A DNA stretch of 64,000 bases from positions 372,001 to 436,000 of the forward strand of contig JABUMY010000001.1 of the NCBI GenBank assembly GCA_013327885.1. Reading direction: 5' to 3'. The first letter of the stretch is position 1, and every line of letters starts with the position of its first letter. Below the pieces are notes generated by a model, which did not search any database, was not told the origin of the DNA, and saw nothing but the letters and a program-made list of their open reading frames with translations. Of the stretch, positions 1 through 64,000 are shown in pieces. The translations under genes and the position numbers were made by a program. Source of the stretch: Flavisolibacter longurius. GTDB lineage: Bacteria; Bacteroidota; Bacteroidia; Chitinophagales; Chitinophagaceae.

Positions 1-453
1 GGGCAGGCTGCTTTCCAGTCCATAGGTTTCTTCGTACACACCCATGCTAAAACAACCGACCCGCCCAATGAGCAGGGCCAGGATCATGGGGTAAACAAAC
101 AGGTCGCCGGACGAGCGGCTTTCGCCCATCAGTTTCTTGGTGATCTCCACACCGGTCAGCCCGCCTAAAAAACCACCCACCACTGTTTTGTTGTTGTAAA
201 AATATGCCAATAGGTTGTCCGTCAACGTTAGTTCGTAAGGCCGTTCCAAAGAACCAATCAGGCGTGAACCCAGCAGGGCGCCAAAGATGGCTCCAATGAT
301 CACCCAAAGCCGTGCCGGCGTTGAAAAGTTATCGCCTCCCTTTTTACGCAGGAAAAGAAAATACCGGAAGCCAATAAAAAATGCAAGCGTTTCCAGCACG
401 GCGTGCAGCGATAGCGAAAGGGACCCAATTTGTATGTCGACAGGAAATTGCAC
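1..453 (-). CDS. lgt: Prolipoprotein diacylglyceryl transferase (Lgt family), partial
   Basis: This gene runs off the left edge; the first 151 codons are present. Lgt moves diacylglycerol from phosphatidylglycerol onto the lipobox cysteine of prolipoproteins in the inner membrane. The translation opens QFPVDIQIGSLSLSLHAVLE, then gives alternating hydrophobic segments, a glycine-rich stretch VVGGFLGGLTGVEITKKL and the motif GRVGCFSMG, all matching the Lgt fold in its Bacteroidota form. The start must be GTG at 453, because an in-frame TAA lies five codons upstream with no ATG between. The family assignment is good, but with the C-terminal half missing I cannot confirm that all catalytic arginines are present. 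Confidence 0.8.
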   Translation of the reverse strand, partial: MQFPVDIQIGSLSLSLHAVLETLAFFIGFRYFLFLRKKGGDNFSTPARLWVIIGAIFGALLGSRLIGSLERPYELTLTDNLLAYFYNNKTVVGGFLGGLTGVEITKKLMGESRSSGDLFVYPMILALLIGRVGCFSMGVYEETYGLESSLP

Positions 454-779
454 CGCTTTATTGTTTTATCCAGGGATTACTGCACATACCGCAGGAAACA
501 AAAACTGCGGTTAGAAAGAGAAATAAAAACCATGCATAAGCAGTCCGGATATTCATAAAGGCCAAGTTATTTCATATCCCGTAAAGATGGAAACCTGTCC
601 TTTGTGTTTTCGCAGAACGGTTTTTTTTAAAGAAGCTTGCATGAATTTAAAAAGGGTATCCCAAACCGTTGCCCTGTCGTTAATTTATTTTTTAATTGAA
701 TATTACCGGTAAGATTGGGTAACTTAGGAAAGCTGAACCGTCGGGCAAACGTTTTCCCTTAACCTTTAAATATTCAACT
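454..779. other. Divergent intergenic region
   Basis: This AT-rich 326 bp gap separates lgt from the DUF937/OmpA gene, which diverge, so it should hold both promoters. I see a weak candidate for the rightward gene: TTG near 696 and TAACTTAG at 720-727, one base off the TAnnTTTG consensus. I see no convincing ORF, RNA or hairpin here. Confidence 0.4.
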
Positions 780-2033
780 ATGGCCTTTAATCTTTTGGAT
801 GCGTTCCGCAATTACCTCACGCCTGATCTTGTTGACAAAGCCAGCAGTCACCTTGGCGAAAACAGTTCCGGTATCAGCCGTGCTCTCAGTGCAGCGGTAC
901 CGGCCTTGCTCGGTCTTTTTATCAACCGTTCGGAAAGAGGCGATACGCAAGGCTTGCTGGATGATGCCCGCAACGCCGCCGGCAGCAATGCCTTCCGGCA
1001 CCCGCAAAACCTTTTTAGTGGCGGCATGGGTTCGGCGTTAACCGACGGGGTCAATTGGTTGCAAACTACGTTTGGCGGCGCCGGCAACGATGTTGTTTCG
1101 GCCATTTCAAACTTTGCCGGTATCAAGTCCGATTCGGCCCGCGGGCTGTTTGGCATGCTGGCTCCGCTGGGACTTGGCGTGCTGGGCCGGCATGCCCAGG
1201 AATCCAACCTTTCCGCGCAGGGACTTAGTTCTTACCTGGCCGATCAAAAGCCATCGATCATGAATGCGCTGCCGGCCGGCCTCAACCTCGGTTTTCTTTT
1301 TGGCGATGAGCCCAGGAAAGTACATACGGCGGCTACGCCACACGTGGCGGAAACACGCCGCACCGAAACCGTGCACGAGGAAAAGCGCACCAACTGGCTG
1401 CCCTGGCTCCTGTTGGCGCTGGGTGCCATTGCACTGATTTATTTTTTGACCCGCAATGGTTGCAACAACGATGATGCGTTGGTGACGGATAGAGATACAA
1501 CAGCCGTAACGCCAACGGTAACCGATACAGGTACAACGGTTACAGCACCTGTGGTGACGGCGCCAACCCGCGAAAGCACACGGGTGCAATTGGCCGGTGG
1601 TACAGAGATCAATGCCTTCAGGGGCGGGGTAGAAGACCAACTGGTTGCCTGCCTCAACGATGCCGGCTGCACAGCGGGAACCGACAAGTGGTTTGATTTT
1701 GACAACATCAATTTTGAGTTGGGAAGTGCAAGGCTCACTGATTCAAGCCAGGTGCAAGTGCAGAACATTGCAGCCATTTTAAAAGCCTATCCCAATGCCA
1801 AGATCAAGATTGGTGGTTATACCGACAGAACCGGCAACGATGCCGATAACAAGCGGCTGAGCCAGCAGCGGGCCGATGCCGTGATGAATGCGATCAAAGC
1901 AGCTGGTGCCAATGCAGGCCAACTGGTAGGTGCCGAAGGATACGGATCGGAGTTTGCCAAGATGCCCGCCACCGCTACGGATGAAGAACGCAGGCAGGAC
2001 AGGCGAATAGCCGTTCAGTTGCGGGAAAAATAA
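780..2033 (+). CDS. DUF937 and OmpA-domain envelope protein
   Basis: A 417-residue protein of three parts. Residues 1 to about 150 resemble DUF937, rich in small residues. Residues 205-224 form one membrane helix (WLPWLLLALGAIALIYFL). After a Thr/Val-rich linker, residues 300-417 are an OmpA C-terminal domain with the peptidoglycan-binding pattern IKIGGYTDRTGNDADNKRLS and LVGAEGYGS. There is no N-terminal signal peptide, so the DUF937 part should be cytoplasmic and the OmpA domain periplasmic, tethering the inner membrane to the cell wall. The OmpA part is certain and the DUF937 part likely; the function of DUF937 is unknown. The gene stands alone and ends at a good terminator. Confidence 0.85.
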   Translation: MAFNLLDAFRNYLTPDLVDKASSHLGENSSGISRALSAAVPALLGLFINRSERGDTQGLLDDARNAAGSNAFRHPQNLFSGGMGSALTDGVNWLQTTFGGAGNDVVSAISNFAGIKSDSARGLFGMLAPLGLGVLGRHAQESNLSAQGLSSYLADQKPSIMNALPAGLNLGFLFGDEPRKVHTAATPHVAETRRTETVHEEKRTNWLPWLLLALGAIALIYFLTRNGCNNDDALVTDRDTTAVTPTVTDTGTTVTAPVVTAPTRESTRVQLAGGTEINAFRGGVEDQLVACLNDAGCTAGTDKWFDFDNINFELGSARLTDSSQVQVQNIAAILKAYPNAKIKIGGYTDRTGNDADNKRLSQQRADAVMNAIKAAGANAGQLVGAEGYGSEFAKMPATATDEERRQDRRIAVQLREK

Positions 2034-2048
2034 GAAGTTTTCGGAGTT

Positions 2049-2080
2049 AAAAAGAGGCGGCAAAAGCTGCCTCTTTTTTT
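2049..2080 (+). terminator. Rho-independent terminator after the OmpA-domain gene
   Basis: The stem aaaagaggcggc pairs with gctgcctctttt across an aaaa loop, with one G.T pair, and is followed by a T run. It starts 16 bp after the stop codon. Confidence 0.85.
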
Positions 2081-2220
2081 ATGTCATTTCTCCCCAAAAT
2101 GCCATTCGCCTTAACCAGAGTTTTAAGCATTTCTTAGGCCCATTTCTTTGCTAAAATCCTTAGCTTTACAGCTAGCGAAAGAAAGATTTTACCTGTAAGA
2201 AAGCAAGCAAAACCTAAAAT

Positions 2221-2260
2221 AGCTTGTAGCTTGCAGCTCATAGCTCATAGCTTACAGCTT
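2221..2260. repeat. Word-array repeat based on tagct
   Basis: A degenerate tandem of words around agct(c/t)atagct fills the 40 bp before the ruvB start. Because agct is self-complementary, the array can pair with itself. It belongs to the word-array class described in the findings. Confidence 0.6.
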
Positions 2261-2268
2261 CTCTCATT

Positions 2269-3312
2269 ATGGCAAATCCAAATTTACAACCAGCAAAAGA
2301 CGACCTTTCACCAACGGAAAAGGAGTTTGAAAACGGCATCCGGCCCAAGCAGATCGAAGATTTTTCCGGGCAACCGCAGATCATCGAAAACCTCCGCATT
2401 TTTATCAAGGCGGCCAAAATACGGGGCGAAGCCCTGGACCATGTGCTTTTTCACGGTCCTCCCGGTTTGGGAAAAACAACCCTGTCCCGGATCGTTGCCA
2501 ATGAAATGGGTGTTAGCATTAAAGAAACGTCAGGACCGGTGATTGAAAAACCCGGTGACCTGGCAGGCCTGCTGACCGGCCTGCAACCCAACGATGTGTT
2601 GTTCATTGATGAAATTCACCGGCTTAGCACCGTGGTGGAAGAATACCTCTACTCCGCCATGGAAGATTATAAGATCGACATCATGATCGACAGCGGACCC
2701 AATGCCCGCAGCATACAGATCAACCTGTCGCAGTTTACGCTGATTGGCGCTACCACCCGCAGCGGTTTGCTCACGGCGCCACTGCTTTCGCGTTTCGCCA
2801 TCAAATCACGGTTAGAATACTACGATGCCGAAACCCTCAAGCGCATCATCCTGCGGTCTGCCCAAATCTTAAATGCAGAAATTTCTACCGATGCTGCCGG
2901 GGAGATCGCCCGTCGCAGTCGCGGTACGCCGCGTATTGCCAACGGCCTTTTGCGCCGCGTTCGCGATTTTGCGCAGGTGCTTAACGACAGTACCATTGAC
3001 CTTGGCATAACCCAGCATGCGCTGCGTGCCCTGAACGTGGACGAGCACGGGCTGGACGAAATGGACAACCGCATACTTGCAGCTATCATCGAAAAATTCA
3101 AAGGTGGCCCCGTGGGTATCACCACCATCGCTACCGCTGTTGGCGAGGAAGCCGGCACGCTGGAAGAAGTGTACGAGCCTTTCCTTATCCAGGAAGGATT
3201 TATCATGCGAACGCCAAGAGGCCGCGAGGTCACCGCAAAAGCGTATGCGCATCTGGGTAAGAACCCGCCCCTGCAGGGAGCAACGGGTAATTTGTTTGGG
3301 GGATTAGCGTGA
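2269..3312 (+). CDS. ruvB: Holliday junction branch migration helicase RuvB
   Basis: RuvB is the AAA+ motor that, with RuvA, drives branch migration of Holliday junctions in recombinational repair. The 347-residue length is typical. Walker A is GPPGLGKTT at residues 63-71, Walker B is VLFIDEIHR near 115, sensor 1 lies in [12 protein letters not shown], the arginine finger lies in [14 protein letters not shown], and the C-terminal winged helix contains [15 protein letters not shown] and [15 protein letters not shown]. ruvA and ruvC are not in the window. The ATG at 2269 gives the expected N-terminus ending in [11 protein letters not shown]. Confidence 0.98.
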
Positions 3313-3319
3313 GGAAGAA

Positions 3320-3418
3320 GTTGATAAGTTGAATGGTTAATAAGTTAATGGGTGAATAAGTAATTTGTTAGTTTGCTTTTCAACATATTAACCTATCAAC
3401 TTTTCAACCTATTAACCC
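3320..3418. repeat. Paired-arm word repeat (tcaacctattaac family)
   Basis: The left arm (about 3320-3352) and right arm (about 3383-3418) are reverse complements over roughly 30 nt. Most of the few differences are C/T or A/G changes, many of which keep G.U pairing in one transcript. The element fills the gap between the convergent ruvB and GNAT genes and could act as a two-way terminator. Confidence 0.7.
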
Positions 3419-3421
3419 TCC

Positions 3422-3850
3422 CTACAACTCCTTTTCCATCACATAATGCGGAATGGTGATCTCGAGGAATTCGTCACCGATCTTTTTGTAACCCATCTTT
3501 TCGTAAAAGCCAATCGCATTTTTCCGGGCATGCATGGTAATACGATGGTAACCCCGGTCACGGGCCAGGTTTTCGGCAAACTGCATCAGGGCCCGGCCAA
3601 TGCCTTTGCCCTGCACATCGTTTACAACAGCCATTTGCCGCAGCCGCACGGTCTCCGGGTCTTCTTCCACCAGCATACAGCAGCCCAGCATCTGGTCGTC
3701 TTCAAAAGCGGCCATGTGCATGTGGTTTTTTTCGGTTTCCAACTCGTCTTGCGAAAAATCCAGTCCCAGGGGTTTGCGCAAAATATTGTTGCGCAACGTT
3801 AGCATCTGCTTGTATTCTCTGGTGCCGTAGTCGATAATCTTTAACGCCAT
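3422..3850 (-). CDS. GNAT family N-acetyltransferase
   Basis: A 142-residue single-domain GNAT enzyme, which transfers acetyl from acetyl-CoA to an amine. The acetyl-CoA pyrophosphate loop is clear: RLRQMAVVNDVQGKGIGRAL, with the Q-G-K-G-I-G signature near residues 80-85. It is followed by the beta5/alpha4 region ITMHARKNAIGFYEKMGYKK. The substrate cannot be predicted. It is transcribed convergently with ruvB and has no operon partners. Confidence 0.9.
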   Translation of the reverse strand: MALKIIDYGTREYKQMLTLRNNILRKPLGLDFSQDELETEKNHMHMAAFEDDQMLGCCMLVEEDPETVRLRQMAVVNDVQGKGIGRALMQFAENLARDRGYHRITMHARKNAIGFYEKMGYKKIGDEFLEITIPHYVMEKEL

Positions 3851-4093
3851 GAAAAATGGGTTGTCGTCTTCAATTGGTACAAATATCCGTTCTACCGGTC
3901 AAATCACCTTTCGTTCGACGCATTTTTTTGCAGCAAAGCAAGTTTTCTTTCGGTTTAATGTAATAACGATCCAAATCTTTCCCATGTTTGAATTTTGTAA
4001 TAACTACCCCTTTTGGTGTTTACAACAGGTGTGAAAGCATGGGTGCAAACCATGAATGTGCGAAACTGTTTTAGGGTTGTTTAGGATGGACAG

Positions 4094-4122
4094 TTGTTTT
4101 TTTCAGAAAACCTATATTTTTG
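4094..4122 (+). promoter_or_regulatory. acpP promoter (Bacteroidota sigma-A type)
   Basis: TTG at 4094-4096 and TATTTTTG at 4115-4122 match the -33 and -7 elements with an 18 nt spacer. The predicted start is near 4126, leaving a leader of about 23 nt before acpP. Confidence 0.7.
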
Positions 4123-4148
4123 CACCACTATAACCAAATTTTTACAAT

Positions 4149-4385
4149 ATGTCAGACATTGCAGCAAGAGTAAAAAAGATCATCGTTGATAAGCTGGGCG
4201 TTGATGAAGCGGAAGTAACGAATGAAGCTTCTTTCACCAACGATTTAGGCGCCGACTCGCTGGATACTGTTGAACTGATCATGGAATTTGAAAAAGAGTT
4301 CAACATCTCTATCCCGGATGAGCAAGCCGAAACCATCACTACCGTTGGTCAAGCTGTTTCTTACCTTGAAGAACACGCAAAGTAA
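4149..4385 (+). CDS. acpP: Acyl carrier protein
   Basis: A 78-residue acidic protein that carries growing acyl chains on 4'-phosphopantetheine during fatty acid and lipid A synthesis. The modification site is the serine of [15 protein letters not shown], near residue 37. It lies directly upstream of fabF, the usual arrangement, with a terminator hairpin and a separate fabF promoter between them, so the two can be expressed at different levels. Confidence 0.98.
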
Positions 4386-4417
4386 TTACCGTTCTGCTAT
4401 AGAACTTAATAACAAAT

Positions 4418-4452
4418 CCGCCTTCATGTTCTTGTAACGGAAGGCGGTTTTA
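4418..4452 (+). terminator. Terminator after acpP
   Basis: ccgccttc at 4418-4425 pairs with gaaggcgg at 4440-4447, followed by tttt. It probably lets acpP be transcribed in excess of fabF. Confidence 0.8.
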
Positions 4453-4462
4453 TCTTTACAGC

Positions 4463-4483
4463 GAAGCCTGGAGTCCAGGCTTC
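4463..4483. repeat. Short perfect hairpin
   Basis: gaagcctgg and ccaggcttc form a perfect 9 bp stem over a 3 nt loop. There is no T run on either side, so it is unlikely to be a terminator by itself. Confidence 0.5.
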
Positions 4484-4521
4484 AAAAGCAAAAAGTCAAA
4501 AAGCTGGTTTACTATTGACGA

Positions 4522-4551
4522 TTGCTTGTGAACTTTGCCTTTTTACTTTTG
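4522..4551 (+). promoter_or_regulatory. fabF promoter
   Basis: TTG at 4522-4524, a 19 nt spacer and TACTTTTG at 4544-4551, a full match to TAnnTTTG. The -7 box ends 11 nt before the fabF ATG, so the leader would be about 8 nt. Confidence 0.65.
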
Positions 4552-4562
4552 ATTTATATACT

Positions 4563-5837
4563 ATGAGTGCTGGAAAAACGATTGAACTGAAACGGGTAGT
4601 GGTAACCGGTATGGGCGCCCTTACACCCCTCGGAAATACGATAGCGGAGTATTGGGACAACTTACGGAATGGTGTTAGCGGCTGTGATTTTATCACCCTG
4701 TTTGATGCATCGAAGTTCAAAACCCGTTTTGCCTGCGAAATAAAAGGATTTGACCCTACCAGCGTTTTAGACCGCAAAGAAGCCCGCAAGCTCGACCGCT
4801 TTTCGCAAACCGCCATTGCGGCTTCGGACCAGTGCATGCTGGATGCCGGCATCAACAAAGACAATGTGGATGTTGACCGTGTTGGTGTTGTACTGGGTTC
4901 GGGAATTGGCGGACTGATTACCTTCCAGGAAGAAGTGATGAATTTTGCCAAAGGCGATGGAACGCCCCGTTTCAATCCTTTCTTTATCCCAAAGATGATC
5001 CTGGACATTGCGGCCGGGCACATCTCTATGCGCCATGGTTTTCGCGGCCCCAACTTTTCGGCCGTAAGTGCCTGCGCCTCCAGCACCAATGCCATGATGG
5101 AAGCCTTTAACCTTATTCGTATGGGCAAGGCCGATATTATTGTTACCGGCGGATCGGAAAGTGTGATCAGCGAAGCCGGCGTGGGTGGCTTTAATGCCAT
5201 GAAAGCACTTAGCGAACGCAACGACGATCCTAAAACCGCCAGCCGTCCGTACGACAAAGACCGCGATGGTTTTGTGATGGGCGAAGCAGCCGGTGTACTT
5301 GTTTTTGAAGAATACGAACACGCCAAAAGGCGCGGTGCCAAAATCTATTGCGAGATTGGCGGTGCCGGCGCTACGGCCGATGCGCACCACCTCACTGCCC
5401 CGCATCCCGAAGGGTTGGGCGCCAAGAACGTGATGATGCGTGCCCTGGAAGATGCCGAAATGAAGCCGTCCGATATCGACTACATCAACACACACGGCAC
5501 CTCTACGCCGTTGGGTGATGTGGCCGAGATCAAAGCCATTATGGATGTATTTGGCGAGGATGCGTATAACCTCAATATTTCTTCTACCAAGTCCATGACA
5601 GGCCACTCCCTCGGAGCTGCCGGAGTGATTGAAGCCATTGCCTGCATCATGGCCGTACAGCACAACGTAGTACCGCCTACCATTAACCATTTTACCGACG
5701 ACCCGGAAATTGACCCCCGTCTGAACTTTACGTTTGGCCAGGCGCAAAACAGAACCGTACGGGCAGCACTGAGCAATACCTTTGGCTTTGGAGGTCACAA
5801 TGCCTGTATGATTTTCAAAAAGTATGTGGCGGGTTAA
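4563..5837 (+). CDS. fabF: Beta-ketoacyl-ACP synthase II
   Basis: FabF condenses malonyl-ACP with acyl-ACP to lengthen fatty acids. The 424-residue protein has the thiolase-fold Cys-His-His triad: C171 in VSACASSTNAM, H311 in NTHGTSTPLGD and H348 in MTGHSLGAAG, plus K343 in STKSMTGH. I choose ATG 4563, giving MSAGKTIELKRVVVTGMG; a longer reading from 4515 would start inside the promoter. It sits between acpP and rnc. Confidence 0.97.
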   Translation: MSAGKTIELKRVVVTGMGALTPLGNTIAEYWDNLRNGVSGCDFITLFDASKFKTRFACEIKGFDPTSVLDRKEARKLDRFSQTAIAASDQCMLDAGINKDNVDVDRVGVVLGSGIGGLITFQEEVMNFAKGDGTPRFNPFFIPKMILDIAAGHISMRHGFRGPNFSAVSACASSTNAMMEAFNLIRMGKADIIVTGGSESVISEAGVGGFNAMKALSERNDDPKTASRPYDKDRDGFVMGEAAGVLVFEEYEHAKRRGAKIYCEIGGAGATADAHHLTAPHPEGLGAKNVMMRALEDAEMKPSDIDYINTHGTSTPLGDVAEIKAIMDVFGEDAYNLNISSTKSMTGHSLGAAGVIEAIACIMAVQHNVVPPTINHFTDDPEIDPRLNFTFGQAQNRTVRAALSNTFGFGGHNACMIFKKYVAG

Positions 5838-5879
5838 GTGAGCGCAGTTGTGCTATTGAATTAATCTTTATTTTCATTT

Positions 5880-6614
5880 GTGGACTTTTGGAAATCACTT
5901 TATAAAAAAGACAGCAATCCATCCTTTAAGAAAAACTTGAAAGGCGTACTGGGATTCTCACCTGGTAATGTTTCTCTTTACAAAACAGCGCTTACGCATC
6001 GTTCCGTTAAGGATCGTATCGACGAAAACAACGAACGCCTGGAGTACCTGGGCGATGCCATCCTGAGTGCACTGGTGGCCGACTATCTTTTCAAACGTTA
6101 TCCTTACAAGGGCGAAGGCTTTTTGACCGAGATGCGCAGCAAGATGGTGAACCGCCAGCAACTCAATGACATTGCGCTGAAGATGGGACTGAAAAAAGTT
6201 ACGGCTTTTAATAAATCCGATGCTTCGCTCAAAAGCAGCCAGATCTTCGGTAACACATTGGAAGCCCTGGTGGGTGCCGTGTACCTCGACAGGGGCTATA
6301 AGAAAACCGCCAAGTGGGTGGCCGATCACATCCTGATGCCGCACATGTTCATGGACGACCTGGAGAACCTGGAGATCAATCACAAGAACCGGTTATATGG
6401 CTGGGCCAACAAAAACGGCAAAAACCTGGAGTTTGAAACCGTGGATGAAAAGCTGGAGAACGGCAGGCGCCTGTTTACCATTGCGGCCGTTATCGACGGG
6501 AAATCCATTGCACAGGGAAAGGCTTTCAACAAAAAAGATGCTTCGCAAATTGCCGCCCAAAAGGCCGTGGAAAAACTGGGCATCGTTGATTCGAACAGCG
6601 TAGGGGAGATGTGA
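5880..6614 (+). CDS. rnc: Ribonuclease III
   Basis: RNase III cuts double-stranded RNA, mainly during rRNA maturation. Residues 1 to about 155 are the nuclease domain with the signature NERLEYLGDAILSALVADYL, and an acidic pair typical of the active site lies in EALVGAVYLDRGY. Residues 165-235 are the dsRNA-binding domain ending DASQIAAQKAVEKLG. The start is GTG at 5880. It follows fabF by 42 bp, probably in the same transcript. The many long hairpins in this chromosome would be natural substrates. Confidence 0.95.
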   Translation: MDFWKSLYKKDSNPSFKKNLKGVLGFSPGNVSLYKTALTHRSVKDRIDENNERLEYLGDAILSALVADYLFKRYPYKGEGFLTEMRSKMVNRQQLNDIALKMGLKKVTAFNKSDASLKSSQIFGNTLEALVGAVYLDRGYKKTAKWVADHILMPHMFMDDLENLEINHKNRLYGWANKNGKNLEFETVDEKLENGRRLFTIAAVIDGKSIAQGKAFNKKDASQIAAQKAVEKLGIVDSNSVGEM

Positions 6615-6757
6615 GGACGGGAAACGAAGAACGTCAAACGTGAGACGTGAGACGAGAGATGTGAAACCGTAGCGGCAGTTTATTTTCAATTCGCATTACT
6701 TACCGGTATTGGCTGTTCAACTCGTGAACAAGTGAACTTGTAAACTTGTGAACTTTC
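6612..6757. repeat. Word-array repeats (gtgagacgtgaaac and gttcac families)
   Basis: Two arrays fill the gap between the convergent rnc and transporter genes. 6612-6668 holds degenerate copies of cgtgagacg/gtgaaacg, and 6716-6757 holds copies of cttgtgaact. They show no obvious complementarity to each other. Confidence 0.55.
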
Positions 6758-6765
6758 TCCCGAAA

Positions 6766-7383
6766 TCAGTGCAGGAAGAACGTGACAATTCCCGCTAGTA
6801 TCAGCACCGCTCCGCTGATCTTTTTTTCGTTGTGTTCGATAAATTCGGCCGGCAGCAGGTCAACCCCTTTGATACCGAGGCTTACCAGCAGCCAGATGCC
6901 TAAAATGCTGATGACGGCATACGTGCCGGCCAGCGAAAACACGGCGCCCATACCAAACGCACCGGCCGAAAGAAACAGGCTTTCCACCTCGAGACAGGGC
7001 GAAAGAAACATCATCCCTACAAAGATCCAGATCCATTTTTGCTTTGAGCGTTTGTACTCCTGCACATCTTCCTGTGTGCTGTGATGGTGGTGCGGCAGGT
7101 TGACTGTAAAATAGATCAGTCCAAACGCAATCAGCAAAACAGCCGTTGCTACATTGATGGAATGCCCGTACTCTTCCTTCAATTCTTTCCCAATCAGTCC
7201 CAGGATAATTCCGAGGATAACCGTTCCCGTGACATGCGCTGCTGCCGCTAACAAGGTAACCGTCGTGATCTCTTTCTTCTTCCAGCCTTCGGCCTTGGCC
7301 ACAGCCACCAGGGGCAGCCAGTGATTGGGAATAAGCGCATGCACGGCAGCAAGAACAATGGTGGCAGTTAAAAGACTTAGCAT
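6766..7383 (-). CDS. NicO/UreH-like metal transporter
   Basis: A 205-residue inner membrane protein with about six hydrophobic helices. The first helix carries HALIPNHW (H15, H21), resembling the His-containing motif of the NicO/RcnA and UreH group of nickel/cobalt transporters. A cytoplasmic HHHH (98-101) adds metal-binding capacity, and a Cys-Glu pair lies in FLSPCLEVE. It follows an AraC-type regulator on the same strand, separated only by a repeat element. Family placement is by motif only; the metal and direction of transport are unknown, and a TauE- or DsbD-related exporter is an alternative. Confidence 0.6.
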   Translation of the reverse strand: MLSLLTATIVLAAVHALIPNHWLPLVAVAKAEGWKKKEITTVTLLAAAAHVTGTVILGIILGLIGKELKEEYGHSINVATAVLLIAFGLIYFTVNLPHHHHSTQEDVQEYKRSKQKWIWIFVGMMFLSPCLEVESLFLSAGAFGMGAVFSLAGTYAVISILGIWLLVSLGIKGVDLLPAEFIEHNEKKISGAVLILAGIVTFFLH

Positions 7384-7530
7384 GGTGAATGGTGAATGGT
7401 CAGTGGTGAGTAGGTTTCCTTCATCTCAGTTTTCTTTACGTAAACGGCCGGCAAGGTACTGACTATGCGTGTTATGACTGTTATAAAATGAAAGATCAAA
7501 CTCACCACTGACCACTCACTACTCACTATC
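7381..7530. repeat. Paired-arm word repeat (actcacca family)
   Basis: Left arm 7381-7413 and right arm 7497-7530 are reverse complements: 26 of 30 compared positions match and the other four are A/G changes. The element spans from the stop codon of the AraC gene (7526-7528) to the start codon of the transporter (7381-7383), so its arms share bases with both. A transcript crossing it could form a stem of about 30 bp. Confidence 0.8.
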
Positions 7531-8455
7531 TGAGCAGCAGTTCACAAGGCTTCAGCCCTGTATACTTTTTAAACGCGGTGGAAAAATGCGAGATAGAGGA
7601 ATAACCCAAAAGGGAGGAAACTTCGGTAACGGAAATGCCTTTTTCGTACAGGAGAAATTTGGCGTGTTCCATTCGCTGGCTTTGGTAGAACTCAAAGATG
7701 GTGGTGCCAAACATTTCCTTGAAACCTTTTTTCAGGTAACATTCATTCATGGCCACCTTGCGGCTTAATTGCTTGATGGTAATGGGTTCGCCAATGTGCT
7801 GCAGCAGCACTTCACGGGCCTTGGCTACTTTGTCGCGGTCCGACTCATTGTTCAAAAACTTGCAGGTGATCACATTCAGCGCCTTTTCGTCCATGCAGTC
7901 GAGGCTGTGGAGAAGCAGCATCTGCGTTTGCGCCGTTACAAAAATATTTTCAAGACTGCCGCTGTAGTTATGATTGAGCAGGCCTTCCAGCACCATGCGG
8001 GTGCGGCCGCAAAGACTTATGGTACGTGAAAACGAACTGTTGTACTGAAACGACAGCACTTTTTCGTAGAGCGGCTGTCCATCGAGCTGCTGCTTTACAA
8101 ACTGCTCCAAAAGCGTTGACGAAAAAGCAAACGAGATAAAATCAACCGTTTCTACTTTCTCTACACAGTTATGGCTTTCGTTGGCTTTGCAGTGATTGCA
8201 CTCGTAGCGAAACTTGGTGCAATACATATTGCCAACAAGGCAAAACCGAAGCTCGATGTAATTATTCTCTGGTTTGGAGGCGTTGTACTGGTAAGAAAGC
8301 TGGCCCTGCTCATCGCCCATCCACGTGGCTGGTTTGGCAAAACGCTTGATGGAATAATGCAGGGAGCCCGCAATATGACGGCTTTCCTCATACAGCACAG
8401 ACGTGGTGAGGCTTGCAGCGGCTGCCATAATTTCGGACGTAACGGATCGTTGCAT
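7526..8455 (-). CDS. AraC-family regulator with a cysteine cluster
   Basis: A 309-residue transcription factor. The C-terminal 100 residues are a typical AraC double helix-turn-helix (ITIKQLSRKVAMNECYLKKG and VTEVSSLLGYSSISHFSTAF). The N-terminal sensing half contains C72, C79, C86, C89 and C97, with C79-x6-C86-x2-C89-x7-C97, which could hold a metal ion or iron-sulfur cluster. I chose ATG 8455 (MQRSVTSEIM) over a start six codons upstream. The metal-transporter-like gene directly downstream fits a metal-responsive pair, but that is inference. Confidence 0.85.
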   Translation of the reverse strand: MQRSVTSEIMAAAASLTTSVLYEESRHIAGSLHYSIKRFAKPATWMGDEQGQLSYQYNASKPENNYIELRFCLVGNMYCTKFRYECNHCKANESHNCVEKVETVDFISFAFSSTLLEQFVKQQLDGQPLYEKVLSFQYNSSFSRTISLCGRTRMVLEGLLNHNYSGSLENIFVTAQTQMLLLHSLDCMDEKALNVITCKFLNNESDRDKVAKAREVLLQHIGEPITIKQLSRKVAMNECYLKKGFKEMFGTTIFEFYQSQRMEHAKFLLYEKGISVTEVSSLLGYSSISHFSTAFKKYTGLKPCELLLR

Positions 8456-8569
8456 GCGGGCACAAAAATACAACCAACATCCGTGCAGGCGAAAAAACCT
8501 CTCTCACAGCAATGTCATTTTTAGAAGGTTATAACAGTTCATTCTGCGTTTCTCAATGGAAGGTTCTTA

Positions 8570-8599
8570 TTTGTTGAGCCGAATTGTTTCATACTTTCG
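8570..8599 (+). promoter_or_regulatory. Promoter abutting the lpxC/fabZ start codon
   Basis: TTTG at 8570-8573, an 18 nt spacer and TACTTTCG at 8592-8599 (one base off TAnnTTTG). The box ends 4 nt before ATG 8604, so transcription should begin at or beside the start codon. Confidence 0.6.
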
Positions 8600-8603
8600 C
8601 CGC

Positions 8604-10019
8604 ATGCAGTCGAATCTTTCCGAAGTGCAACAAACGCTTGCCTCCGAGGTTTCTATGAGCGGCGTTGGCATTCATTCGGGTCAAACCGTTGCCATTCGTT
8701 TGTTGCCTGCCGATCCCAATACCGGCATTGTTTTTAAGCGTGTTGATCTTCCCAATACCCCGGTGGTAAAAGCCGACGTGGACAACGTAGTGGAAACCAA
8801 CCGCAGTACCACCATTGAAGCCAATGGCGCAAGAGTGGGAACCATTGAGCACCTGATGGCGGCCCTTGTAGGCAACGGCATCGACAACGTAGTGATAGAG
8901 ATCAATGCGGCTGAAGTTCCCATCCTCGATGGCAGTGCCGAACCGTTCATTGAACTGATTCAGCAGGTAGGGGTAAAGCAGCAGGATGCGCCGAAAACCT
9001 ATTACACCCTGCAGCACAATATTGTTTTTGTTGATGAAGATAAAAAGGTTGAGATGGTTGCCCTGCCCTACGATGGGTACCGCATCAATACGCTCATCGA
9101 TTTTAATTCGCCGGTACTGGGCACACAACATGCCGACCTGACGAACATTACAGACTTTAATACTCAGGTAGCGCCTTGCCGTACGTTCTGCTTTTTTCAC
9201 GAGCTGGAATACCTCATCGACAACAACCTGATCAAAGGCGGCGACATCAACAACGCCATTGTGGTGGTGGACAAGCCGGTGTCTGATGCCCAGGTGCAGC
9301 GCATTGCCAAAGTGTTTCAAAAAGAGAATGTAAAGGTGGCTGAAGGCGGTATCCTGAACAACCTGGAGCTGCGTTTCCCCAACGAGCCGGCGCGGCACAA
9401 ACTGCTGGATGTTGTTGGAGACCTTGCATTGGTGGGGATGCCTTTCAAAGCGCATATCATTGCCAATCGTCCGGGCCATTCCAGCAACGTGGCCTTTGCC
9501 AAAAAAATAAAAGAGCATTTAAAAAAGTTCAAGAACAAAGCCGCCATTCCGGCGTACGATCCCAATGTGCCGCCGGTATATGACATTCATGCCATTGAGA
9601 AAAAGCTGCCACACCGCTATCCTTTCCTGCTGATCGATAAGATCATTCACCTCGATCCGAAAATGGTAGTGGCGGTGAAGAATGTAACGTATAACGAACC
9701 TTTCTTCCAGGGCCATTTCCCGGGCAACTGTGTAATGCCGGGAGTACTGCAGGTAGAAGCGCTGGCGCAAACAGGCGGCATTCTCACCATTCCCGACGAC
9801 CCCGATCATACCTACGACACCTATTTTTTAAAGATTGACAATTGCAAATTCAAGAATAAAGTAGTGCCCGGCGATACGCTGATCCTGAAAATGGAACTGA
9901 TGAACCCTGTACGCCGCGGTATTTGCGAAATGAAAGGAACCATCTTTGTTGGCGACAAGTTGGTATGTGAGGCTGATATGGTTGCGCAAATTGTAAAGAA
10001 ACCCAAAGAAAAACTATGA
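8604..10019 (+). CDS. lpxC/fabZ: Bifunctional LpxC deacetylase / FabZ dehydratase
   Basis: One 471-residue protein joins two enzymes. The N-terminal 300 residues are LpxC, the zinc deacetylase that commits UDP-3-acyl-GlcNAc to lipid A; its zinc motif is [15 protein letters not shown] and a further conserved stretch is NRPGHSSN. The C-terminal 150 residues are FabZ, the 3-hydroxyacyl-ACP dehydratase, with the hot-dog fold motif [12 protein letters not shown] and catalytic His and Glu in [20 protein letters not shown]. This fusion is known in Bacteroidota. ATG 8604 is preferred over 8556 because the promoter box lies between them. The stop overlaps the lpxA start (ATGA). Confidence 0.97.
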
Positions 10020-10813
10020 TCTCTCCGCTGGCATCCATACATCCTACCGCAAAAATAGGAAGCAACGTAACTATCGAGCCTTTTGCCATGATCCACGACA
10101 ACGTTGTCATTGGCGATGATAGCCATATTATGTCCAATGCGGTGATCATGCCTCATAGTCGAATCGGGATGGGCTGCCAGATATTTCCCGGCGCTGTCAT
10201 CGGCGGTGTACCGCAGGACCTGAAATTTGTTGGTGAAGAAACCACTGCGGAGATCGGCGACTACACCACCATACGGGAATGCGTAACCGTAAACCGCGGT
10301 ACAAAAGATAAGTTCAAAACCAAAGTGGGAAAGCACTGCCTGCTGATGGCCTATGCCCACGTGGCACACGACTGCATTTTAGGCGACCATGTGATCCTGG
10401 CTAATGCCGTGCAACTGGCCGGCCATGTGGAAGTGGGTGACTACGCCATCATCGGCGGCCTGGCGGGGGCGCACCAGTTTACCCGCATCGGTGCCCATAC
10501 TTACATTGCCGGGCACACGGTTATCCGCAAAGATGTGCCGCCTTATATCAAAGCGGCCCGCGAGCCCATGAGCTATGCAGGACTGAACATCGTAGGCCTT
10601 CAACGCAGGGCTTTTTCACAGGAAAAGATCGATACCATTTCGCAGATATACCACCTGCTGTTTGTGGGCAACCACAGCATGAGCAGTGCCATTGAACGCA
10701 TCAAGGCCGAAGTGCCGGATGGCGAGGTGAAGGACGAAATACTGCAGTTTGTGCAATCGTCTAAAACAGGCGTGATCAAGCGGTATGCAAAAGACGGCAT
10801 GGATGAATATTAA
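10016..10813 (+). CDS. lpxA: Acyl-ACP--UDP-GlcNAc O-acyltransferase
   Basis: LpxA makes the first lipid A intermediate by moving 3-hydroxyacyl from ACP to UDP-GlcNAc. The 265-residue protein is a left-handed beta helix of hexapeptide repeats (IHPTAKIGSNVTIEPFAMIH onward) with the catalytic histidine region MAYAHVAHDCILGDHVILAN and then GAHQFTRIGAHTYIAGHTVI. It overlaps lpxC/fabZ by 4 nt and the next gene by 11 nt, so the three are translationally coupled. Confidence 0.97.
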   Translation: MISPLASIHPTAKIGSNVTIEPFAMIHDNVVIGDDSHIMSNAVIMPHSRIGMGCQIFPGAVIGGVPQDLKFVGEETTAEIGDYTTIRECVTVNRGTKDKFKTKVGKHCLLMAYAHVAHDCILGDHVILANAVQLAGHVEVGDYAIIGGLAGAHQFTRIGAHTYIAGHTVIRKDVPPYIKAAREPMSYAGLNIVGLQRRAFSQEKIDTISQIYHLLFVGNHSMSSAIERIKAEVPDGEVKDEILQFVQSSKTGVIKRYAKDGMDEY

Positions 10814-11444
10814 GCTTCAAAATGCCGGTAAACGCTTTAACCGCGAATGGATCTACAAAGGCGTTACCCTTGATTTTTCTTCTTCCAATGCTTACGCTAT
10901 AACCGGGCCGAACGGCTCGGGAAAATCTACTTTATTACAGGCTATCGGCGGTATGTTGCAGCTCAGCGAAGGCGTTGTTCAATTTGCAATGGACAATAAG
11001 CAACTGGCAACCGAAGAAGTGTACAAACAGCTTTCATTTTGTGCGCCTTATTTGGATGTGATCGAAGAAATGACGCTGCAGGAATTCCTTCATTTTCACA
11101 ACCAGTTCAAACCGTTTTTACCTTCTTTTTCAGCGGCTGACATTATCCGTGAGATTGGCCTGGGGGCCGCTGCCGGCAAGCAGATCCGTTTTTATTCTTC
11201 AGGTATGAAGCAGCGGGTAAAGCTGGCGCAGGCAATTTTTTCTGATACGGCAGTTGTGCTGCTGGATGAGCCTTGCAGCAACCTGGATCTTGCGGGGATA
11301 GAATTGTATCATTCGCTGATACAGCGGTTTTGTAGCGACAGGCTGGTGATTGTTTGTTCGAATGACGCTGTGGAATATAGTTTTTGTAAGGAGGTGATTT
11401 CGATAGTGGATTACAAAGATGTAGCGTCTTCGAACGCTGTGTGA
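10803..11444 (+). CDS. ABC transporter ATP-binding protein, no permease nearby
   Basis: A 213-residue ATPase subunit. Walker A is GPNGSGKSTLL, the signature is YSSGMKQRVKLAQAI, and Walker B is AVVLLDEPCSNLD. ATG 10803 (MNIKLQNAGKRF) overlaps the end of lpxA by 11 nt, so it belongs to the lipid A operon. No membrane partner is adjacent, so its substrate is unknown. The short length and CcmA-like layout fit an exporter ATPase. A role in envelope biogenesis is suggested only by position. Confidence 0.85.
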   Translation: MNIKLQNAGKRFNREWIYKGVTLDFSSSNAYAITGPNGSGKSTLLQAIGGMLQLSEGVVQFAMDNKQLATEEVYKQLSFCAPYLDVIEEMTLQEFLHFHNQFKPFLPSFSAADIIREIGLGAAAGKQIRFYSSGMKQRVKLAQAIFSDTAVVLLDEPCSNLDLAGIELYHSLIQRFCSDRLVIVCSNDAVEYSFCKEVISIVDYKDVASSNAV

Positions 11445-11512
11445 TTGGCTGTTGATAGAATGGGCGATGAGGTTGCTTTTAGGTTCGGTCTTTCTTTTCT
11501 ATAGGTCCATTT

Positions 11513-11541
11513 CCACCTTTTCTCTTAGAAAGAAAAGGTGG
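11513..11541. repeat. Perfect inverted repeat
   Basis: ccaccttttct (11513-11523) pairs perfectly with agaaaaggtgg (11531-11541) across a 7 nt loop. There is no T run after it. It may mark one end of a dispersed repeat. Confidence 0.6.
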
Positions 11542-11872
11542 AGCCAAAAGTTCAAGGAAAAGGCAAACGCTCCGCTGCTTTTTCCGGACCAGCGCACAAC
11601 TAGCTCACTTAATTCGTTTCAATATTCATTTTATGAGCTGTCTTACTCTTTTGTTACATTCTTCACTTCACGTTGCTAGATGCTAGAATCTTAGTTAGCC
11701 TATAACGCAAGAAACCGTAGGCGCTGTATTGCGCTATTCATTTCTTACTGCAAATAGAAGCGTTAGCCCATGCGCAATAAGGCGCTAAACCGGCGGGATT
11801 GGGAATAGTAAGAAGGGCTGTTTTCTCATTTGCGAATTGAACAATGAGAGTTGTTTATTGAAATTCTATTGA

Positions 11873-11915
11873 CGTAAAAAACAAAAAGCCTCCGCCACAA
11901 AATCTGGCAGAGGCT
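11873..11915 (-). terminator. Terminator of the tsaE-ald operon
   Basis: On the minus strand agcctctgcca pairs with tggcggaggct around attttg, followed by ttttgtttttt. It lies 75 bp after the ald stop. Confidence 0.85.
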
Positions 11916-11989
11916 AAAACGTATCGTGCAAAAGCTGGCCTTTGTGTGTTGGCTGTTCCTCCACCGTTGGGGGAGGTTAGGTGGGGGCT

Positions 11990-13201
11990 TTACCGCTGGC
12001 TCGCTATCAGCAAATTCAGATCGGTATATTTCAGGTTAAAGCGTTCGCTTAAATAAAAATTGGTCAGTGCTCCTTTAAACATATAGATGCCGCTGCGCAG
12101 GTGCACCCGGTGCCACACCATTTGCTCAAAGCCACCATCTTCGCCGGCTTCCAGCAGGAGCGGCATCAGCACATTGCTGATGGCCTGTGACGCCGTACGG
12201 GCAAAACCCGAAGGAATGTTAGGAACGCAATAATGGATCACTCCATACTTGGTATAAACAGGCGATTGATGCGTGGTGATCTCGGAAGTCTCAAAGCAGC
12301 CGCCGCGGTCAATGCTAACGTCAATGATTACACTGCCGGTGCGCATGCTGCTCACCATTTCTTCTGTTACTACAATGGGCGTACGACCTGTTTGACTGCT
12401 CAGGGCACCAACAGCCACCTCGCAGGTTTTCAGTTGTTTTGCCAGGAGCCGCGGTTCGATAACGGAAGTCCACAGGCGATGACCCAATACGTCCTGAAGG
12501 CGTTTCAATCGATAGACACTGTTATCAAAAACTTTAACCGAAGCACCCATGGCAAGGGCGGCCCGGGCTGCATTCTCCCCCACAATACCGGCACCAATAA
12601 TGATTACTTTGGTAGGAGCAATTCCTGAGATGCCACCCAGCAAAACGCCTTTGCCATGGTTGGCTGAGCTGAGGTATTGACCCGCAATGAGCATCACGGC
12701 ACTGCCGGCAATTTCACTCATGCTGCGCACAATAGGGTAGGACCCACCATCGTCTTTCAGGTTTTCAAATGAAATGGCCGTTACCCGCTTTTCCATCATT
12801 TTTTGCAGCAGCTCTGCTTTCAAAATGCTGAGATGGATGGGGGAAACGATCATTTGGTTGAACTGGAGCAGGGGCAGGTCTTCGTCAATGATGGGTGCAC
12901 TTTTTACCAGGATCGGTGCCTTGAAGATTTCCTCACGGTTGTACACGATCTGGGCGCCGGCCTCGCTGTAATCGCGGTCGGCAAAATGAGCGCCTTCGCC
13001 GGCATTGTGCTCAATGGTTACCTGGTGACCGTTGCTAACCAGTACTCCCACGGCATCCGGCGTTAGGGCCACGCGGTTCTCCTGGAAAGCAATTTCCTTG
13101 GGGAGGCCAATGTGTAACTTGGCGCCTTTGGGCTTAATGTCTAAGGTTTCCTCAAGGGTTTCGTAACTAAATGACGTGCTGACAAATGGCTTTGACGACA
13201 T
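11990..13201 (-). CDS. ald: Alanine dehydrogenase
   Basis: Ald converts L-alanine to pyruvate and ammonia with NAD+, or the reverse. The 403-residue protein has the substrate-side motif IGLPKEIAFQENRVALTPD, the Rossmann loop VIIIGAGIVGENAARAALAM and the conserved stretch DVSIDRGGCFETSEITTHQS. About 25 N-terminal residues precede the family's usual start; I keep ATG 13201. It follows tsaE by 33 bp on the same strand and ends at its own terminator. An alanine dehydrogenase/transhydrogenase-family variant is possible, but the motifs favour Ald. Confidence 0.92.
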   Translation of the reverse strand: MSSKPFVSTSFSYETLEETLDIKPKGAKLHIGLPKEIAFQENRVALTPDAVGVLVSNGHQVTIEHNAGEGAHFADRDYSEAGAQIVYNREEIFKAPILVKSAPIIDEDLPLLQFNQMIVSPIHLSILKAELLQKMMEKRVTAISFENLKDDGGSYPIVRSMSEIAGSAVMLIAGQYLSSANHGKGVLLGGISGIAPTKVIIIGAGIVGENAARAALAMGASVKVFDNSVYRLKRLQDVLGHRLWTSVIEPRLLAKQLKTCEVAVGALSSQTGRTPIVVTEEMVSSMRTGSVIIDVSIDRGGCFETSEITTHQSPVYTKYGVIHYCVPNIPSGFARTASQAISNVLMPLLLEAGEDGGFEQMVWHRVHLRSGIYMFKGALTNFYLSERFNLKYTDLNLLIASQR

Positions 13202-13234
13202 AAGAAGTTGGTCTATACCGATTAGTGGCTCAAA

Positions 13235-13684
13235 TTACAATTGTTCCGGCAGACTGCCGCCAGCGAGGCTGATTTTTACCCTGCGCTCTGTATCGCTGAT
13301 GGGTTCTATGCTCACGGTTGCCGCCGTTGCATCAAACAAGCCCGGTGCTTTTTGCGGCCATTCGATCATGCAGATATCGCCGCTGTACACGCAGTCTTCC
13401 ACGCCGGCCTGTATGATCTCTTCTTCATCTTTCAAGCGGTAGAGGTCAATGTGGTAAATCGTCTTTTCTTCTCCGTTTTCGGTGTATCCATATTGGTTGA
13501 TGATGGAGAAGGTAGGCGATCCCATGCGCTCCTTCACGCCTTTGGCAACGCAGAGGGTTTCAATCAGCGTGGTTTTGCCGGCACCCATTTCGCCATAAAA
13601 AAGAAAGACAGTGGTTCCCTTCACATAGTCCCAAAACTGTTGGGCAAAAAGGGGCAACTGGTCCAGTGAAATTGCAACGTCCAT
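13235..13684 (-). CDS. tsaE: tRNA threonylcarbamoyladenosine biosynthesis ATPase TsaE
   Basis: TsaE works with TsaB and TsaD to make the t6A modification at position 37 of ANN-decoding tRNAs. The 149-residue protein has Walker A GEMGAGKTTL, the switch-like region MGSPTFSIINQY, and IYHIDLYRL and IEWPQK typical of the family. ATG 13684 is chosen because a perfect promoter box sits 3 nt upstream. It leads the two-gene operon with ald. Confidence 0.95.
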   Translation of the reverse strand: MDVAISLDQLPLFAQQFWDYVKGTTVFLFYGEMGAGKTTLIETLCVAKGVKERMGSPTFSIINQYGYTENGEEKTIYHIDLYRLKDEEEIIQAGVEDCVYSGDICMIEWPQKAPGLFDATAATVSIEPISDTERRVKISLAGGSLPEQL

Positions 13685-13687
13685 GCA

Positions 13688-13695
13688 CAAATTTA
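13688..13695 (-). promoter_or_regulatory. tsaE -7 box abutting the start codon
   Basis: TAAATTTG on the minus strand matches TAnnTTTG exactly and ends 3 nt before the tsaE ATG. No clear -33 element is visible. Predicted leaderless mRNA. Confidence 0.5.
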
Positions 13696-13775
13696 ACGCC
13701 TCTTTGCAACGGCGTTGAAAAGATAGTGAGGACTGTCATTTTTCGCCGCAAGGCCCCTGGGTACCTTTGCATTTT

Positions 13776-13854
13776 AAAGTTCACTTGTTCACACGTTCAC
13801 GGGTTCATAAGGTGGCTTCAATAACGTGTGAACCTGTAAACTTTTGAACGTTTA
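13776..13854. repeat. Paired-arm word repeat (gttcacnn family)
   Basis: Left arm 13776-13808 (words gttcac) and right arm 13824-13854 (words gtgaac) are roughly 70-75 percent complementary across a 15 nt loop. The right arm ends 5 nt before the copA start codon, so the hairpin would lie in its leader. Confidence 0.65.
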
Positions 13855-13859
13855 CATTT

Positions 13860-15983
13860 ATGGAAAAGATACAATGGAAGGTTGATGGCATGCATTGCGC
13901 TAACTGTGCCCTCACCATCAATAAATACTTGCAAAACAAAGGCGCTAAAAATGTGTCGGTGAACGCTATCGACGGTGATGTGTCGTTTGAAGTGGTGGAA
14001 GTCGAAAAGCCCGTGCAACTGGCGAAAGAAATTGAGTCGATGGGCTACAAAGTGGCTGCCAACGGCCTGGCAAGGCCCGATGAAAAAAAACCTTTCTTAA
14101 GCAACCATATTGAGCGGTTCTGGTTTTGTTTGCCCTTTACCGCTATCCTGATGCTGCACATGATTCCTGGGTTCGAGATCCATTTCCTCATGAATCCCTG
14201 GGTGCAGCTGGCGCTTACGTTGCCGGTGTTTTACGTGGGTATGTCGTTTTTCGGCCGCTCGGCCATCAAAAGCCTGCGCAACGGCATTCCCAACATGAAT
14301 GTGCTGATTGCGCTGGGTGCCCTGGCTGCTTTTGTGTACAGCCTTACAGGGGCCATCATGGGCCTGGGTGATGACTTTCTTTTCTTTGAAACAACGGCCA
14401 CCATCATTACCCTCGTGTTTTTTGGCGAATACCTTGAGCATGTTTCGGTGCAGCGTACGCAAAAATCATTGACCGCCCTGGTAAAATCGCAAAAGGTGAT
14501 GGCCAACATGATCGCTTTTGACGACCAGCACCAGGAGCTCATCTTCCCCATCGAAAATACACAACTGAAAGTAGGCGACCTGGTACAGATCAACACCGGT
14601 GAGCAGGTGCCTGCCGACTGTAAAATATTGTGGGGTGAGGCCCAGGTGAATGAAGCCCTGCTGACCGGCGAAAGCCTGCCTGTAGCAAAGGGCAAAAAAG
14701 ATTTTGTGATTGGTGGCAGCATTGTGGAAGATGGCTCGCTGAAAGCACAGGTAACGGCTGTTGGCGGCGATACGGTGCTGTCGGGTATCATTAACCTGGT
14801 AAAAAAGGCGCAGGGCGAAAAGCCGCCGGTGCAGCAAATGGCCGATCGCATCAGCGCCATTTTTGTACCGGCCGTGATTGCAATAGCGCTGGTAACACTT
14901 GCCGTAAACTGGATCGTTTTGAGCGAATTCACGCCATCGCTTTTGCGCAGCATAGCGGTACTGGTCATTGCCTGCCCTTGTGCGATGGGACTGGCCACAC
15001 CGGCCGCCATTGCTGTGGGATTAGGCCGTGGTGCCCGCAACGGCATCCTCTTTCGCAATGCCCGTAGCCTGGAACTTTTCAAAGACGTAAAACAGGCCGT
15101 ATTTGATAAAACCGGAACGTTGACAACAGGCAAGTTTACCGTGCACAATTTCCAGTTTACTGAGGGTGCTGTAAGTGAAGATGAATTCAGGCGCATCGTG
15201 TATTCATTGGAAAAATATTCTTCGCACCCGCTGGCCAAAAGCATTGCCGCTGCCTGGCGTACAAAAGACGAAATCCGCTGGAAAAAGATCGAAGAGATAA
15301 AAGGCCTTGGCATGCGGGCAACTGATATGCAGGGTGCAGAATATACCATTGGTTCGTACAAAGTGGCGGAAGCTGTTTCGGCCGACAAAGCACACAACAT
15401 TTACCTCCTTCGCAACGGTGAACTGCTTGGCTGGATCGACATGCAGGACGAGCTCCGTCCCGAAGCAAAAGAAGTGGTGAAGCACCTGCAGGCGAAAGGC
15501 GTAAAAACCATTTTGCTGAGCGGCGACCTCTATGCAAAATCAAAGCAGATTGCCGATGTCCTGGGTATTGAAGAAGTGATTGCCGAGCAAACACCGGAGC
15601 AAAAGCTGCAAAAAGTGGCTGACCTCTCGGCCGCAGCGCCAACGCTTATGGTGGGCGACGGCATTAACGATGCGCCGGCGCTGGCAAAAGCCACCATTGG
15701 TGTTTCCATGAGCGAGGCATCGCAAATGGCCATGCAAAGTGCCCACGTGGTGCTCATGGGCAGCGACCTGAAAAAACTTCCCACGGCGCTGGGACTCGGA
15801 CGACACACCTATCTAACCATCAAACAAAACCTTTTTTGGGCCTTTGCCTACAACATTGTGGCCATTCCCATTGCGGCCGTTGGCTTGCTTAACCCAACCT
15901 TTGCAGCACTGGTAATGGGCTTTAGCGATGTGGTGCTGGGTGTAAACTCGGTTCGGCTCTACCGGAAAAATGTTCTCCGGTAA
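13860..15983 (+). CDS. copA: Cu+-exporting P1B-type ATPase
   Basis: A 707-residue heavy-metal pump. Residues 1-70 are one metal-binding domain with GMHCANC (C13, C16). Eight membrane helices follow, with the transport motif ACPCAMGLATP; the CPC triad indicates Cu+ or Ag+. The actuator motif is TGES, the phosphorylation site is DKTGTLTTG, the P1B-specific histidine-proline is in SSHPLAKSI, and the hinge is GDGINDAPALA. It exports copper from the cytoplasm using ATP. No copper regulator is adjacent. Confidence 0.95.
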   Translation: MEKIQWKVDGMHCANCALTINKYLQNKGAKNVSVNAIDGDVSFEVVEVEKPVQLAKEIESMGYKVAANGLARPDEKKPFLSNHIERFWFCLPFTAILMLHMIPGFEIHFLMNPWVQLALTLPVFYVGMSFFGRSAIKSLRNGIPNMNVLIALGALAAFVYSLTGAIMGLGDDFLFFETTATIITLVFFGEYLEHVSVQRTQKSLTALVKSQKVMANMIAFDDQHQELIFPIENTQLKVGDLVQINTGEQVPADCKILWGEAQVNEALLTGESLPVAKGKKDFVIGGSIVEDGSLKAQVTAVGGDTVLSGIINLVKKAQGEKPPVQQMADRISAIFVPAVIAIALVTLAVNWIVLSEFTPSLLRSIAVLVIACPCAMGLATPAAIAVGLGRGARNGILFRNARSLELFKDVKQAVFDKTGTLTTGKFTVHNFQFTEGAVSEDEFRRIVYSLEKYSSHPLAKSIAAAWRTKDEIRWKKIEEIKGLGMRATDMQGAEYTIGSYKVAEAVSADKAHNIYLLRNGELLGWIDMQDELRPEAKEVVKHLQAKGVKTILLSGDLYAKSKQIADVLGIEEVIAEQTPEQKLQKVADLSAAAPTLMVGDGINDAPALAKATIGVSMSEASQMAMQSAHVVLMGSDLKKLPTALGLGRHTYLTIKQNLFWAFAYNIVAIPIAAVGLLNPTFAALVMGFSDVVLGVNSVRLYRKNVLR

Positions 15984-16025
15984 TTTTCTGTGCCGGATTG
16001 TTTATTTTTCAGCACTGAACAGCTG

Positions 16026-16382
16026 ATGGGCGAACAATCCTCCTCTAAACATCTCGACCTTTTTACCGCCTCCAAAAAGCTGGTTCTTTGCTGTTATTCC
16101 CTTACGCAGGACCTGCCTGCCGATGAAAAGTCAAATCTTGTTTTTTACATCCGCAATGCGGCGCTTACCACGCACCTGTCTGTTTCGCAGGGCCTTTATC
16201 AAAAAAAGGGAAAAGCAAAACGCAAACAACTGCAGCAGGCCAAAAATGCCTGCGTGGTGATTGATGCCGCCGTGGATATTTTGATCGAGCTAAAGCTGGT
16301 GACAGAAGAGCAAACCACCGAAGTGGTTGCGTTAACTTCTCTTTGCTTTCAGCAAACAGATAATTTGCTGAAAGAAAATTAA
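16026..16382 (+). CDS. Four-helix-bundle-like protein (S23/IVP type)
   Basis: A 118-residue, all-helical predicted protein beginning MGEQSSSKHLDLFTASKKLV. The pattern (FTASKKLVLCCYSLTQDLP, then FYIRNAALTTHLSVSQGLYQ) resembles the small S23/intervening-sequence family of four-helix bundles, whose function is unknown. A GTG at 15990 could add 12 residues, but a box-like TATTTTTC lies between it and ATG 16026. It sits between copA and recQ, 18 bp before recQ, suggesting co-transcription with recQ. Confidence 0.6.
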   Translation: MGEQSSSKHLDLFTASKKLVLCCYSLTQDLPADEKSNLVFYIRNAALTTHLSVSQGLYQKKGKAKRKQLQQAKNACVVIDAAVDILIELKLVTEEQTTEVVALTSLCFQQTDNLLKEN

Positions 16383-16400
16383 GCTGCATGTTTGCACTGC

Positions 16401-18302
16401 ATGGAAAGCAGCCTTTCGATACTGCAACGGTACTGGGGATATGATGCGTTTCGTCCGCAGCAGGAAGACATCATTAACGCTGTTTTAAGCGGGAAAGATG
16501 CCCTGGCGCTGCTGCCAACCGGCGGTGGTAAATCCATTTGTTACCAGGTGCCGGCGCTGGCGCAGGAAGGCATCTGCATCGTAGTGTCGCCGCTGATTGC
16601 GCTGATGAAAGACCAGGTGGAAAACCTGAAGGCCCGCGGCATCGGCGCCCTTGTTATTTATTCCGGCATGCCGCGCAAAGACATCATCCGGACGCTGGAA
16701 AATGCACGGCAGGAATACTTCAAATTTTTATACGTTTCGCCGGAGCGGCTGGAGACTTCGCTGTTTCGCGAATACCTTCCCGCCCTTAACGTAAACCTCA
16801 TTGCGGTGGACGAAGCCCATTGTATTTCGCAGTGGGGTTATGATTTCAGGCCTTCGTATTTAAAGATCGCTGCCTTGCGGGAAGAACTGGCCGGCGTGCC
16901 GGTATTGGCTGTGACGGCATCGGCAACAGAAAGGGTGCAAAACGACATCTGCGAAAAGCTGCAGATGAAGTCCGCTGTTGTTTTCCGCCAGTCTTTTGAG
17001 CGGAAAAATTTATCCTATTCGGTTTTTGACGTGGATGCAAAAGCTACGAAGCTGGTGGATATCCTGAAAAAAGTTAGCGGCAGCGGCATTGTGTATTGCA
17101 AAACACGCAAACGCACAACCGAAGTGGCGTCATTGCTCCAGATGCACGGCCTCTCAGCCGACTTCTATCACGCCGGCCTGCAGCAGGAAGAACGCAGCCG
17201 TCGCCAGCAGCAATGGATCGATAACAAGATCCGTATTGTTGTTTGCACCAATGCCTTTGGTATGGGCATCGATAAACCCGATGTACGGGTGGTGGTGCAC
17301 ATGGATGCGCCGGACTGCCTGGAAAATTATTACCAGGAGGCCGGTCGTTGCGGCCGTGACGGCAAAAAGGCCTACGCTGTGCTGTTGTACCAGCAAAAAG
17401 ACGTGGAAGAACTGGAGAACCTGCACGTAAACAGGTATCCGCCGTTTGAAACCATCCGGGCCGTGTACGATGCGCTGGGAAATTTTCTGCAGGTGCCCGT
17501 ACACACCGGCCAGGACCGCAGTTATACCTTCCGCTTTGAAACGTTTGTTCGCAATTTTGGACTGAATGTGCACCAGGCGCTTTACTCTTTGCAGGCTTTG
17601 GAAAGCGATGGCTGGATCGAATACAACGAAAAGAATTTTACCCCGTCCACCCTGGGCTTTGCCACCAACAAAAGAGGGCTTTATGATTTTTACCAAAATC
17701 ATCCCGAACATGAAAACCTGCTGACGACACTGCTGCGCACCTACGAAGGCATTTTTGATTACCCTGTTTTTATTTCGGAACTGGTAGTGGCCAAGCTGTT
17801 ACGACTGGATGAAAAGGAGATAAGCCGGCAATTGCAACGAATAGGCTCTTTCGGTGTTATCCGTTACACGGCGCAAACCGACGAGCCGCAACTGGTGCTG
17901 CGCAAAAACCGGGTGGCAGCCACCGACCTTACGATGGACCTGAAAGCTTACGGGCAGCGCAAGGAATATTTTATCCAACGGGTGAAAACAATGTTGGCCT
18001 ACCTGCAAGAGCCCTCCTGCCGGAGCCGGTTTATCAGCCATTATTTTGGTGATATGGAGGCAAAACCCTGTGGCATTTGCGATAACTGTCTTGCGCAAAA
18101 AGGCGTTGATTTTTCAGCAGAAGAATTCAATGCCATTGCTGCCGCCATCAGGCAGCAACTGGAAACGAAAAGGCGGACAGCCGAAGAACTGGTGGCCGAT
18201 CTTTCCACCATTAAAAAAGAAAAAACTTGGCAGGTGCTGCGTTTTCTGCAGGCCGAAAAGCAAATTGCAGCCGATGGAAAGGGCCTTTTGCAAAATAAAT
18301 AG
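16401..18302 (+). CDS. recQ: ATP-dependent DNA helicase RecQ
   Basis: RecQ unwinds DNA 3' to 5' in repair and replication restart. The 633-residue protein has motif 0 in WGYDAFRPQQEDII, Walker A LLPTGGGKSICYQ, the DEAH box VDEAHCISQWGYDFRP, motif VI QEAGRCGRDGK, and a zinc site CRSRFISHYFGDMEAKPCGICDNC-type with four cysteines near residues 536-559. The C-terminal part is short and I do not recognise an HRDC domain. ATG 16401 is preferred over an upstream TTG. Confidence 0.95.
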   Translation: MESSLSILQRYWGYDAFRPQQEDIINAVLSGKDALALLPTGGGKSICYQVPALAQEGICIVVSPLIALMKDQVENLKARGIGALVIYSGMPRKDIIRTLENARQEYFKFLYVSPERLETSLFREYLPALNVNLIAVDEAHCISQWGYDFRPSYLKIAALREELAGVPVLAVTASATERVQNDICEKLQMKSAVVFRQSFERKNLSYSVFDVDAKATKLVDILKKVSGSGIVYCKTRKRTTEVASLLQMHGLSADFYHAGLQQEERSRRQQQWIDNKIRIVVCTNAFGMGIDKPDVRVVVHMDAPDCLENYYQEAGRCGRDGKKAYAVLLYQQKDVEELENLHVNRYPPFETIRAVYDALGNFLQVPVHTGQDRSYTFRFETFVRNFGLNVHQALYSLQALESDGWIEYNEKNFTPSTLGFATNKRGLYDFYQNHPEHENLLTTLLRTYEGIFDYPVFISELVVAKLLRLDEKEISRQLQRIGSFGVIRYTAQTDEPQLVLRKNRVAATDLTMDLKAYGQRKEYFIQRVKTMLAYLQEPSCRSRFISHYFGDMEAKPCGICDNCLAQKGVDFSAEEFNAIAAAIRQQLETKRRTAEELVADLSTIKKEKTWQVLRFLQAEKQIAADGKGLLQNK

Positions 18303-18378
18303 CCATTGAAGCACTTTCTGCTATTGGTAAGCTCGGAGTAAGGGGTGAATTTTGCACTGGAATTGGAAACCTCGCCTT

Positions 18379-18606
18379 ATGGAATTTTTTTGCGTGATGT
18401 CTGTGGATGGTTCTTTGGCGTCTTATCTCGTAAAACAGGAAAGCGATACAGCGTACAAAGCGGTGCTGCGTCCAAACAACGGGGTTCGGGACGACCTTCC
18501 TGCTGAAATTTTGCTGGAAAAAACAGGGGATGGCTGGCAGGCTCAGCCCATGCACCAAGACCTGGTGCAAAGCATCATCCTCGCCATCGAAACAAGCGGG
18601 CGGTAG
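18379..18606 (+). CDS. Small hypothetical protein
   Basis: A 75-residue protein (MEFFCVMSVDGSLASYLVKQ...) with no signal peptide or membrane helix. Alternating hydrophobic residues suggest a small beta-rich fold. I do not recognise the family. Codon use resembles the neighbours. It stands between recQ and the response regulator on the same strand. Confidence 0.5.
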   Translation: MEFFCVMSVDGSLASYLVKQESDTAYKAVLRPNNGVRDDLPAEILLEKTGDGWQAQPMHQDLVQSIILAIETSGR

Positions 18607-18804
18607 CAGTAAATCAATCACCGGTAATAATTTATTTAGAACAGGAACAGCCTTCTTGCTCCTGAATTCCTTCTTCATTTTTTTGAATCCTGATCCGGAA
18701 ATATCCCTTTTGATGCTTTTTTTCTTTCCTGATTTTACTCAGGGTTTTGCGGTTTCGTCAATTTTTGGAAAGGTTTTTGGGAAAGTGGGAGCAAAAGCGG
18801 TAGC

Positions 18805-19179
18805 GTGAGGGAAAGAAAAATCTTGTTGCTGGATGATAACAAAGACCTGCTCCTGATAGTGCAGATCATCTTAAAAGGCCAGGGTTATACCGTGGTACAG
18901 GCCTGCTGCGTGGACGAAGCCCTGCAAAAGATAAAGGTGCACCAGCCCTCGCTGATCATGATGGATGTATTTATCAAGGAAGAAGACGGGCGGGAATTGT
19001 GCAGCCAGTTGAAAGGCGACCCGGCTACCAGCGGTATCAAGATCATTATGATGTCGGGCATTGAATCGGAAAATGCCAACCTGCAACTGATCGGTGCCGA
19101 TGATTTTTTATCAAAGCCTTTTGATTACAACGATCTTCTCGAACGTGTCAACCGCCAGATGGCGGGTGTGGAAGCCTAA
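18805..19179 (+). CDS. Single-domain response regulator
   Basis: A 124-residue receiver domain without an output domain. The acidic pocket is LLLDDNKD, the phosphorylated aspartate is in LIMMDVFIKEEDG, the conserved switch residue is in IIMMSG and the lysine is in FLSKPFD. It starts at GTG 18805. Receiver-only proteins relay phosphate or act by protein contact. It ends 11 bp from the 3' end of the convergent histidine kinase gene, which is the natural candidate partner, although the two are not co-transcribed. Confidence 0.9.
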   Translation: MRERKILLLDDNKDLLLIVQIILKGQGYTVVQACCVDEALQKIKVHQPSLIMMDVFIKEEDGRELCSQLKGDPATSGIKIIMMSGIESENANLQLIGADDFLSKPFDYNDLLERVNRQMAGVEA

Positions 19180-19190
19180 TGGTACCCGTA

Positions 19191-20657
19191 TTAATTCTCA
19201 CTTGCCCATTGACAATCGGCCTTCGGCAGGCAGAATGAAAAACGACTGCCCCTCCCCGGTATACTTTCAATTTCCAGGCGGCTGTCGTTCTTTACCAGAA
19301 ACTCCGTACAGAGCAGCAACCCAAGACCGGTACCGGTTTCGCTGGCCGTGCCCGTTGTGGTATAAAAGTTTTGCCGGCCTATCTTTTCAATGGCTTCTTC
19401 GCTGATACCAACACCGGTATCCTCCACGTAAAAATTGATCTTTTCGTCTTTTGCTTCTTCTATCCCGATAGTAATGCTGCCGCCGGTTGGCGTAAACTTG
19501 ATGGCATTGGCTACCAGGTTCCGTACAACGGAATGGATCATATTGCGATCGGCGTAAGCCAGTGCTTCGCTTTCTTTCTTCACCTGTAAGGAAAGGTTTT
19601 TCGCCTGTAACTGCTGCCGCAGCAATTGCGTGATCTCTTCTGCCAGCGTACGCATTTGCAATACCTGCCGCCGCACAGCATCGGTCTGCATTTGCGATTT
19701 AGACCACTGCAAAAGATTTTCCATCAGGTTTGTGGTATTGTTGATGTCTTTTAGAACTTCGGGCACCATGGCCTTTATATCGGCAGCCGGTATATTAAAC
19801 TGGTGCATGTTCTGAAACAGGGTGCGCAGGGCAAAAATGGGTGCCTTCAGGTCGTGGGAGATAATAGAGAACATGCGGTTTTTGGTGGCATTCAGCCCGG
19901 CCAACTCCTGCTTTTGCGCCTCCAGTACCCGCATGTTGGCTGTGATCTCTTCTTTCTGCCGTTCAATTTCCAGGTTCTTAAACGAAAGCTTGCGTTGCTT
20001 GGCCAGGATATTATTCTGGTAAACCGTGTTTTCGCGTTTTACCAGCATCAGCCCATAAAAAATAAACGCCAGCGTAACGGCATTGTTCAACAGGAAGAGG
20101 GCATGGTTGTCTTCTCTTAGATCGTAAATAAAATTTTCCAAAACATCGGCAAGCGTAAAAAAGGAGATCATGGAAAAGCCGATAGAAAGCAGCAGCGTTG
20201 TAATGTCGTTAATAAAAAATACCGAAAGAATAACAAGCAGGATAAAATAAAGCTCCAGCCCGGGGTTCATGCCATTGAGGTAAATAAGGCAAATGCAAAA
20301 CGGGTACACAAAAAAATACGTGAGCAGGGCTGCAGCATGCTTGCGGTAACTGGTGAGCACCAGCACCGCAATATTGGTCAGTGCCGGCAGACAGCCATAG
20401 AGCCATGCCGTTTTGGGAATGCTGCCCGGAAGCACGATGGCCAGCAACGGCAGCAAGAGGCCAACAAAAGCCTGGAAAAAATTCAGCAGGTTAAAGATCC
20501 GCAGCTTGCGCTGCTCGTAATCGTCCATTGTGTGGCAGTGTCCCAAAAACTTGAGCTGCAGGTAAGCCTTTGCAGAACGAAGCCGCAGGCCTCCAAAAGG
20601 GCCGCTGAAAGTGCGGTAGCGAAACTTTGGCGGATCGATGGTTTGTATGCTTTCCAT
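19191..20657 (-). CDS. Membrane sensor histidine kinase
   Basis: A 488-residue kinase. About six membrane helices (residues 55-210) form the sensor, followed by a coiled coil (NNILAKQRKLSFKNLEIERQ onward), a HisKA dimerisation domain with the phosphorylated histidine in SIISHDLKAPIFALR (near H268), and an ATPase domain with N box VVRNLVANAIKFTP, G1 VEDTGVGIS and G2 GTGLGLLLC. Unlike many Bacteroidota sensors, it has no large periplasmic domain. The start MESIQTIDPPKF is preferred to one eight codons upstream. It is downstream of hemJ on the same strand, 65 bp apart. Confidence 0.92.
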   Translation of the reverse strand: MESIQTIDPPKFRYRTFSGPFGGLRLRSAKAYLQLKFLGHCHTMDDYEQRKLRIFNLLNFFQAFVGLLLPLLAIVLPGSIPKTAWLYGCLPALTNIAVLVLTSYRKHAAALLTYFFVYPFCICLIYLNGMNPGLELYFILLVILSVFFINDITTLLLSIGFSMISFFTLADVLENFIYDLREDNHALFLLNNAVTLAFIFYGLMLVKRENTVYQNNILAKQRKLSFKNLEIERQKEEITANMRVLEAQKQELAGLNATKNRMFSIISHDLKAPIFALRTLFQNMHQFNIPAADIKAMVPEVLKDINNTTNLMENLLQWSKSQMQTDAVRRQVLQMRTLAEEITQLLRQQLQAKNLSLQVKKESEALAYADRNMIHSVVRNLVANAIKFTPTGGSITIGIEEAKDEKINFYVEDTGVGISEEAIEKIGRQNFYTTTGTASETGTGLGLLLCTEFLVKNDSRLEIESIPGRGSRFSFCLPKADCQWASEN

Positions 20658-20722
20658 GGATGGATTTTTGGAAAGCGGCAATTTAGGGAAGAATGCCTTG
20701 TGGCAGCGCTGTTTTTAGTAGC

Positions 20723-21274
20723 TTAGGCTTTTCGGGTGCGTATAATTTTGTATATCTTGATCGCACTCATTAAAACGATGATAAACGCGATAAGCCCGAT
20801 CAACCCCCATAGCCAACTCAGGCTAGACTTCACCGTTGCCAGCATAACGATTGGAACAAGAAAGATCGTTGCCACTTCGTTCCAGAGCCTGAGTTTTTGC
20901 GAAGAATAAAGGAACCGGCTGGCTGCCTGTTGCTTGTAAAGGGCATGCAGCGAAAAATGATAAGCATAAAGAAAGGCCACAAAAAAAAGCTTCACCAACA
21001 ACCAGCGACCGGCTTCGTCACCCAGTGTTTTGTCCCAGTTTCCCTGCAGCATTACCCAGGGACCAAAGAGCAGCGTGAGGATAGCCGATGGCCAGGTAAT
21101 GCCCATCCACAGCCGCTTGATCATAAGCGAAAACTGTTTTTGCAGGATGGTTTTTTCCGGTTCGCCCTTTTCATTAGCCTCGGCATTGTAAATAAACAGC
21201 CTTACAATATAAAACATGCCCGCAAACCAGGTAACGATAAAAATGATATGAAGGGCTTTGAGGTAAGCGTACAT
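20723..21274 (-). CDS. hemJ: Protoporphyrinogen IX oxidase HemJ
   Basis: HemJ oxidises protoporphyrinogen IX to protoporphyrin IX, the step before iron insertion. The 183-residue membrane protein has four to five helices and the family motif LKALHIIFIVTWFAGMFYIV near residue 10, whose histidine is a heme ligand in characterised HemJ proteins, plus a conserved lysine in GRWLLVKLFF. No hemG or hemY is present, so HemJ completes the pathway in this cluster. Confidence 0.92.
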   Translation of the reverse strand: MYAYLKALHIIFIVTWFAGMFYIVRLFIYNAEANEKGEPEKTILQKQFSLMIKRLWMGITWPSAILTLLFGPWVMLQGNWDKTLGDEAGRWLLVKLFFVAFLYAYHFSLHALYKQQAASRFLYSSQKLRLWNEVATIFLVPIVMLATVKSSLSWLWGLIGLIAFIIVLMSAIKIYKIIRTRKA

Positions 21275-21275
21275 C

Positions 21276-21305
21276 TTGTGAATGGTGAATTGTCAGTGGT
21301 GAGTA
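21276..21305. repeat. Single-arm word array (actcacca family)
   Basis: A 30 nt array (gtgaatggtgaattgtcagtgg and following) precedes hemJ. It closely resembles the left arm at 7381-7413, but I find no complementary arm nearby. Confidence 0.6.
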
Positions 21306-21459
21306 GAAAAAGCAATAACTTCTTTCTGCATTTTAAGAAACTTTCTCAATCGGTTACTCATTCCTTTCATTGAATGTTCAATAAAAAATAAAGTTCTTTT
21401 ACTAATTGCCCAGGCATCATACCTATCGTTGCCAAACACTTTCGCTACCGTCGGTCATT

Positions 21460-22503
21460 TTACACCAATACCATCTCTTTGCTTCCGCCCACGTATTCGT
21501 TCACCCATTTGGCCAGTGCGCTTACCCACAGGGGGTGTATGTTCAGGCAGGGGATCATCTCAAAGCTTTCGCCACCGGCGTGTAGGAATATCTCTTTGCC
21601 TTCTTCGGCAATTTCTTCCAGTGTTTCCAGGCAATCGCTTACAAACGCCGGGCAAACCACCAGGAGTTTTTTCACGCCTTTTTTCGGCAGCTCTTCAAAC
21701 ATCTGTGCCGTGTAGGGCTGCAGCCAGGGATCGCGGCCGAGGCGCGACTGGAACGAAAACGTGAGTTTGTCCATAGGAATGTTCAGTCGCTGCGCCACTA
21801 TTTTGGTGGTGACCCAGCACTGGTGGCGATAACAATACTGGTGTGCCGGCGAGGCCACATCGCAGCAATTGGGCGTCTTCAGGCAATGTTGTCCTGTAAT
21901 GTCGCCTTTGTAAATATGCCGCTCCGGTACGCCGTGGTACGAAAAAAGGATGTGGTCCCAATCGCCTTCCAGGAAAGGCTTCATGCTTTCGCAAAGCGCA
22001 TTAATATAATCTTCGTTATCGTAATAAGGCTTGATGGTAGTAAGCGTAAAGCTGTAGCCACCTTTTTTATGTTGCTCCTTTGCATATTCAACCGCCGTTT
22101 CATAGGAGCTCATGGCATAATGCGGGTACATCGGCACCGCAATCACTTCCTCCAAATCAGGATTTTGCTGCACCAGTTCATCGAAAGTTGCTTTTGGCGA
22201 AGGGTTGCCGTACCGCATGGCAATGGCCACAGGTTCGTCCACTTCATTATTCAGCGCATCCCGCAATTGTTTTGAAATAACGATCAGCGGTGAGCCTTTG
22301 TCGGTCCAGATAGATTTGTAAGCTTCCGCCGATTTGGGTGCCCGGAACGGTACAATAATGCCTTTGACCAGCAAGGCCCGCAGGAGCCAGGGTTTGTCGA
22401 TCACCCTTTCATCCATGAGAAACTCATCGAGGTAACGTTTCACGTCTTTCACTTCTGTAGAATCCGGGGAACCCAGGTTCATTAAAACAATGGCTCGCTT
22501 CAT
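21460..22503 (-). CDS. hemH: Ferrochelatase with a cysteine-rich insertion
   Basis: HemH inserts Fe2+ into protoporphyrin IX to make heme. The 347-residue protein has the N-terminal LMNLGSPDS, the metal-site histidine in LFSYHGVPERH (H190) and the acidic motif CPAFVSDCLETLEEI. Between residues 207 and 229 lie five cysteines (C207, C213, C214, C224, C229), an arrangement not in the E. coli enzyme; some bacterial ferrochelatases hold a [2Fe-2S] cluster in such an internal loop. It is transcribed away from hemA. Confidence 0.95.
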   Translation of the reverse strand: MKRAIVLMNLGSPDSTEVKDVKRYLDEFLMDERVIDKPWLLRALLVKGIIVPFRAPKSAEAYKSIWTDKGSPLIVISKQLRDALNNEVDEPVAIAMRYGNPSPKATFDELVQQNPDLEEVIAVPMYPHYAMSSYETAVEYAKEQHKKGGYSFTLTTIKPYYDNEDYINALCESMKPFLEGDWDHILFSYHGVPERHIYKGDITGQHCLKTPNCCDVASPAHQYCYRHQCWVTTKIVAQRLNIPMDKLTFSFQSRLGRDPWLQPYTAQMFEELPKKGVKKLLVVCPAFVSDCLETLEEIAEEGKEIFLHAGGESFEMIPCLNIHPLWVSALAKWVNEYVGGSKEMVLV

Positions 22504-22511
22504 AATTTTTG

Positions 22512-22519
22512 CAAAAGTA
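22512..22519 (-). promoter_or_regulatory. hemH -7 box
   Basis: TACTTTTG on the minus strand, a full match to TAnnTTTG, ending 8 nt before the hemH ATG. The predicted leader is only about 5 nt. Confidence 0.55.
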
Positions 22520-22530
22520 ACTCCGGAATT

Positions 22531-22562
22531 TAAACACGAATTTTTTCACGAATGACACGAAA
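22531..22562. repeat. Word-array repeat (cacgaattt family)
   Basis: Tandem copies of cacgaa(t/a): aacacgaattttttcacgaa and then tgacacgaaag. A single array with no partner arm seen. Confidence 0.5.
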
Positions 22563-22789
22563 GGGAGCAAGAAAGACTTTGCTGGTTTTGTAATCAATTG
22601 GGAAGAAACTCCTTTCATTGTTCCCTCGTTTTATTTTAATTCGACACAACCAATTCCTGCCAAAATCCGTATTTACAACTCATAAACGCTTTCTGTCAAT
22701 TGGTATCACGTCTTTGCAAGCTGATGAAAATCAGGTTTTCAAATGACAGTCTAATGACAAAGATTTTAGGAAGCAGGGGTTACTCAATT

Positions 22790-22797
22790 TACTTTTG
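22790..22797 (+). promoter_or_regulatory. hemA operon -7 box
   Basis: TACTTTTG matches TAnnTTTG fully; a weak TTTA element lies 21 nt upstream. Transcription should start near 22801, about 20 nt before the hemA ATG, and is the likely main promoter for hemACDE. Confidence 0.55.
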
Positions 22798-22820
22798 CAC
22801 CATCGTTTTTGACGAACAGA

Positions 22821-24044
22821 ATGGAAAATCAGTACTTTAAAAATATCCCCAACTTTTACGTAGCAGGCATCAACTATAAAAAGTCAGATGCATCGGTTCG
22901 CGGCCAGTTTGCCATTGGCCAGGAGCAGTACAAAGACGTACTGACGCTTGCTGCACAACAGGGGTTGAACGAGATTTTCATTCTTTCTACCTGCAACCGC
23001 ACAGAGATCTACGGCTTTGCACACAACAGTCAACAACTGGTTGACCTGCTTTGTTCACAAACAGTTGGCGATGCGGTTACCTTTAAAAAAGCAGCGTACA
23101 TTAAAAACGGCCTCGAAGCCATCGAGCATGTGTTTAATGTAGGCGCCGGGCTTGACTCGCAGATCCTGGGCGACTACGAAATTGTGGGCCAGTTGAAGAC
23201 AGCCGTAAAAGCCGCCAAGGAACAGGGTTTTGTCGGCGCCTTTACCGAAAGGCTGATCAATTGCGTGTTGCAATCGTCAAAAATCATCAAGAACAGTACT
23301 TCGTTAAGTGGCGGAACCGTTTCGGTTTCCTTTGCCGCTGTGCAATACATTATGAACCGGGTGGTAAATCCTTCCGGTAAAAAAATATTGTTGCTGGGTG
23401 TGGGCAAGATTGGTCGCAACACCTGTAAAAACCTTGTTGATTATCTCGATACAAAAGATATTACGCTGATCAACCGTTCGCCGGAAAAAGCCGCAGTGCT
23501 GGCCGGCGAGCTGGGACTTCGCTCTGCCTCGCTGGATAACTTAGATGAAGAGCTGGATGCTGCCGACATTGTGTTGGTGGCTACCAATTCGGCACAGCCG
23601 GTGATCCTGAAACAGCACCTGGAAGGTAAAGGTGAAAAAGTAATTCTTGATCTTTCGATTCCGTATAACGTTGCTGACGATGCCCAAACCCTGCCCAATG
23701 TGCGCATGGTAAACGTGGATATGCTCAGCAAGCTGAAAGACGAAACGCTGAAAATGCGGCAGGCTGAAGTGCCCAAAGCAAAAGGCATTATTTCGGAACT
23801 GATGCTGGAGTTCCAGGACTGGTGCGAAATGCGCAAGCATGTGCCCATGCTCAAGCACCTGAAGTCCACCCTGAAAGAATTGTATGCGCATCCGCACTAC
23901 GTGCAAACCACCACCTGTCCCAAAAAGATGGACGTACACATTCAGCGTGTGCTGAACGAAACAGCCGGCAAGGTTAAGGTGCAGAATCAGCGGGGCTGTC
24001 AGTACCTTTCCGCACTGAACGAATTTATCAACACCAAAAATTAA
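22821..24044 (+). CDS. hemA: Glutamyl-tRNA reductase
   Basis: HemA reduces glutamyl-tRNA with NADPH to glutamate-1-semialdehyde, the entry to heme synthesis by the C5 route. The 407-residue protein has the catalytic cysteine in ILSTCNRTEIYGF, the NADPH loop LLLGVGKIGRNTCKNL, and a C-terminal dimerisation helix region. ATG 22821 is preferred over a TTG four codons upstream. Its stop overlaps the hemC start by one base. Confidence 0.97.
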   Translation: MENQYFKNIPNFYVAGINYKKSDASVRGQFAIGQEQYKDVLTLAAQQGLNEIFILSTCNRTEIYGFAHNSQQLVDLLCSQTVGDAVTFKKAAYIKNGLEAIEHVFNVGAGLDSQILGDYEIVGQLKTAVKAAKEQGFVGAFTERLINCVLQSSKIIKNSTSLSGGTVSVSFAAVQYIMNRVVNPSGKKILLLGVGKIGRNTCKNLVDYLDTKDITLINRSPEKAAVLAGELGLRSASLDNLDEELDAADIVLVATNSAQPVILKQHLEGKGEKVILDLSIPYNVADDAQTLPNVRMVNVDMLSKLKDETLKMRQAEVPKAKGIISELMLEFQDWCEMRKHVPMLKHLKSTLKELYAHPHYVQTTTCPKKMDVHIQRVLNETAGKVKVQNQRGCQYLSALNEFINTKN

Positions 24045-25018
24045 TGAAGCCTTTACGCATTGGAACAAGAGACAGCCAGCTGGCTGTGTGGCAGGCTACA
24101 CGGGTGCAAAGCCTGTTGCAGGAAGCCGGTGTTGCCTCGGAGCTGGTGTACATGAAAAGTGAAGGTGATATTGATACCGTCACACCGTTGTATGCCTTGG
24201 GTGTGACCGGCGTTTTTACCAAAACCCTTGATGCTGCCCTGCTCAATAACCGCATTGACATTGCCGTACATTCGATGAAAGACGTGCCTACGCAACTGGC
24301 GCAAGGCATTCAACAGGCAGCCGTTTTAGAAAGAGCTTCGCACAAAGACATACTAGTTTATAAAGACGAATCGACGCTGCAAAGCCTCGGCTTCCTAAAT
24401 GGTGAATGGTCGATGGTGAACGATGCTTCATTCACTACTCACCACTCACCACTCACCATTGCCACCGGGAGTATTCGCCGCGTAGCGCAATGGCTGCATC
24501 GTTACCCGAACCACCGCACCGAAAACCTTCGGGGCAATGTCAATACACGCCTGCGCAAATTGGCTGAGAGTGATTGGAACGGCGCCATCTTTGCGGCAGC
24601 TGGGTTGGAGCGTATCCATCTGCGTCCGGAGAAATCCATAGATCTTGACTGGATGTTGCCGGCGCCTTCGCAGGGTGCCATTATGGTGGTGTGCCGGGAA
24701 GGCGACAAAGAGGCTTTCGATGCCTGTCAATCGTTCAACGATGAACCTACAGAACTTTGCACAAAGCTTGAAAAAGATTTTTTACGTGTATTGATGGGCG
24801 GTTGTTCAACACCGATTAGTGCGTTGGCAGAATGGAAGGGTGAGACCGTTTCTTTCCGCGGAAATATTTGCAGCCCTGATGGAAGTGATTTAGTAGAAGT
24901 GAAGCTGGAAAAAGCGGGAAGCGAAAGCCTGCAGCTTGGTGAAGAAGCCGCAAGACAATTGCTGGATGATACCAAAGCCCAACACATCATTCAAACGGTT
25001 CGGAATGGAAAAGCCTGA
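24044..25018 (+). CDS. hemC: Porphobilinogen deaminase with an in-frame repeat insertion
   Basis: HemC joins four porphobilinogens into hydroxymethylbilane. The 324-residue protein has GTRDSQLAVWQA, HSMKDVPTQL, TGSIRRVAQWL and the dipyrromethane cofactor cysteine in LMGGCSTPISA. Residues 119-139 are extra compared with the family; they are encoded by an imperfect hairpin of the actcacca word family that stays in frame, placed between LVYKDESTLQSLG and ATGSIRR. Some homologues have variable loops there, so activity is probably kept. It overlaps hemA by 1 nt and hemD by 14 nt. Confidence 0.96.
   Translation: MKPLRIGTRDSQLAVWQATRVQSLLQEAGVASELVYMKSEGDIDTVTPLYALGVTGVFTKTLDAALLNNRIDIAVHSMKDVPTQLAQGIQQAAVLERASHKDILVYKDESTLQSLGFLNGEWSMVNDASFTTHHSPLTIATGSIRRVAQWLHRYPNHRTENLRGNVNTRLRKLAESDWNGAIFAAAGLERIHLRPEKSIDLDWMLPAPSQGAIMVVCREGDKEAFDACQSFNDEPTELCTKLEKDFLRVLMGGCSTPISALAEWKGETVSFRGNICSPDGSDLVEVKLEKAGSESLQLGEEAARQLLDDTKAQHIIQTVRNGKA
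24399..24460. repeat. Word-repeat hairpin inside hemC
   Basis: The left arm (atggtgaatggtcgatggtg) pairs with the right arm made of three copies of actcacc at 24436-24458. 19 of about 23 positions match. It is a coding copy of the family seen at 7381-7530. Confidence 0.75.
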
Positions 25019-25709
25019 AAAATATTTGCTCAGCACCCGGCCCCTGCCCAAAGCGGTGGTGGAAGAAGGGGCTGCAAAAGGTGTGATCATTGAAACACTT
25101 TCTTTTATTGATACCAAGCCCATTCAGGACGAAGCCTTATTTCAGCGCATCAAAACATTGGCCACCGAAAAGCATACCGTTGTTTTCACCAGCATGAATG
25201 CGGTGGATGCGGTAGCTGCACAAATTGATGTTGTTCCCGACTGGAAAATTTACTCCATTGGCAACACCACCCGCAAGCTGATTGAAGAAGCCTGGGGCAG
25301 TGATAAAATTGTTGCTACTGCCGATTACGGCAAGCACCTTGGCGAACGCCTGGTTGATGATGGGGTAAGAGACGTGGTGTTTTTTTGCGGCAACATTCGC
25401 AGGGATGAATTGCCCAATAAAATCCGGTCAGAAGGCGGAACCATTGAAGAAGTGGTGGTATATCAGACCGAAGAAACGCCATCCGTTCTTACAAAAGAAT
25501 ATGACGGCATTTTGTTTTTTAGTCCCAGTGCCGTAAACGCATTTTTTACAACGAACAAACCTGCAAAGGGAACGGTGTTGTTTGCCATTGGCAAAACCAC
25601 TGAAGAAGCCATCCGGCAACAAAAAGGCCACAACATTGTTGTTGCCCATAAGGTTGACAAAGCAGACATGGCCAGGGAAGCCATCGACTACCTCGCCGCA
25701 AAAAAATAA
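25005..25709 (+). CDS. hemD: Uroporphyrinogen-III synthase
   Basis: HemD closes and inverts ring D of hydroxymethylbilane to form uroporphyrinogen III. HemD sequences are poorly conserved; this 234-residue protein fits by the N-terminal LLSTRPLPK, the stretch [13 protein letters not shown], the motif [11 protein letters not shown] and a terminal [14 protein letters not shown] 25005 overlaps the hemC end by 14 nt, confirming coupling. A second HemD-like gene is at 37141. Position between hemC and hemE makes this the pathway enzyme. Confidence 0.9.
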
Positions 25710-25729
25710 CAAGCACAGAAAAGCAAGCT

Positions 25730-26761
25730 ATGAGCCAGTTGAAAAATGATCTCCTGTTACGAGCCCTCAGAAAGGAAAAAGTTGAACGTCCGCCGGTATG
25801 GATGATGCGCCAGGCAGGAAGGTATTTGCCCGATTATATCAAGCTGCGGGAGAAGTATGATTTCTTTACTCGCTGTCAAACGCCGGAACTGGCAACAGAA
25901 ATTACGCTGCAACCCATCGACCAGGTGGGTGTGGATGCGGCTATCATCTTCTCCGATATATTGGTGATTCCACAGGCGATGGGTGTGGAAGTATTGATGG
26001 AAGAAGGCAAGGGGCCTTCGCTGCCAAAAACAATCAAAACTCAGCAGGATATTGATGCGTTGAATACAGCCGATGCCGAGCATCACTTAAAATATGTAAT
26101 GGATGCACTGGCCATGACCAAACGTGAATTGAATGGCCGTGTGCCATTGATCGGTTTTGCCGGTGCGCCGTGGACGATTCTTTGTTACATGGTAGAAGGC
26201 AAGGGCAGCAAAACCTGGGACAAAGCCAAACAGTTTGCCTACACGCAACCACAATTGGCGCATGCGCTGTTGCAAAAGATCACTGATATCACCATCGATT
26301 ATTTAAAAGCGCAGGTAAAAGCCGGTGCCGATACCGTGCAGGTGTTTGATAGCTGGGCAGGCTCTTTGTCGCCGGAAGATTTTAAAACGTACGCACAACC
26401 ATACCTGCTCCAAATTGCCGATGCGGTAAAAGACAGTGCACCGGTAATTCTTTTCCCGAAAGGCACCTGGTATGCTTTGAAAGAGCTGAGCCAGAGCAGC
26501 GCCAGCGGCATTGGTATCGACTGGACCATCACACCCCAATTTGCAAGAGAATTAACATCCAACAACATTACACTCCAGGGTAACTTTGACCCTGCAAAAC
26601 TGCTGGCACCGATTCCACAGATCAAACAATGGGTAAAGGAGATGATCGACAACTTTGGCGTACAGAATTACATTGCCAATCTTGGTCATGGCATTACACC
26701 CAATGTACCAGTCGATCACGCCAAAGCCTTTGTGGAAGCCGTGAAGGAATACAAGGCGTGA
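25730..26761 (+). CDS. hemE: Uroporphyrinogen decarboxylase
   Basis: HemE removes four carboxyls from uroporphyrinogen III to give coproporphyrinogen III. The 343-residue protein shows the N-terminal signature [16 protein letters not shown] and the second signature [16 protein letters not shown]. It lies 20 bp after hemD in the same operon. Confidence 0.97.
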
Positions 26762-26844
26762 GTGGTGTGTAGTGAATCGTGAGTTTAGGCCGCAGGTATT
26801 TGCGAAGACTTTTCTGCTTATGTAAACAGGATAAAAAAGCTGTT

Positions 26845-27834
26845 ATGGAAAAAGCAGGTTTGTTTTTATGGATTCTTTTGATCGGCATCGGCACAAGTGC
26901 GCAGGTGCAGCCGCTTGATCCCGAACTGAAAAATTTCCCCTATCCCTACCCGGTAGCTTACCTTTCGCTGAACATGCAAAAGCAATCGCTCCGCATGGCG
27001 TACATGGATGTAAAGCCGGCGAAAGCCAATGGAAAAACGGTGTTGCTCCTGCACGGCAAAAATTTTTCTGGTGCGTATTGGGATAGTACCGCAAATGTGT
27101 TATCGCAAAACGGTTACCGTGTTGTTATTCCCGACCAAATTGGTTTTGGAAGATCATCCAAGCCAGCGCAGTTTCAATACTCGTTTCACCTGCTGGCGCA
27201 AAACACAAAGACCTTATTGGATAGCTTAGGGATCGATAAGGTCAGTGTACTTGGTCATTCCATGGGTGGTATGCTGGCCACCCGTTTTGTGCTGATGTTT
27301 CCTGAACGGGTAGAGAAGTTTATCCTGGAAAATCCGATTGGCCTGGAAGATTACAAAATTCTGGCACCTTACCAATCCGTTGATGTTGCCTATCAATCTG
27401 AGATCAAACAGGACATTGAAAAAATAAAAGCCTACCAGCTCCAGAATTATTACGGTGGCGAATGGAAACCGCAATACGATAAGTGGGTGACTATGCTGGC
27501 CGGTTGGACAAAACATCCGGATTATCCCCTGATTGCCTGGAATGCAGCCCTTACCGCGGAGATGATCTACACACAGCCGGTGGTGTACGAATTTGAAAAG
27601 ATCACCGCACCCACACTGCTGATCATTGGGCAGCGTGACCGCACAGCGATCGGGAAAAATCTTGTCAGCGAAGAAAAAAGAAAAACCATGGGGCAGTATC
27701 CTGAATTGGGTAAAAAAACTGCTCAGCGGATAAAAAATTCAACCCTGGTAGAACTGGACAATGTGGGCCACCTGCCGCACATTGAAAAGTTTGATGCTTT
27801 CATCAAACCATTGCTCCAGTTTCTGCAGAAATAA
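26845..27834 (+). CDS. Exported alpha/beta hydrolase
   Basis: A 329-residue protein with an N-terminal signal peptide ([14 protein letters not shown], cut near residue 19) and an alpha/beta hydrolase fold. The oxyanion region is [10 protein letters not shown], the nucleophile is serine in [11 protein letters not shown], the acid is probably the aspartate in [10 protein letters not shown] and the histidine is in [11 protein letters not shown]. It acts outside the cytoplasm, on an unknown ester or amide. It sits between hemE and hemF in the same direction. ATG 26845 is chosen because it starts the signal peptide. Confidence 0.85.
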
Positions 27835-27842
27835 AATTGCGT

Positions 27843-28817
27843 ATGAACCCTTCAGTTAAGGAACAGTTTGTTGCCTATATACTTGACCTGCAAGACCGCA
27901 TCTGTGCGGCGCTGGAAGAGGCAGATGGCCGTGCCAAATTCATAGAGGACAAGTGGGAGCGGCCCGAAGGCGGTGGTGGCAAAACAAGAGTGATTGCGGA
28001 TGGTGCCGTGTTTGAAAAAGGCGGCGTAAATACTTCTGTTGTGTATGGCGATGTAACCGATGCCATGCGAACCGGTTTAAAGATCAATGGTGCTAAATGG
28101 TTTGCCTGCGGTCTTTCGCTGGTGATTCATCCCCAGAATCCATTTGTGCCCACGGTGCATTGCAATTACCGCATGTTTGAATTGTACAACGAAAAGGATG
28201 AAGTCATTGATCGTTGGTTTGGCGGTGGTACGGACCTGACGCCCTATTACCTGTTTGAAGAAGATGCGAAGCATTTTCATCAAACGTACAAGGATGCCTG
28301 TGACCGTTTTGATCCAACGTTTTACCCCAAATTCAAGGAAGTTTGCGACAACTATTTTGTGAATTTTCATCGGTCCAATGAGCGAAGAGGGATTGGTGGC
28401 ATTTTTTATGATTACCAACGTGCTGATGAAACAAAAGACTTGAACTTTTGGATTGGTTTTGCAAAGGCCTGCGGCGATGCATTTATTCCTGCCTATGTAA
28501 CGATTGTGGAGAAGAGAAAAGGCATGCCGTACACGCCGGCAAATAAACACTGGCAGGAGATCCGGAGAGGACGATACGTGGAGTTTAACCTGGTGCATGA
28601 CAGGGGTACTTTGTTCGGATTGAAAACGAATGGCCGCATTGAAAGTATTTTAATGAGCCTGCCACCAACCGTACGTTTTGAATACAATTACCAACCCATT
28701 CCCGGAAGTGAAGAAGATAAATTATTGCAGGCTTGTCTGCATCCAAAAGACTGGTTAAAGAAAGTGCCAACAGAGGAGGAACGTGCAGAATGGGCAAGGC
28801 GCTCTAACACCTGCTAG
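27843..28817 (+). CDS. hemF: Oxygen-dependent coproporphyrinogen III oxidase
   Basis: HemF converts coproporphyrinogen III to protoporphyrinogen IX using O2. The 324-residue protein has the HemF signatures [45 protein letters not shown] and [19 protein letters not shown]. Its presence implies aerobic heme synthesis; no hemN is seen here (hemW below is a different family member). ATG 27843 follows a TTG at 27837. Confidence 0.97.
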
Positions 28818-28843
28818 GGATGACAAGGCTTGTAAGAAAAATG

Positions 28844-28851
28844 TAAATTTG
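28844..28851 (+). promoter_or_regulatory. -7 box of the toxin-antitoxin pair
   Basis: TAAATTTG, a perfect TAnnTTTG match, 13 nt before the antitoxin ATG. No convincing -33 element. It could also feed hemB and hemL downstream. Confidence 0.5.
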
Positions 28852-28864
28852 AAAAAACGATTTT

Positions 28865-29095
28865 ATGAGTATAGCAGAAAAGAAAATGAGAGTGATGGAA
28901 TTACTGGTAAATGCAAATGATGAAATCACGGGTGAGTTAATGGAGTTTGCAGAGCGTCTGACCTCTAATGAATATGTTTTTTCGGAAGATGATGTGAAAA
29001 AATTTGAAGCAAGGTTAAAAGCTTTCGAAGAATCTGGGGAAAAAGGATTAACGGCAGAAGAGTCATTAGCCCAATTAAAAGCTTTGCTCAAGTAA
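28865..29095 (+). CDS. Antitoxin of a RelE/ParE-type module (putative)
   Basis: A 76-residue, highly charged, helical protein (MSIAEKKMRVMELLVNANDE...). The size and the position directly before a RelE/ParE-type toxin with a 1 nt stop/start overlap mark it as the antitoxin. The C-terminal half, SLAQLKALLK, probably wraps the toxin. I see no standard DNA-binding motif in the N-terminus, so autoregulation is uncertain. Lower GC than the heme genes around it suggests it was acquired. Confidence 0.75.
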   Translation: MSIAEKKMRVMELLVNANDEITGELMEFAERLTSNEYVFSEDDVKKFEARLKAFEESGEKGLTAEESLAQLKALLK

Positions 29096-29400
29096 TGTAC
29101 AAGCTGGTTATTACTTCGCTTACCCAAAAAGAACTTACAGAAGCAGTAAAATATTATGCAGACAGAAGCCCTGCTTCTGCACTTCGCTTACTTAAATTAA
29201 TAGAGGAGGCGTACAACAAGCTTAGCGAAAATCCGCAGTTTTATTCCTTTTTCGGAAGCAGTAAGTTACTTCGCAGTCTTACATTAAAGAACTTTCCTTA
29301 TTCTTTCGTTTTCAGGATAAAGGCTGATGAGGTTGAACTTGTAGGGCTGCACAACCATTATAAAAATCCTGATAAAGTTTTAAATCGTATTGATTCATGA
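29095..29400 (+). CDS. RelE/ParE-family toxin
   Basis: A 101-residue toxin. YKLVITSLTQKELTEAVKYY and the C-terminal FPYSFVFRIKADEVELVGLH-type strands are typical of the ParE/RelE fold. Family members either poison DNA gyrase or cut mRNA at the ribosome; I cannot tell which. Its stop codon overlaps the hemB start (ATGA at 29397-29400), so hemB is translationally coupled to the toxin. Confidence 0.85.
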   Translation: MYKLVITSLTQKELTEAVKYYADRSPASALRLLKLIEEAYNKLSENPQFYSFFGSSKLLRSLTLKNFPYSFVFRIKADEVELVGLHNHYKNPDKVLNRIDS

Positions 29401-30374
29401 TACTACAAAGACGTCCCCGTATTCTCCGCACCACACCAGCCATTCGCAGTTTGGTGGCGGAAACCATTTTAACACCAAATGATTTTATCGTTCCCCTGTT
29501 CATTGATGAAGGGGAGAACGTAAAAACAGAAATTGCTTCGATGCCGAATTATTTCCGCAACAGTGTAGACAATACGGTAAAGGAAGTAAAAGAATTGTGG
29601 AGCATGGGCATTAAAAGCGTTTTGCTTTTTATCAAGTGCAAAGACGAGTTAAAAGACAATACCGGCAAAGAAGCCTGGAACCCGGGTGGCCTAATGCAAC
29701 GTAGCATCAAAGCCATTAAAGATGCCGTGCCAGACATGTATGTCATGACTGATGTGGCATTGGATCCTTTTTCATCATACGGCCATGACGGCATTGTAGA
29801 GAATGGCGAAATTGTGAATGATGCAACGGTAGAAGCATTGGTGAAGATGAGCATTTCCCATGCGGAAGCCGGTGCCGATATGGTAGCGCCCAGCGATATG
29901 ATGGATGGTCGCATTGGCGCCATTCGTGAGGGGCTCGAGGGCAGTGGTTTTACCAAGGTGGGCATCATGGCCTACAGCGCCAAATATGCCTCCTGTTTTT
30001 ACGGACCCTTTCGCGATGCGCTGGACAGTGCACCGGGCTTTGGTGATAAGAAAACCTACCAGATGGATTATGCCAACCGAACCGAAGCGGTAAAAGAAGC
30101 CCTGATGGATGTGGAAGAAGGCGCTGATATTGTGATGGTGAAACCTGGCCTGCCTTACCTTGATATTGTGCGGGATGTAAAAAATGCCGTGGATGTTCCC
30201 GTTAGTGTGTACAACATCAGCGGCGAATACGCCATGATCAAAGCCGCGGCAAAAATGGGTTGGATCAATGAAGAAAAAGCAATTTTAGAAACACTCACGT
30301 CGATGAAAAGAGCAGGAGCCGATTTGATTGCCACCTATTTTGCAAAAGACGCAGTTCGATTGTTAAACCACTAA
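29397..30374 (+). CDS. hemB: Delta-aminolevulinic acid dehydratase
   Basis: HemB joins two 5-aminolevulinates into porphobilinogen. The 325-residue protein has the two active lysines in [11 protein letters not shown] and [11 protein letters not shown]. The metal-site loop reads [15 protein letters not shown]: the zinc-binding cysteines are replaced, so this is the non-zinc type that often uses magnesium or potassium. Its start overlaps the toxin gene stop, and its last codons (AACCAC plus stop) form part of a repeat arm. Confidence 0.96.
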
Positions 30375-30440
30375 GACATGGAGGCGCAAAGATGCACGAA
30401 GAACGATGTGTTTCTTTGTGTCTTTCTGCCTTTGTGGTTC
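30363..30440. repeat. Paired-arm word repeat (cacaaaggca family)
   Basis: The left arm begins in the last codons of hemB (near 30363) and the right arm (about 30404-30440) ends 14 nt before hemL. About 26 of 39 compared positions pair, and eight of the mismatches are transitions. Words are variants of cacaaagg/cgcaaaga. Confidence 0.65.
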
Positions 30441-30453
30441 AAAAAATACTTTC

Positions 30454-31743
30454 ATGAATATTTCAAGAAGCGAACAACTTTTCAGCCGGGCACAGAACAG
30501 TATTCCCGGTGGTGTGAACTCACCGGTAAGAGCCTTTAAAAGCGTCGGTGGCAATCCGGTCTTTTTGCAACGGGCAAAAGGCGCTTACCTCTACGACGTG
30601 GATGGCAACCAATACATCGACTACATTAATTCCTGGGGCCCAATGATCATGGGCCATGCCTTTGAACCCGTGGTGGAAGCCATTCAGAAAAAGGCCGTTG
30701 ATTCGACCTCGTTTGGGGCGCCAACGGAACTGGAAGTAGAGATGGCCGAACTGGTAAAAAGCATGGTGCCCAATGTTGATCTCATTCGCATGGTAAGCAG
30801 TGGTACAGAAGCTTGCATGAGTGCCATCCGGTTGGCGAGAGGATATACGGGACGAAACAAAATCATCAAGTTTGAAGGATGTTATCACGGTCATGCTGAT
30901 TCGTTTTTGGTAAAAGCCGGAAGCGGTGTGGCCACGTTCAATATTCAAACCGTTCCGGGTGTAACGGCCGGTGTTTCTTCCGATACCTTAACGGCGGCGT
31001 ATAACGATTTGGAAGCGGTTCAGCAACTGGTTGCGGAGAATAAAGGTGAGATTGCCGCCATCATCATTGAGCCTGTTGCCGGTAATATGGGTTGCATCAT
31101 TCCGCAGGAAGGATTTCTGCAAGGCCTTCGCAAGCTGTGTACAGAAGAAGGCATTGTTTTCATTTTTGATGAAGTGATGACAGGCTTTCGCTTAGCACAA
31201 GGCGGTGCTCAGGAACGTCTGGGTATTGATGCTGATTTGGTGACCTACGGAAAAGTAATTGGTGCCGGTATGCCCGTGGGTGCTTTTGGCGGTAAGCTGG
31301 AAATTATGCAGCAGATTGCGCCGCTTGGCAATGTGTACCAGGCCGGAACCTTAAGTGGTAATCCGCTGGCCATGATCGCCGGTTATACCTTGCTTTCCCA
31401 CCTGAAGGCAAATCCTTCGGTTTATAGTGAGCTGGAAGAAAAAGGCGCCTACCTGAAGGCTGGGTTGGAAACTGTCTTAAAGGAGACCGGAACGCCACAT
31501 GTCATCAATCATCTTGGGACCATGATCTCTATTCATTTCAGCGAGAAACCGGTTGTTGATTTTGCGTCCGCCGCAGCAGCAAACAATGCACTTTTCAACA
31601 AGTATTTTCATGCGATGCTTGACAGGGGCGTTTACCTGCCGCCATCGGCATTTGAAACCTGGTTTTTAAGCCATGCCCTGAGCAGAGAAGATCTGGATAG
31701 AACGATTGAGGCTACCAGGGAAAGTCTTGCCGGATTAGTGTAA
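30454..31743 (+). CDS. hemL: Glutamate-1-semialdehyde 2,1-aminomutase
   Basis: HemL makes 5-aminolevulinate from the product of HemA, using PLP. The 429-residue protein has [17 protein letters not shown] at the start, the PLP pocket [20 protein letters not shown], the aspartate in [11 protein letters not shown] and the PLP lysine in [17 protein letters not shown] 30454 is chosen because the upstream frame lies in the repeat. It closes the hemB-hemL pair. Confidence 0.97.
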
Positions 31744-31779
31744 GCAAGTCGTTTATTCAAAACGGTCTTACCGCAAAAA

Positions 31780-32613
31780 CTAAAGCAGTAATTGTCGGCC
31801 TTCTACAGCCACTTCGTAGGCGAAAGGATACGTATATTTTTCTTTTAAAGCACCATACAATTGCGCCAGTTCAGCATCGGTGCGCAACGGATCGTGATGG
31901 GTAAGCAGAAGTGATTTGGCACCGGTCAGTGAAGCAAATTCCAGCGTGTCTTCCATCGCACTGTGGCCCCATCCCATGCGGTCGGTATATTCTTCTGCGG
32001 TGTACTGCGCATCGTGCAATAAAATATCGGCGTCCTTGGCCAGATCGCTGCCCGATAACCACCGCGTATCCCTTATCAAACCATTGCGACCCAATGCCGG
32101 TTCATGGTCGGGGATATAGGTAAAGATCTTTTGGTTGTGTTGTATGCGATAGCCAACTGTTGGTCCCGGGTGGGTAACATAGCAGGACTGAATAGAGAAA
32201 GGGCCGATGGTAAAATGGGTGTCTTCCACTTCGTGTAAAAACAATCGGCAGGTAAGGTTGCGGAAATAAACAGGAAACAAGGGCGGTGAAAAATAGCGGC
32301 CCAGCCGCGTACGCAAACTCACTGATTTGCTGGCGGGTCCCCAAATGTGTATCTCTTCTGAAGGGTTAAAAAGCGGCTTGAAAAATCCCAGTCCCTGGAT
32401 GTGATCCATGTGCAGGTGCGTCAGCAGAATGTCCACCCGTTTTGAAATAATATCCGGGTTGTTCCGGATGTTTTGAATGCCACTGCCCGCATCCAGCACC
32501 AGCCGCCAGCCTTCGGCCACAACTTCCACGCAGGACGTGTTGCCGCCGTACCCTTTTGTTTCCGGATGGGTGGAAGGGATGGATCCACGGACGCCTTGTA
32601 GTGTAATCGTCAT
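31780..32613 (-). CDS. Metallo-beta-lactamase-fold hydrolase
   Basis: A 277-residue enzyme with the zinc motif LTHLHMDHIQG and later histidines in CYVTHPGPTVGY, DILLHDAQYT and LLTHHD, the pattern of phosphodiesterase-type metallo-hydrolases such as PhnP or class II cyclic-nucleotide phosphodiesterases. There is no signal peptide, so it should be cytoplasmic. Its start overlaps the end of a PAS-domain gene by 4 nt, suggesting that a sensed signal controls hydrolysis. The substrate is unknown. Confidence 0.85.
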   Translation of the reverse strand: MTITLQGVRGSIPSTHPETKGYGGNTSCVEVVAEGWRLVLDAGSGIQNIRNNPDIISKRVDILLTHLHMDHIQGLGFFKPLFNPSEEIHIWGPASKSVSLRTRLGRYFSPPLFPVYFRNLTCRLFLHEVEDTHFTIGPFSIQSCYVTHPGPTVGYRIQHNQKIFTYIPDHEPALGRNGLIRDTRWLSGSDLAKDADILLHDAQYTAEEYTDRMGWGHSAMEDTLEFASLTGAKSLLLTHHDPLRTDAELAQLYGALKEKYTYPFAYEVAVEGRQLLL

Positions 32614-33002
32614 TCTTCAGATGGTCGCCAGAACAATGCAACCGCACCCAAAAATTTTCCGGAGCGGCCGATCACTGGATAGGAGGTTACCGAAATGCGT
32701 TCCGCCTTGCCCTGCAGGCTTTCAATCCAAAATGTTTTGTGATAGGGCGTTTGATTTCGCAGGGTTTTCACCAGTGGCAATTCTTCTGCTGGTAAGGGGT
32801 TGCCTAGGTCATCTTTGTTTTTGAAGATGGTACCCCATTCGTCTACCGACATCTCACCCGTGTCTTCGTAGCGCTTGCCAAGAATTTCTTCTGCCGGTTC
32901 GTTGTAAAAAAGAAGATTGCCGGCCGTGTCTGTTATAAAAACAGGAATCGCTAAGCAGTCGGCGATCTGGCGGTTTAGAATTATTTCAATTGCGTAAGCC
33001 AT
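32610..33002 (-). CDS. Stand-alone PAS-domain protein
   Basis: A 130-residue protein that is essentially one PAS domain: DCLAIPVFITDTAGNLLFYN, EILGKRYEDTGE, and the C-terminal SVTSYPVIGRSGKFLGAVAL strands. PAS domains bind small ligands, heme or flavin, or mediate protein contacts. There is no output domain, so its partner is likely the coupled metallo-hydrolase downstream. A perfect -7 box lies about 40 nt upstream. Confidence 0.85.
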   Translation of the reverse strand: MAYAIEIILNRQIADCLAIPVFITDTAGNLLFYNEPAEEILGKRYEDTGEMSVDEWGTIFKNKDDLGNPLPAEELPLVKTLRNQTPYHKTFWIESLQGKAERISVTSYPVIGRSGKFLGAVALFWRPSEE

Positions 33003-33040
33003 AAAAGAGGTTGTGGGCCAGCAACTGTTTTCAGTTATAC

Positions 33041-33048
33041 CAAATGTA
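33041..33048 (-). promoter_or_regulatory. -7 box of the PAS/hydrolase operon
   Basis: TACATTTG on the minus strand matches TAnnTTTG fully; the predicted leader is about 35 nt. Confidence 0.5.
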
Positions 33049-33182
33049 AAATATATAGGCTGAATTCTTCATGCTCACCAATCTTTTTTCATATGGTGGC
33101 CAGCGTTAGCGTCGATTTTCACTTGTGAACCTTGGCAAAAAACATCTGGGTGTGCCACGAAGAATGAATCACTTCTATTGGC

Positions 33183-34307
33183 TTATACAAACAAATCCGC
33201 CGCAATGCCATCGGCCCGCAGCATGCCTTCGTCGGTAAGCCTGGCTTGCTGATCTTCTACCGTTACCAACCCGGTACGGATGTATTTGGTAAGATCACTT
33301 TCAATCCGGTTTTTTTCCTTTTCACCCCAAAGCGTTTCAATTTTTTGCAGGTCGATGCCTTCCATGGTTCGCAGCGAGATCATGATGGTTTCGTTCAGTT
33401 GCTGTTCGGGTGTCAATACTTCCACCTCCCGTTGCGGTACACCATCGTTTACAGATTTTATATAGAGGCTGTTGTTCGCTACGTTCCATCTTCGCTCCCT
33501 GCCATTGTACGAATGTGCCGAAGGGCCAAGTCCTGCATACGCAGCGCCTTTCCAGTACGACGAATTGTGCTGGCTGCGGTAACCCGGCCTGGCAAAGTTG
33601 GAAACCTCGTAGTGTTCGTAGCCGGCGTTGCGCAGCCAATTCATTAATTGCAAAAACTGCCTTGCCTGCTTGTCGCTGTCCACATCTGCTGTTTTTTGCC
33701 GTTCAATATTTTTATGCAGGGGCGTTTTTTCTTCTACCGTTAACGCATAACAGGAGAGGTGCTTGATGCCGTAACCAATGGCTGTTTGCACGTTCTGCTG
33801 CCACATGTCGTCAGTCAAAAGGGGAGAGCCGTAAATAAGGTCGATGCTCAGGTTATCGATACCGGCGGCGTAGCTGTTTTCGATGCAGGCTTTTGCCTGG
33901 GATGCATTGTGGGCACGGTTCATCCAGCGCAACTCTTCTTCAAAAAACGATTGAATACCGATGCTGAGGCGGTTGATGCCAAGTGCCTTCCAGGCAGATA
34001 CGTTTTCGCTACTGACATCATCGGGGTTGGCCTCTAAAGTGATTTCTGCATCGGGTGCTACCGGGTAATGCTTCCTCAATGTAGAAAGTAAGAAGTCCAG
34101 GTCTGTCGTGCTAAGCAGGCTGGGAGTACCGCCGCCAAAATAAAGAGTCTGCACGGTTTCGCCGCCCAAATAGCTATTTTCGGCTTCGGCCTCTTTTGCC
34201 AATGCTTTTACCAGGTCATCTTTGTACCGGAGCGATGTGGTGAAGTGAAAATTGCAATAGGTGCAGGCCTGCTTGCAAAAAGGTATATGCAAATAAATTC
34301 CAGCCAA
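33183..34307 (-). CDS. hemW: Radical SAM heme chaperone HemW
   Basis: HemW resembles HemN but in studied bacteria delivers heme to target proteins rather than oxidising coproporphyrinogen. The 374-residue protein has the radical SAM cluster CKQACTYCNFHF, the glycine motif LYFGGGTPSLL, LEANPDDVS and LSIGIQSFFEEEL. It lacks the extra N-terminal residues seen in true HemN. The start is TTG at 34307; no ATG or GTG is in frame upstream. It diverges from the TamA-like gene, 41 bp apart. Confidence 0.9.
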   Translation of the reverse strand: MAGIYLHIPFCKQACTYCNFHFTTSLRYKDDLVKALAKEAEAENSYLGGETVQTLYFGGGTPSLLSTTDLDFLLSTLRKHYPVAPDAEITLEANPDDVSSENVSAWKALGINRLSIGIQSFFEEELRWMNRAHNASQAKACIENSYAAGIDNLSIDLIYGSPLLTDDMWQQNVQTAIGYGIKHLSCYALTVEEKTPLHKNIERQKTADVDSDKQARQFLQLMNWLRNAGYEHYEVSNFARPGYRSQHNSSYWKGAAYAGLGPSAHSYNGRERRWNVANNSLYIKSVNDGVPQREVEVLTPEQQLNETIMISLRTMEGIDLQKIETLWGEKEKNRIESDLTKYIRTGLVTVEDQQARLTDEGMLRADGIAADLFV

Positions 34308-34348
34308 CTTCGTTAATCGTTTTGTTCGTCTTTTCGTTTGAGAAATAA

Positions 34349-36133
34349 ATGGCTAAGGTAAAGCAGAGAATCGGGGTCCTTTGTGTTTTAACACTCCTGT
34401 GGTGGGGCGCTTCGGCGCAGGTGTACCCGGTGCGCTATGTTGCCAGCGCCACTGATTCGGCACAATTAGCTGCACTTTCCCTGCCGTCCACTTTCCAAAG
34501 CCGTTTTGAAGCAAATGCTTATCTGGCCGGGCTCTTGCCCTTGCTGCAGGGTAAAGGATACCTCACCGCTTCTATCGACAGTATGCGGGTAGATTCTGGC
34601 CATGCCTTTGTTGAACTTTACCTGGGCGAGCCTTACCAATGGGGTACCCTGCGTACAGCTCAAAAAGATGGTCCGTTGCTGGAAGCGATTCATTTTCCCA
34701 CGCTAAAAGGGGCAATGGATTTTAACGCCATCAGCAACTGGCAGCGACGAATACTGGACCACCTGGAGGAAACCGGTTATCCCTTTGGAAAAATCTACCT
34801 CGATAGCATCGCACTTTCCCCGGACGGTGTATCAGCCCTCCTGAAAATTGAAAAAGGACCTCTCTACAAGATCGATAGCATACAGGTGATTGGCGATGCC
34901 AAGGTGAACCCAACTTTTCTGCAGCAATACTTGCAAATTCCTGCCGGAACGGTTTACCGCAAAAGCCAGTTGGAAGGCATCCGCACAAAACTGGCCGCAC
35001 TTTCGTATGTAGAAGAAGAAAAGCCGGCCGACCTGACCATGATGGCTACGGGCTCTGTCCTCAATCTTTACCTGAAAGCCAAACGCAGTAGCCAGATTAA
35101 TGCATTGGTGGGATTTCTGCCCAATGCTGATCCGCTGGGTATTAACCGCAAACTCTTGCTGACCGTAGATGCCAATGTGCTGCTCCGAAATGCCCTGGGT
35201 TCCGGCGAAACCATTGGCTTGATGTGGCAGCAACTGCAAAGGGGCTCCCCGCGATTGAACCTCTTATTTGAGCAGCCTTATATTTTCCGCTCGGCATTTG
35301 GTGCCCGGTTTTCGCTGGATATGTACAAGCTTGATAGTCTTTTCCTCAACATCAACATGACGCTGGGAGTAAATTACGGCTTGGGCGAAAAGCAAACGGC
35401 CTCCGTTTTTTTGCAGCGCCGCTCCACGCTTGTCAGTGGTATTGATGCGGCCCGCATTATTCAAAGCAGGCAATTGCCACAGGAAGCCGATGTCAGTTCG
35501 CTGAACCTGGGAGTGGGTTACGACTTTAATAATACAGATTACCGGTTCAATCCAAGACGCGGAGTACAGTTTGGACTGACGGCAACAGCCGGTACCAAAA
35601 AGCTGAAAAAAAACAACCTAATTCTTGAATTAAAGGATCCGTCTGATCCTGCTTTTGACTTTGAACGCTTGTATGATACGGTAAAGCAATCCAGCTACCA
35701 GTTCCGGCTGCATGCAAACGGTGCCAAATATTTTCAACTGGGAAAACAAACGGCGCTAAAGCTGGGCGCCAACGCCGGTGTATTTCAAAGCCCGGTTATT
35801 TTTCGCAACGAAATGTTCCAGATCGGTGGCAACAAATTGCTGCGGGGCTTTAACGAAGAAAGCCAGTTTGTATCGCAATACGCCGTAGGAACGGCAGAGT
35901 TCCGACTGCTCACCGGCCTTAACTCCAATTTTTTTGGCTTTGTTGATGGCGGTTGGGGAAAGCATCCCTTTGAAACCGTGAAGTCGCATACTTATATCAG
36001 TGCCGGAGCAGGACTTTCGTTTCAGCCCAAGGCCGGTTTGATCAATGTAACCTGGGCTGTGGGTAAGCGTGATGATACCGATTTTAACCTGCGTCAATCA
36101 AAAATTCATATTGGTTTTGTGTCTTTTTTCTAA
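34349..36133 (+). CDS. TamA/BamA-like outer membrane assembly protein (Omp85 superfamily)
   Basis: A 594-residue outer membrane protein. A signal peptide (residues 1-23, ending GASAQ) is followed by POTRA-like domains (about 30-235; the POTRA-type strand YKIDSIQVIGDAKVNP is clear) and a C-terminal beta barrel of about 350 residues. The lid-loop motif is IGGNKLLRGFNEE, the equivalent of the BamA VRGF motif, and the last strand ends in phenylalanine (IHIGFVSFF). It likely helps insert or export proteins at the outer membrane. It opens a run of envelope genes leading to gldKLMN. Confidence 0.85.
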   Translation: MAKVKQRIGVLCVLTLLWWGASAQVYPVRYVASATDSAQLAALSLPSTFQSRFEANAYLAGLLPLLQGKGYLTASIDSMRVDSGHAFVELYLGEPYQWGTLRTAQKDGPLLEAIHFPTLKGAMDFNAISNWQRRILDHLEETGYPFGKIYLDSIALSPDGVSALLKIEKGPLYKIDSIQVIGDAKVNPTFLQQYLQIPAGTVYRKSQLEGIRTKLAALSYVEEEKPADLTMMATGSVLNLYLKAKRSSQINALVGFLPNADPLGINRKLLLTVDANVLLRNALGSGETIGLMWQQLQRGSPRLNLLFEQPYIFRSAFGARFSLDMYKLDSLFLNINMTLGVNYGLGEKQTASVFLQRRSTLVSGIDAARIIQSRQLPQEADVSSLNLGVGYDFNNTDYRFNPRRGVQFGLTATAGTKKLKKNNLILELKDPSDPAFDFERLYDTVKQSSYQFRLHANGAKYFQLGKQTALKLGANAGVFQSPVIFRNEMFQIGGNKLLRGFNEESQFVSQYAVGTAEFRLLTGLNSNFFGFVDGGWGKHPFETVKSHTYISAGAGLSFQPKAGLINVTWAVGKRDDTDFNLRQSKIHIGFVSFF

Positions 36134-36150
36134 TGCTGTTGCAGAGCGAC

Positions 36151-36158
36151 TATTTTTG
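36151..36158 (+). promoter_or_regulatory. -7 box abutting the DUF4271 gene start
   Basis: TATTTTTG matches TAnnTTTG and ends 6 nt before GTG 36165, so the mRNA would be leaderless or nearly so. Confidence 0.5.
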
Positions 36159-36164
36159 CGGCTC

Positions 36165-37112
36165 GTGAGGATTTTTCTGTTACTGACAATTCTGCTTTTT
36201 AGTGTTTGTGCGCAGGCCCAAACACCGGCTGACAGTTTGCGGCGTGATTCGCTGCAGGCGGCCCGCCTGGCCGACTCCGTTCGCCGGCAGGAAGCCCTGG
36301 CTGATTCGCTGGCGGCAGTACCGGCGCCTATCCGCGATACCATCAGGCCAAAACTGCAGGCATCCTTTAGTTCCGATTCGTTCCGTTACCGTCCCCGGCT
36401 TTTCTTTCGGTTTACCGATCCGGTGCGCTACAATGTTTTGGAACGGAAGTGGGAAGGCAAAGAAGTTGTTTTTTATACTGTAATCGGGTTGCTCCTTCTC
36501 TTTGCCATCATCAAAAACAGCTTTCGGCGCTACCTGTCCGACCTGTTCGGGTCTTACTTCCGCACCACCATGCGGCAGCGGCAGGTAAAGGAGCAATTGC
36601 AGCAGGCTCCCCTGCCTTCCTTGCTCTTTAACGTGTTTTTTGTGCTCAGCGGGGCTGTTTTTGTAAGCCTTGTCTTTTATTATTTCAATATAGCCGCAGA
36701 CGAATTGCCCTTTTGGATGCTAGCCGCCTACAGCGCAATTGCCCTGGCGGTGATCTATGCCGGCAAGTTCGTGGTACTGAAGTTTTTTGGCTGGGTCTTT
36801 CGGCTTACAGAAGCCACCGACACCTATATATTCGTGATCTTTTCTACCAATAAAGTATTGGGTGTCATGCTGTTGCCATTTACCATTCTCTTGGCATTCA
36901 GTTACGGGGCGGTGCATACGGCCTCGTTTACGCTGAGCCTGATATTGGTGGCGGCGCTTTTTGCCTACCGCTTTTTTCTTTCCTACATCTCCATCAACCG
37001 CATGGTCCGTATAAACTTGTTTCACTTTTTGCTTTACCTCGCAGCCTTTGAGATTCTGCCTCTGCTGCTGATTAACAAACTGTTGTTCCTGTTTCTAAGG
37101 GAAATATATTAA
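36165..37112 (+). CDS. DUF4271 multi-pass membrane protein
   Basis: A 315-residue protein beginning VRIFLLLTILLFSVCAQAQ (GTG start, signal peptide). A charged Asp/Ser/Arg-rich segment follows to about residue 85, then seven or so membrane helices. This matches DUF4271, a Bacteroidota-specific family of unknown function. GTG 36165 is preferred over 36069, which would overlap the upstream gene. The neighbours (Omp85 upstream, HemD-like and gldKLMN downstream) suggest a role in the envelope or in type IX secretion. Confidence 0.8.
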   Translation: MRIFLLLTILLFSVCAQAQTPADSLRRDSLQAARLADSVRRQEALADSLAAVPAPIRDTIRPKLQASFSSDSFRYRPRLFFRFTDPVRYNVLERKWEGKEVVFYTVIGLLLLFAIIKNSFRRYLSDLFGSYFRTTMRQRQVKEQLQQAPLPSLLFNVFFVLSGAVFVSLVFYYFNIAADELPFWMLAAYSAIALAVIYAGKFVVLKFFGWVFRLTEATDTYIFVIFSTNKVLGVMLLPFTILLAFSYGAVHTASFTLSLILVAALFAYRFFLSYISINRMVRINLFHFLLYLAAFEILPLLLINKLLFLFLREIY

Positions 37113-37140
37113 TTTTGCTCAACGTTAGCCGAACCGCACT

Positions 37141-37941
37141 ATGGTAAAACACACAGGGGTTAAGGCCGCTAAAGAGGCCACAAACACAAAAAAAGTACTG
37201 ATTACGCAACCCAGGCCAGAAAGTGATAAGTCGCCTTATTTCGACCTGGAGCGCAAATATGGTGTTGAGTTGGCATTTCAGCCTTTCATTCGCCTGGAAG
37301 CAATTCCTGCCAAAGAATTCCGCAAGCAAAAGATTGATATCGCCGCACATTCGGCCGTCATTTTGACCAGCCGCAACGCCATTGATCATTTTTTTAGGGT
37401 TTGCGAAGAAATGAAAGTGGCCGTTTCGCAGGATACCAAATACTTCTGCATTACCGAAGCGGTGGCGCTTTACCTGCAAAAGTTTATCCTGTACCGCAAA
37501 CGCAAGGTTTTTTATGGCGCCGACGGCAGCAACAAAAGCCTGTTTGACGTCATCAACAAGCACAAAAGCAACGAGCGGTTTCTCTATGTTTGCTCCGAAA
37601 ACCAGCAGGACAGCGAGATCACGGGCTGGCTGAAGACCAACAACTGCGACTTTTCCCTTGCTTTTATGTACCGCACCGTTAGCAACGATGTAAAGGAGAT
37701 GCTGACTAAGACAGCGTTTGATGTCATTTGCTTTTTTACCCCCAGCGGCGTGAAAAGCCTTTTTGATAACGTGCCCAAGTTCAAGCAGAACGGAACGGTG
37801 ATTGGCGCTTTTGGCAACAATACCTCCAAAGCGGTGGAAGAAGCAGGGCTGCAATTGGAGATCAAAGCACCGCAGCCGCAGGCGCCATCGATGGTGGCAG
37901 CGCTGGAGAAATACTTGTCGGCCAATGTGCCTAAAAAATAA
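37141..37941 (+). CDS. HemD-like protein (second uroporphyrinogen-III synthase homologue)
   Basis: A 266-residue HEM4-fold protein: KKVLITQPRPESDKSPYFDL at the start, AVILTSRNAIDHFF in the middle, CFFTPSGVKSLF and VIGAFGNNTSKAVEEAG near the end. About 18 N-terminal residues extend beyond the other HemD at 25005. It lies 28 bp after the DUF4271 gene and before gldK, away from the heme operon. It may be a second synthase or a paralogue used elsewhere; sequence alone does not decide. Confidence 0.8.
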   Translation: MVKHTGVKAAKEATNTKKVLITQPRPESDKSPYFDLERKYGVELAFQPFIRLEAIPAKEFRKQKIDIAAHSAVILTSRNAIDHFFRVCEEMKVAVSQDTKYFCITEAVALYLQKFILYRKRKVFYGADGSNKSLFDVINKHKSNERFLYVCSENQQDSEITGWLKTNNCDFSLAFMYRTVSNDVKEMLTKTAFDVICFFTPSGVKSLFDNVPKFKQNGTVIGAFGNNTSKAVEEAGLQLEIKAPQPQAPSMVAALEKYLSANVPKK

Positions 37942-37963
37942 AATGGCCTGTCCGTAATAAAAT

Positions 37964-37989
37964 TGTCCCGCCCAGGCGGGATTTTTTTC
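37964..37989 (+). terminator. Terminator after the HemD-like gene
   Basis: tcccgc pairs with gcggga over a ccag loop, followed by seven T residues. It separates the upstream envelope genes from gldKLMN. Confidence 0.8.
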
Positions 37990-38272
37990 TGAAACGGGGT
38001 TATAACTGAGCCAGATGGGCGATGGAGAAATACCCTTTTTTGTACCGTATGGCAGCGTAAAACCCACAATTCTTCCTGCCGGATTTACGTATGGGAAAGA
38101 CCGGTAATCACGCATTTAATCCATTGTAAGCCACTATCTTTCAAAATCTTTCTGCTTTATGCAATATTCAACACTTTCGTCCGTTTCTGTTTTTACGTCA
38201 AGACATCACTATTGACTATTGGAAATGAGAAAAAAACTATTTAACCTTGCCTCATCCTTCAAAGCAAAAAAT

Positions 38273-38280
38273 TATTTTTG
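38273..38280 (+). promoter_or_regulatory. gldK operon -7 box
   Basis: TATTTTTG, a full TAnnTTTG match, ends 16 nt before ATG 38297. No good -33 element at the expected distance. Confidence 0.5.
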
Positions 38281-38296
38281 CCGTATACCCCAGTCT

Positions 38297-39595
38297 ATGA
38301 TTATGAAAAACCATTACTACACTCTGATTGCTTTATCGGCACTTTCATTGGCTAGCTGTGGAATTCTTGGGAAAAAAGACAGAGGCGGTGTGTTACCCAA
38401 TGACGGCCAGGTGCATGGTATTGCACCCGGTACCCGCTACACCCTGCCAAAACCTCCCGGGATGGTCTACATTCCGCAGGGAACCTTTCACATGGGTCCC
38501 AGCGACGAAGATCCTGCTTACGCCTTTAGTGCCCGCAACCGCTCCGTATCGATCAGCGGCTTTTGGATGGATGCAACAGAGATCACCAACAACGAATACC
38601 GCCAGTTTGTATACTGGGTAAGGGATTCGGTTGCCGCCAAAAAATTGGGCGCCCCCTATGTTAAGCAATCTTCCGACGGTTCGGAGGTGGTTGATTTTGC
38701 CAAAATGCGCACCCTAAAGTGGAACGATCCGAAAGTTGTAGAGCAACTGAACGACATGATCCTCCCAGAGCCCGATCGTCTTCGTGGCCGCAAAGAACTT
38801 GATCCTTCTAAAATTGTTTACCAGGTTGAGCGCTTTGACCTGAAAGAGGCCGCCAAACGTGAGAACGCCGGCAAACCTCGTTCGCAGTACATTGAGCGCT
38901 TCCCTGTTTCTGTTTACCCCGATACGCTGGTTTGGATGCGTGACTTCTCGTATTCGTACAACGAGCCGATGACCAAGCGATATTTTTCGCACCCGGCCTT
39001 TGGTAACTATCCTGTGGTAGGTGTGAACTGGAAAATGGCCGAAGCGTTCTGTAACTGGCGTACGCTTTACCTCAACAACTTCCTGGAATCCAAGAACCGC
39101 GTACAGGAGTCTGACTTCCGCCTGCCAACCGAAGCGCAGTGGGAGTATGCAGCCCGTGGTGGTCGTTCCCAGTCGATGTTTCCCTGGGGTAACTATTACC
39201 TGCGTAACAAAAAAGGCTGTCTGCTGGCCAACTTTAAGCCCGGCCGTGGTAACTACCCTGAAGATGGCGGTTTCTACACGGTTCGTGCCGATGCATACTG
39301 GCCCAACGACTATGGCTTATATAATATGTCCGGAAACGTAGCGGAATGGACCTCTTCTATTTATTATGAAGGTTCGTACACATTCCAGCACGACATGAAC
39401 CCGGATGTACGCTTTAACGCCAAGGACAGCGATCCTCCCAAAATGAAACGCAAGGTATTGCGTGGCGGAAGCTGGAAAGACGTAGGTTATTACCTGCAAA
39501 CCGGCACCCGTACGTACGAATACCAGGATTCCACTAAATCCTACATTGGCTTCCGTACGGTAATTGACCTTCCGGCATCAACAACTCGTCGTTAA
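38297..39595 (+). CDS. gldK: Type IX secretion lipoprotein GldK
   Basis: GldK/PorK is the outer-membrane-associated lipoprotein that forms the periplasmic ring of the T9SS with GldN. The 432-residue protein has a lipoprotein signal (LSALSLASCGI, C21 acylated) and a formylglycine-generating-enzyme-like (SUMF1) fold: YIPQGTFHMGPSDEDPAYAF, FWMDATEITNNEYRQF, FRLPTEAQWEYAARGG and VLRGGSWKD. The fold is structural, not catalytic, in this family. ATG 38297 places the lipobox correctly. First gene of gldKLMN. Confidence 0.95.
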   Translation: MIMKNHYYTLIALSALSLASCGILGKKDRGGVLPNDGQVHGIAPGTRYTLPKPPGMVYIPQGTFHMGPSDEDPAYAFSARNRSVSISGFWMDATEITNNEYRQFVYWVRDSVAAKKLGAPYVKQSSDGSEVVDFAKMRTLKWNDPKVVEQLNDMILPEPDRLRGRKELDPSKIVYQVERFDLKEAAKRENAGKPRSQYIERFPVSVYPDTLVWMRDFSYSYNEPMTKRYFSHPAFGNYPVVGVNWKMAEAFCNWRTLYLNNFLESKNRVQESDFRLPTEAQWEYAARGGRSQSMFPWGNYYLRNKKGCLLANFKPGRGNYPEDGGFYTVRADAYWPNDYGLYNMSGNVAEWTSSIYYEGSYTFQHDMNPDVRFNAKDSDPPKMKRKVLRGGSWKDVGYYLQTGTRTYEYQDSTKSYIGFRTVIDLPASTTRR

Positions 39596-39623
39596 TATCA
39601 TTATCAATCAACTATTTGTAAAA

Positions 39624-39655
39624 AGAAAGAGGTTGTGCGCAACCTCTGTTTCTTA
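39624..39655 (+). terminator. Hairpin between gldK and gldL (attenuator-like)
   Basis: agaggttg and caacctct form a perfect 8 bp stem over tgcg, extended by aagaa and ttctt with a bulge. The T run is short, so termination would be partial, which could set the ratio of GldK to GldLMN. Confidence 0.55.
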
Positions 39656-39709
39656 TCAATTCCGAAGTTTTAAAATCTAAATATCAACCATTAAAAACAA
39701 TCAAGAATT

Positions 39710-40480
39710 ATGGCAGCTGCTATTCCTCCTAAAATCAGTAAATACGTTGACGTAGCCGTTTCTTTCGGTGCCGCCCTGGTAATCTGGGGTGCCCTTCGTA
39801 AAATCACCCACTCACCCGACGCCGAAACATGGCTTTGGATCGGGTTGACAACCGAAGCCGCCATCTTTGCCCTTTACGGTGTTCTTTATCTTATTTTCCC
39901 TGCAGTGAAAGACAATTCTGCCCGGGAAGAAACAGTGGTAGAAGCCATCACGCCGCAAGGCCGTGTACTGGGTCAAATGGACAAAGCCCTTCTGGAAGCC
40001 GACATTACCCCGGCTAACCTGAACCGCCTGAGCGAAGGCTTCAAAAAGCTGAACACAACGATTTCTAACATGAATGACATTACCGATGTAGTAGCCGCTA
40101 CCGGTGATTATACCAAAAAAACAAGGGAAGTTACCACAGCCCTGACACAGGTAAAAGATGCGTATGTAAACGCCGCCAACTCGGTTGGTGCCTTTAACGC
40201 CGCTTCGGATGGTGCCCGCATTTTCCACGACCAGATCCAGGTGCTGACGAAGAACCTTTCTTCGCTGAACACGATCTACGAACTGGAGCTGCAGGAAAGC
40301 AACAACCACCTGAAAGCCATGAACGGTTTTTACGGCAAGCTGGCCGAAACCGCCCAGATCATGACCAACAGCGCAGACGATGCGAAAAAAGTGCAGGATC
40401 AAATTGGCTCTTTGGCAAACAACCTTGGTCGCCTGAATGGCATCTATGGTAATATGCTTACTGCCATGCAAGGCCGCTAA
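39710..40480 (+). CDS. gldL: Type IX secretion motor protein GldL
   Basis: GldL/PorL is the inner membrane stator-like part of the proton-powered T9SS motor. The 256-residue protein has two N-terminal membrane helices (residues about 12-30 and 43-63) with a glutamate in the second (TEAAIFALYGVLYLIFP), then a long helical cytoplasmic tail. A conserved membrane glutamate in this family is thought to conduct protons. It is 114 bp after gldK. Confidence 0.95.
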   Translation: MAAAIPPKISKYVDVAVSFGAALVIWGALRKITHSPDAETWLWIGLTTEAAIFALYGVLYLIFPAVKDNSAREETVVEAITPQGRVLGQMDKALLEADITPANLNRLSEGFKKLNTTISNMNDITDVVAATGDYTKKTREVTTALTQVKDAYVNAANSVGAFNAASDGARIFHDQIQVLTKNLSSLNTIYELELQESNNHLKAMNGFYGKLAETAQIMTNSADDAKKVQDQIGSLANNLGRLNGIYGNMLTAMQGR

Positions 40481-40543
40481 GCTCCGGCTAACCTATGAAG
40501 AACTGTAACATTTAACATTCAAACAGAAAATCCAAAATAACTT

Positions 40544-42085
40544 ATGGCACTTCCCAAAGAGCCACGGCAGAAGATGATCAACCTGATGTACCTGGTGCTG
40601 ACAGCCCTGTTAGCACTGAACGTCTCGGCTGAGATTCTGAATGCATTTAAAACCGTGGACAATAGCCTGGATAAAACTAACAGCACCGTTAATATTTCAA
40701 CGGAGAACATCATGGAATCATTCCGGAACAAACTGGCTGATCCCACGAGTAAAGTAAAAGCAGCAGAGTGGTACCCCAAAGCGCAAACCGCGCAGCAGTT
40801 GACCACGGCAATGTATAATTATATTGAGAACCTGCGCAACGATATCCTGAAAGCTGCCGACTTTGATCCCGCTAGAAAAAAAGATTCTACGTACAAAGAA
40901 GACAACCAGGACATCGCAACCCGTATCATGGTAAAAGAAGGCAAAGGAAAAGAACTCCAGAAAAAACTGGCTGAATACCGTGCCGCCATGATCAACCTGG
41001 CGCATCCTGAGCGCAAAGCAGAATTTGAGCGCAGCCTGCAAGTTGACCCCGGCATGCCGAAAGGCCTGAAGGGCGGCAACAAAACATGGGAAGACGCCTA
41101 CTTTAACATGGTACCCACCGTGGCAGCGTTGACCATTTTGCGCAAATTTGAGAACGACGTTAAAACAACCGAAAACCGCATTGTGACACACTTGCACGAG
41201 CAGGTAGGTAAAGTAGAGGTGATCTTCGATGCATTTGAAGCCATCGTAGGCCAGAACTCAAAATACCTGATGCCCGGCCAGGAGCTGGAGATCACAGCGG
41301 GTCTGGGAGCTTTCTCTAAATCAAAGCTTCCGGATATTTCCATTGGCGGATCTAGAGTGTCGCTGAACGAAAAAGGCATGGCCGTTTACAAAATGGCTGC
41401 CGGCACCATCGGCAACCACAGCGTTCCGGTAACTGTTTCCTTTAATGACCAGGATGGCAATCCCCAAACAAGAACCTTCAATGTAGAATACACCGTTGGC
41501 CAATCCAATGCATCAATTGCCCTGGACAAAATGAACGTGCTTTACATTGGTGTTGACAACCCGGTTTCTATTGCAGCTTCCGGTGGTGGCGACGACAAGA
41601 TCCAGGTATCAATGACCGGCGGTGGTGGTACTGTTTCCAAGATCGGCGCCGGTAAGTACAATGTACGGGTAACTACGCCTACAGAAGAAGCTATCATCAC
41701 GGTAAACGTTGATGGTAAAATGGCCGGCTCCAGCCGTTTCCGTGTCCGCACCATTCCGGCACCAACGGGTACTGTGGGTGGTTTTGCCTCCGGCGACAAC
41801 GTAAATGCTGGTGCTTTCAAGGCACAATCCGGTGTGGGTGCTTACATCAAAGATTTTCCTTTCGACATTCAATACGATGTGATCAGTTACAGCGTTAGTG
41901 TTGATACAGACGACGGCGATATCGCTACAGAAAATAACCAGGGTGTTTATTTTTCACCAAGAGTAAAACAATTGGTCAATCAGCACGTTAAACCTGGAAA
42001 GACAATCACCATCGACGAGTTGCGTGCCAGGGGCCCTGATGGAAGAACATTCAAGATCCCGTCTTTGGTTTATTACATTAAATAA
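40544..42085 (+). CDS. gldM: Type IX secretion motor protein GldM
   Basis: GldM/PorM spans the periplasm as a shaft linking the GldL motor to the GldK/N ring. The 513-residue protein has one N-terminal membrane helix (MYLVLTALLALNVSAEIL) and then a long periplasmic part with a helical segment (residues 35-220) and several beta domains (LYIGVDNPVSIAASGGGDDK marks one). Length and layout match the family. Confidence 0.95.
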   Translation: MALPKEPRQKMINLMYLVLTALLALNVSAEILNAFKTVDNSLDKTNSTVNISTENIMESFRNKLADPTSKVKAAEWYPKAQTAQQLTTAMYNYIENLRNDILKAADFDPARKKDSTYKEDNQDIATRIMVKEGKGKELQKKLAEYRAAMINLAHPERKAEFERSLQVDPGMPKGLKGGNKTWEDAYFNMVPTVAALTILRKFENDVKTTENRIVTHLHEQVGKVEVIFDAFEAIVGQNSKYLMPGQELEITAGLGAFSKSKLPDISIGGSRVSLNEKGMAVYKMAAGTIGNHSVPVTVSFNDQDGNPQTRTFNVEYTVGQSNASIALDKMNVLYIGVDNPVSIAASGGGDDKIQVSMTGGGGTVSKIGAGKYNVRVTTPTEEAIITVNVDGKMAGSSRFRVRTIPAPTGTVGGFASGDNVNAGAFKAQSGVGAYIKDFPFDIQYDVISYSVSVDTDDGDIATENNQGVYFSPRVKQLVNQHVKPGKTITIDELRARGPDGRTFKIPSLVYYIK

Positions 42086-42093
42086 GAAAGACC

Positions 42094-43110
42094 ATGAAAC
42101 GCCTTTTTATAAAACTAAGCTTCTTCACCTTGTTGCTTGCGATGATAAGTTCTTCGGCTGATGCCCAGCGTGGCCGCACCCGGAGAAACGAAACACCGCA
42201 GCAGACAAACCCTGCCGGTGAAACGCAGCAGCAGAACAACAACACCAATGCGCCTGCATACAATCCTTACGGAAATGTTCCGATTCGTGTGGACACCGGT
42301 GCTGGCCCTGGCGTGATCATGAAATCGCTGCGCAACGACGGTATTGTTGATAAAAGCTTTGTGAACGAGCGTACGCCGCTTCCTTACGAGCACCTGCGCT
42401 GGGATGATGCCTTGTTCATGGAAAAAGTTTGGCGTGAGCTGGACCTCCGTGAAAAGCTAAACCAAACCTTCCGGTACGAAGCCGAAGACGACAATGGCAG
42501 CCAGATGTTCATGAACATCCTGCTGGATGCCCTGAAAAAGGATTCGGTGGTCGCGTTTGCCGATGAGCGTTTTACAACGCCGCTGACCATCGCCGATATC
42601 GATGCCAAGACCACTGGCGGACCGGCTGACACAACCCCGGTTGTAGACCCAATGAACCCCAACAGGATCGTTGAATACGTGGTGACCAAGGAAACCTTTA
42701 ATCCAAAGGTGGTGACCAAGCTGCGTATGAAAGAAGAGTGGGTGTTCGACCGTGAGTCGAGCCGCATGATCAGCCGTATCATTGGCATTGCTCCCGTAAT
42801 GGAAAGGGAAAGACCTGGTTCAAGGGTTCCGGCAACGGAAGTACTGTTTTGGGTATATTATCCCGACCTGCGCAAAACGCTGGCCCGTTACGAGGTGTAC
42901 AATCCAAAGAACATGGGTTATGGCCGCATGACCTGGGAAGAATTGTTTGAAGCAAGAATGTTCTCTTCTTACATCACCAAGTCAACGCTTGACAACCCGG
43001 GTAACAAAACCATTCGCCAGATGATCAAAGATCCGATCCTTGCCTTGCTGGAAGGCGAGAACATCAAGGAACGCATCTTTAACTACGAGCAGGACCTGTG
43101 GTCGTACTAA
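42094..43110 (+). CDS. gldN: Type IX secretion protein GldN
   Basis: GldN/PorN pairs with GldK in the periplasmic ring of the T9SS. The 338-residue protein has a signal peptide (LSFFTLLLAMISSSADAQ), a Gln/Asn-rich linker (QQTNPAGETQQQNNNTNA), then the GldN domain (LMEKVWRELDLREKLNQTF-type helices, then EEWVFDRESSRMISRIIGI). Last gene of the operon, 8 bp after gldM, followed by a strong terminator. Confidence 0.95.
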   Translation: MKRLFIKLSFFTLLLAMISSSADAQRGRTRRNETPQQTNPAGETQQQNNNTNAPAYNPYGNVPIRVDTGAGPGVIMKSLRNDGIVDKSFVNERTPLPYEHLRWDDALFMEKVWRELDLREKLNQTFRYEAEDDNGSQMFMNILLDALKKDSVVAFADERFTTPLTIADIDAKTTGGPADTTPVVDPMNPNRIVEYVVTKETFNPKVVTKLRMKEEWVFDRESSRMISRIIGIAPVMERERPGSRVPATEVLFWVYYPDLRKTLARYEVYNPKNMGYGRMTWEELFEARMFSSYITKSTLDNPGNKTIRQMIKDPILALLEGENIKERIFNYEQDLWSY

Positions 43111-43130
43111 GAACGATTTAATTCTCTATA

Positions 43131-43162
43131 AAAATCCTGTCCTGAGTGACAGGATTTTTTTT
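43131..43162 (+). terminator. gldKLMN terminator
   Basis: aaatcctgtc pairs with gacaggattt over a 6 nt loop (ctgagt), then a T run of seven to eight. Confidence 0.9.
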
Positions 43163-43440
43163 GTCCTGTTTTCAAAAGAGACGTTTGTTAGCAGGAATTG
43201 GGTCAGCAATATTTGTCTCGAGGATTTGAAATTGTGCTGATGCTTTGCAAAACATTTTTCAATGTTTATTTCGTTGAAAATGAACCGGGGCAAGGGTTTG
43301 GGAAGAGGGTTACTAAAAAATGTGGAAAGTACGCATAGGAAATCTGGCCGAGAGTTGTATTTTTACCTCGGTTTTTCATAGGATATTGGATTTTAAAACG
43401 GGGCAGGATTTCTATCCAGCCCTTTTTCTTTTTAGCCCCG

Positions 43441-43811
43441 GCCCCCTGTCCCCAGTGGGGCACTTAGGTCGATTTTTCATTTCATTTAGCAACGATACGT
43501 TAGGTTATGGAACAGGACACGCTTCAGCGTGTCCTGTTTTTCTTTCAAGAGGTGACATATCATTTTCTCACTGCGCAGCAGTGAGGAATGGTCGCACGGA
43601 GCAAAGGAGAAAAGGAGGATTTGATTTCTGTTTTTTTGTTTTCCTATTGACTATTGCAAATTGACATTAACCGATCGCCTACTCTCCTTTTCTTCTTGGC
43701 TCCGTGTGAAATAAAAAAGCTGGCTAGCCAGCAAAAAACTATTCTCCCATCGAAAAATTGCAGAAGTAAACGTCTCACCAGCCTAAGTTCCCCCACCGGG
43801 GGACAGGGGGC
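43441..43811. repeat. Nested paired-arm repeats between gldN and uvrC
   Basis: Outer arms: 43441-43463 and 43789-43811 share a 13 nt perfect complement (gccccctgtcccc) followed by gtgggg. Inner arms: 43595-43617 (cacggagcaaaggagaaaag and three more bases) and 43685-43707 pair at 21 of 23 positions. The right outer arm lies inside the last codons of uvrC. Confidence 0.75.
43512..43541 (+). terminator. Perfect hairpin with T run
   Basis: acaggacacgc pairs perfectly with gcgtgtcctgt over ttca, followed by tttttc. It could end any transcript that passes the gldN terminator, or belong to the repeat. Confidence 0.6.
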
Positions 43812-45606
43812 TTTCTCCCTCAAAATGACTCTTGATAATTCTTGCTTTCGAAACACCCACCACCCGTGCCAGTTCCGACTCCGGTTGCTGCTTGATGTTA
43901 TTGATAGAGCGAAAGGTTTTCAGGAGCAGATTGGCGGTGTTGTTGCCGATGCCTTTAATGTCTTCCAGGCCGTTTTTAAATGTGCCTTTGCTGCGTTTTT
44001 CGCGGTGAAAATTCAAACCATAACGGTGCACCTCATCGCGTATACGCCGGATCAATTTATGGCTCTCGCTGTCGTAAGGAAGCTTGAGCGATTCTTTGTC
44101 GCCGACGAAAAAAAGCTCCTCTTCATTTTTGGCTAAGCCAACCAGTGTCATTTGTCCCTGCAGGCTTAGTTCTTCGATGGCTTCGTAAGCAGCGCTTAGC
44201 TGCCCTTTTCCACCATCGATAATAACAAGTTGGGGAAACGGGTCACCTTCGGTCTTGAGGCGTTTATAGCGCCTGTAAACGGCTTCCCGCATGGTGGCAA
44301 AATCGTTGATGCCTTCCACGGTCTTTACATTGAACAGGCGGTAGTCTTTTTTGCTGGGTTCTCCGCCTTTAAAACAAACCATAGCCGATACGGGATAGCT
44401 GCCATGCAGGTTGGAGTTGTCGAAACATTCAATGTGCTGCGGAACGGCTGAAAGCTGCAGGTCTTTTTGTATCTGTAACAGCACTGTTGACTTATCGGTT
44501 TTCAATGCTCGCAATTTTGCTTTGCTGGCCTCACTATCGATAAAGTACTGCGCATTTTTTTGCGAAAGGTCCAGCAGCTTTTTCTTATCACCGGCCTTTG
44601 GCACCGTCAGCACAATACCCGGTTCTTCGTATTCTATGTCAAAGGGAACCACGATCTCCACGGCATCGCTGTCGAAGATGGTGCGAAGCTGCCCAATGGC
44701 CGCGGCCAGCGTTTCTTCGATGGTTTCATCAAGGTGGGTTTCCACCCGGATGGTTTTGGTTTGAATAATGGCACCGTTAGCCACCATCAGGTAGTTGACA
44801 AAAGCAATTTCGGTGTCTTTTACAATGTTGAACACATCCACATTTTTCAGCGTGGTGTTGACAACAATTGACCGCGATTGGTAATTTTCCAGGTAGGTGA
44901 TCTTTTTACGAACGGCTTCGGCTTTTTCAAATTCAAGCGTTTCCGCAAGGCCTTTCATTTCGCGTTTGAAATGTTGGATCACCTCGCCCAAATTTCCTTT
45001 CAAAATATTTTTGATCTGGCGGATATTCTCATTGTAGTCCTCTTCGGATTGCAACGCTTCGCAAGGTCCTTTGCAGTTGCCCAGGTGAAACTCCAGGCAA
45101 ACTTTGAACTTGCCTTTTTCAATGTTGCGTTGCGTCAGGTTCAGCGGGCAGGTACGCAGGGGAATGGTTTGCTTGATAAAATCGAGCAGTTCCCGCACTT
45201 TGCCAACAGAGGTATAGGGCCCAAAATACTGTGAGCCGTCTTCAATCTTTTGCCGGGTTAAAAACACCCGTGGAAAAGGCTCGTTCTTGATGACGATATA
45301 GGGATAGGTCTTGTCGTCCTTGAGGTTAATGTTGAAAAGCGGCTGGAATTGCTTGATCAGCGAATTCTCCAGCAAAAAAGCATCCTGCTCGGTATGTACA
45401 ATGGTGAACTCGATGCGGCGGATACGCCGTACCAGTTCATGAGTTTTATAACTGTTGATGGATTTATTGAAATAAGAGCCCACCCGCTTGCGGATGTTTT
45501 TGGCCTTGCCCACGTACAGCAGGTAGCCATCTTCGTTGTAGTATTTGTAAATGCCGGGCTCCTGTGGCAGGGTGCCCGCAATCTCCTGAAATTCTTTCTG
45601 CGTCAT
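43783..45606 (-). CDS. uvrC: Excinuclease ABC subunit UvrC
   Basis: UvrC makes both incisions in nucleotide excision repair. The 607-residue protein has the GIY-YIG nuclease at the start (PGIYKYYNEDGYLLYVGKAK), a cysteine-containing mid region (CLEFHLGNCKGPCEAL), a UVR motif, the RNase H-like endonuclease domain (IECFDNSNLHGSYPVSAMV, VIIDGGKGQLSAA) and a helix-hairpin-helix end (IKGIGNNTANLLLKTF). The last 11 residues, GESPLSPGGGT, are encoded by a repeat arm and are not part of the normal fold. Confidence 0.97.
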   Translation of the reverse strand: MTQKEFQEIAGTLPQEPGIYKYYNEDGYLLYVGKAKNIRKRVGSYFNKSINSYKTHELVRRIRRIEFTIVHTEQDAFLLENSLIKQFQPLFNINLKDDKTYPYIVIKNEPFPRVFLTRQKIEDGSQYFGPYTSVGKVRELLDFIKQTIPLRTCPLNLTQRNIEKGKFKVCLEFHLGNCKGPCEALQSEEDYNENIRQIKNILKGNLGEVIQHFKREMKGLAETLEFEKAEAVRKKITYLENYQSRSIVVNTTLKNVDVFNIVKDTEIAFVNYLMVANGAIIQTKTIRVETHLDETIEETLAAAIGQLRTIFDSDAVEIVVPFDIEYEEPGIVLTVPKAGDKKKLLDLSQKNAQYFIDSEASKAKLRALKTDKSTVLLQIQKDLQLSAVPQHIECFDNSNLHGSYPVSAMVCFKGGEPSKKDYRLFNVKTVEGINDFATMREAVYRRYKRLKTEGDPFPQLVIIDGGKGQLSAAYEAIEELSLQGQMTLVGLAKNEEELFFVGDKESLKLPYDSESHKLIRRIRDEVHRYGLNFHREKRSKGTFKNGLEDIKGIGNNTANLLLKTFRSINNIKQQPESELARVVGVSKARIIKSHFEGESPLSPGGGT

Positions 45607-45703
45607 AAAATCTTAGTTCACAAGTTCCCAAGTCCACACGTTCACAGGTTGGGCAGAAATGCCCTTTTTACCTATCAACCTGTTAACGTATCAACTTACC
45701 TCT
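45606..45703. repeat. Word arrays (gttcac and tcaacctgtta families)
   Basis: Between uvrC and the lipoprotein gene: 45610-45650 holds gttcacaag-type words and 45674-45700 holds atcaacctgttaacgtatca, with a small hairpin gggcagaaatgccc between them. Confidence 0.55.
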
Positions 45704-46291
45704 TTACCGGTTCTGGCCTTCAAAACCATTCCAAACTACCTGCAGCTTTTTTGTTTGCTGTGTTCCGCCGGTTTCTGCCACCGTCGTTACCTGGAAGTTT
45801 TTGCCCGATTCCCAAAGCATGTTCTTCCGAACAAGTGTATCGCCATTGGTTTGCCAAAGCTCCACAAAAATAGACTGAATATCGTTCTTTCCGGCCGCAT
45901 TGGGCGCAGGGTCCAGTACCACATCTTCGCGTTTTACGGGGTGATCTTCATTGGTAGTGAACATAAAGACAAACGCATCAAGAATGTCGTCGTAATTGTG
46001 GGTTACCTGGTAATCCTTTCGCAGGTCATCGGTGCTGATATCAGGTAGGGTGGCAAAATCGCGGGCATACCGTTTTACATCAGCGTTTCGGATGGGAACC
46101 GTGTCGCTGACATCACCAACGGTTTCAATTTTGTAAAAAGTGGCCAGCGACGTGTCCAGTCTGGCCAGCTCACCCTTGATATAATCGGTTACAGGGAAAA
46201 ACTGTTCTGCCGTAACCTCCGGTGTTTTGTTTTTGGCTTTACAACCAGGCAGGAAAAAGAAGCAAAGGAAAATAGAAAGGAATCGGGTCAT
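45704..46291 (-). CDS. Hypothetical lipoprotein
   Basis: A 195-residue exported protein with a lipoprotein signal (SIFLCFFFLPGCKAK, C17 acylated). The mature part is mixed alpha/beta, with many charged residues, and no motif I recognise. It is on the same strand as the barrel protein and sigma factor upstream, 84 bp apart. Its function is unknown. Confidence 0.75.
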   Translation of the reverse strand: MTRFLSIFLCFFFLPGCKAKNKTPEVTAEQFFPVTDYIKGELARLDTSLATFYKIETVGDVSDTVPIRNADVKRYARDFATLPDISTDDLRKDYQVTHNYDDILDAFVFMFTTNEDHPVKREDVVLDPAPNAAGKNDIQSIFVELWQTNGDTLVRKNMLWESGKNFQVTTVAETGGTQQTKKLQVVWNGFEGQNR

Positions 46292-46375
46292 GGCTGTAAA
46301 ATTAGGGATAGTCTGAAACGAAAAATTCCCGCTCCTATTGCAAGGCAGCGGGAACTGTAAGCAATTAGACCAGGT

Positions 46376-47710
46376 TTATTTGTTGACCGAAATGCCAATC
46401 TTAAGGCCGAAGTCAAACAGATTTTCCTTTACCGGGTAGTTGCTGATAAAGCTGGATAACAACTGGTAGCGAACCTGTGGCCCTACCTGCCAGGTTGTTT
46501 TGCCGGTATTGTACAGCACAAAGGTTTCAAATGCGGTGTTTACGTTCCAGCGGCGCAACATCCAGGGTACCTGCGTGTAACGTTTGTAATCGGTAGTGAT
46601 CATGTAGGCCCTGTCGCCCAGTACATAGGTGGGCTGCACCGAACCGGCAATGCCAAACTGCATTTTGTCGTTGCCTTTCAAGGTTAGCTCAACACCCACC
46701 GGTGCGGAAACCTGGAAGGAGAAATTCTGCAGCCAGCTTCCGAGGTTGTTGCGGTTTACATCCACATTGCTGTAGGTGCTTGTTGTTTGCACCGAATCTA
46801 CGCGGGACGTACGGCGGTTGTTCAGCGCAATGGTGGCCACTGCGTTCGGTGCCTGGAAGGCTTTGATATCGTAACGGTTCACATTGAACTGCAGGCCGGC
46901 ACGCAAGCGAACCTTTTGCGAAACAGCATATTTTTCGGTTACACCCAGTTCAAAGCCAATGTCAGGCTTGTGCGTCACCATATTGCTTACGCTGCTGTAA
47001 AGAGCTGCGTAGCTGGCAGATGGCTGCGGTACATTGCGCAGGTAGGATTTGTTTTCGGTGAGCTTGCGATAACTGATGGTTGGTGTAAAATGAAACTGGG
47101 TTTGAAAACGCTTTGATCGTGGCGCTTTGTAGGCATTGAAGGCACTTTCAATGGTCCATGGAGCGGTATTGGTTTGGGAAAGAAAAGCGGGCTTCAGCAA
47201 TTCTGGTGTAGCTTCTTTTTCCTCTCCAGTTTCAGGATAAGAATCGACAATGGTGGGTTCAAAGCGGGCCGCCTCCGACGTTGCTGTTGTTCCGGTAATG
47301 TCAGAAGGTTCTGTGGTTACCAACGCAGCAGTATTTTCTTTGGAAGCAAAGCCTTCAAGGCGAGAAGTCATAAGTTGGCTTGTATTGCTAGAAGTAAGGC
47401 GCTGCGTGGTAGTAGCACTGCTGCCCGTTGCCGCCGCTTTAGCAGACGAAGTTGTCGTGGAATTGCTTTGTTCGGCCGGCACCGGGATGTCCGTTACCCG
47501 AACCTGCCGGGCTGTGTTGGAAATGGTTAAATAAGCCAGCAGAGAAGCCAGGATAAAAAAGGCACTCAGTCCGGCTCCAAATCGTCTGCGGCTTTTCTTG
47601 AGCTCCCCGGTGATGTTCTGCCAAATCTTTTCCGGTGCCTTCATCCGGAGGTTATCGGCATTGCGTTTTAAAAATTCTTCAAAGTTCTCATTTCGAAATT
47701 CACTCTTCAT
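46376..47710 (-). CDS. Anti-sigma-like membrane protein with beta-barrel-like C-terminus
   Basis: A 444-residue protein. Residues 1-45 are charged and helical (NFEEFLKRNADNLRMKAPEK), like the cytoplasmic part of an anti-sigma factor. A membrane helix follows (FGAGLSAFFILASLLAYLTI), then a Ser/Thr-rich linker (70-180), then about 250 residues of alternating strands typical of an outer membrane beta barrel of the PorT kind. It sits 24 bp after an ECF sigma factor gene. It has no signal peptide, so how the C-terminal half reaches the outer membrane, or whether it folds as a periplasmic beta domain, is unclear. Confidence 0.75.
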   Translation of the reverse strand: MKSEFRNENFEEFLKRNADNLRMKAPEKIWQNITGELKKSRRRFGAGLSAFFILASLLAYLTISNTARQVRVTDIPVPAEQSNSTTTSSAKAAATGSSATTTQRLTSSNTSQLMTSRLEGFASKENTAALVTTEPSDITGTTATSEAARFEPTIVDSYPETGEEKEATPELLKPAFLSQTNTAPWTIESAFNAYKAPRSKRFQTQFHFTPTISYRKLTENKSYLRNVPQPSASYAALYSSVSNMVTHKPDIGFELGVTEKYAVSQKVRLRAGLQFNVNRYDIKAFQAPNAVATIALNNRRTSRVDSVQTTSTYSNVDVNRNNLGSWLQNFSFQVSAPVGVELTLKGNDKMQFGIAGSVQPTYVLGDRAYMITTDYKRYTQVPWMLRRWNVNTAFETFVLYNTGKTTWQVGPQVRYQLLSSFISNYPVKENLFDFGLKIGISVNK

Positions 47711-47734
47711 AATCAGTCAAGCTTTGTGGTATGG

Positions 47735-48310
47735 TTAGCGGCTACCTACTGCAGCGTATAAGGGTTCCTTTGGTTTATAGATGATGTTTTTCTTGAGTAA
47801 AATATCTTCCAGCATGTTTCGGGCACGGGTGTACTGGCTGCGGCTTGTGCTTTCCTCCACATCCAGCATATCAGAGATCTCTTTGTGCGAAAAACCTTCA
47901 ATGGCATAAAGGTTTAAGACGGTGCGGTATCCCAGCGGCAGCATGCGAATGCACTCCACCACTTCTTTGGCCTGCACAATGGAGGGAATGGATTCTTCCC
48001 GCACCTGCAGGGCACCGGCATGGATCAGGTCCACGCTTTCGTTGAACCGCTTGTTCTTTTTGAGGATATTGATACAGGTATGGATCATGATGCGGCGGAT
48101 CCACCCTTCCAGGGCACCACGGTTCTCAAACTTGTGGATCTGCGAAAACACCTTGATGAAACCTTCCTGTAGCATATCTTCTGCGTCTTCCCGGTTATGG
48201 GCATAGCGGTAACACACAGCAAACATTTTGTGACTATACCGGTCGTACAATGTTCGCTGGGCGGTTGCCTGATTTTGAATGCAACCTTGTAATAGGGCTT
48301 CCTCAGTCAT
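47735..48310 (-). CDS. ECF-type RNA polymerase sigma factor
   Basis: A 191-residue sigma-70 family factor. Region 2 contains YDRYSHKMFAVCYRYAHNRE and DAEDMLQEGFIKVFSQIHKF; region 4 contains LPLGYRTVLNLYAIEGFSHK with its helix-turn-helix. About 25 residues follow region 4. Such factors direct transcription of small regulons. Its partner is probably the membrane protein encoded next, 24 bp downstream. Confidence 0.95.
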   Translation of the reverse strand: MTEEALLQGCIQNQATAQRTLYDRYSHKMFAVCYRYAHNREDAEDMLQEGFIKVFSQIHKFENRGALEGWIRRIMIHTCINILKKNKRFNESVDLIHAGALQVREESIPSIVQAKEVVECIRMLPLGYRTVLNLYAIEGFSHKEISDMLDVEESTSRSQYTRARNMLEDILLKKNIIYKPKEPLYAAVGSR

Positions 48311-48367
48311 AGAAATACTTTGGCTGCATGTAAGTTAGACAAATTTTTTGGTGGAAAGCTGCACCTG

Positions 48368-48402
48368 TTTTAAAAAAGAAAGGCGGGGAGTTCCCGCCTT
48401 TC
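48368..48402 (-). terminator. Terminator of the receptor/PepSY operon
   Basis: On the minus strand gaaaggcggg pairs with cccgcctttc over a 5 nt loop, followed by a T run. It lies just after the PepSY gene. Confidence 0.9.
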
Positions 48403-48407
48403 CTGCT

Positions 48408-48971
48408 TTATAGGGCCCGTTTACGGGACCGGATCCGTCTAGGGCCATACCAAAGCCATATACCGGAAAGCACCAGCAAGAGAAGGCTGCTGCCCATTAC
48501 CAGGTTGTAACCCACCTTAAAGGGTTCGCCGCCGGTTCCCAGCAGGTCATCTACAATAGACCCGTCGTGCAGGCTTTCAATGAAATCGCTGTTTCGTTTT
48601 TCAACCGACAGCAACTGCCCGGTGGAAAGATCGAGTTGCAGTCCGTAGTAGTGCTCTTTGTAAATGAATTTGGCAATGCCTTTGCCCGGCCTGATGTCGA
48701 TGCGATCCAATTCTGCAGAAAGTTTCGCGTCAACAGAATCGTGCAGATATTGAATTGCCCTTTGCTCCAGTTGGGCCACCGGCAGCCAGTTGGCTGCGTC
48801 ACCTGAACTCCCTTTTTGCGTCGGCGCCAGCAAGCCTGTTTGCTTTTTAATGCCCAACAGCAGGCCGGTGGCCGCCATCAGCACAAAAAACAGGAACAGG
48901 GCCAGGGCCAGCTTGCGGTGCAGCCAACGGTAAATACGGATCCATTTTGCCTGTTGCTTAGTATCTGCCAT
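48408..48971 (-). CDS. PepSY-domain membrane protein
   Basis: A 187-residue protein with an N-terminal membrane helix (LALALFLFFVLMAATGLLL), a periplasmic PepSY-like domain (VAQLEQRAIQYLHDSV...KFIYKEHYYGLQLDLSTGQL) and a C-terminal helix (LVMGSSLLLLVLSGIWLWYG). This is a short version of the PepSY-TM family often found beside iron and heme receptors; some members are ferric reductases. It lies 15 bp after the TonB-dependent receptor gene. Confidence 0.88.
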   Translation of the reverse strand: MADTKQQAKWIRIYRWLHRKLALALFLFFVLMAATGLLLGIKKQTGLLAPTQKGSSGDAANWLPVAQLEQRAIQYLHDSVDAKLSAELDRIDIRPGKGIAKFIYKEHYYGLQLDLSTGQLLSVEKRNSDFIESLHDGSIVDDLLGTGGEPFKVGYNLVMGSSLLLLVLSGIWLWYGPRRIRSRKRAL

Positions 48972-48986
48972 GCGCCTAAACGTTAG

Positions 48987-51185
48987 TTAGCGTGTCATTC
49001 GCAGTGAAAAAATAAGGTTGCTGCCGGCAGCAACAATTCCCGATGAATAAGGCCGGTACCGCTGATCGGTAATGTTTTCCCAACCGGCCGCCACAAACAG
49101 GTTTTTGTGCAACTGGAAAGAAAGCTTTGCATTGAGCGTATACCAGGCGGGTGAAAACGGGCGGCCGTCCTCATCTTTTGCATAGATGTCGGGCTTTGCT
49201 CTTTCCGTTGGCGCCAGGTCGCTAAAAGCCACTTCGCTGTTAAAAAAGGAATAGAGTTCCGCATGCAGCTTGTTCTTTCGGTAATGCACATGGGCACTTC
49301 CGTAAAATGGCGGTGCATGCCGCAGGGGCACCTGTTCGTTCTTGGCGTCATCGGTTTCCGCCCCCCAGATCCAGTTCGCATGCGCCTGCAGATAAAGGCT
49401 TTTGTCAAGATGAACCCGGGCCGATCCCTGTACACCCCATACCGTTGCTTTGGCCACGTTTTGCAAGGCTTCCACGCGGCTGCGTACGCCGGAAAAAAGA
49501 ATGCTGTCGCTGCCATTAAAGGTAAAAGAACGCCTTACGACAGCATCGGTAAGAATGGTATGAAAAACGTTCGCTTCCACGCGGAATTTGTTCGGTACAT
49601 CCTTGATGATGCCAGCTTCAAAATTCACGGCGTATTCCGGTTTAAGCCCCGGGTTGGGAACGGTAACGTTTCCCGGAGAGCTTTCAAACAGCTTCCCTAT
49701 ATCGTCTACATTGGGCATCCGGTAACCGGTGGAAACATTGCCGTTGAACTGCCATGTTTTCGCCGGGCGGTAGGTGGCTCCCAGGCTACCGGTCAGGGCG
49801 CCATCGCCCAGGCTTGCTTTGGTGTAAGGAAACGGGATAAAGGTGGGATCGAAGGTTGCTTTCAGCGTGTTGTAGCTATACCGCAGGCCGCCATTCAGCG
49901 TCGTAACGGCCGACAGGTTGTGCCTGTAGTTTGCATAAATACCGGTTGTTGACCAGGTGCTGCCATTTGGATAGCGGGTGGCAAAATTTACTGAATTCCC
50001 ACTGGCAATGTTGGTCTGCATGCCAAAAGAACCCACCTTGTTGTACACCGTTTCTAATCCATAAAATACCTGGCCCCGGCCCAACCGCTTGGTGGCGTCA
50101 AGATTCAGGCTGTAGGCATCCACAACTTCTGCCTGGCGTGTTCTTGTGTTGTTGTTACGGGCTCTGTCAATCCGGCTTTCTTCATAATTCTGGTATGAAG
50201 CCACCACACTTATGTTGTCAGCTATGCCCTTTTTCTGCGTCAGCAAGGCACTCAGCGTATGCATGCGCCAGAGCATGGGGCCATACGTCCACTCGGCAAA
50301 GCGCAGGGCGCCGTTGCGGTACTGGATCAGACGGTCGTAACGGGGTGCATTGCCGGTGCCGGCATAAGTAAATGCGTACTGCAACTCCACCGCATCGCTG
50401 GCTTTGTACCGGATCTTACCGAGGAAATTGTCCTGTGTGTAACCGCTGAAGCGTTGCACATTTGGGTTGCTGTTTTTGGTGATGACATCCTGCCCGCCGA
50501 TACGCTCCACATATTCGGGACGGATGTAATTCTCGGTTCTTCCGTTCTTTCCCATGCGCAAGTCGTCAAATTGGCTACGGGTATAGGCGGCAAGAAGGGA
50601 AAGCTTACGGGTGCCCACTGCTACATCGGCATGGGCCGTTCTTTCGTTATTGACCGTGGCGTACCGGGCAAAGGCCGATACTTTCACCAGGAGTTTGGTA
50701 TCGTGGGCAAACTGCGGCTGCAGGGTGCGAAAGGCCATCACGCCGCCAATGGCATCGCTGCCGTAGATCAGTGAGCCGGGACCAAAAATAACCTCGGTGT
50801 TCTCGGCGGTAAGCGGGTCGATGCTGATAATGTTTTGGAGGTTGCCGCTGCGGTAGATGGCGTTGTTCATGCGTACACCATCCACTACCAATAAAACGCG
50901 GTTGGTGGCAAAACCACGAATCATGGGACTGCCGCCACCCAACTGGCTTTTCTGCACAAACACGGTCCCGGTTTGCGCCAGCATATCGGCTGCGGTTTGC
51001 GGGTTGTAATGATAGATCTGTTGCGGTACCACGCGGGTGATCTTGTTGGGTACTTCGATGCGGGATTGTTGCCATTTGTTTACCGACAGGGTAATGGCTT
51101 CCAGGCTCCGCTCGGGCAGGCTGTCCTGCCCTGCGGACAAAAGTGTACAGCCGAGCACAACGCCCAGGCTTACCAGTTTTTTCAT
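48987..51185 (-). CDS. TonB-dependent receptor, heme-type
   Basis: A 732-residue outer membrane receptor. Signal peptide (1-19), plug domain with GGGSPMIRGFATNRVLLVVD and GPGSLIYGSDAIGGVM, then a 22-strand barrel ending FSLRMTR. The barrel has GYRMPNVDD and VPNPGLKPEYAVNFE, positioned like the FRAP and NPNL motifs of heme and hemoglobin receptors. Uptake of heme or a siderophore, powered by TonB, is likely. The ligand is not proven. Confidence 0.92.
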   Translation of the reverse strand: MKKLVSLGVVLGCTLLSAGQDSLPERSLEAITLSVNKWQQSRIEVPNKITRVVPQQIYHYNPQTAADMLAQTGTVFVQKSQLGGGSPMIRGFATNRVLLVVDGVRMNNAIYRSGNLQNIISIDPLTAENTEVIFGPGSLIYGSDAIGGVMAFRTLQPQFAHDTKLLVKVSAFARYATVNNERTAHADVAVGTRKLSLLAAYTRSQFDDLRMGKNGRTENYIRPEYVERIGGQDVITKNSNPNVQRFSGYTQDNFLGKIRYKASDAVELQYAFTYAGTGNAPRYDRLIQYRNGALRFAEWTYGPMLWRMHTLSALLTQKKGIADNISVVASYQNYEESRIDRARNNNTRTRQAEVVDAYSLNLDATKRLGRGQVFYGLETVYNKVGSFGMQTNIASGNSVNFATRYPNGSTWSTTGIYANYRHNLSAVTTLNGGLRYSYNTLKATFDPTFIPFPYTKASLGDGALTGSLGATYRPAKTWQFNGNVSTGYRMPNVDDIGKLFESSPGNVTVPNPGLKPEYAVNFEAGIIKDVPNKFRVEANVFHTILTDAVVRRSFTFNGSDSILFSGVRSRVEALQNVAKATVWGVQGSARVHLDKSLYLQAHANWIWGAETDDAKNEQVPLRHAPPFYGSAHVHYRKNKLHAELYSFFNSEVAFSDLAPTERAKPDIYAKDEDGRPFSPAWYTLNAKLSFQLHKNLFVAAGWENITDQRYRPYSSGIVAAGSNLIFSLRMTR

Positions 51186-51218
51186 GTAACGCTTTGTTTT
51201 CGTAAAAAATGTTGCAGA

Positions 51219-51728
51219 TCAGAAAGAAAAGCGCTTTCGGGGTGGGGGACCCAACACAAGATGAATAGGGGAGAGAAGCGTTGGTCGCAGAAAAATGACC
51301 TTTTTCTTTTTTACAAAAAAAGTCACTGATAAATAGAGGAAGAGAATGCTGCCAGCAAAGCTTTGCAGCAGGAGAAGGAATTGCAAAAAGCCGGCATTGT
51401 TACCCGATAGCAGGATGTGCAGCAGTGAGCCGGCCACTTCCGTTTCATCATCGTCGTAAACACCGGTGAGGTGGTAGTTGCCATCCTGCATAATGTAAGA
51501 AGCTACATCAAACATTCGGTCGCCAACCCAAAGTTCTTTTTCATCTTCTTCCCATACCACTTTATCGGCCGGCAATACAACCGTTACCAGGTCTTCTGTT
51601 TCGAGTCTTTCCTCCCGAGTTGACTGTATATATTCTTTGCCCAGTTGCAGCAGGAGCATGGCCAGCAAAGGAAAGAGCAACATTGTGCTGAAGATAGCTG
51701 CGCTGATATGCCGGCCCCTTTTTCTCAC
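51219..51728 (-). CDS. Hypothetical membrane protein of the receptor operon
   Basis: A 169-residue protein with an N-terminal membrane helix (ISAAIFSTMLLFPLLAMLLL), an acidic periplasmic segment (residues 40-105) and a second helix pair (LLLQSFAGSILFLYLSVTFF), ending in a basic tail. I do not recognise the family. It starts at GTG 51728, 20 bp after gpmI, and leads into the receptor gene 33 bp later. A TAACATTG box ends close to its start. Confidence 0.65.
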   Translation of the reverse strand: MRKRGRHISAAIFSTMLLFPLLAMLLLQLGKEYIQSTREERLETEDLVTVVLPADKVVWEEDEKELWVGDRMFDVASYIMQDGNYHLTGVYDDDETEVAGSLLHILLSGNNAGFLQFLLLLQSFAGSILFLYLSVTFFVKKKKVIFLRPTLLSPIHLVLGPPPRKRFSF

Positions 51729-51748
51729 AGCACAATGTTACGAATGAT

Positions 51749-53278
51749 TTAGGCGGTCAGCACCTCGCCGGTCATTTCCTCCGGAATGGCAAGGCCCATC
51801 ATGGTCAGGATGGTTGGCGCGATGTCGCCAAGCTTGCCCTCTTTCAGGCTGCCCATCCAGTTGTTGTCAATTACAAAAAGCGGAACAAGGTTCAGCGTAT
51901 GCGCCGTATTGGGTGTGCCGTCGGCATTGATCATGTAATCGGCATTGCCATGATCGGCGGTAAGGAAGATGGTGTACCCATGCTGCAAGGCTGTTGTCAC
52001 TACCTGTGCCACACACCTGTCAACGGTTTCGGCAGCTTTGATGGCCGCTTCCCACACGCCGGTATGGCCCACCATATCAGCATTAGCATAGTTGAGACAG
52101 ATAAACGACGCTTCCTCTTTTTCGATTTCGGCAAGAATGGCTGTTGTTACTTCCGGTGCACTCATTTCAGGTTGCAGGTCGTAGGTGGCTACCTTGGGCG
52201 AAGAAACCATGAGGCGTTGCTCGCCTTCAAACGGCTTTTCGCGGCCACCGCTAAAGAAAAACGTAACGTGGGGGTATTTTTCGGTTTCGGCGATGCGTAC
52301 TTGCTGCAGGCCGTTCCGCTCAATGATCTCACCCAGCGTATTGTTCAGGTTATCGGTTTCAAAGATCACGTGTACGCCTTTGAAGGTGGCGTCGTATTCT
52401 GTCATGGTAGTGTAGTGCAGGTCCAGCGGCTTCATTTCCTGCTGCGCAAATTCGATCTGCGTCAGTGCTTTGGTGATCTCGCGGCAGCGATCGGTGCGGA
52501 AGTTGAAACAGATGGCAGCATCGCCATCCTTTATTGTGGCCAGCGGCTGGCTGTTTTCATCCCTGATGATGGTCGGAAGGATAAATTCATCGGTCACGCC
52601 TTCTGCATACGACAGGCTTATGGCTTCCCTTGCACTGGTTGCCGTTTGCCCGATGCCCTTCACCATGGCATCGTAAGCCAGCTTCACCCGTTCCCAGCGG
52701 TTGTCGCGGTCCATGGCATAATAGCGACCACTAACCGTGGCTATTCTGCCTACGCTCTGGCGGCAGTGTGCCTCCAGGTCCTGTACATAAGCAAGTCCGC
52801 TCCTGGGATCCGTGTCGCGGCCATCGGTAAACACATGGATAAAGACATTGCTAAAATCGTTCTGCTGGCAGGTATCCAGGATCGCTTTCAGGTGACTGGT
52901 GTGGGAATGCACGCCACCGTCACTCACCAGGCCCAAAAGGTGCAGGGGCTTGCCCTGCTCTTTTGCATAGCGGATACTGTTCAGCAACACTTCGTTTTGC
53001 GCCAGCTCGCCTTCGCGGATCGCTACATTAATACGTTGCAATTCCTGGTAAACAATGCGGCCGGCGCCCAGGTTCAGGTGGCCTACTTCGGAGTTTCCCA
53101 TTTGCCCGTCGGGCAGACCCACCGCTTCGCCGCAGGTGGTGAGCGTTGTATGCGGGTACTGATTGTATAAAGAGGATACAAAGGGCACGTTGGCATTCTG
53201 AATGGCATCCGAGGAAGGTACGGTGCCTAATCCCCAACCATCCATGATGACCAGGATAACTTTCTTATTTGGTGTCAT
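51749..53278 (-). CDS. gpmI: 2,3-bisphosphoglycerate-independent phosphoglycerate mutase
   Basis: GpmI interconverts 3- and 2-phosphoglycerate in glycolysis with two manganese ions. The 509-residue protein starts MTPNKKVILVIMDGWGLG (metal-site aspartate), then has the phosphoserine MGNSEVGHLNLGAGR, HVFTDGRDTDPRSG, NYANADMVGHTG and FLTADHGNADYM. An upstream extension to 53416 reads through non-coding DNA and is rejected. Confidence 0.97.
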   Translation of the reverse strand: MTPNKKVILVIMDGWGLGTVPSSDAIQNANVPFVSSLYNQYPHTTLTTCGEAVGLPDGQMGNSEVGHLNLGAGRIVYQELQRINVAIREGELAQNEVLLNSIRYAKEQGKPLHLLGLVSDGGVHSHTSHLKAILDTCQQNDFSNVFIHVFTDGRDTDPRSGLAYVQDLEAHCRQSVGRIATVSGRYYAMDRDNRWERVKLAYDAMVKGIGQTATSAREAISLSYAEGVTDEFILPTIIRDENSQPLATIKDGDAAICFNFRTDRCREITKALTQIEFAQQEMKPLDLHYTTMTEYDATFKGVHVIFETDNLNNTLGEIIERNGLQQVRIAETEKYPHVTFFFSGGREKPFEGEQRLMVSSPKVATYDLQPEMSAPEVTTAILAEIEKEEASFICLNYANADMVGHTGVWEAAIKAAETVDRCVAQVVTTALQHGYTIFLTADHGNADYMINADGTPNTAHTLNLVPLFVIDNNWMGSLKEGKLGDIAPTILTMMGLAIPEEMTGEVLTA

Positions 53279-53402
53279 AATCTGCTTTAAAGGCTGCAAA
53301 TCTAACCAATCGTGAAGGTTTTGTTTATATTCACCGGCTGAAATTGGACCTGTAGATGTGGCATATTTTTCGCTTATAGCAGGCCGGACTAACAAATTGT
53401 CT

Positions 53403-53783
53403 ATGAAAAAGATCATTACTCTCCTTTGCGCCAGCGCTTTTTTGTTTTTGACAGCCTTTCAAACAACAAGCGGCGTAGATGACGTTATCAATGCCCTGCG
53501 CACGGGTAATGCAAGCCAATTGGGCAAGTTTGCCGATGACAACATTGAGATTGCCCTGCCCTCAAAAAGCGACAACTACAGCCGCTCTCAGGCCGTAGTG
53601 ATCCTGCAGGATTTTTTCCAAAACAAAGGAGTACGTGATTTTGACGTAAAATTCAAAGGCGAGAATGGTGGCACGCAATACTGCATTGGTACCCTTACCA
53701 CAAAGGGCGGAACGTTTCGCACCACGTTTTTTATGGCGAACCGTAACGGTAAACAATACCTGAAAGAGATTCGCTTCCAGTAA
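53403..53783 (+). CDS. DUF4783 exported protein
   Basis: A 126-residue protein with a signal peptide (LLCASAFLFLTAFQT) and a compact domain resembling DUF4783, a Bacteroidota family with an NTF2-like fold (VDDVINALRTGNASQLGKFA, then YCIGTLTTKGGTFRTTFFMA). The function is unknown. It diverges from gpmI and ends at a strong terminator. Confidence 0.82.
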   Translation: MKKIITLLCASAFLFLTAFQTTSGVDDVINALRTGNASQLGKFADDNIEIALPSKSDNYSRSQAVVILQDFFQNKGVRDFDVKFKGENGGTQYCIGTLTTKGGTFRTTFFMANRNGKQYLKEIRFQ

Positions 53784-53841
53784 AAAAATACAAAAGATGG
53801 CGTGATGGCCATCTTGTCCTTAACCATACGAATTTTGTCCT

Positions 53842-53873
53842 AAACGGCTGCCCATTTTGCAGCCGTTTTTTTA
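53842..53873 (+). terminator. Terminator after the DUF4783 gene
   Basis: aaacggctgc pairs with gcagccgttt over a 7-8 nt loop, followed by six T residues. A second small hairpin (aagatggc/gccatctt) lies at 53795-53816. Confidence 0.88.
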
Positions 53874-53958
53874 TTGTTGTAAGCAGCAAATAAGCGTTGT
53901 AGAAATCCCCGCGACAAACCCGTTCGTAATCCAGTTAATCTGCGGTTACTTTGCAACT

Positions 53959-54822
53959 ATGATCAAAGATTTTGAGGCAAGGTTATACAAGCTGGTTGAA
54001 ACGTCCCTGCAGGAAGATGTTGGCGATGGCGACCACTCCACGCTTTGCTGCATACCGGCTGGTGTAAAAGGCAAAGCTGTTTTAAAGATCAAGCAGGATG
54101 GCATTTTGGCGGGGCTGGATGTGGCGGAAAAGATCTTCCGGTATAAGGGCCCGGGTTGCCATTTTACCCGCCACAAGGAAGACGGGCAGGAGATGAAAGC
54201 CGGTGAAACCGCGTTTGAAGTGGAGACCCATGTACACGACATTCTGCAACTGGAGCGGCTTGTGTTGAACTGTATGCAACGCATGAGCGGCATTGCCACG
54301 CAAACCAAGCAGTATACCGACAAACTGAAAGGGTACAAAACAAAATTGCTGGACACCCGCAAGACCACGCCTAATTTCCGCTTGCTGGAAAAAGAGGCTG
54401 TGCGGATCGGCGGTGGTGTTAATCACCGCTTTGGGTTGTACGACATGATCATGCTGAAGGATAACCACATTGACTACAGCGGCGGGTTGGAAGCGGCCAT
54501 CAGCAGGGCATACGATTACGTACAGGCTTATCGTCCCGACCTGAAGATTGAAGTAGAAACAAGAAGTGTCGACGATGTGAAAAAAGTACTGGAGGTGGGA
54601 GCGGGAAAAGTGTTCCGGGTGATGCTGGATAATTTTTCTCCGGAAGGCGTAAAAGAAGCGGTGGAGATGATTGGTGAAACCTTTGAAACAGAAGCCAGCG
54701 GCGGCATCAACCTCGAAACCATTGAAAGTTATGCAGCCACCGGCGTGGACTTTGTCAGTGTGGGCGGATTGATTCACCAGGCAAAAAGCCTGGACCTGAG
54801 TTTGAAGGCGGTGATTGTCTGA
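53959..54822 (+). CDS. nadC: Nicotinate-nucleotide pyrophosphorylase (carboxylating)
   Basis: NadC converts quinolinate and PRPP to nicotinate mononucleotide in NAD synthesis. The 287-residue protein has EDVGDGDHSTLC, the quinolinate-site residues in LLDTRKTTPNFRLLEK, GGGVNHRFGLYDMIMLKDNH and ASGGINLETIESYA. ATG 53959 gives MIKDFEARL; the longer frame from 53857 runs through a terminator. A TTACTTTG box ends 5 nt upstream. Confidence 0.96.
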   Translation: MIKDFEARLYKLVETSLQEDVGDGDHSTLCCIPAGVKGKAVLKIKQDGILAGLDVAEKIFRYKGPGCHFTRHKEDGQEMKAGETAFEVETHVHDILQLERLVLNCMQRMSGIATQTKQYTDKLKGYKTKLLDTRKTTPNFRLLEKEAVRIGGGVNHRFGLYDMIMLKDNHIDYSGGLEAAISRAYDYVQAYRPDLKIEVETRSVDDVKKVLEVGAGKVFRVMLDNFSPEGVKEAVEMIGETFETEASGGINLETIESYAATGVDFVSVGGLIHQAKSLDLSLKAVIV

Positions 54823-54858
54823 ACCGGGATTTTTGGGATGGATGGGATTTGTTGGATT
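54823..54858. repeat. Word-array repeat (gggatttgttggat family)
   Basis: A 36 nt array of gggatt/tggat words (ccgggatttttgggatggat and following) starts at the nadC stop and ends before the next gene. Confidence 0.5.
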
Positions 54859-54876
54859 TTAATTTAAATGCAAACA

Positions 54877-55224
54877 ATGAGCAAAAAAAACAGGAGCGAT
54901 AAACATGGATTTGTGTACAGCACCGATCCAAACTTCAGCTTTCAACATGAAGAAGAACAAGCAAGAGAGACCCTGCCGCCACAGCAGCAAAAGCTAAAAG
55001 TGCGGCTCGATACCAAACAACGTGCAGGCAAGGCCGTTACCCTGGTGGAGGGTTTTGTTGGTACCGACGACGATCTGCAGGATCTGGGGAAAAAACTCAA
55101 AAATTTTTGCGGCACCGGTGGCTCGGCCAAAGACAACGAGATCATTGTACAGGGCGACCAACGTGACAAAGTACTGCAATGGTTGTTGAAGAATGAGTAT
55201 AAAAATGCAAAGCGGGTTGGGTAG
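54877..55224 (+). CDS. SUI1/eIF1-family translation factor (YciH-like)
   Basis: A 115-residue protein whose C-terminal 75 residues are the SUI1 fold: QKLKVRLDTKQRAGKAVTLV, LKNFCGTGGSAKDNEIIVQG. Bacterial members influence start codon selection, at least in E. coli. The N-terminal 40 residues are polar. MSKKNRSDKHG at 54877 is preferred over a start three codons upstream. Confidence 0.9.
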   Translation: MSKKNRSDKHGFVYSTDPNFSFQHEEEQARETLPPQQQKLKVRLDTKQRAGKAVTLVEGFVGTDDDLQDLGKKLKNFCGTGGSAKDNEIIVQGDQRDKVLQWLLKNEYKNAKRVG

Positions 55225-55226
55225 GG

Positions 55227-55361
55227 GAGAGTAGACAGTGGGATAGTAGGATATTGAGATATTATGGCCAATAAAAAAAGGCTTCGAGTAACAACTTGAA
55301 GCCTTTTTATTAAAAGAAAAATATCGACTATTCAATATCCTACTATCCCACTGTCTCACTC
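55227..55361. repeat. Paired-arm word repeat around a terminator (tactatccca family)
   Basis: The arms contain a 24 nt perfect inverted repeat: 55234-55257 against 55332-55355. They enclose the bidirectional terminator and run from the stop of the SUI1 gene almost to the stop of icd. Confidence 0.9.
55273..55312. terminator. Bidirectional terminator between SUI1-family gene and icd
   Basis: aaaaaggcttc pairs with gaagccttttt over a 12 nt loop, with A/T runs on both sides, so it serves both convergent genes. Confidence 0.88.
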
Positions 55362-55368
55362 ACTTCTC

Positions 55369-56820
55369 TTATTGCCCCTGCGCTAAGCTATAACTCCGTT
55401 TATCACCCCACATATTCAATACTTCCATGGAGGCAATTTTGAAGTCGCCGCTAAGGCTGGCGTAAAGGCCCAGAATATCCTGTTGGTTCAGCGGTTGATC
55501 GTTGATCGATTCAAAGCGGGCATTGAACAGGTTTACCAGGTTGGTGTATTTTGAACCTGTTGGCCATACCTGTGTACCGCGGTTGCTGATGTTGATCAGT
55601 TTGAACTTAGTGCCGCCGTGGTGCATGCAGCGATTGGCTACCACCTCCGGCTGCTCTTCGCATTCAATGAACATATCCACACCCACAATTTTTTCCTGCT
55701 CGGTTTCCTTGGTTACCATCATCGAGTTCTCCATCAACTTGAAAACAGCAGGTGTACCGGGCTGGTTGGGTGTAACCGGTTTTGCACCTTGTGCCGGTGT
55801 CTTCCCAAAGTTGGAAATGATGGCTGCCGCAAATTCTTTTGTGTTCAATGCTGGTTTGTTCCTGTCACCGAAATCACCGGTACGGACGCCCTGTTCCAAT
55901 GTATACAGCAATGCATTTTCTATATTGGCTGCGTTTTCCAGTAAGCCAACGTGACGCAACAAACCAATACCACTCAGCAACAAGGCTGTAGGATTGGCAA
56001 TGCCTTTTCCTGCAATGTCAGGTGCGGTACCGTGAACAGCTTCGAAGATGGAAATGAAATCACCAATGTTAGCCGAAGGTGCAAAGCCCAAACCACCAAC
56101 CAGGCCTGCACACAGGTCCGAAATAATATCGCCCTGCAGGTTGGTCAACACAACCACTTCAAACACATTGGGACGCACCACCAGTTGCATGGCCAGGTCA
56201 TCCACGATCTTGTCATCAGCCTCCAGTTCAGGGTATTCCTTGGCCACTTCGTAAAACACTTCCAGGAAAAGGCCATCGGTAAGCTTCATGATGTTGGCCT
56301 TGTGACCGCAGGTAATGCGTTTGGCGCCCGTCTTCTTTGCCATTTCAAATGCATAGCGGATCACCTGCATGCTGCCGGGCCTTGTGATAAAACGGCGGCT
56401 TAAGGCAACATCCTGCGTGATCATGTGCTCGATGCCACCATAAGTATCTTCAATGTTTTCGCGTACAATGGTAAGATCGATGGGAATGCCAGCTTTGCTG
56501 AAAACCGTGTCCACCCCGTGCAGGGTTTTAAACGTGCGGTTGTTGGCGTAGGTGTTCCAGGTTTTGCGGGCTGTAACATTCACACTTTTCACCCCTTTTC
56601 CTTTGGGTGTTTCCATGGGTCCTTTGAAAAGAATTCCTAAATCTTCAATGGTTTGCTGGGCTTGCGGCGTCATGCCATTGCTGAAGCCTTTGTCAAATAC
56701 CCATTTTCCCATGTCCACAAACTCGTATTGCAAATCCACCCCATTTGCCTTAAAAATGTCTAAGACCGCATCCATGATTTCAGGCCCGATTCCATCGCCT
56801 TTGGCTACTGCTATTTTCAT
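55369..56820 (-). CDS. icd: Isocitrate dehydrogenase with C-terminal extension
   Basis: This enzyme oxidises isocitrate to 2-oxoglutarate in the TCA cycle, probably with NADP+. The 483-residue protein has the family motifs KGDGIGPEIMDAVLD, IDLTIVRENIEDTYGGIEHM, TNLQGDIISDLCAGLVGGLG and EAVHGTAPDIAGKGIANPTA. The catalytic core ends near residue 335; a further 140 residues, including MFIECEEQPEVVANRCMH, form an extra domain as in Thermus-type enzymes. The cofactor is inferred from that similarity. Confidence 0.92.
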   Translation of the reverse strand: MKIAVAKGDGIGPEIMDAVLDIFKANGVDLQYEFVDMGKWVFDKGFSNGMTPQAQQTIEDLGILFKGPMETPKGKGVKSVNVTARKTWNTYANNRTFKTLHGVDTVFSKAGIPIDLTIVRENIEDTYGGIEHMITQDVALSRRFITRPGSMQVIRYAFEMAKKTGAKRITCGHKANIMKLTDGLFLEVFYEVAKEYPELEADDKIVDDLAMQLVVRPNVFEVVVLTNLQGDIISDLCAGLVGGLGFAPSANIGDFISIFEAVHGTAPDIAGKGIANPTALLLSGIGLLRHVGLLENAANIENALLYTLEQGVRTGDFGDRNKPALNTKEFAAAIISNFGKTPAQGAKPVTPNQPGTPAVFKLMENSMMVTKETEQEKIVGVDMFIECEEQPEVVANRCMHHGGTKFKLINISNRGTQVWPTGSKYTNLVNLFNARFESINDQPLNQQDILGLYASLSGDFKIASMEVLNMWGDKRSYSLAQGQ

Positions 56821-56941
56821 AATGAACTATTTGAGGTTATGTTGCCGCAAAAATAGGCTTTGATAGAGCGTGATTTCCACAAAAAACAACCGGACAGATT
56901 TGTGGCAACAACTTTGTTTTACATTTAGCAAAAATCATATC

Positions 56942-57328
56942 ATGGTTAGCTTGATTTCGGAAGGTGTGAAGGTGAGCGTGGAAACATTTTATCAGCAGGA
57001 TTACAGTAACCCCTTGCAGTCGGAGTTTATGTTTGCTTACCGTATAACAATAGAAAATCATAATTCATTTCCTGTTAAGCTGCATAGCCGTCACTGGCAT
57101 ATATTCGATTCGGATGGCAGTTACCGCGAGGTTGAAGGCGAAGGCGTTGTGGGCATGCAGCCGGTGATCAGTCCAGGCGAAGAGTACCAGTATGTAAGCG
57201 GTTGTAACCTGCATACAGAGATGGGCCGCATGCATGGTTCTTACTTAATGGAAAACCTGCACAACAAAGAATTGTTCGACGTCAACATTCCTGCCTTTGA
57301 AATGGTGACGCCATTTAAGTACAACTGA
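56942..57328 (+). CDS. apaG: ApaG-family protein
   Basis: A 128-residue beta-sandwich protein of the ApaG family. Motifs are FAYRITIENHNSFPVKLHSR, WHIFDSDG, VEGEGVVGMQPVISPGE and YQYVSGCNLHTEMGRMHGSY. Family members are linked to Co2+/Mg2+ resistance in enterics, but the biochemical role is unknown. ATG 56942 is preferred over 56870. Confidence 0.93.
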   Translation: MVSLISEGVKVSVETFYQQDYSNPLQSEFMFAYRITIENHNSFPVKLHSRHWHIFDSDGSYREVEGEGVVGMQPVISPGEEYQYVSGCNLHTEMGRMHGSYLMENLHNKELFDVNIPAFEMVTPFKYN

Positions 57329-57396
57329 TACCGCAACGAATTGTTGTAAGGCATTTGCTTGCAAAGGCAGTGTACAGATTCTTCTCCAAAGATGGC

Positions 57397-57427
57397 AACG
57401 CAATTGGAAACGCCAGTTGCGTTTATG
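57397..57427 (+). terminator. Weak terminator after apaG
   Basis: aacgcaattgg pairs with ccagttgcgtt (one G.T), loop 5 nt, followed only by ttt. Termination would be weak. Confidence 0.5.
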
Positions 57428-57517
57428 TCCGTAGTAATTTTTTCCTACTGTTCTGTAAATAGGTTTATCTCCGTAGTTCTATAACTTCTCCCTTTCTTAA
57501 TTTCAGCCGCTATCCGC

Positions 57518-57525
57518 TTATTTTG
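57518..57525 (+). promoter_or_regulatory. -7 box abutting the vanZ-like gene
   Basis: TTATTTTG, a one-base-shorter form of TAnnTTTG (TAnTTTG), ends 4 nt before the ATG. Predicted leaderless. Confidence 0.4.
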
Positions 57526-57529
57526 CAGC

Positions 57530-57886
57530 ATGCTCCAAAAAATTGCCCGCATTCGCATGTTGCCATCTCTTTGGCTTTTTGTTATCACCGTATTGTTTCT
57601 GTTGCCTGGCTCGGCCCTGCCCAAGTCAGAAATGATCATCCCGCATTTTGACAAATATGTACATTTTGGTTTTTTTGCCGTGCTGCTTTTTTTGTGGCGC
57701 TTTCAGTTTGGCGCTGCACTAAAGTTTTCAGTTTTGTTGTTGCTACTTGCCTTTGCTTATGGAATGGGCATAGAAATCATACAGCATTATTTGATCGCAA
57801 ACCGATCATTCGATATGGGCGACGTGTGGGCTGACATGGCCGGTGCAGTAGCCGGTGTTTTCGCTTGGGTGTATATAAAAAAATAG
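57530..57886 (+). CDS. VanZ-family membrane protein
   Basis: A 118-residue protein with four membrane helices: LWLFVITVLFLLPGSALP, then the family motif DKYVHFGFFAVLLFLW, YGMGIEIIQHYLIANRSFD and MGDVWADMAGAVAGVFAW. VanZ-like proteins are widespread small membrane proteins; a few give teicoplanin resistance, but most have no known role. A short hairpin follows the stop. Confidence 0.85.
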   Translation: MLQKIARIRMLPSLWLFVITVLFLLPGSALPKSEMIIPHFDKYVHFGFFAVLLFLWRFQFGAALKFSVLLLLLAFAYGMGIEIIQHYLIANRSFDMGDVWADMAGAVAGVFAWVYIKK

Positions 57887-58231
57887 ACCCCTGTAGAAAC
57901 AGGGGTCGCAACCAAAACTAACTGCTTATGAGAAAATTGACTGCTTTATGTGAGAAGAACTATCTTTTATAGAGCAAAATTGCTGCCAATTATTTTAATT
58001 CATTTGTTAAGAAATTCTAAAACCGCTTTTGTCGTTTTTAGAACCTGTAAAGAACTATTATAAACATAATAAATAACGTGCCAGAATCAAAATTTGGCGG
58101 AAAGAAAAAAGCAAATTCACTCTTCGTGACGTTTTTCTGACAAATTGTTTTTGTTGTATAAATCTTATTGCTAAATCGATTGAAAATAAAAATGAGGAAA
58201 CGGTGAAATTTTCTACACAGCCATTCCTCAG
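57887..58231. other. Intergenic region with a perfect hairpin and a micro-ORF
   Basis: In this 345 bp gap gacccctgt (57889-57897) pairs perfectly with acaggggtc (57902-57910) around agaa; the minus strand has a T run after it, so it could terminate prfA transcription some 320 nt downstream. On the plus strand, ATG 57928 starts a 14-codon frame, MRKLTALCEKNYLL. The rest is AT-rich with no recognisable feature. Confidence 0.5.
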
Positions 58232-59296
58232 TTAGTTCTGCTTTGCCATTTTTTCTGCATTCTCGGCAAACTGCAAGGCATCCACCAATTCATCAATAAA
58301 CCCGTTCAGCACTTCCTGCAGGTTGTAAAGGGTAAGGCCGATCCGGTGATCGGTTACACGTCCCTGTGGAAAATTGTACGTACGGATCTTAGCGCTGCGG
58401 TCGCCGGTGCTCACCAGGCTTTTGCGGTGACGTGAAATTTCCTCTTCCTGCTTGCGCACCTGTTCTTCGTAAAGGCGTGTCCGCAACATTTGCATGGCTT
58501 TTTCGCGGTTGGCCAACTGCGTACGCTCTGTTTGGCAAACCACAACCGTACCGGTGGGAAGGTGGGTCAGCAAAACCTTTGTTTCTACCTTGTTCACGTT
58601 CTGACCACCGGCGCCGCCGCTTCGGGCCGTTTCCATTTTTACGTCGCTGTCCTTTAATTCAAAATCAATTTCTTCAGCCTCCGGCATCACGGCTACCGTA
58701 GCTGCACTGGTATGTACACGGCCGCTGGTTTCGGTGTCGGGTACACGCTGTACACGGTGCACGCCGCTTTCAAACTTCATGGTGCCGTACACATCATCTC
58801 CCACCACTTCAATCTGTATCTCCTTGTAACCACCAACGGTGCCTTCGGTTTCCGAAAGGATGCTTGTTTTCCAGCCCTTGCGTTCGCAATAGCGCATGTA
58901 CATGCGGGCCAGGTCGCCGGCAAAAAGACTGGCCTCATCGCCACCGGTACCGGCACGGATCTCAAGAATAGCGTTCTTTTCATCCTGCGGATCTTTGGGG
59001 ATCAGCATCTGGCGAATCACGCTTTCCATTTTGGTGAGCTTTTCTTCAGCTTCCGGCAGCTCGGCCTTGGCCAGCTCCCGCATTTCTTCGTCGGATCCAT
59101 TTAAGGCCTCGCGGTAAAAGGCCACATCATCAATCAGTTTTTTATAGTCGTTGTGCGCCAGCACAATCTTTTCGAGACTCCGGTACTCTTTGGAGAGTTG
59201 CCCGAATTTTTTATTATCGGCAATGATTTCAGGGTTGGTCAGGGCCACGCCAAGATCGTCAAATCGGGCTTTGATGGCTTCCAGTTTATCCAGCAT
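58232..59296 (-). CDS. prfA: Peptide chain release factor 1
   Basis: RF1 ends translation at UAA and UAG. The 354-residue protein has the catalytic GGQ loop in [17 protein letters not shown], the stop-codon region with the PxT-type motif ([20 protein letters not shown]) and the N-terminal coiled domain. ATG 59296 ([14 protein letters not shown]) is preferred over 59332. No prmC neighbour is seen. Confidence 0.97.
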
Positions 59297-59313
59297 ACAT
59301 AAAATTAGAGCCG

Positions 59314-59321
59314 CAAATGTA
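59314..59321 (-). promoter_or_regulatory. prfA -7 box
   Basis: TACATTTG on the minus strand, a full TAnnTTTG match, 17 nt before the prfA ATG. Confidence 0.5.
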
Positions 59322-59357
59322 AACTTTGCCAAACGAATAAGACGTTAAGAAGCGGCG

Positions 59358-59365
59358 TATTTTCG
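59358..59365 (+). promoter_or_regulatory. -7 box abutting the amidohydrolase gene
   Basis: TATTTTCG, one base off TAnnTTTG, ends 5 nt before ATG 59371. Predicted leaderless. Confidence 0.4.
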
Positions 59366-59370
59366 GGCCG

Positions 59371-60648
59371 ATGAAAACCCGTAAACTTGCTGCCCCTCTC
59401 ATTTTTGACGGTTACCGTTTTGTAAAAGACAAGGTTCTAGTGTTATCCGAAGATGGCGTTGTTGAAGACCTGCTGCCGGCCGCTGCTGCCGGCGATGCTA
59501 TAGAGATGTATGACGGAATTCTTTCGCCGGGATTTATCAATTGTCATTGCCATCTTGAACTGAGCCACATGCGGGGAAAAATTCCTGAGGGGACAGGGCT
59601 GGTGGATTTTGTTTTTAAAGTGGTGACGGAACGTTCGGCTTCGGATGAGGAGATCGCTACGGCAATTGAAGAAGGGGAAAAAGAAATGATCCGCAACGGG
59701 ATTGTTGCCGTTGGTGATATTTGCAATACCAATACAACGCTGGCGCAAAAGCAAAAACGGAATCTTTTTTATTACAATTTTATCGAAGCCAGCGGCTGGC
59801 TCCCGGCAGGCGCCCCCGTCCGTTTTCAAGCGGTAAAAAACCTATACGATGAATTTGCCAGCCAATTAACACCAAACACAAAACACCAAACCCCAAACCT
59901 TTCCCTGGTGCCCCATGCACCTTACTCTGTTTCCGAAAATTTATGGACAGCCCTGCAACCTTTTTTTAGCGGGAAAGTAGTTTCCATTCACAACCAGGAA
60001 ACGCGTTTTGAAGATGAATTTTTTCTGCAGGGAACGGGTGATTTCCAACGGATGTACAGCCTGATGAAGATTGACAACAATCATCACCAGCCCACAAAGC
60101 GCAGCAGCCTGCAATCGTATTTTGAAAAATTGAAAGGCGCTGCCAACGTGATTCTTGTGCACAATACCTTCACCAAAGAAGAAGACGTTGTTTATGTCAA
60201 ACGCGAAACGGCAAACGACAGAGGAGAAACGTTAAACGGGAGAGAGGAAAGCTTTAAACCGCAAGCCGCCAACAGCGAACATCGAACCTTAAACATCAAA
60301 CATCGAACTTCAAACCCCCAAACCTTTTTCTGTCTTTGCGTGAACGCCAACCAATACATTGAAAAGGCTTTGCCGCCAGTAGAAATGCTGCGGCAGCAAG
60401 GCGCCAATATTGTGTTGGGCACCGACAGTCTTGGCAGCAACTGGAGCCTGAATATCGTGGATGAGATCAAAACGCTGCGAAAACATTTTCCGCAAATACC
60501 GCTCGAAGAAATGCTGACCTGGGCTACAAGCAATGGGGCCAAAGCATTGGGTATTGATGGCAGGCTGGGAAGTTTTGAAAAAGGAAAAAAGCCAGGTGTG
60601 GTTGTGCTTGCGGAAGCGGAATTGGTGGTAGATCGTGTTTTGGGATAG
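59371..60648 (+). CDS. Amidohydrolase-family protein with repeat-derived insertions
   Basis: A 425-residue metal-dependent hydrolase of the chlorohydrolase/deaminase group. Metal ligands are in [20 protein letters not shown] and [11 protein letters not shown]; a typical terminal motif is [20 protein letters not shown]. The substrate is not evident; guanine, adenosine or S-adenosylhomocysteine deaminases are relatives. Two segments are not family-like: residues about 164-176 ([10 protein letters not shown]) and about 277-320, both encoded by word arrays that stay in frame. Confidence 0.85.
59865..59900. repeat. Word array inside the amidohydrolase gene (caccaaac family)
   Basis: Four degenerate copies of acaccaaac (from taacaccaaacacaaaacac) encode about a dozen extra residues, in frame. 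Confidence 0.65.
60205..60330. repeat. Larger word array inside the amidohydrolase gene
   Basis: The first half has gaaacg/gttaaacg words like those at 6612-6668; the second half has aacatcaaacatcgaacttc words. Together they encode about 42 extra residues, all in frame. Confidence 0.65.
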
Positions 60649-60796
60649 TTCAAAAGTTCACGGGTTCACGGGTTCACAAGTTTGTTCTGCTTGTGCTTAG
60701 TGGAACCTCCCCTCGCTATTTATACATAATCATGCTTCTATACGCATTTACAACTGACCACTCGCCACTCACCACTCACCACCCATCACTCACCAC
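60649..60796. repeat. Word arrays between the amidohydrolase gene and recO
   Basis: 60651-60682 holds three copies of gttcacgg, and 60752-60799 holds six copies of actcacca/actcgcca running into the end of recO. The two families are different and do not pair with each other. Confidence 0.6.
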
Positions 60797-61534
60797 TCAA
60801 CTCATTACTTCCCGCAATACCGGCAGGGTGCGTAATGTTCCAAATTCCGGTATGTGAAACGCATAATACTGCTCAATGGCATGCGTAATGCGGCGGCGTA
60901 CTTCCTGGTTCAAAAACACCTGCTCCAGTTCCTGCGGCTGCATGATCTTTAAGATATCGGAAACAGCAGCGGCCTCCCTATCCAGCAGGTAAAACTGGTG
61001 CTGCGGTTGCTGCGCCGTGAACTGTCCTTCCTGCAGGTCGAGGTAGTGTTTTTCGTCTGAAAATTCATCGCTGACGCGAAAGCCGAAAAATACGGCCAGG
61101 TGCAGCGCAAAAAACAGCGGAAAGTTTCCGGTCACGGCTTCGTTGGCACTGTCAAGATGATGCAATGCATCTTCTACAAAATAAAAAAGATCGGGGTTTG
61201 GTTCGGGTTGTTTCAGGCATTTGGCTAGCAGTTCTACCATAAAAAGCGCAACGGCATTTTTGCGCACATCAGAAAGTACATGCTGGTATAAAAAATCCCA
61301 TTTGTATTCCCGCAGGCGCTGCAGCTTGTTGAAATCGTTGTGGTAAGCCACCAGTTCAAGGATGGATGCTGGCTGAAAGAACGTAGCTTTTGCACTGCCT
61401 TTTTTACTGGCCTGCCGCACCCCGTTCACCAGGTAAGACTGCACACCAAAAAGCTCTGTAAAAATGGTGACGATAAGCGATGTTTCGCCGTATTTGACGG
61501 AGCGGAGAACAATGCCTTTTGTTTTTTGGATCAT
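60797..61534 (-). CDS. recO: DNA repair protein RecO
   Basis: RecO helps load RecA onto single-stranded DNA in the RecFOR pathway. The 245-residue protein has the N-terminal OB-fold pattern KGIVLRSVKYGETSLIVTIF and SYLVNGVRQASKKGSAKATF; the C-terminal half is helical and lacks an obvious four-cysteine zinc site. It is downstream of the PorZ-like gene on the same strand, an arrangement I believe is common in Bacteroidota. Confidence 0.92.
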   Translation of the reverse strand: MIQKTKGIVLRSVKYGETSLIVTIFTELFGVQSYLVNGVRQASKKGSAKATFFQPASILELVAYHNDFNKLQRLREYKWDFLYQHVLSDVRKNAVALFMVELLAKCLKQPEPNPDLFYFVEDALHHLDSANEAVTGNFPLFFALHLAVFFGFRVSDEFSDEKHYLDLQEGQFTAQQPQHQFYLLDREAAAVSDILKIMQPQELEQVFLNQEVRRRITHAIEQYYAFHIPEFGTLRTLPVLREVMS

Positions 61535-61543
61535 GATTTTAGC

Positions 61544-61710
61544 GGTTCACAAATTCACTTGTTCACGAGTACACAAGTTACGTGTAAAGCAGGGGAAAGG
61601 CTGATTTTAAGCTGGTAGATTCTTCTTAAAATTTGCGTTGCATCCGGTTAGAGAAACGTTCGTTTTTTTCATCGGAAACTTGTGAACTTGTAAACCGTGG
61701 ACGTGTGAAC
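61544..61710. repeat. Paired-arm word repeat (gttcacnn family)
   Basis: Left arm 61544-61583 and right arm 61676-61710 are roughly three-quarters complementary with one gap. The pair fills the gap between porZ and recO; the right arm ends 5 nt from the porZ stop. Confidence 0.65.
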
Positions 61711-61715
61711 TATTC

Positions 61716-63998
61716 CTACTTCACCAACACGATCTTGCCTACCACTTGATCGCCTTTTAGATTGTCAACGGCAATGACCAGGTATATACCAGTTGCGGCT
61801 TTTGCACCTTTGTAATCCTTGCCATTCCATACGGCCTGTCCACCCAGAGAGCGGGTTTGGTACACCAACTTTCCAGCCGTTTCGGTGATCTTTACCATGC
61901 TGTTTTCGGGCAGGCCACGAATGCCAATATTGCCATTATAACCCGGTGGTACCGGGTTGGGAAAAACAAGCACAGAACCTTTCGTCTCTTCGGCTTCGGC
62001 AGCCCCCGCACGGAGTGAAACCAGGCCCTTGGCTGTAGCCATGAACACTTCGCCTGTGGCACCATTGATTGCGATCTTCCTGACATCGTTGCTCAGCAAA
62101 GGGCTGTTGCTTTCGGTATAGTTGGCGATCAATTTATCACCCAGCGGCGAAACAAGGGAAATGCCACCGGATGTAGCCACCCATTTGCGGTTGGCGCCAT
62201 CCACGGCAATGCTGCGCACTTCCTGTCCCCGGAAAAGATAATTGGCAAAAGCGCCTTCTTTTACCACCGGCAAAATGGCTTCGCAGGCCGGCGAGAAGAC
62301 CTCAGATCCGCATTGAAAAACAGCAATGCCATTGGTGGTGCCAACCCACATGGCGCCTTCTTTGTCTTTCGCCAGGCAAAGCACTTCGCTGGCAGGAAGG
62401 TTTCCCTGTCCGGCACCTGTTTGCAACAGTCGCCAGCGGTCGTCGGCAGTCGATGCAAAGGTCCCGTGATCGAAAAGGAGTAGGCCGTTGCCGAGGGGCG
62501 ACTGAATCCATTTTATCCCGGCATCGTCCACTACAATTTGTGCTACGGCATTTTCATTGAGGGTAAATGGTGCTGTAAAAGACTGCCAGGTTCCATCGGG
62601 TTTGACAACGTGCAACTGCCGTGTTGACCCAAAATTTGAAATCCAGAGATTGGCCTCGGCGTCAAAGGAAAGCCCCGCAACACGGTAGCTGGAAGGATCG
62701 CCTACGGTAGGACCGAGGGGTGAACCCTGCTTGAATATTTGCGGTTGTCCATCAACGTTACTATGTATCAGTCCGCCGCCAAAAGAGCCACTCCAAACCG
62801 AGCCATCCCGCGGGTCAATAGCGACAGTGATCACATCAAGCACCGAGTCCAGTTGCGGGTAGCTGTACCGATTGAAAGCCGACCATTCTGCACCCTGCAG
62901 CCTGAACAAACCGCTCGGATTGTATTGGTAATTCCAACTGCTGTTGACCGCACCAGCGGCAGCCCATAATATGCCGTTCTGTACCGTCATTTCGCCCAGC
63001 ACAATGTTTTGCGGTGAAGAAGGTTTGTAATTTTCGATGCCGCCTGCACTTACCTGCACAAGGCCTTCTGCTGCATCGGCAATCCAATAGCTATTTTGGT
63101 GGTAAATGGCTTTTTGCGGCGAAACGATCCGGCCTGCCTGCTGCAGAACCTGCTGAACAGCCCCGTTAACATCCACCACCGTTACCTGGGCAGGGCCACT
63201 GTTGTTTGCCTGTGACAGCAGCAAGCGATCGTTCGCAACCTGCAGGGAAGTTACCGGCAACCCGTTGGCAAACAAAAACGACCAGGTGTTGCCATTCTCC
63301 ACAAAAAGCGAATCATTTTGCACCACCACGGCTTTGCCGTTTATCGTCACCACGGCTTTGGCCCGCGCCGGTGCATTACTCACAGAAATGGTTTGCCAGG
63401 ACCTGAAATCCCCCGGGTTGGCTGCGTTAACAGGCAAGCGTTTCAAGCCTTCTTCCGTAGCCGCGTAAATATGTGAAGCGGTTTTGGCCACTGCGGTTGT
63501 TTTTACATAGCCGCCGTTATTGCCAATGGCCCAGAGTTCTTTGGCCTCGTACTTTTCTGCGTCCAGCAAAACAATACCAAGTCCGGTAGAAAGATAGGCA
63601 TACCGGCCATCGGGGTAGATGGCATAAATGTTCTTATCGCCTGCAAGGGCAGAGCGTTTGAGGTCGGGAATATTGCGGATGCTTCCGGCGGATAGGATAT
63701 CGATATTGCTGTTGCTATAGGCAACAAAAAGCCGTTGCGAAGCCGCATCAAACTGAATGGCACTGATGCCGGTTTCGCTCAGGCCGGAAACAGCGCTGTA
63801 GCGAGTTGTTTCGCCAGTTTCTGTATCAATACTAAAAAGGCTCAGTGGTGTTGCTGCAAAGATCGTTGTGCCGGAGGCCGTGACATCCAGCGCCACCTGG
63901 TAGGGGAGATGCTCCCGCCACATACCCAATGGTGGAAAGTTGTTTTGCCCGGCTGCAAAAAGGGGAAGGAGAAAAAGAAGGAATACCGCTCTCACCAT
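61716..63998 (-). CDS. porZ: PorZ-like type IX secretion protein with sorting domain
   Basis: A 760-residue secreted protein. Signal peptide (1-17, LLFLLPLFAAGQ), then two beta-propeller regions (repeats such as IFAATPLSLFSID, YAYLSTGLGIVLLD, MWVGTTNGIAVFQ, KWVATSGGISLVSP), and a C-terminal type A T9SS sorting domain (VLVFPNPVPPGYNGNIGIRG ... GIYLVIAVDNLKGDQVVGKI). PorZ is part of the cell-surface attachment complex that processes T9SS cargo. ATG 63998 is 2 bp from the window edge; the signal peptide supports it. Confidence 0.85.
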   Translation of the reverse strand: MVRAVFLLFLLPLFAAGQNNFPPLGMWREHLPYQVALDVTASGTTIFAATPLSLFSIDTETGETTRYSAVSGLSETGISAIQFDAASQRLFVAYSNSNIDILSAGSIRNIPDLKRSALAGDKNIYAIYPDGRYAYLSTGLGIVLLDAEKYEAKELWAIGNNGGYVKTTAVAKTASHIYAATEEGLKRLPVNAANPGDFRSWQTISVSNAPARAKAVVTINGKAVVVQNDSLFVENGNTWSFLFANGLPVTSLQVANDRLLLSQANNSGPAQVTVVDVNGAVQQVLQQAGRIVSPQKAIYHQNSYWIADAAEGLVQVSAGGIENYKPSSPQNIVLGEMTVQNGILWAAAGAVNSSWNYQYNPSGLFRLQGAEWSAFNRYSYPQLDSVLDVITVAIDPRDGSVWSGSFGGGLIHSNVDGQPQIFKQGSPLGPTVGDPSSYRVAGLSFDAEANLWISNFGSTRQLHVVKPDGTWQSFTAPFTLNENAVAQIVVDDAGIKWIQSPLGNGLLLFDHGTFASTADDRWRLLQTGAGQGNLPASEVLCLAKDKEGAMWVGTTNGIAVFQCGSEVFSPACEAILPVVKEGAFANYLFRGQEVRSIAVDGANRKWVATSGGISLVSPLGDKLIANYTESNSPLLSNDVRKIAINGATGEVFMATAKGLVSLRAGAAEAEETKGSVLVFPNPVPPGYNGNIGIRGLPENSMVKITETAGKLVYQTRSLGGQAVWNGKDYKGAKAATGIYLVIAVDNLKGDQVVGKIVLVK

Positions 63999-64000
63999 TC

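Follow-up and report, generated by a model that had tools for sequence, protein, structure and literature searches.

Dispersed palindromic elements of many 7- and 8-nt words in Flavisolibacter longurius, possibly copied at the DNA level

We propose, at about an even chance, that the short word arrays of Flavisolibacter longurius belong to non-coding palindromic elements which are scattered through the genome by copying at the DNA level, with new words replacing old ones at the same slots. Such an element would be a hairpin of two 25-40 nt arms, each consisting of four or five degenerate 7- or 8-nt units. The hairpins would be copied as DNA and tolerated where they are least harmful, at gene edges and in pliable parts of proteins.

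Results

Word arrays and their period

Within the 64-kb window, i.e. the whole stretch of Flavisolibacter longurius DNA analyzed, 19 arrays with a period of 7 or 8 nt were found, compared with 0-1 per dinucleotide shuffle (n = 10). The original prediction of at least 15 places with paired arms is therefore correct for arrays, but not for paired arms, as the window contains approximately nine hairpins. The predicted word length of 7-10 nt was too wide. Across 456 kb of the genome, the only enriched periods were 7, 8 and their doubles, with 36 and 11 segments for periods 7 and 8, 0-2 for other lags and none in shuffles; 12 of the lag-7 segments sit in stretches taken as coding, and the gene calls were crude choices of open reading frames that missed hemC in one gene set. 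Genomes of relatives demonstrated the same enrichment. Two proposed words did not belong to this class: the 9-nt “gggattt” is one lone array from another dispersed family, and the “cacgaattt” pair at 22531/22662 has an arm score of 8, where shuffles average 8.2.

The elements of the window are listed below, with the strand in brackets where one is assigned and the period in nt after the word. G006, G007, G009, G183 and G184 denote compared genomes.

2220..2260 (+): single array of the word AGCTYAT, period 7; a shorter version lies at the orthologous place in G006
3318..3417: hairpin of the word GTTGATAA/TTAACCTA, period 8, between convergent genes; the orthologous gap in G006 has a hairpin of the word GGCAATN/CCATTGC instead
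6623..6664 (+): array of ACGTGAG (7), which forms the left portion of a dispersed element of composite structure
6719..6755 (-): array of GTTCAC (8), outward from the right gene, inner part of the 6623 composite element, whose G006 version keeps an additional outer TCTCACGT-like arm
7382..7411 (+): left hairpin arm GGTGAATGGTGAATGGTCAGTGGTGAGT (7); its second unit from the apex, GGTCAGT, was found again at other loci
7500..7528 (-): right arm ACTCACCACTGACCACTCACT of the 7376-7534 hairpin; in its G006 counterpart, left and right arm match each other over 28-29 nt
13776..13853: GTTCAC hairpin (8) flanked on one side by the promoter-like motif TACCTTTG and on the other by the start codon of the gene for a P-type ATPase; missing in G006, present with a different loop in G009
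24398..24458: GGTGAAT/ACTCACC arrays inside hemC
30366..30439: weak hairpin across a gene border, 23/32 arm positions paired, containing the 8-nt array CTTTNTGT at 30409-30436
43592..43709: CACGGAGCAAAGGAG arms of a different dispersed family, with a related copy at C11:178956-179066
45615..45708: 8-nt words forming a hairpin in the gap that separates a stop codon from the start of uvrC; in G009 and G007 this gap measures 16-18 nt and has no array
54826..54859 (+): single 9-nt GGGATTTNT array of another dispersed family (CTGAACCGGGATTT)
55229..55361: terminator between convergent genes, enclosed by a hairpin of the 8-nt word GGATATTN with 32/32 arm positions paired; arms changed in G006 and G009, a different word in G007
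59868..59899 (-): array of AACACCA, in frame inside an amidohydrolase gene
60199..60324: in-frame arrays of the same amidohydrolase gene, first of the ACG type and next of the AACATCG type
60647..60682 (+): array of GTTCAC (8), left side of a two-word gap
60750..60799 (-): array of ACTCACC (7), the second word of the gap at 60647, on its right; in G006 this gap is empty
61545..61710: GTTCAC hairpin (8) whose arms enclose a centre upstream of recO; G006 has GTTTACC (7) in the two arms, with the centre still alignable by eye

At least ten word families occur within one genome, and arrays are present in a fifth (67/305) to a half (67/126) of the gaps. Words may also drift inside a single array (C33 286625-286713). 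A GTTCAC triple pattern was found in 5 of 147 genomes of the family (reversed control, 0). A search of the own genome for ACTCACC with at most two mismatches gave 128 forward and 118 reverse matches; its control is uninformative, because the pattern read backwards is almost identical to the repeat. Rfam gave no match in the window at gathering score.

Inverted arms and hairpins

Inverted arms were more frequent in real gaps than in shuffled DNA: ungapped arms with a score of at least 12 were found in 6 of the 39 window gaps against 0.15 per shuffle set, and with a score of at least 14 in 4 of 39 against 0. One of the six scoring gaps owes its score to the stem 11512/11531, which has no words and resembles an ordinary terminator. 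When looser, gapped partners and self-folding arrays are counted, the window hairpins are 3318-3417, 7376-7534, 13776-13844, 24398-24458, 30366-30439, 43592-43709, 45630-45697, 55229-55361 and 61545-61710. Arrays at 2220, 6623/6719 and 60647/60750 have no partner or stand opposite a different word. Neighbouring arrays of the same word were inverted in 78 cases and not inverted in 5 (78/83), and the predicted sharing of one architecture by unrelated words was both correct and general. An arm's own partner was its best match in just 19 of 95 arrays, because common words match many foreign arrays. The set of 41 paired elements includes at least one (L232) that is another kind of palindrome.

Differences between arms had been described as mostly transitions; these account for 186 of the 370 mismatches in 68 paired elements. 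The accompanying remark that they keep G.U pairing on one strand carries no weight, since this is true by definition of any transition-type mismatch. Overall, the observation of arrays and inverted arms was real, while its word length, paired-arm count, transition bias and strictly intergenic siting were not upheld.

Placement, polarity and copies inside genes

Whether next to the start or the end of a gene, the words are oriented so that they read away from it. Outward and inward counts were 202:33 for paired and 189:89 for unpaired arrays, with further counts of 447:174 and 301:68, and among 5-mers 77:2 for GTGAG, 57:0 for TGGTG and 57:4 for GTTCA; these pair counts are not independent of one another. 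In gaps of 100-200 nt, arrays lie a median of 5 nt from the gene edge, compared with 21 for uniform placement. Arrays occur in 36 of 101 convergent gaps of this genome and in 10 of 103 divergent ones. Because a hairpin (word, loop, reverse word) is unchanged by inversion, elements that spread as whole hairpins would show a single polarity in whichever direction they insert. Lone arrays may be hairpins that have lost one arm. Unpaired arrays keep the polarity as well, which speaks against DNA copying in that arm loss is its sole explanation for them.

Contrary to the prediction that they lie in gaps between genes, the elements at 24398-24458 (hemC) and at 59868-59899 and 60199-60324 (amidohydrolase gene) are inside genes. 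The hemC element is a palindrome in frame inside a coding gene, and the frame that carries it exceeds its G006 and G009 counterparts by 51 nt (17 codons). The amidohydrolase slot at 60199..60324 holds a word array in 5 of 6 compared genomes, as judged by eye. The elements alter proteins too, with hemC as an example.

Evidence for copying at the DNA level

The suggestion of a copying mechanism that makes inverted duplicates gained support from four observations: a palindrome over a stop codon, families with shared arms, a pair of loci with a shared loop, and the joint switching of words in both arms. The sharp period, the inverted order, the polarity and the in-frame arrays in two genes count in its favour as well. 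The first, L264, is a perfect palindrome (39/39 arm positions, 5-nt loop) which extends over the stop codon of an open frame of 267 codons. Arms are shared among ten chosen GCGTT hairpins and among 20 ACTCACC arms, in which, counted from the apex, unit 1 is ACTCACC in 12, unit 2 is ACTGACC in 9, unit 3 is ACTCACC in 11 or ATTCACC in 6, and unit 4 is mixed. The TTTTCAA arm recurs exactly over 29-35 nt at dozens of places per genome in two genomes, among the matches listed. Two loci are alike in both arms and loop (79-81 nt, 94%), and a relative carries TTGAGAG there. The composite element of the 6623/6719 type is present at four loci of this genome.

Loops gave fewer matches. Among 95 masked loops, no two from one genome matched at E<=1e-3, in a search whose arm choice also missed the 79-81 nt pair, and few matches were obtained with the arrays masked. 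In the TTGAAAA family, 15 of 91 pairs among 14 hand-picked loops exceeded the 99% shuffle level (0.9 expected); these loci had been found by a search with one of the tested loops, L336 and L345 appear to be orthologues, and six loops supply almost all of the signal. As most elements have no detectable shared loop, spread as a unit is demonstrated for only a few families. The elements resemble MITEs in being short and non-coding with terminal inverted repeats. Against copying, neither a mover, with Y1 transposases as the candidates examined, nor, at the compared loci, a target duplication or a clean boundary between empty and filled sites was seen; the outer ends of the TTGAAAA family have TA at many places, though not all.

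It is rather unlikely that slippage alone is responsible, with 7-8 nt repeats growing as the polymerase slips and inverted copies arising by local template switching, all without movement. The sharp 7/8 period, the drift of words within an array and the mostly unrelated loops are consistent with such growth, as is a published proposal that 7 nt reflects a polymerase contact (as cited in the available parts of PMC4679880 and PMC4692102). Arms common to many loci, loops common to some, and a single polarity per word would, however, be unexpected from independent local growth. Under the preferred DNA-copying explanation, arms may owe their origin or repair to fold-back (template-switch) synthesis and may lengthen by slippage, one word per step, with loops decaying faster.

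Word replacement at orthologous slots

At orthologous slots, both arms switch word together and the flanks remain unchanged. Clear cases are 3313, 61535 and, in G007, 55225. In a strict comparison of two genomes, which required arms of at least 60% within arrays, the 23 loci comprised 10 with the same word and 13 that were switched or diverged. Words were also replaced at the same slots between G183 and G184, whose flanking gene ends are 91% identical; sequences of strains from a single species would thus put the process within reach of a test. Gradual concerted evolution of the arms is not claimed, because similarity within species exceeded that between species in just 9 of 16 comparisons (12 loci, Flavisolibacter genomes) and several arms are terminators or other repeats.

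Arms were better conserved than loops (0.944 vs 0.794 in the ten same-word elements, 0.911 vs 0.743 in a looser set) at loci picked by arm similarity, and this difference could reflect selection. Together with word polarity and the closeness to gene edges, it fits sequence-specific sites, in which a DNA- or RNA-binding protein reads the words and their polarity and conservation reflect a function at gene borders. We nevertheless regard such sites as unlikely, in view of the number of word families per genome, the swapping of words at orthologous slots, the large share of gaps with arrays and the in-frame copies within genes.

RNA folds and terminators

An earlier interpretation was selection on fold, with the hairpins as RNase III substrates, as mRNA stabilisers that protect 3' ends, or as two-way terminators. 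The convergent over divergent enrichment in this genome agrees with it, and arms flank terminators at 55229 and C11:341012. Mismatches on the transcribed strand nevertheless comprised 57 G.U and 53 A.C, i.e. no G.U excess. Between two genomes, 17 pairs in the ten same-word elements were broken and 13 restored, each through a change on one side, and none was changed on both sides with pairing kept; a looser count over 14 loci, some of which are terminator stems, gave 35 broken, 14 restored and 1 two-sided. On these counts, RNA-fold selection is rejected as main force. Gaps with mixed words are moreover incapable of pairing.

The role of two-way terminators fared no better, as convergent gaps with arrays were not clearly poorer in terminator-like sites (15/25 with arrays vs 25/40 without in this genome; 11/21 vs 13/19 in G183 and G184), and a bidirectional terminator replacing others in these gaps was rejected as a candidate. 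Among co-directional gaps, such sites were rarer with arrays in this genome (8/55 vs 39/140), as a terminator role would have it, but not in G183 and G184 (9/57 vs 8/40). Selected RNA hairpins are accordingly improbable, and of the earlier interpretation it is copying, rather than fold selection or two-way termination, that finds support.

Y1 transposases

Inverted doublets in intergenic DNA recall REPINs moved by Y1 (RAYT) transposases, and Y1 matches were present in all six genomes searched, with 8 in this one. At L294 in G184, a Y1 transposase gene lies between two inverted arrays of the AATAATTG word. The other inspected Y1 genes adjoin mostly palindromes of other kinds (GCCCGAAGGGC and similar), a point that also counts against DNA copying. 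Such a REPIN-like origin is highly improbable, since word arrays were seen somewhere in only 5 of 15 inspected transposase loci and on both sides of the gene at L294 alone, which can be chance given that about half of the G184 gaps (53/114) hold arrays.

Discussion

Because many words share the period, the inverted order and the outward polarity, no single word can hold the cause, be it as a quadruplex or as a regulator site. A broader, tentative and rather doubtful reading is a mobile class of palindromes whose replication measures 7-8 nt, with one generator (a dedicated enzyme or a fork reaction) behind the heptamer repeats so far reported one word at a time. It would make hairpins from any short word and sow them outward at gene borders, with new words displacing old ones in the same slots, and would span at least the Bacteroidota and, from the literature, gamma-proteobacteria and cyanobacteria.

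Dispersed degenerate heptamers are known from cyanobacteria as STRR sequences. We found no description of such elements in the open-licence PMC literature naming the Chitinophagaceae. In 2007, heptamer repeats were noted to be the most frequent long simple repeats of many bacteria, with no cause yet accepted (as related in parts of PMC4679880 and PMC4692102). The TAACTGA repeats of Beggiatoaceae, cyanobacteria and five Bacteroidetes are likewise 7-nt direct repeats between genes, including some in Bacteroidetes, but according to the available sections of PMC4679880 they have one word, are direct apart from one indirect repeat in the main genome, and are sited mainly just upstream of start codons. 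Rickettsia palindromic elements also form several palindromic families, some in frame within genes; compared by description, they differ in being ~150 bp long with a conserved peptide, and 7-8 nt words are unmentioned in the portion of PMC10969869 at hand.

In the Nostoc trnL intron, P6b repeats fall into Class I (TDNGATT) and Class II (NNTGAGT), the latter fitting the GGTGAGT word of the window (PMC4476775, in excerpt). There, too, 7-nt words occur in both sides of a stem and the word class has repeatedly been replaced at one slot, but this is one RNA locus, whereas the present elements are genome-wide DNA between and inside genes.

The closest counterparts are the repeats of Xanthomonas and Nostoc (GGGAATC / GGGGA(C/T)T), described in the available part of PMC4692102 as intergenic 7-nt units, usually four, with 70 inverted-neighbour cases in Xcc and fewer between divergent than convergent genes. 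Tandem 7-nt units at about four per array, intergenic siting, words that point away from the adjacent ORF whichever of its ends they border, and inverted neighbours are common to both, with 8-nt units here as well. The G-rich word there was discussed in terms of G-quadruplexes (same source), which cannot be the general cause, as most words here lack GGG runs and obey the same rule. The present elements differ in having many words in place of one G-rich, quadruplex-forming type, in slot switching and in shared hairpin arms. The view that no named element of this kind exists is thus only partly right: similar heptamer repeats with the same placement rule have been published, and the elements described here are a many-worded variant of them.

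Period and location of the word arrays

The window is a stretch of contig C11 in a 5.75 Mb assembly, and the genome is Flavisolibacter-like within the Chitinophagaceae; its UvrC shares 94% identity with F. longurius and 92% with F. nicotianae. At the threshold used, 19 arrays of tandem degenerate words with a period of 7 or 8 nt were found in the window, against 0, 0, 0, 1, 0, 0, 0, 1, 0 and 0 in ten shuffles. Six of the 39 gaps had inverted arms above the shuffle level, where 0.15 would be expected; a plain terminator accounts for one of the six. The strongest arm pair, 55233/55332, was paired at 25/25 positions ungapped and at 32/32 in a longer alignment. Arrays and inverted arms thus exceed chance, in line with the original observation.

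Intergenic tandem segments were counted at lags 3-20 over 456 kb of C11, with shuffled gaps as control. This revealed 36 segments at lag 7 and 11 at lag 8, with 25 and 9 at their doubles (lags 14 and 16), 0-2 at every remaining lag and 0 in shuffled gaps; 12 further lag-7 segments lay within stretches called coding. The 80 uvrC loci sampled across the family (0.91 Mb with coding sequence) gave 24 segments at lag 7, 9 at lag 8 and 1-5 at other lags from 4 to 12. The peak was sharpest in G183 and G184, two related genomes of the same family (lag 7: 65 and 46; lag 8: 21 and 26; other lags 4-13: 0-2; shuffles: 0-1). Because the same peak recurs in all these samples, the repeat unit is 7 or 8 nt regardless of the word, and the proposed range of 7-10 nt has to be narrowed: lags 7, 8 and their doubles alone were enriched in C11. 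With looser criteria, 57 of 263 C11 gaps held 81 arrays in total, and arrays occupied 67/126 gaps in the G183 piece and 53/114 in the G184 piece. The array at C11:21255-21349, with roughly twelve near-perfect AGTTTGT units, is far longer than most others and possibly a length-variable locus.

The arrays are mostly located in gaps between genes, as had been claimed, but some are in frame within genes. The hemC frame (TIGR00212) is 975 nt in the window and 924 nt in the related genomes G006 and G009, a difference of 51 nt made up of in-frame GGTGAAT/ACTCACC arrays. In an amidohydrolase gene (PF01979), one slot carries ACG, GGCAGTC or GGCAATG words in 5/6 genomes (by eye), and the open frame spans 425 residues in the window, 405 in G006, 409 in G009, 459 in G003 and 469 in G007.

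Order and polarity of the arrays

Two same-word arrays within one gap were almost always inverted (inverted vs not, 44:3 in G183 and 34:2 in G184). Of the 95 arrays with a neighbour in the Flavisolibacter samples, 77 matched it better inverted, and 113/245 arrays had an inverted partner scoring at least 12 in their own gap, against 6 after shuffling.

Each word has one polarity, reading outward from the adjoining gene at gene start or stop alike (outward:inward, 77:2 for GTGAG and 57:4 for GTTCA). Between like words in different gaps, orientation followed side in 202/235 paired-paired, 430/558 paired-unpaired and 189/278 unpaired-unpaired comparisons, and in 447/621 for G183 and 301/369 for G184, although such comparisons between arrays are non-independent. 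Among 174 arrays near one boundary, 145 were G-richer outward and 25 C-richer; because of GTTCAC, base composition is not the polarity rule. Arrays lie close to genes, with a median distance to the gene edge of 5 nt in gaps of 100-200 nt vs 21 nt for random placement. In the window's own genome they occurred in 36/101 convergent vs 10/103 divergent gaps; this bias was weak in G183 and G184 (convergent 17/28 and 13/25 vs divergent 13/28 and 10/24).

Copying of elements and turnover of words

Arms are common to a word family across loci. Among 20 ACTCACC arms, with units counted from the apex, 12 had ACTCACC as the first and 9 had ACTGACC as the second; the fourth unit was mixed. GCGTT hairpins of G183 and G184 had a core in common and often the apex as well (ten chosen sequences); the GCGTT word retrieved 41 elements with an inverted partner, at least one of which is another palindrome, and 25 without. 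Among the matches listed, dozens of sites per genome matched the TTTTCAA arm exactly across 29-35 nt in both G183 and G184. Most loops were unrelated between elements, but some were shared: G183 C3:636804 and C3:646014 agree over 79-81 nt at 94% identity, loop included, and G184 has TTGAGAG arms at that slot instead. A composite ACGTGAG/GTTCAC element was present at four loci of C11, and querying the genome with one copy brought up 15 matches including itself, five others exceeding 120 nt. Element L264 is a perfect palindrome with 39-nt arms and a 5-nt centre; its left arm contains the stop codon that ends an open frame of 267 codons. Since the palindrome is perfect and one arm holds a stop codon, the simplest account of the second arm is that it was copied from the first as DNA. 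Together with the shared arms and loops, this supports the suggestion of a copying mechanism that makes inverted duplicates. Template switching has been proposed as both maker and repairer of such stems (PMC8794818, partial text).

Syntenic gaps of relatives were compared side by side. At window gap 55225, G006 and G009 retained the terminator together with arms of altered sequence, and G007 had a hairpin built from another word. At slot 61535, the word in both arms was GTTCAC for the window, G009 and G003; G006 had GTTTACC in both, with a centre that could still be aligned by eye. Slot 3313 held an unrelated hairpin in G006, and the uvrC leader gap was empty (16-18 nt) in G009 and G007. Between loci L059 and L063 (88.8% identity over 10 kb), one gap carried the word AATAACTG in the former and AACGC/GCGTT in the latter, where part of the old word survives at the right edge. 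For G183 and G184, 103 orthologous gaps were compared, the gene ends flanking them sharing 91.2% identity; arrays were present in both genomes for 45, in one only for 8 and 2, and in neither for 48. Nine showed clear word switches by eye (36738, 45029, 73836, 76381, 85839, 126162, 131094, 133515 and 179858); of 23 with measurable word arms, 10 kept them and 13 had switched or diverged. Separately, the gap at C11:467225-467423, hairpin included, was ~97% identical between the window's genome and G006, and adjacent syntenic DNA ~82%.

RNA fold and termination

A role as two-way terminators had been suggested. Terminator-like sites were about equally common in convergent gaps with and without arrays (15/25 vs 25/40 in the window's genome; 11/21 vs 13/19 in G183 and G184), which argues against it. 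In co-directional gaps they were rarer with arrays in the window's genome (8/55 vs 39/140) and not clearly rarer in G183 and G184 (9/57 vs 8/40). Rfam gave no match within the window.

The original prediction also invoked selection on the fold, with arm differences mostly transitions, and named compensatory changes between strains as a check. Transition-type mismatches made up 186 of 370 in 68 paired elements, too few for that description, and the transcribed strand in co-directional gaps had 57 G.U vs 53 A.C mismatches (p = 0.78). In ten same-word elements of G183 and G184, one-sided changes accounted for 17 broken and 13 restored pairs, and none showed two-sided changes preserving pairing. 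All 23 loci, switched ones included, gave 48 broken, 21 restored and 13 changed on both sides with pairing kept, and an earlier count with terminator stems among the arms gave 35, 14 and 1. Taking the pairs from G183 biases such counts towards breaks. Identity in the ten elements was 0.944 in arms vs 0.794 in loops (array-free gaps 0.811), a contrast inflated because the elements were picked by arm identity. The balance of G.U and A.C and the lack of two-sided compensation in the ten same-word elements speak against selection on an RNA fold as the main force.

Y1 transposases and other dispersed repeats

The window's genome has 8 Y1 transposase matches. Y1 (RAYT-like) genes at L289, L295, L304, L307, L309, L311 and relatives mostly had their own type of palindrome on the flanks, e.g. 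GCCCGAAGGGC. Word arrays were present in 5/15 Y1 loci; at one of these, L294 (G184:C7:596598), the gene lies between two inverted AATAATTG-word arrays (1362-1393 and 2123-2156). This arrangement is possibly due to chance, as about half of the genome's gaps hold arrays.

Other dispersed repeats include CCCCTGTCCCCCGGTGGGGGAACTTAGG palindromes and CAGGACACGCTTCAGCGTGTCCTG (43460-43800, C11:178881-179218, 488936-489221 and 492884-493019) and a family CTGAACCGGGATTTNTNGGAT with a ~9-nt unit and at times an inverted partner (window 54826-54859, C11:320469 and 492884). Beside uvrC, 43350-43440 is a strongly conserved stretch made up of TATTTTTACCTCGGTTTTTCATAGGATATTGGATTTT with the hairpin GGGGCAGGATTTCTATCCAGCCC and a run of T after it, and it could be recognised in 9/9 relatives compared. 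It resembles a small RNA or a leader read from the + strand, and no Rfam family matched it.

Proposed origin and comparison with known repeats

Beyond the period, order, polarity, families, word switching and single copying events established directly, the elements are most likely palindromes spread as DNA, which would persist where harm is small. Spread of whole hairpins would fix polarity, because a word plus its reverse reads alike from both strands, and loss of an arm would leave a lone array with its outward orientation retained. One-unit slippage combined with fold-back repair would maintain the periodicity and likeness of the arms.

Rickettsia palindromic elements insert in frame (PMC10969869, partial text), a placement in common with the hemC arrays. 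In Nostoc trnL introns, one 7-nt word is substituted for another within a stem, and the motif NNTGAGT fits a word of the window (PMC4476775, partial text). Intergenic heptamers near an ORF, on the outward strand, are described for Xanthomonas (GGGAATC) and Nostoc (GGGGA(C/T)T); in Xanthomonas neighbouring copies are often inverted, and gaps between divergent genes contain fewer of them (PMC4692102, partial text). They obey the same placement rule, so the statement that no named element of this kind is known is partly wrong. The chief interest accordingly lies in one common rule, followed here with words mostly without G runs and matching that of the Xanthomonas and Nostoc repeats.
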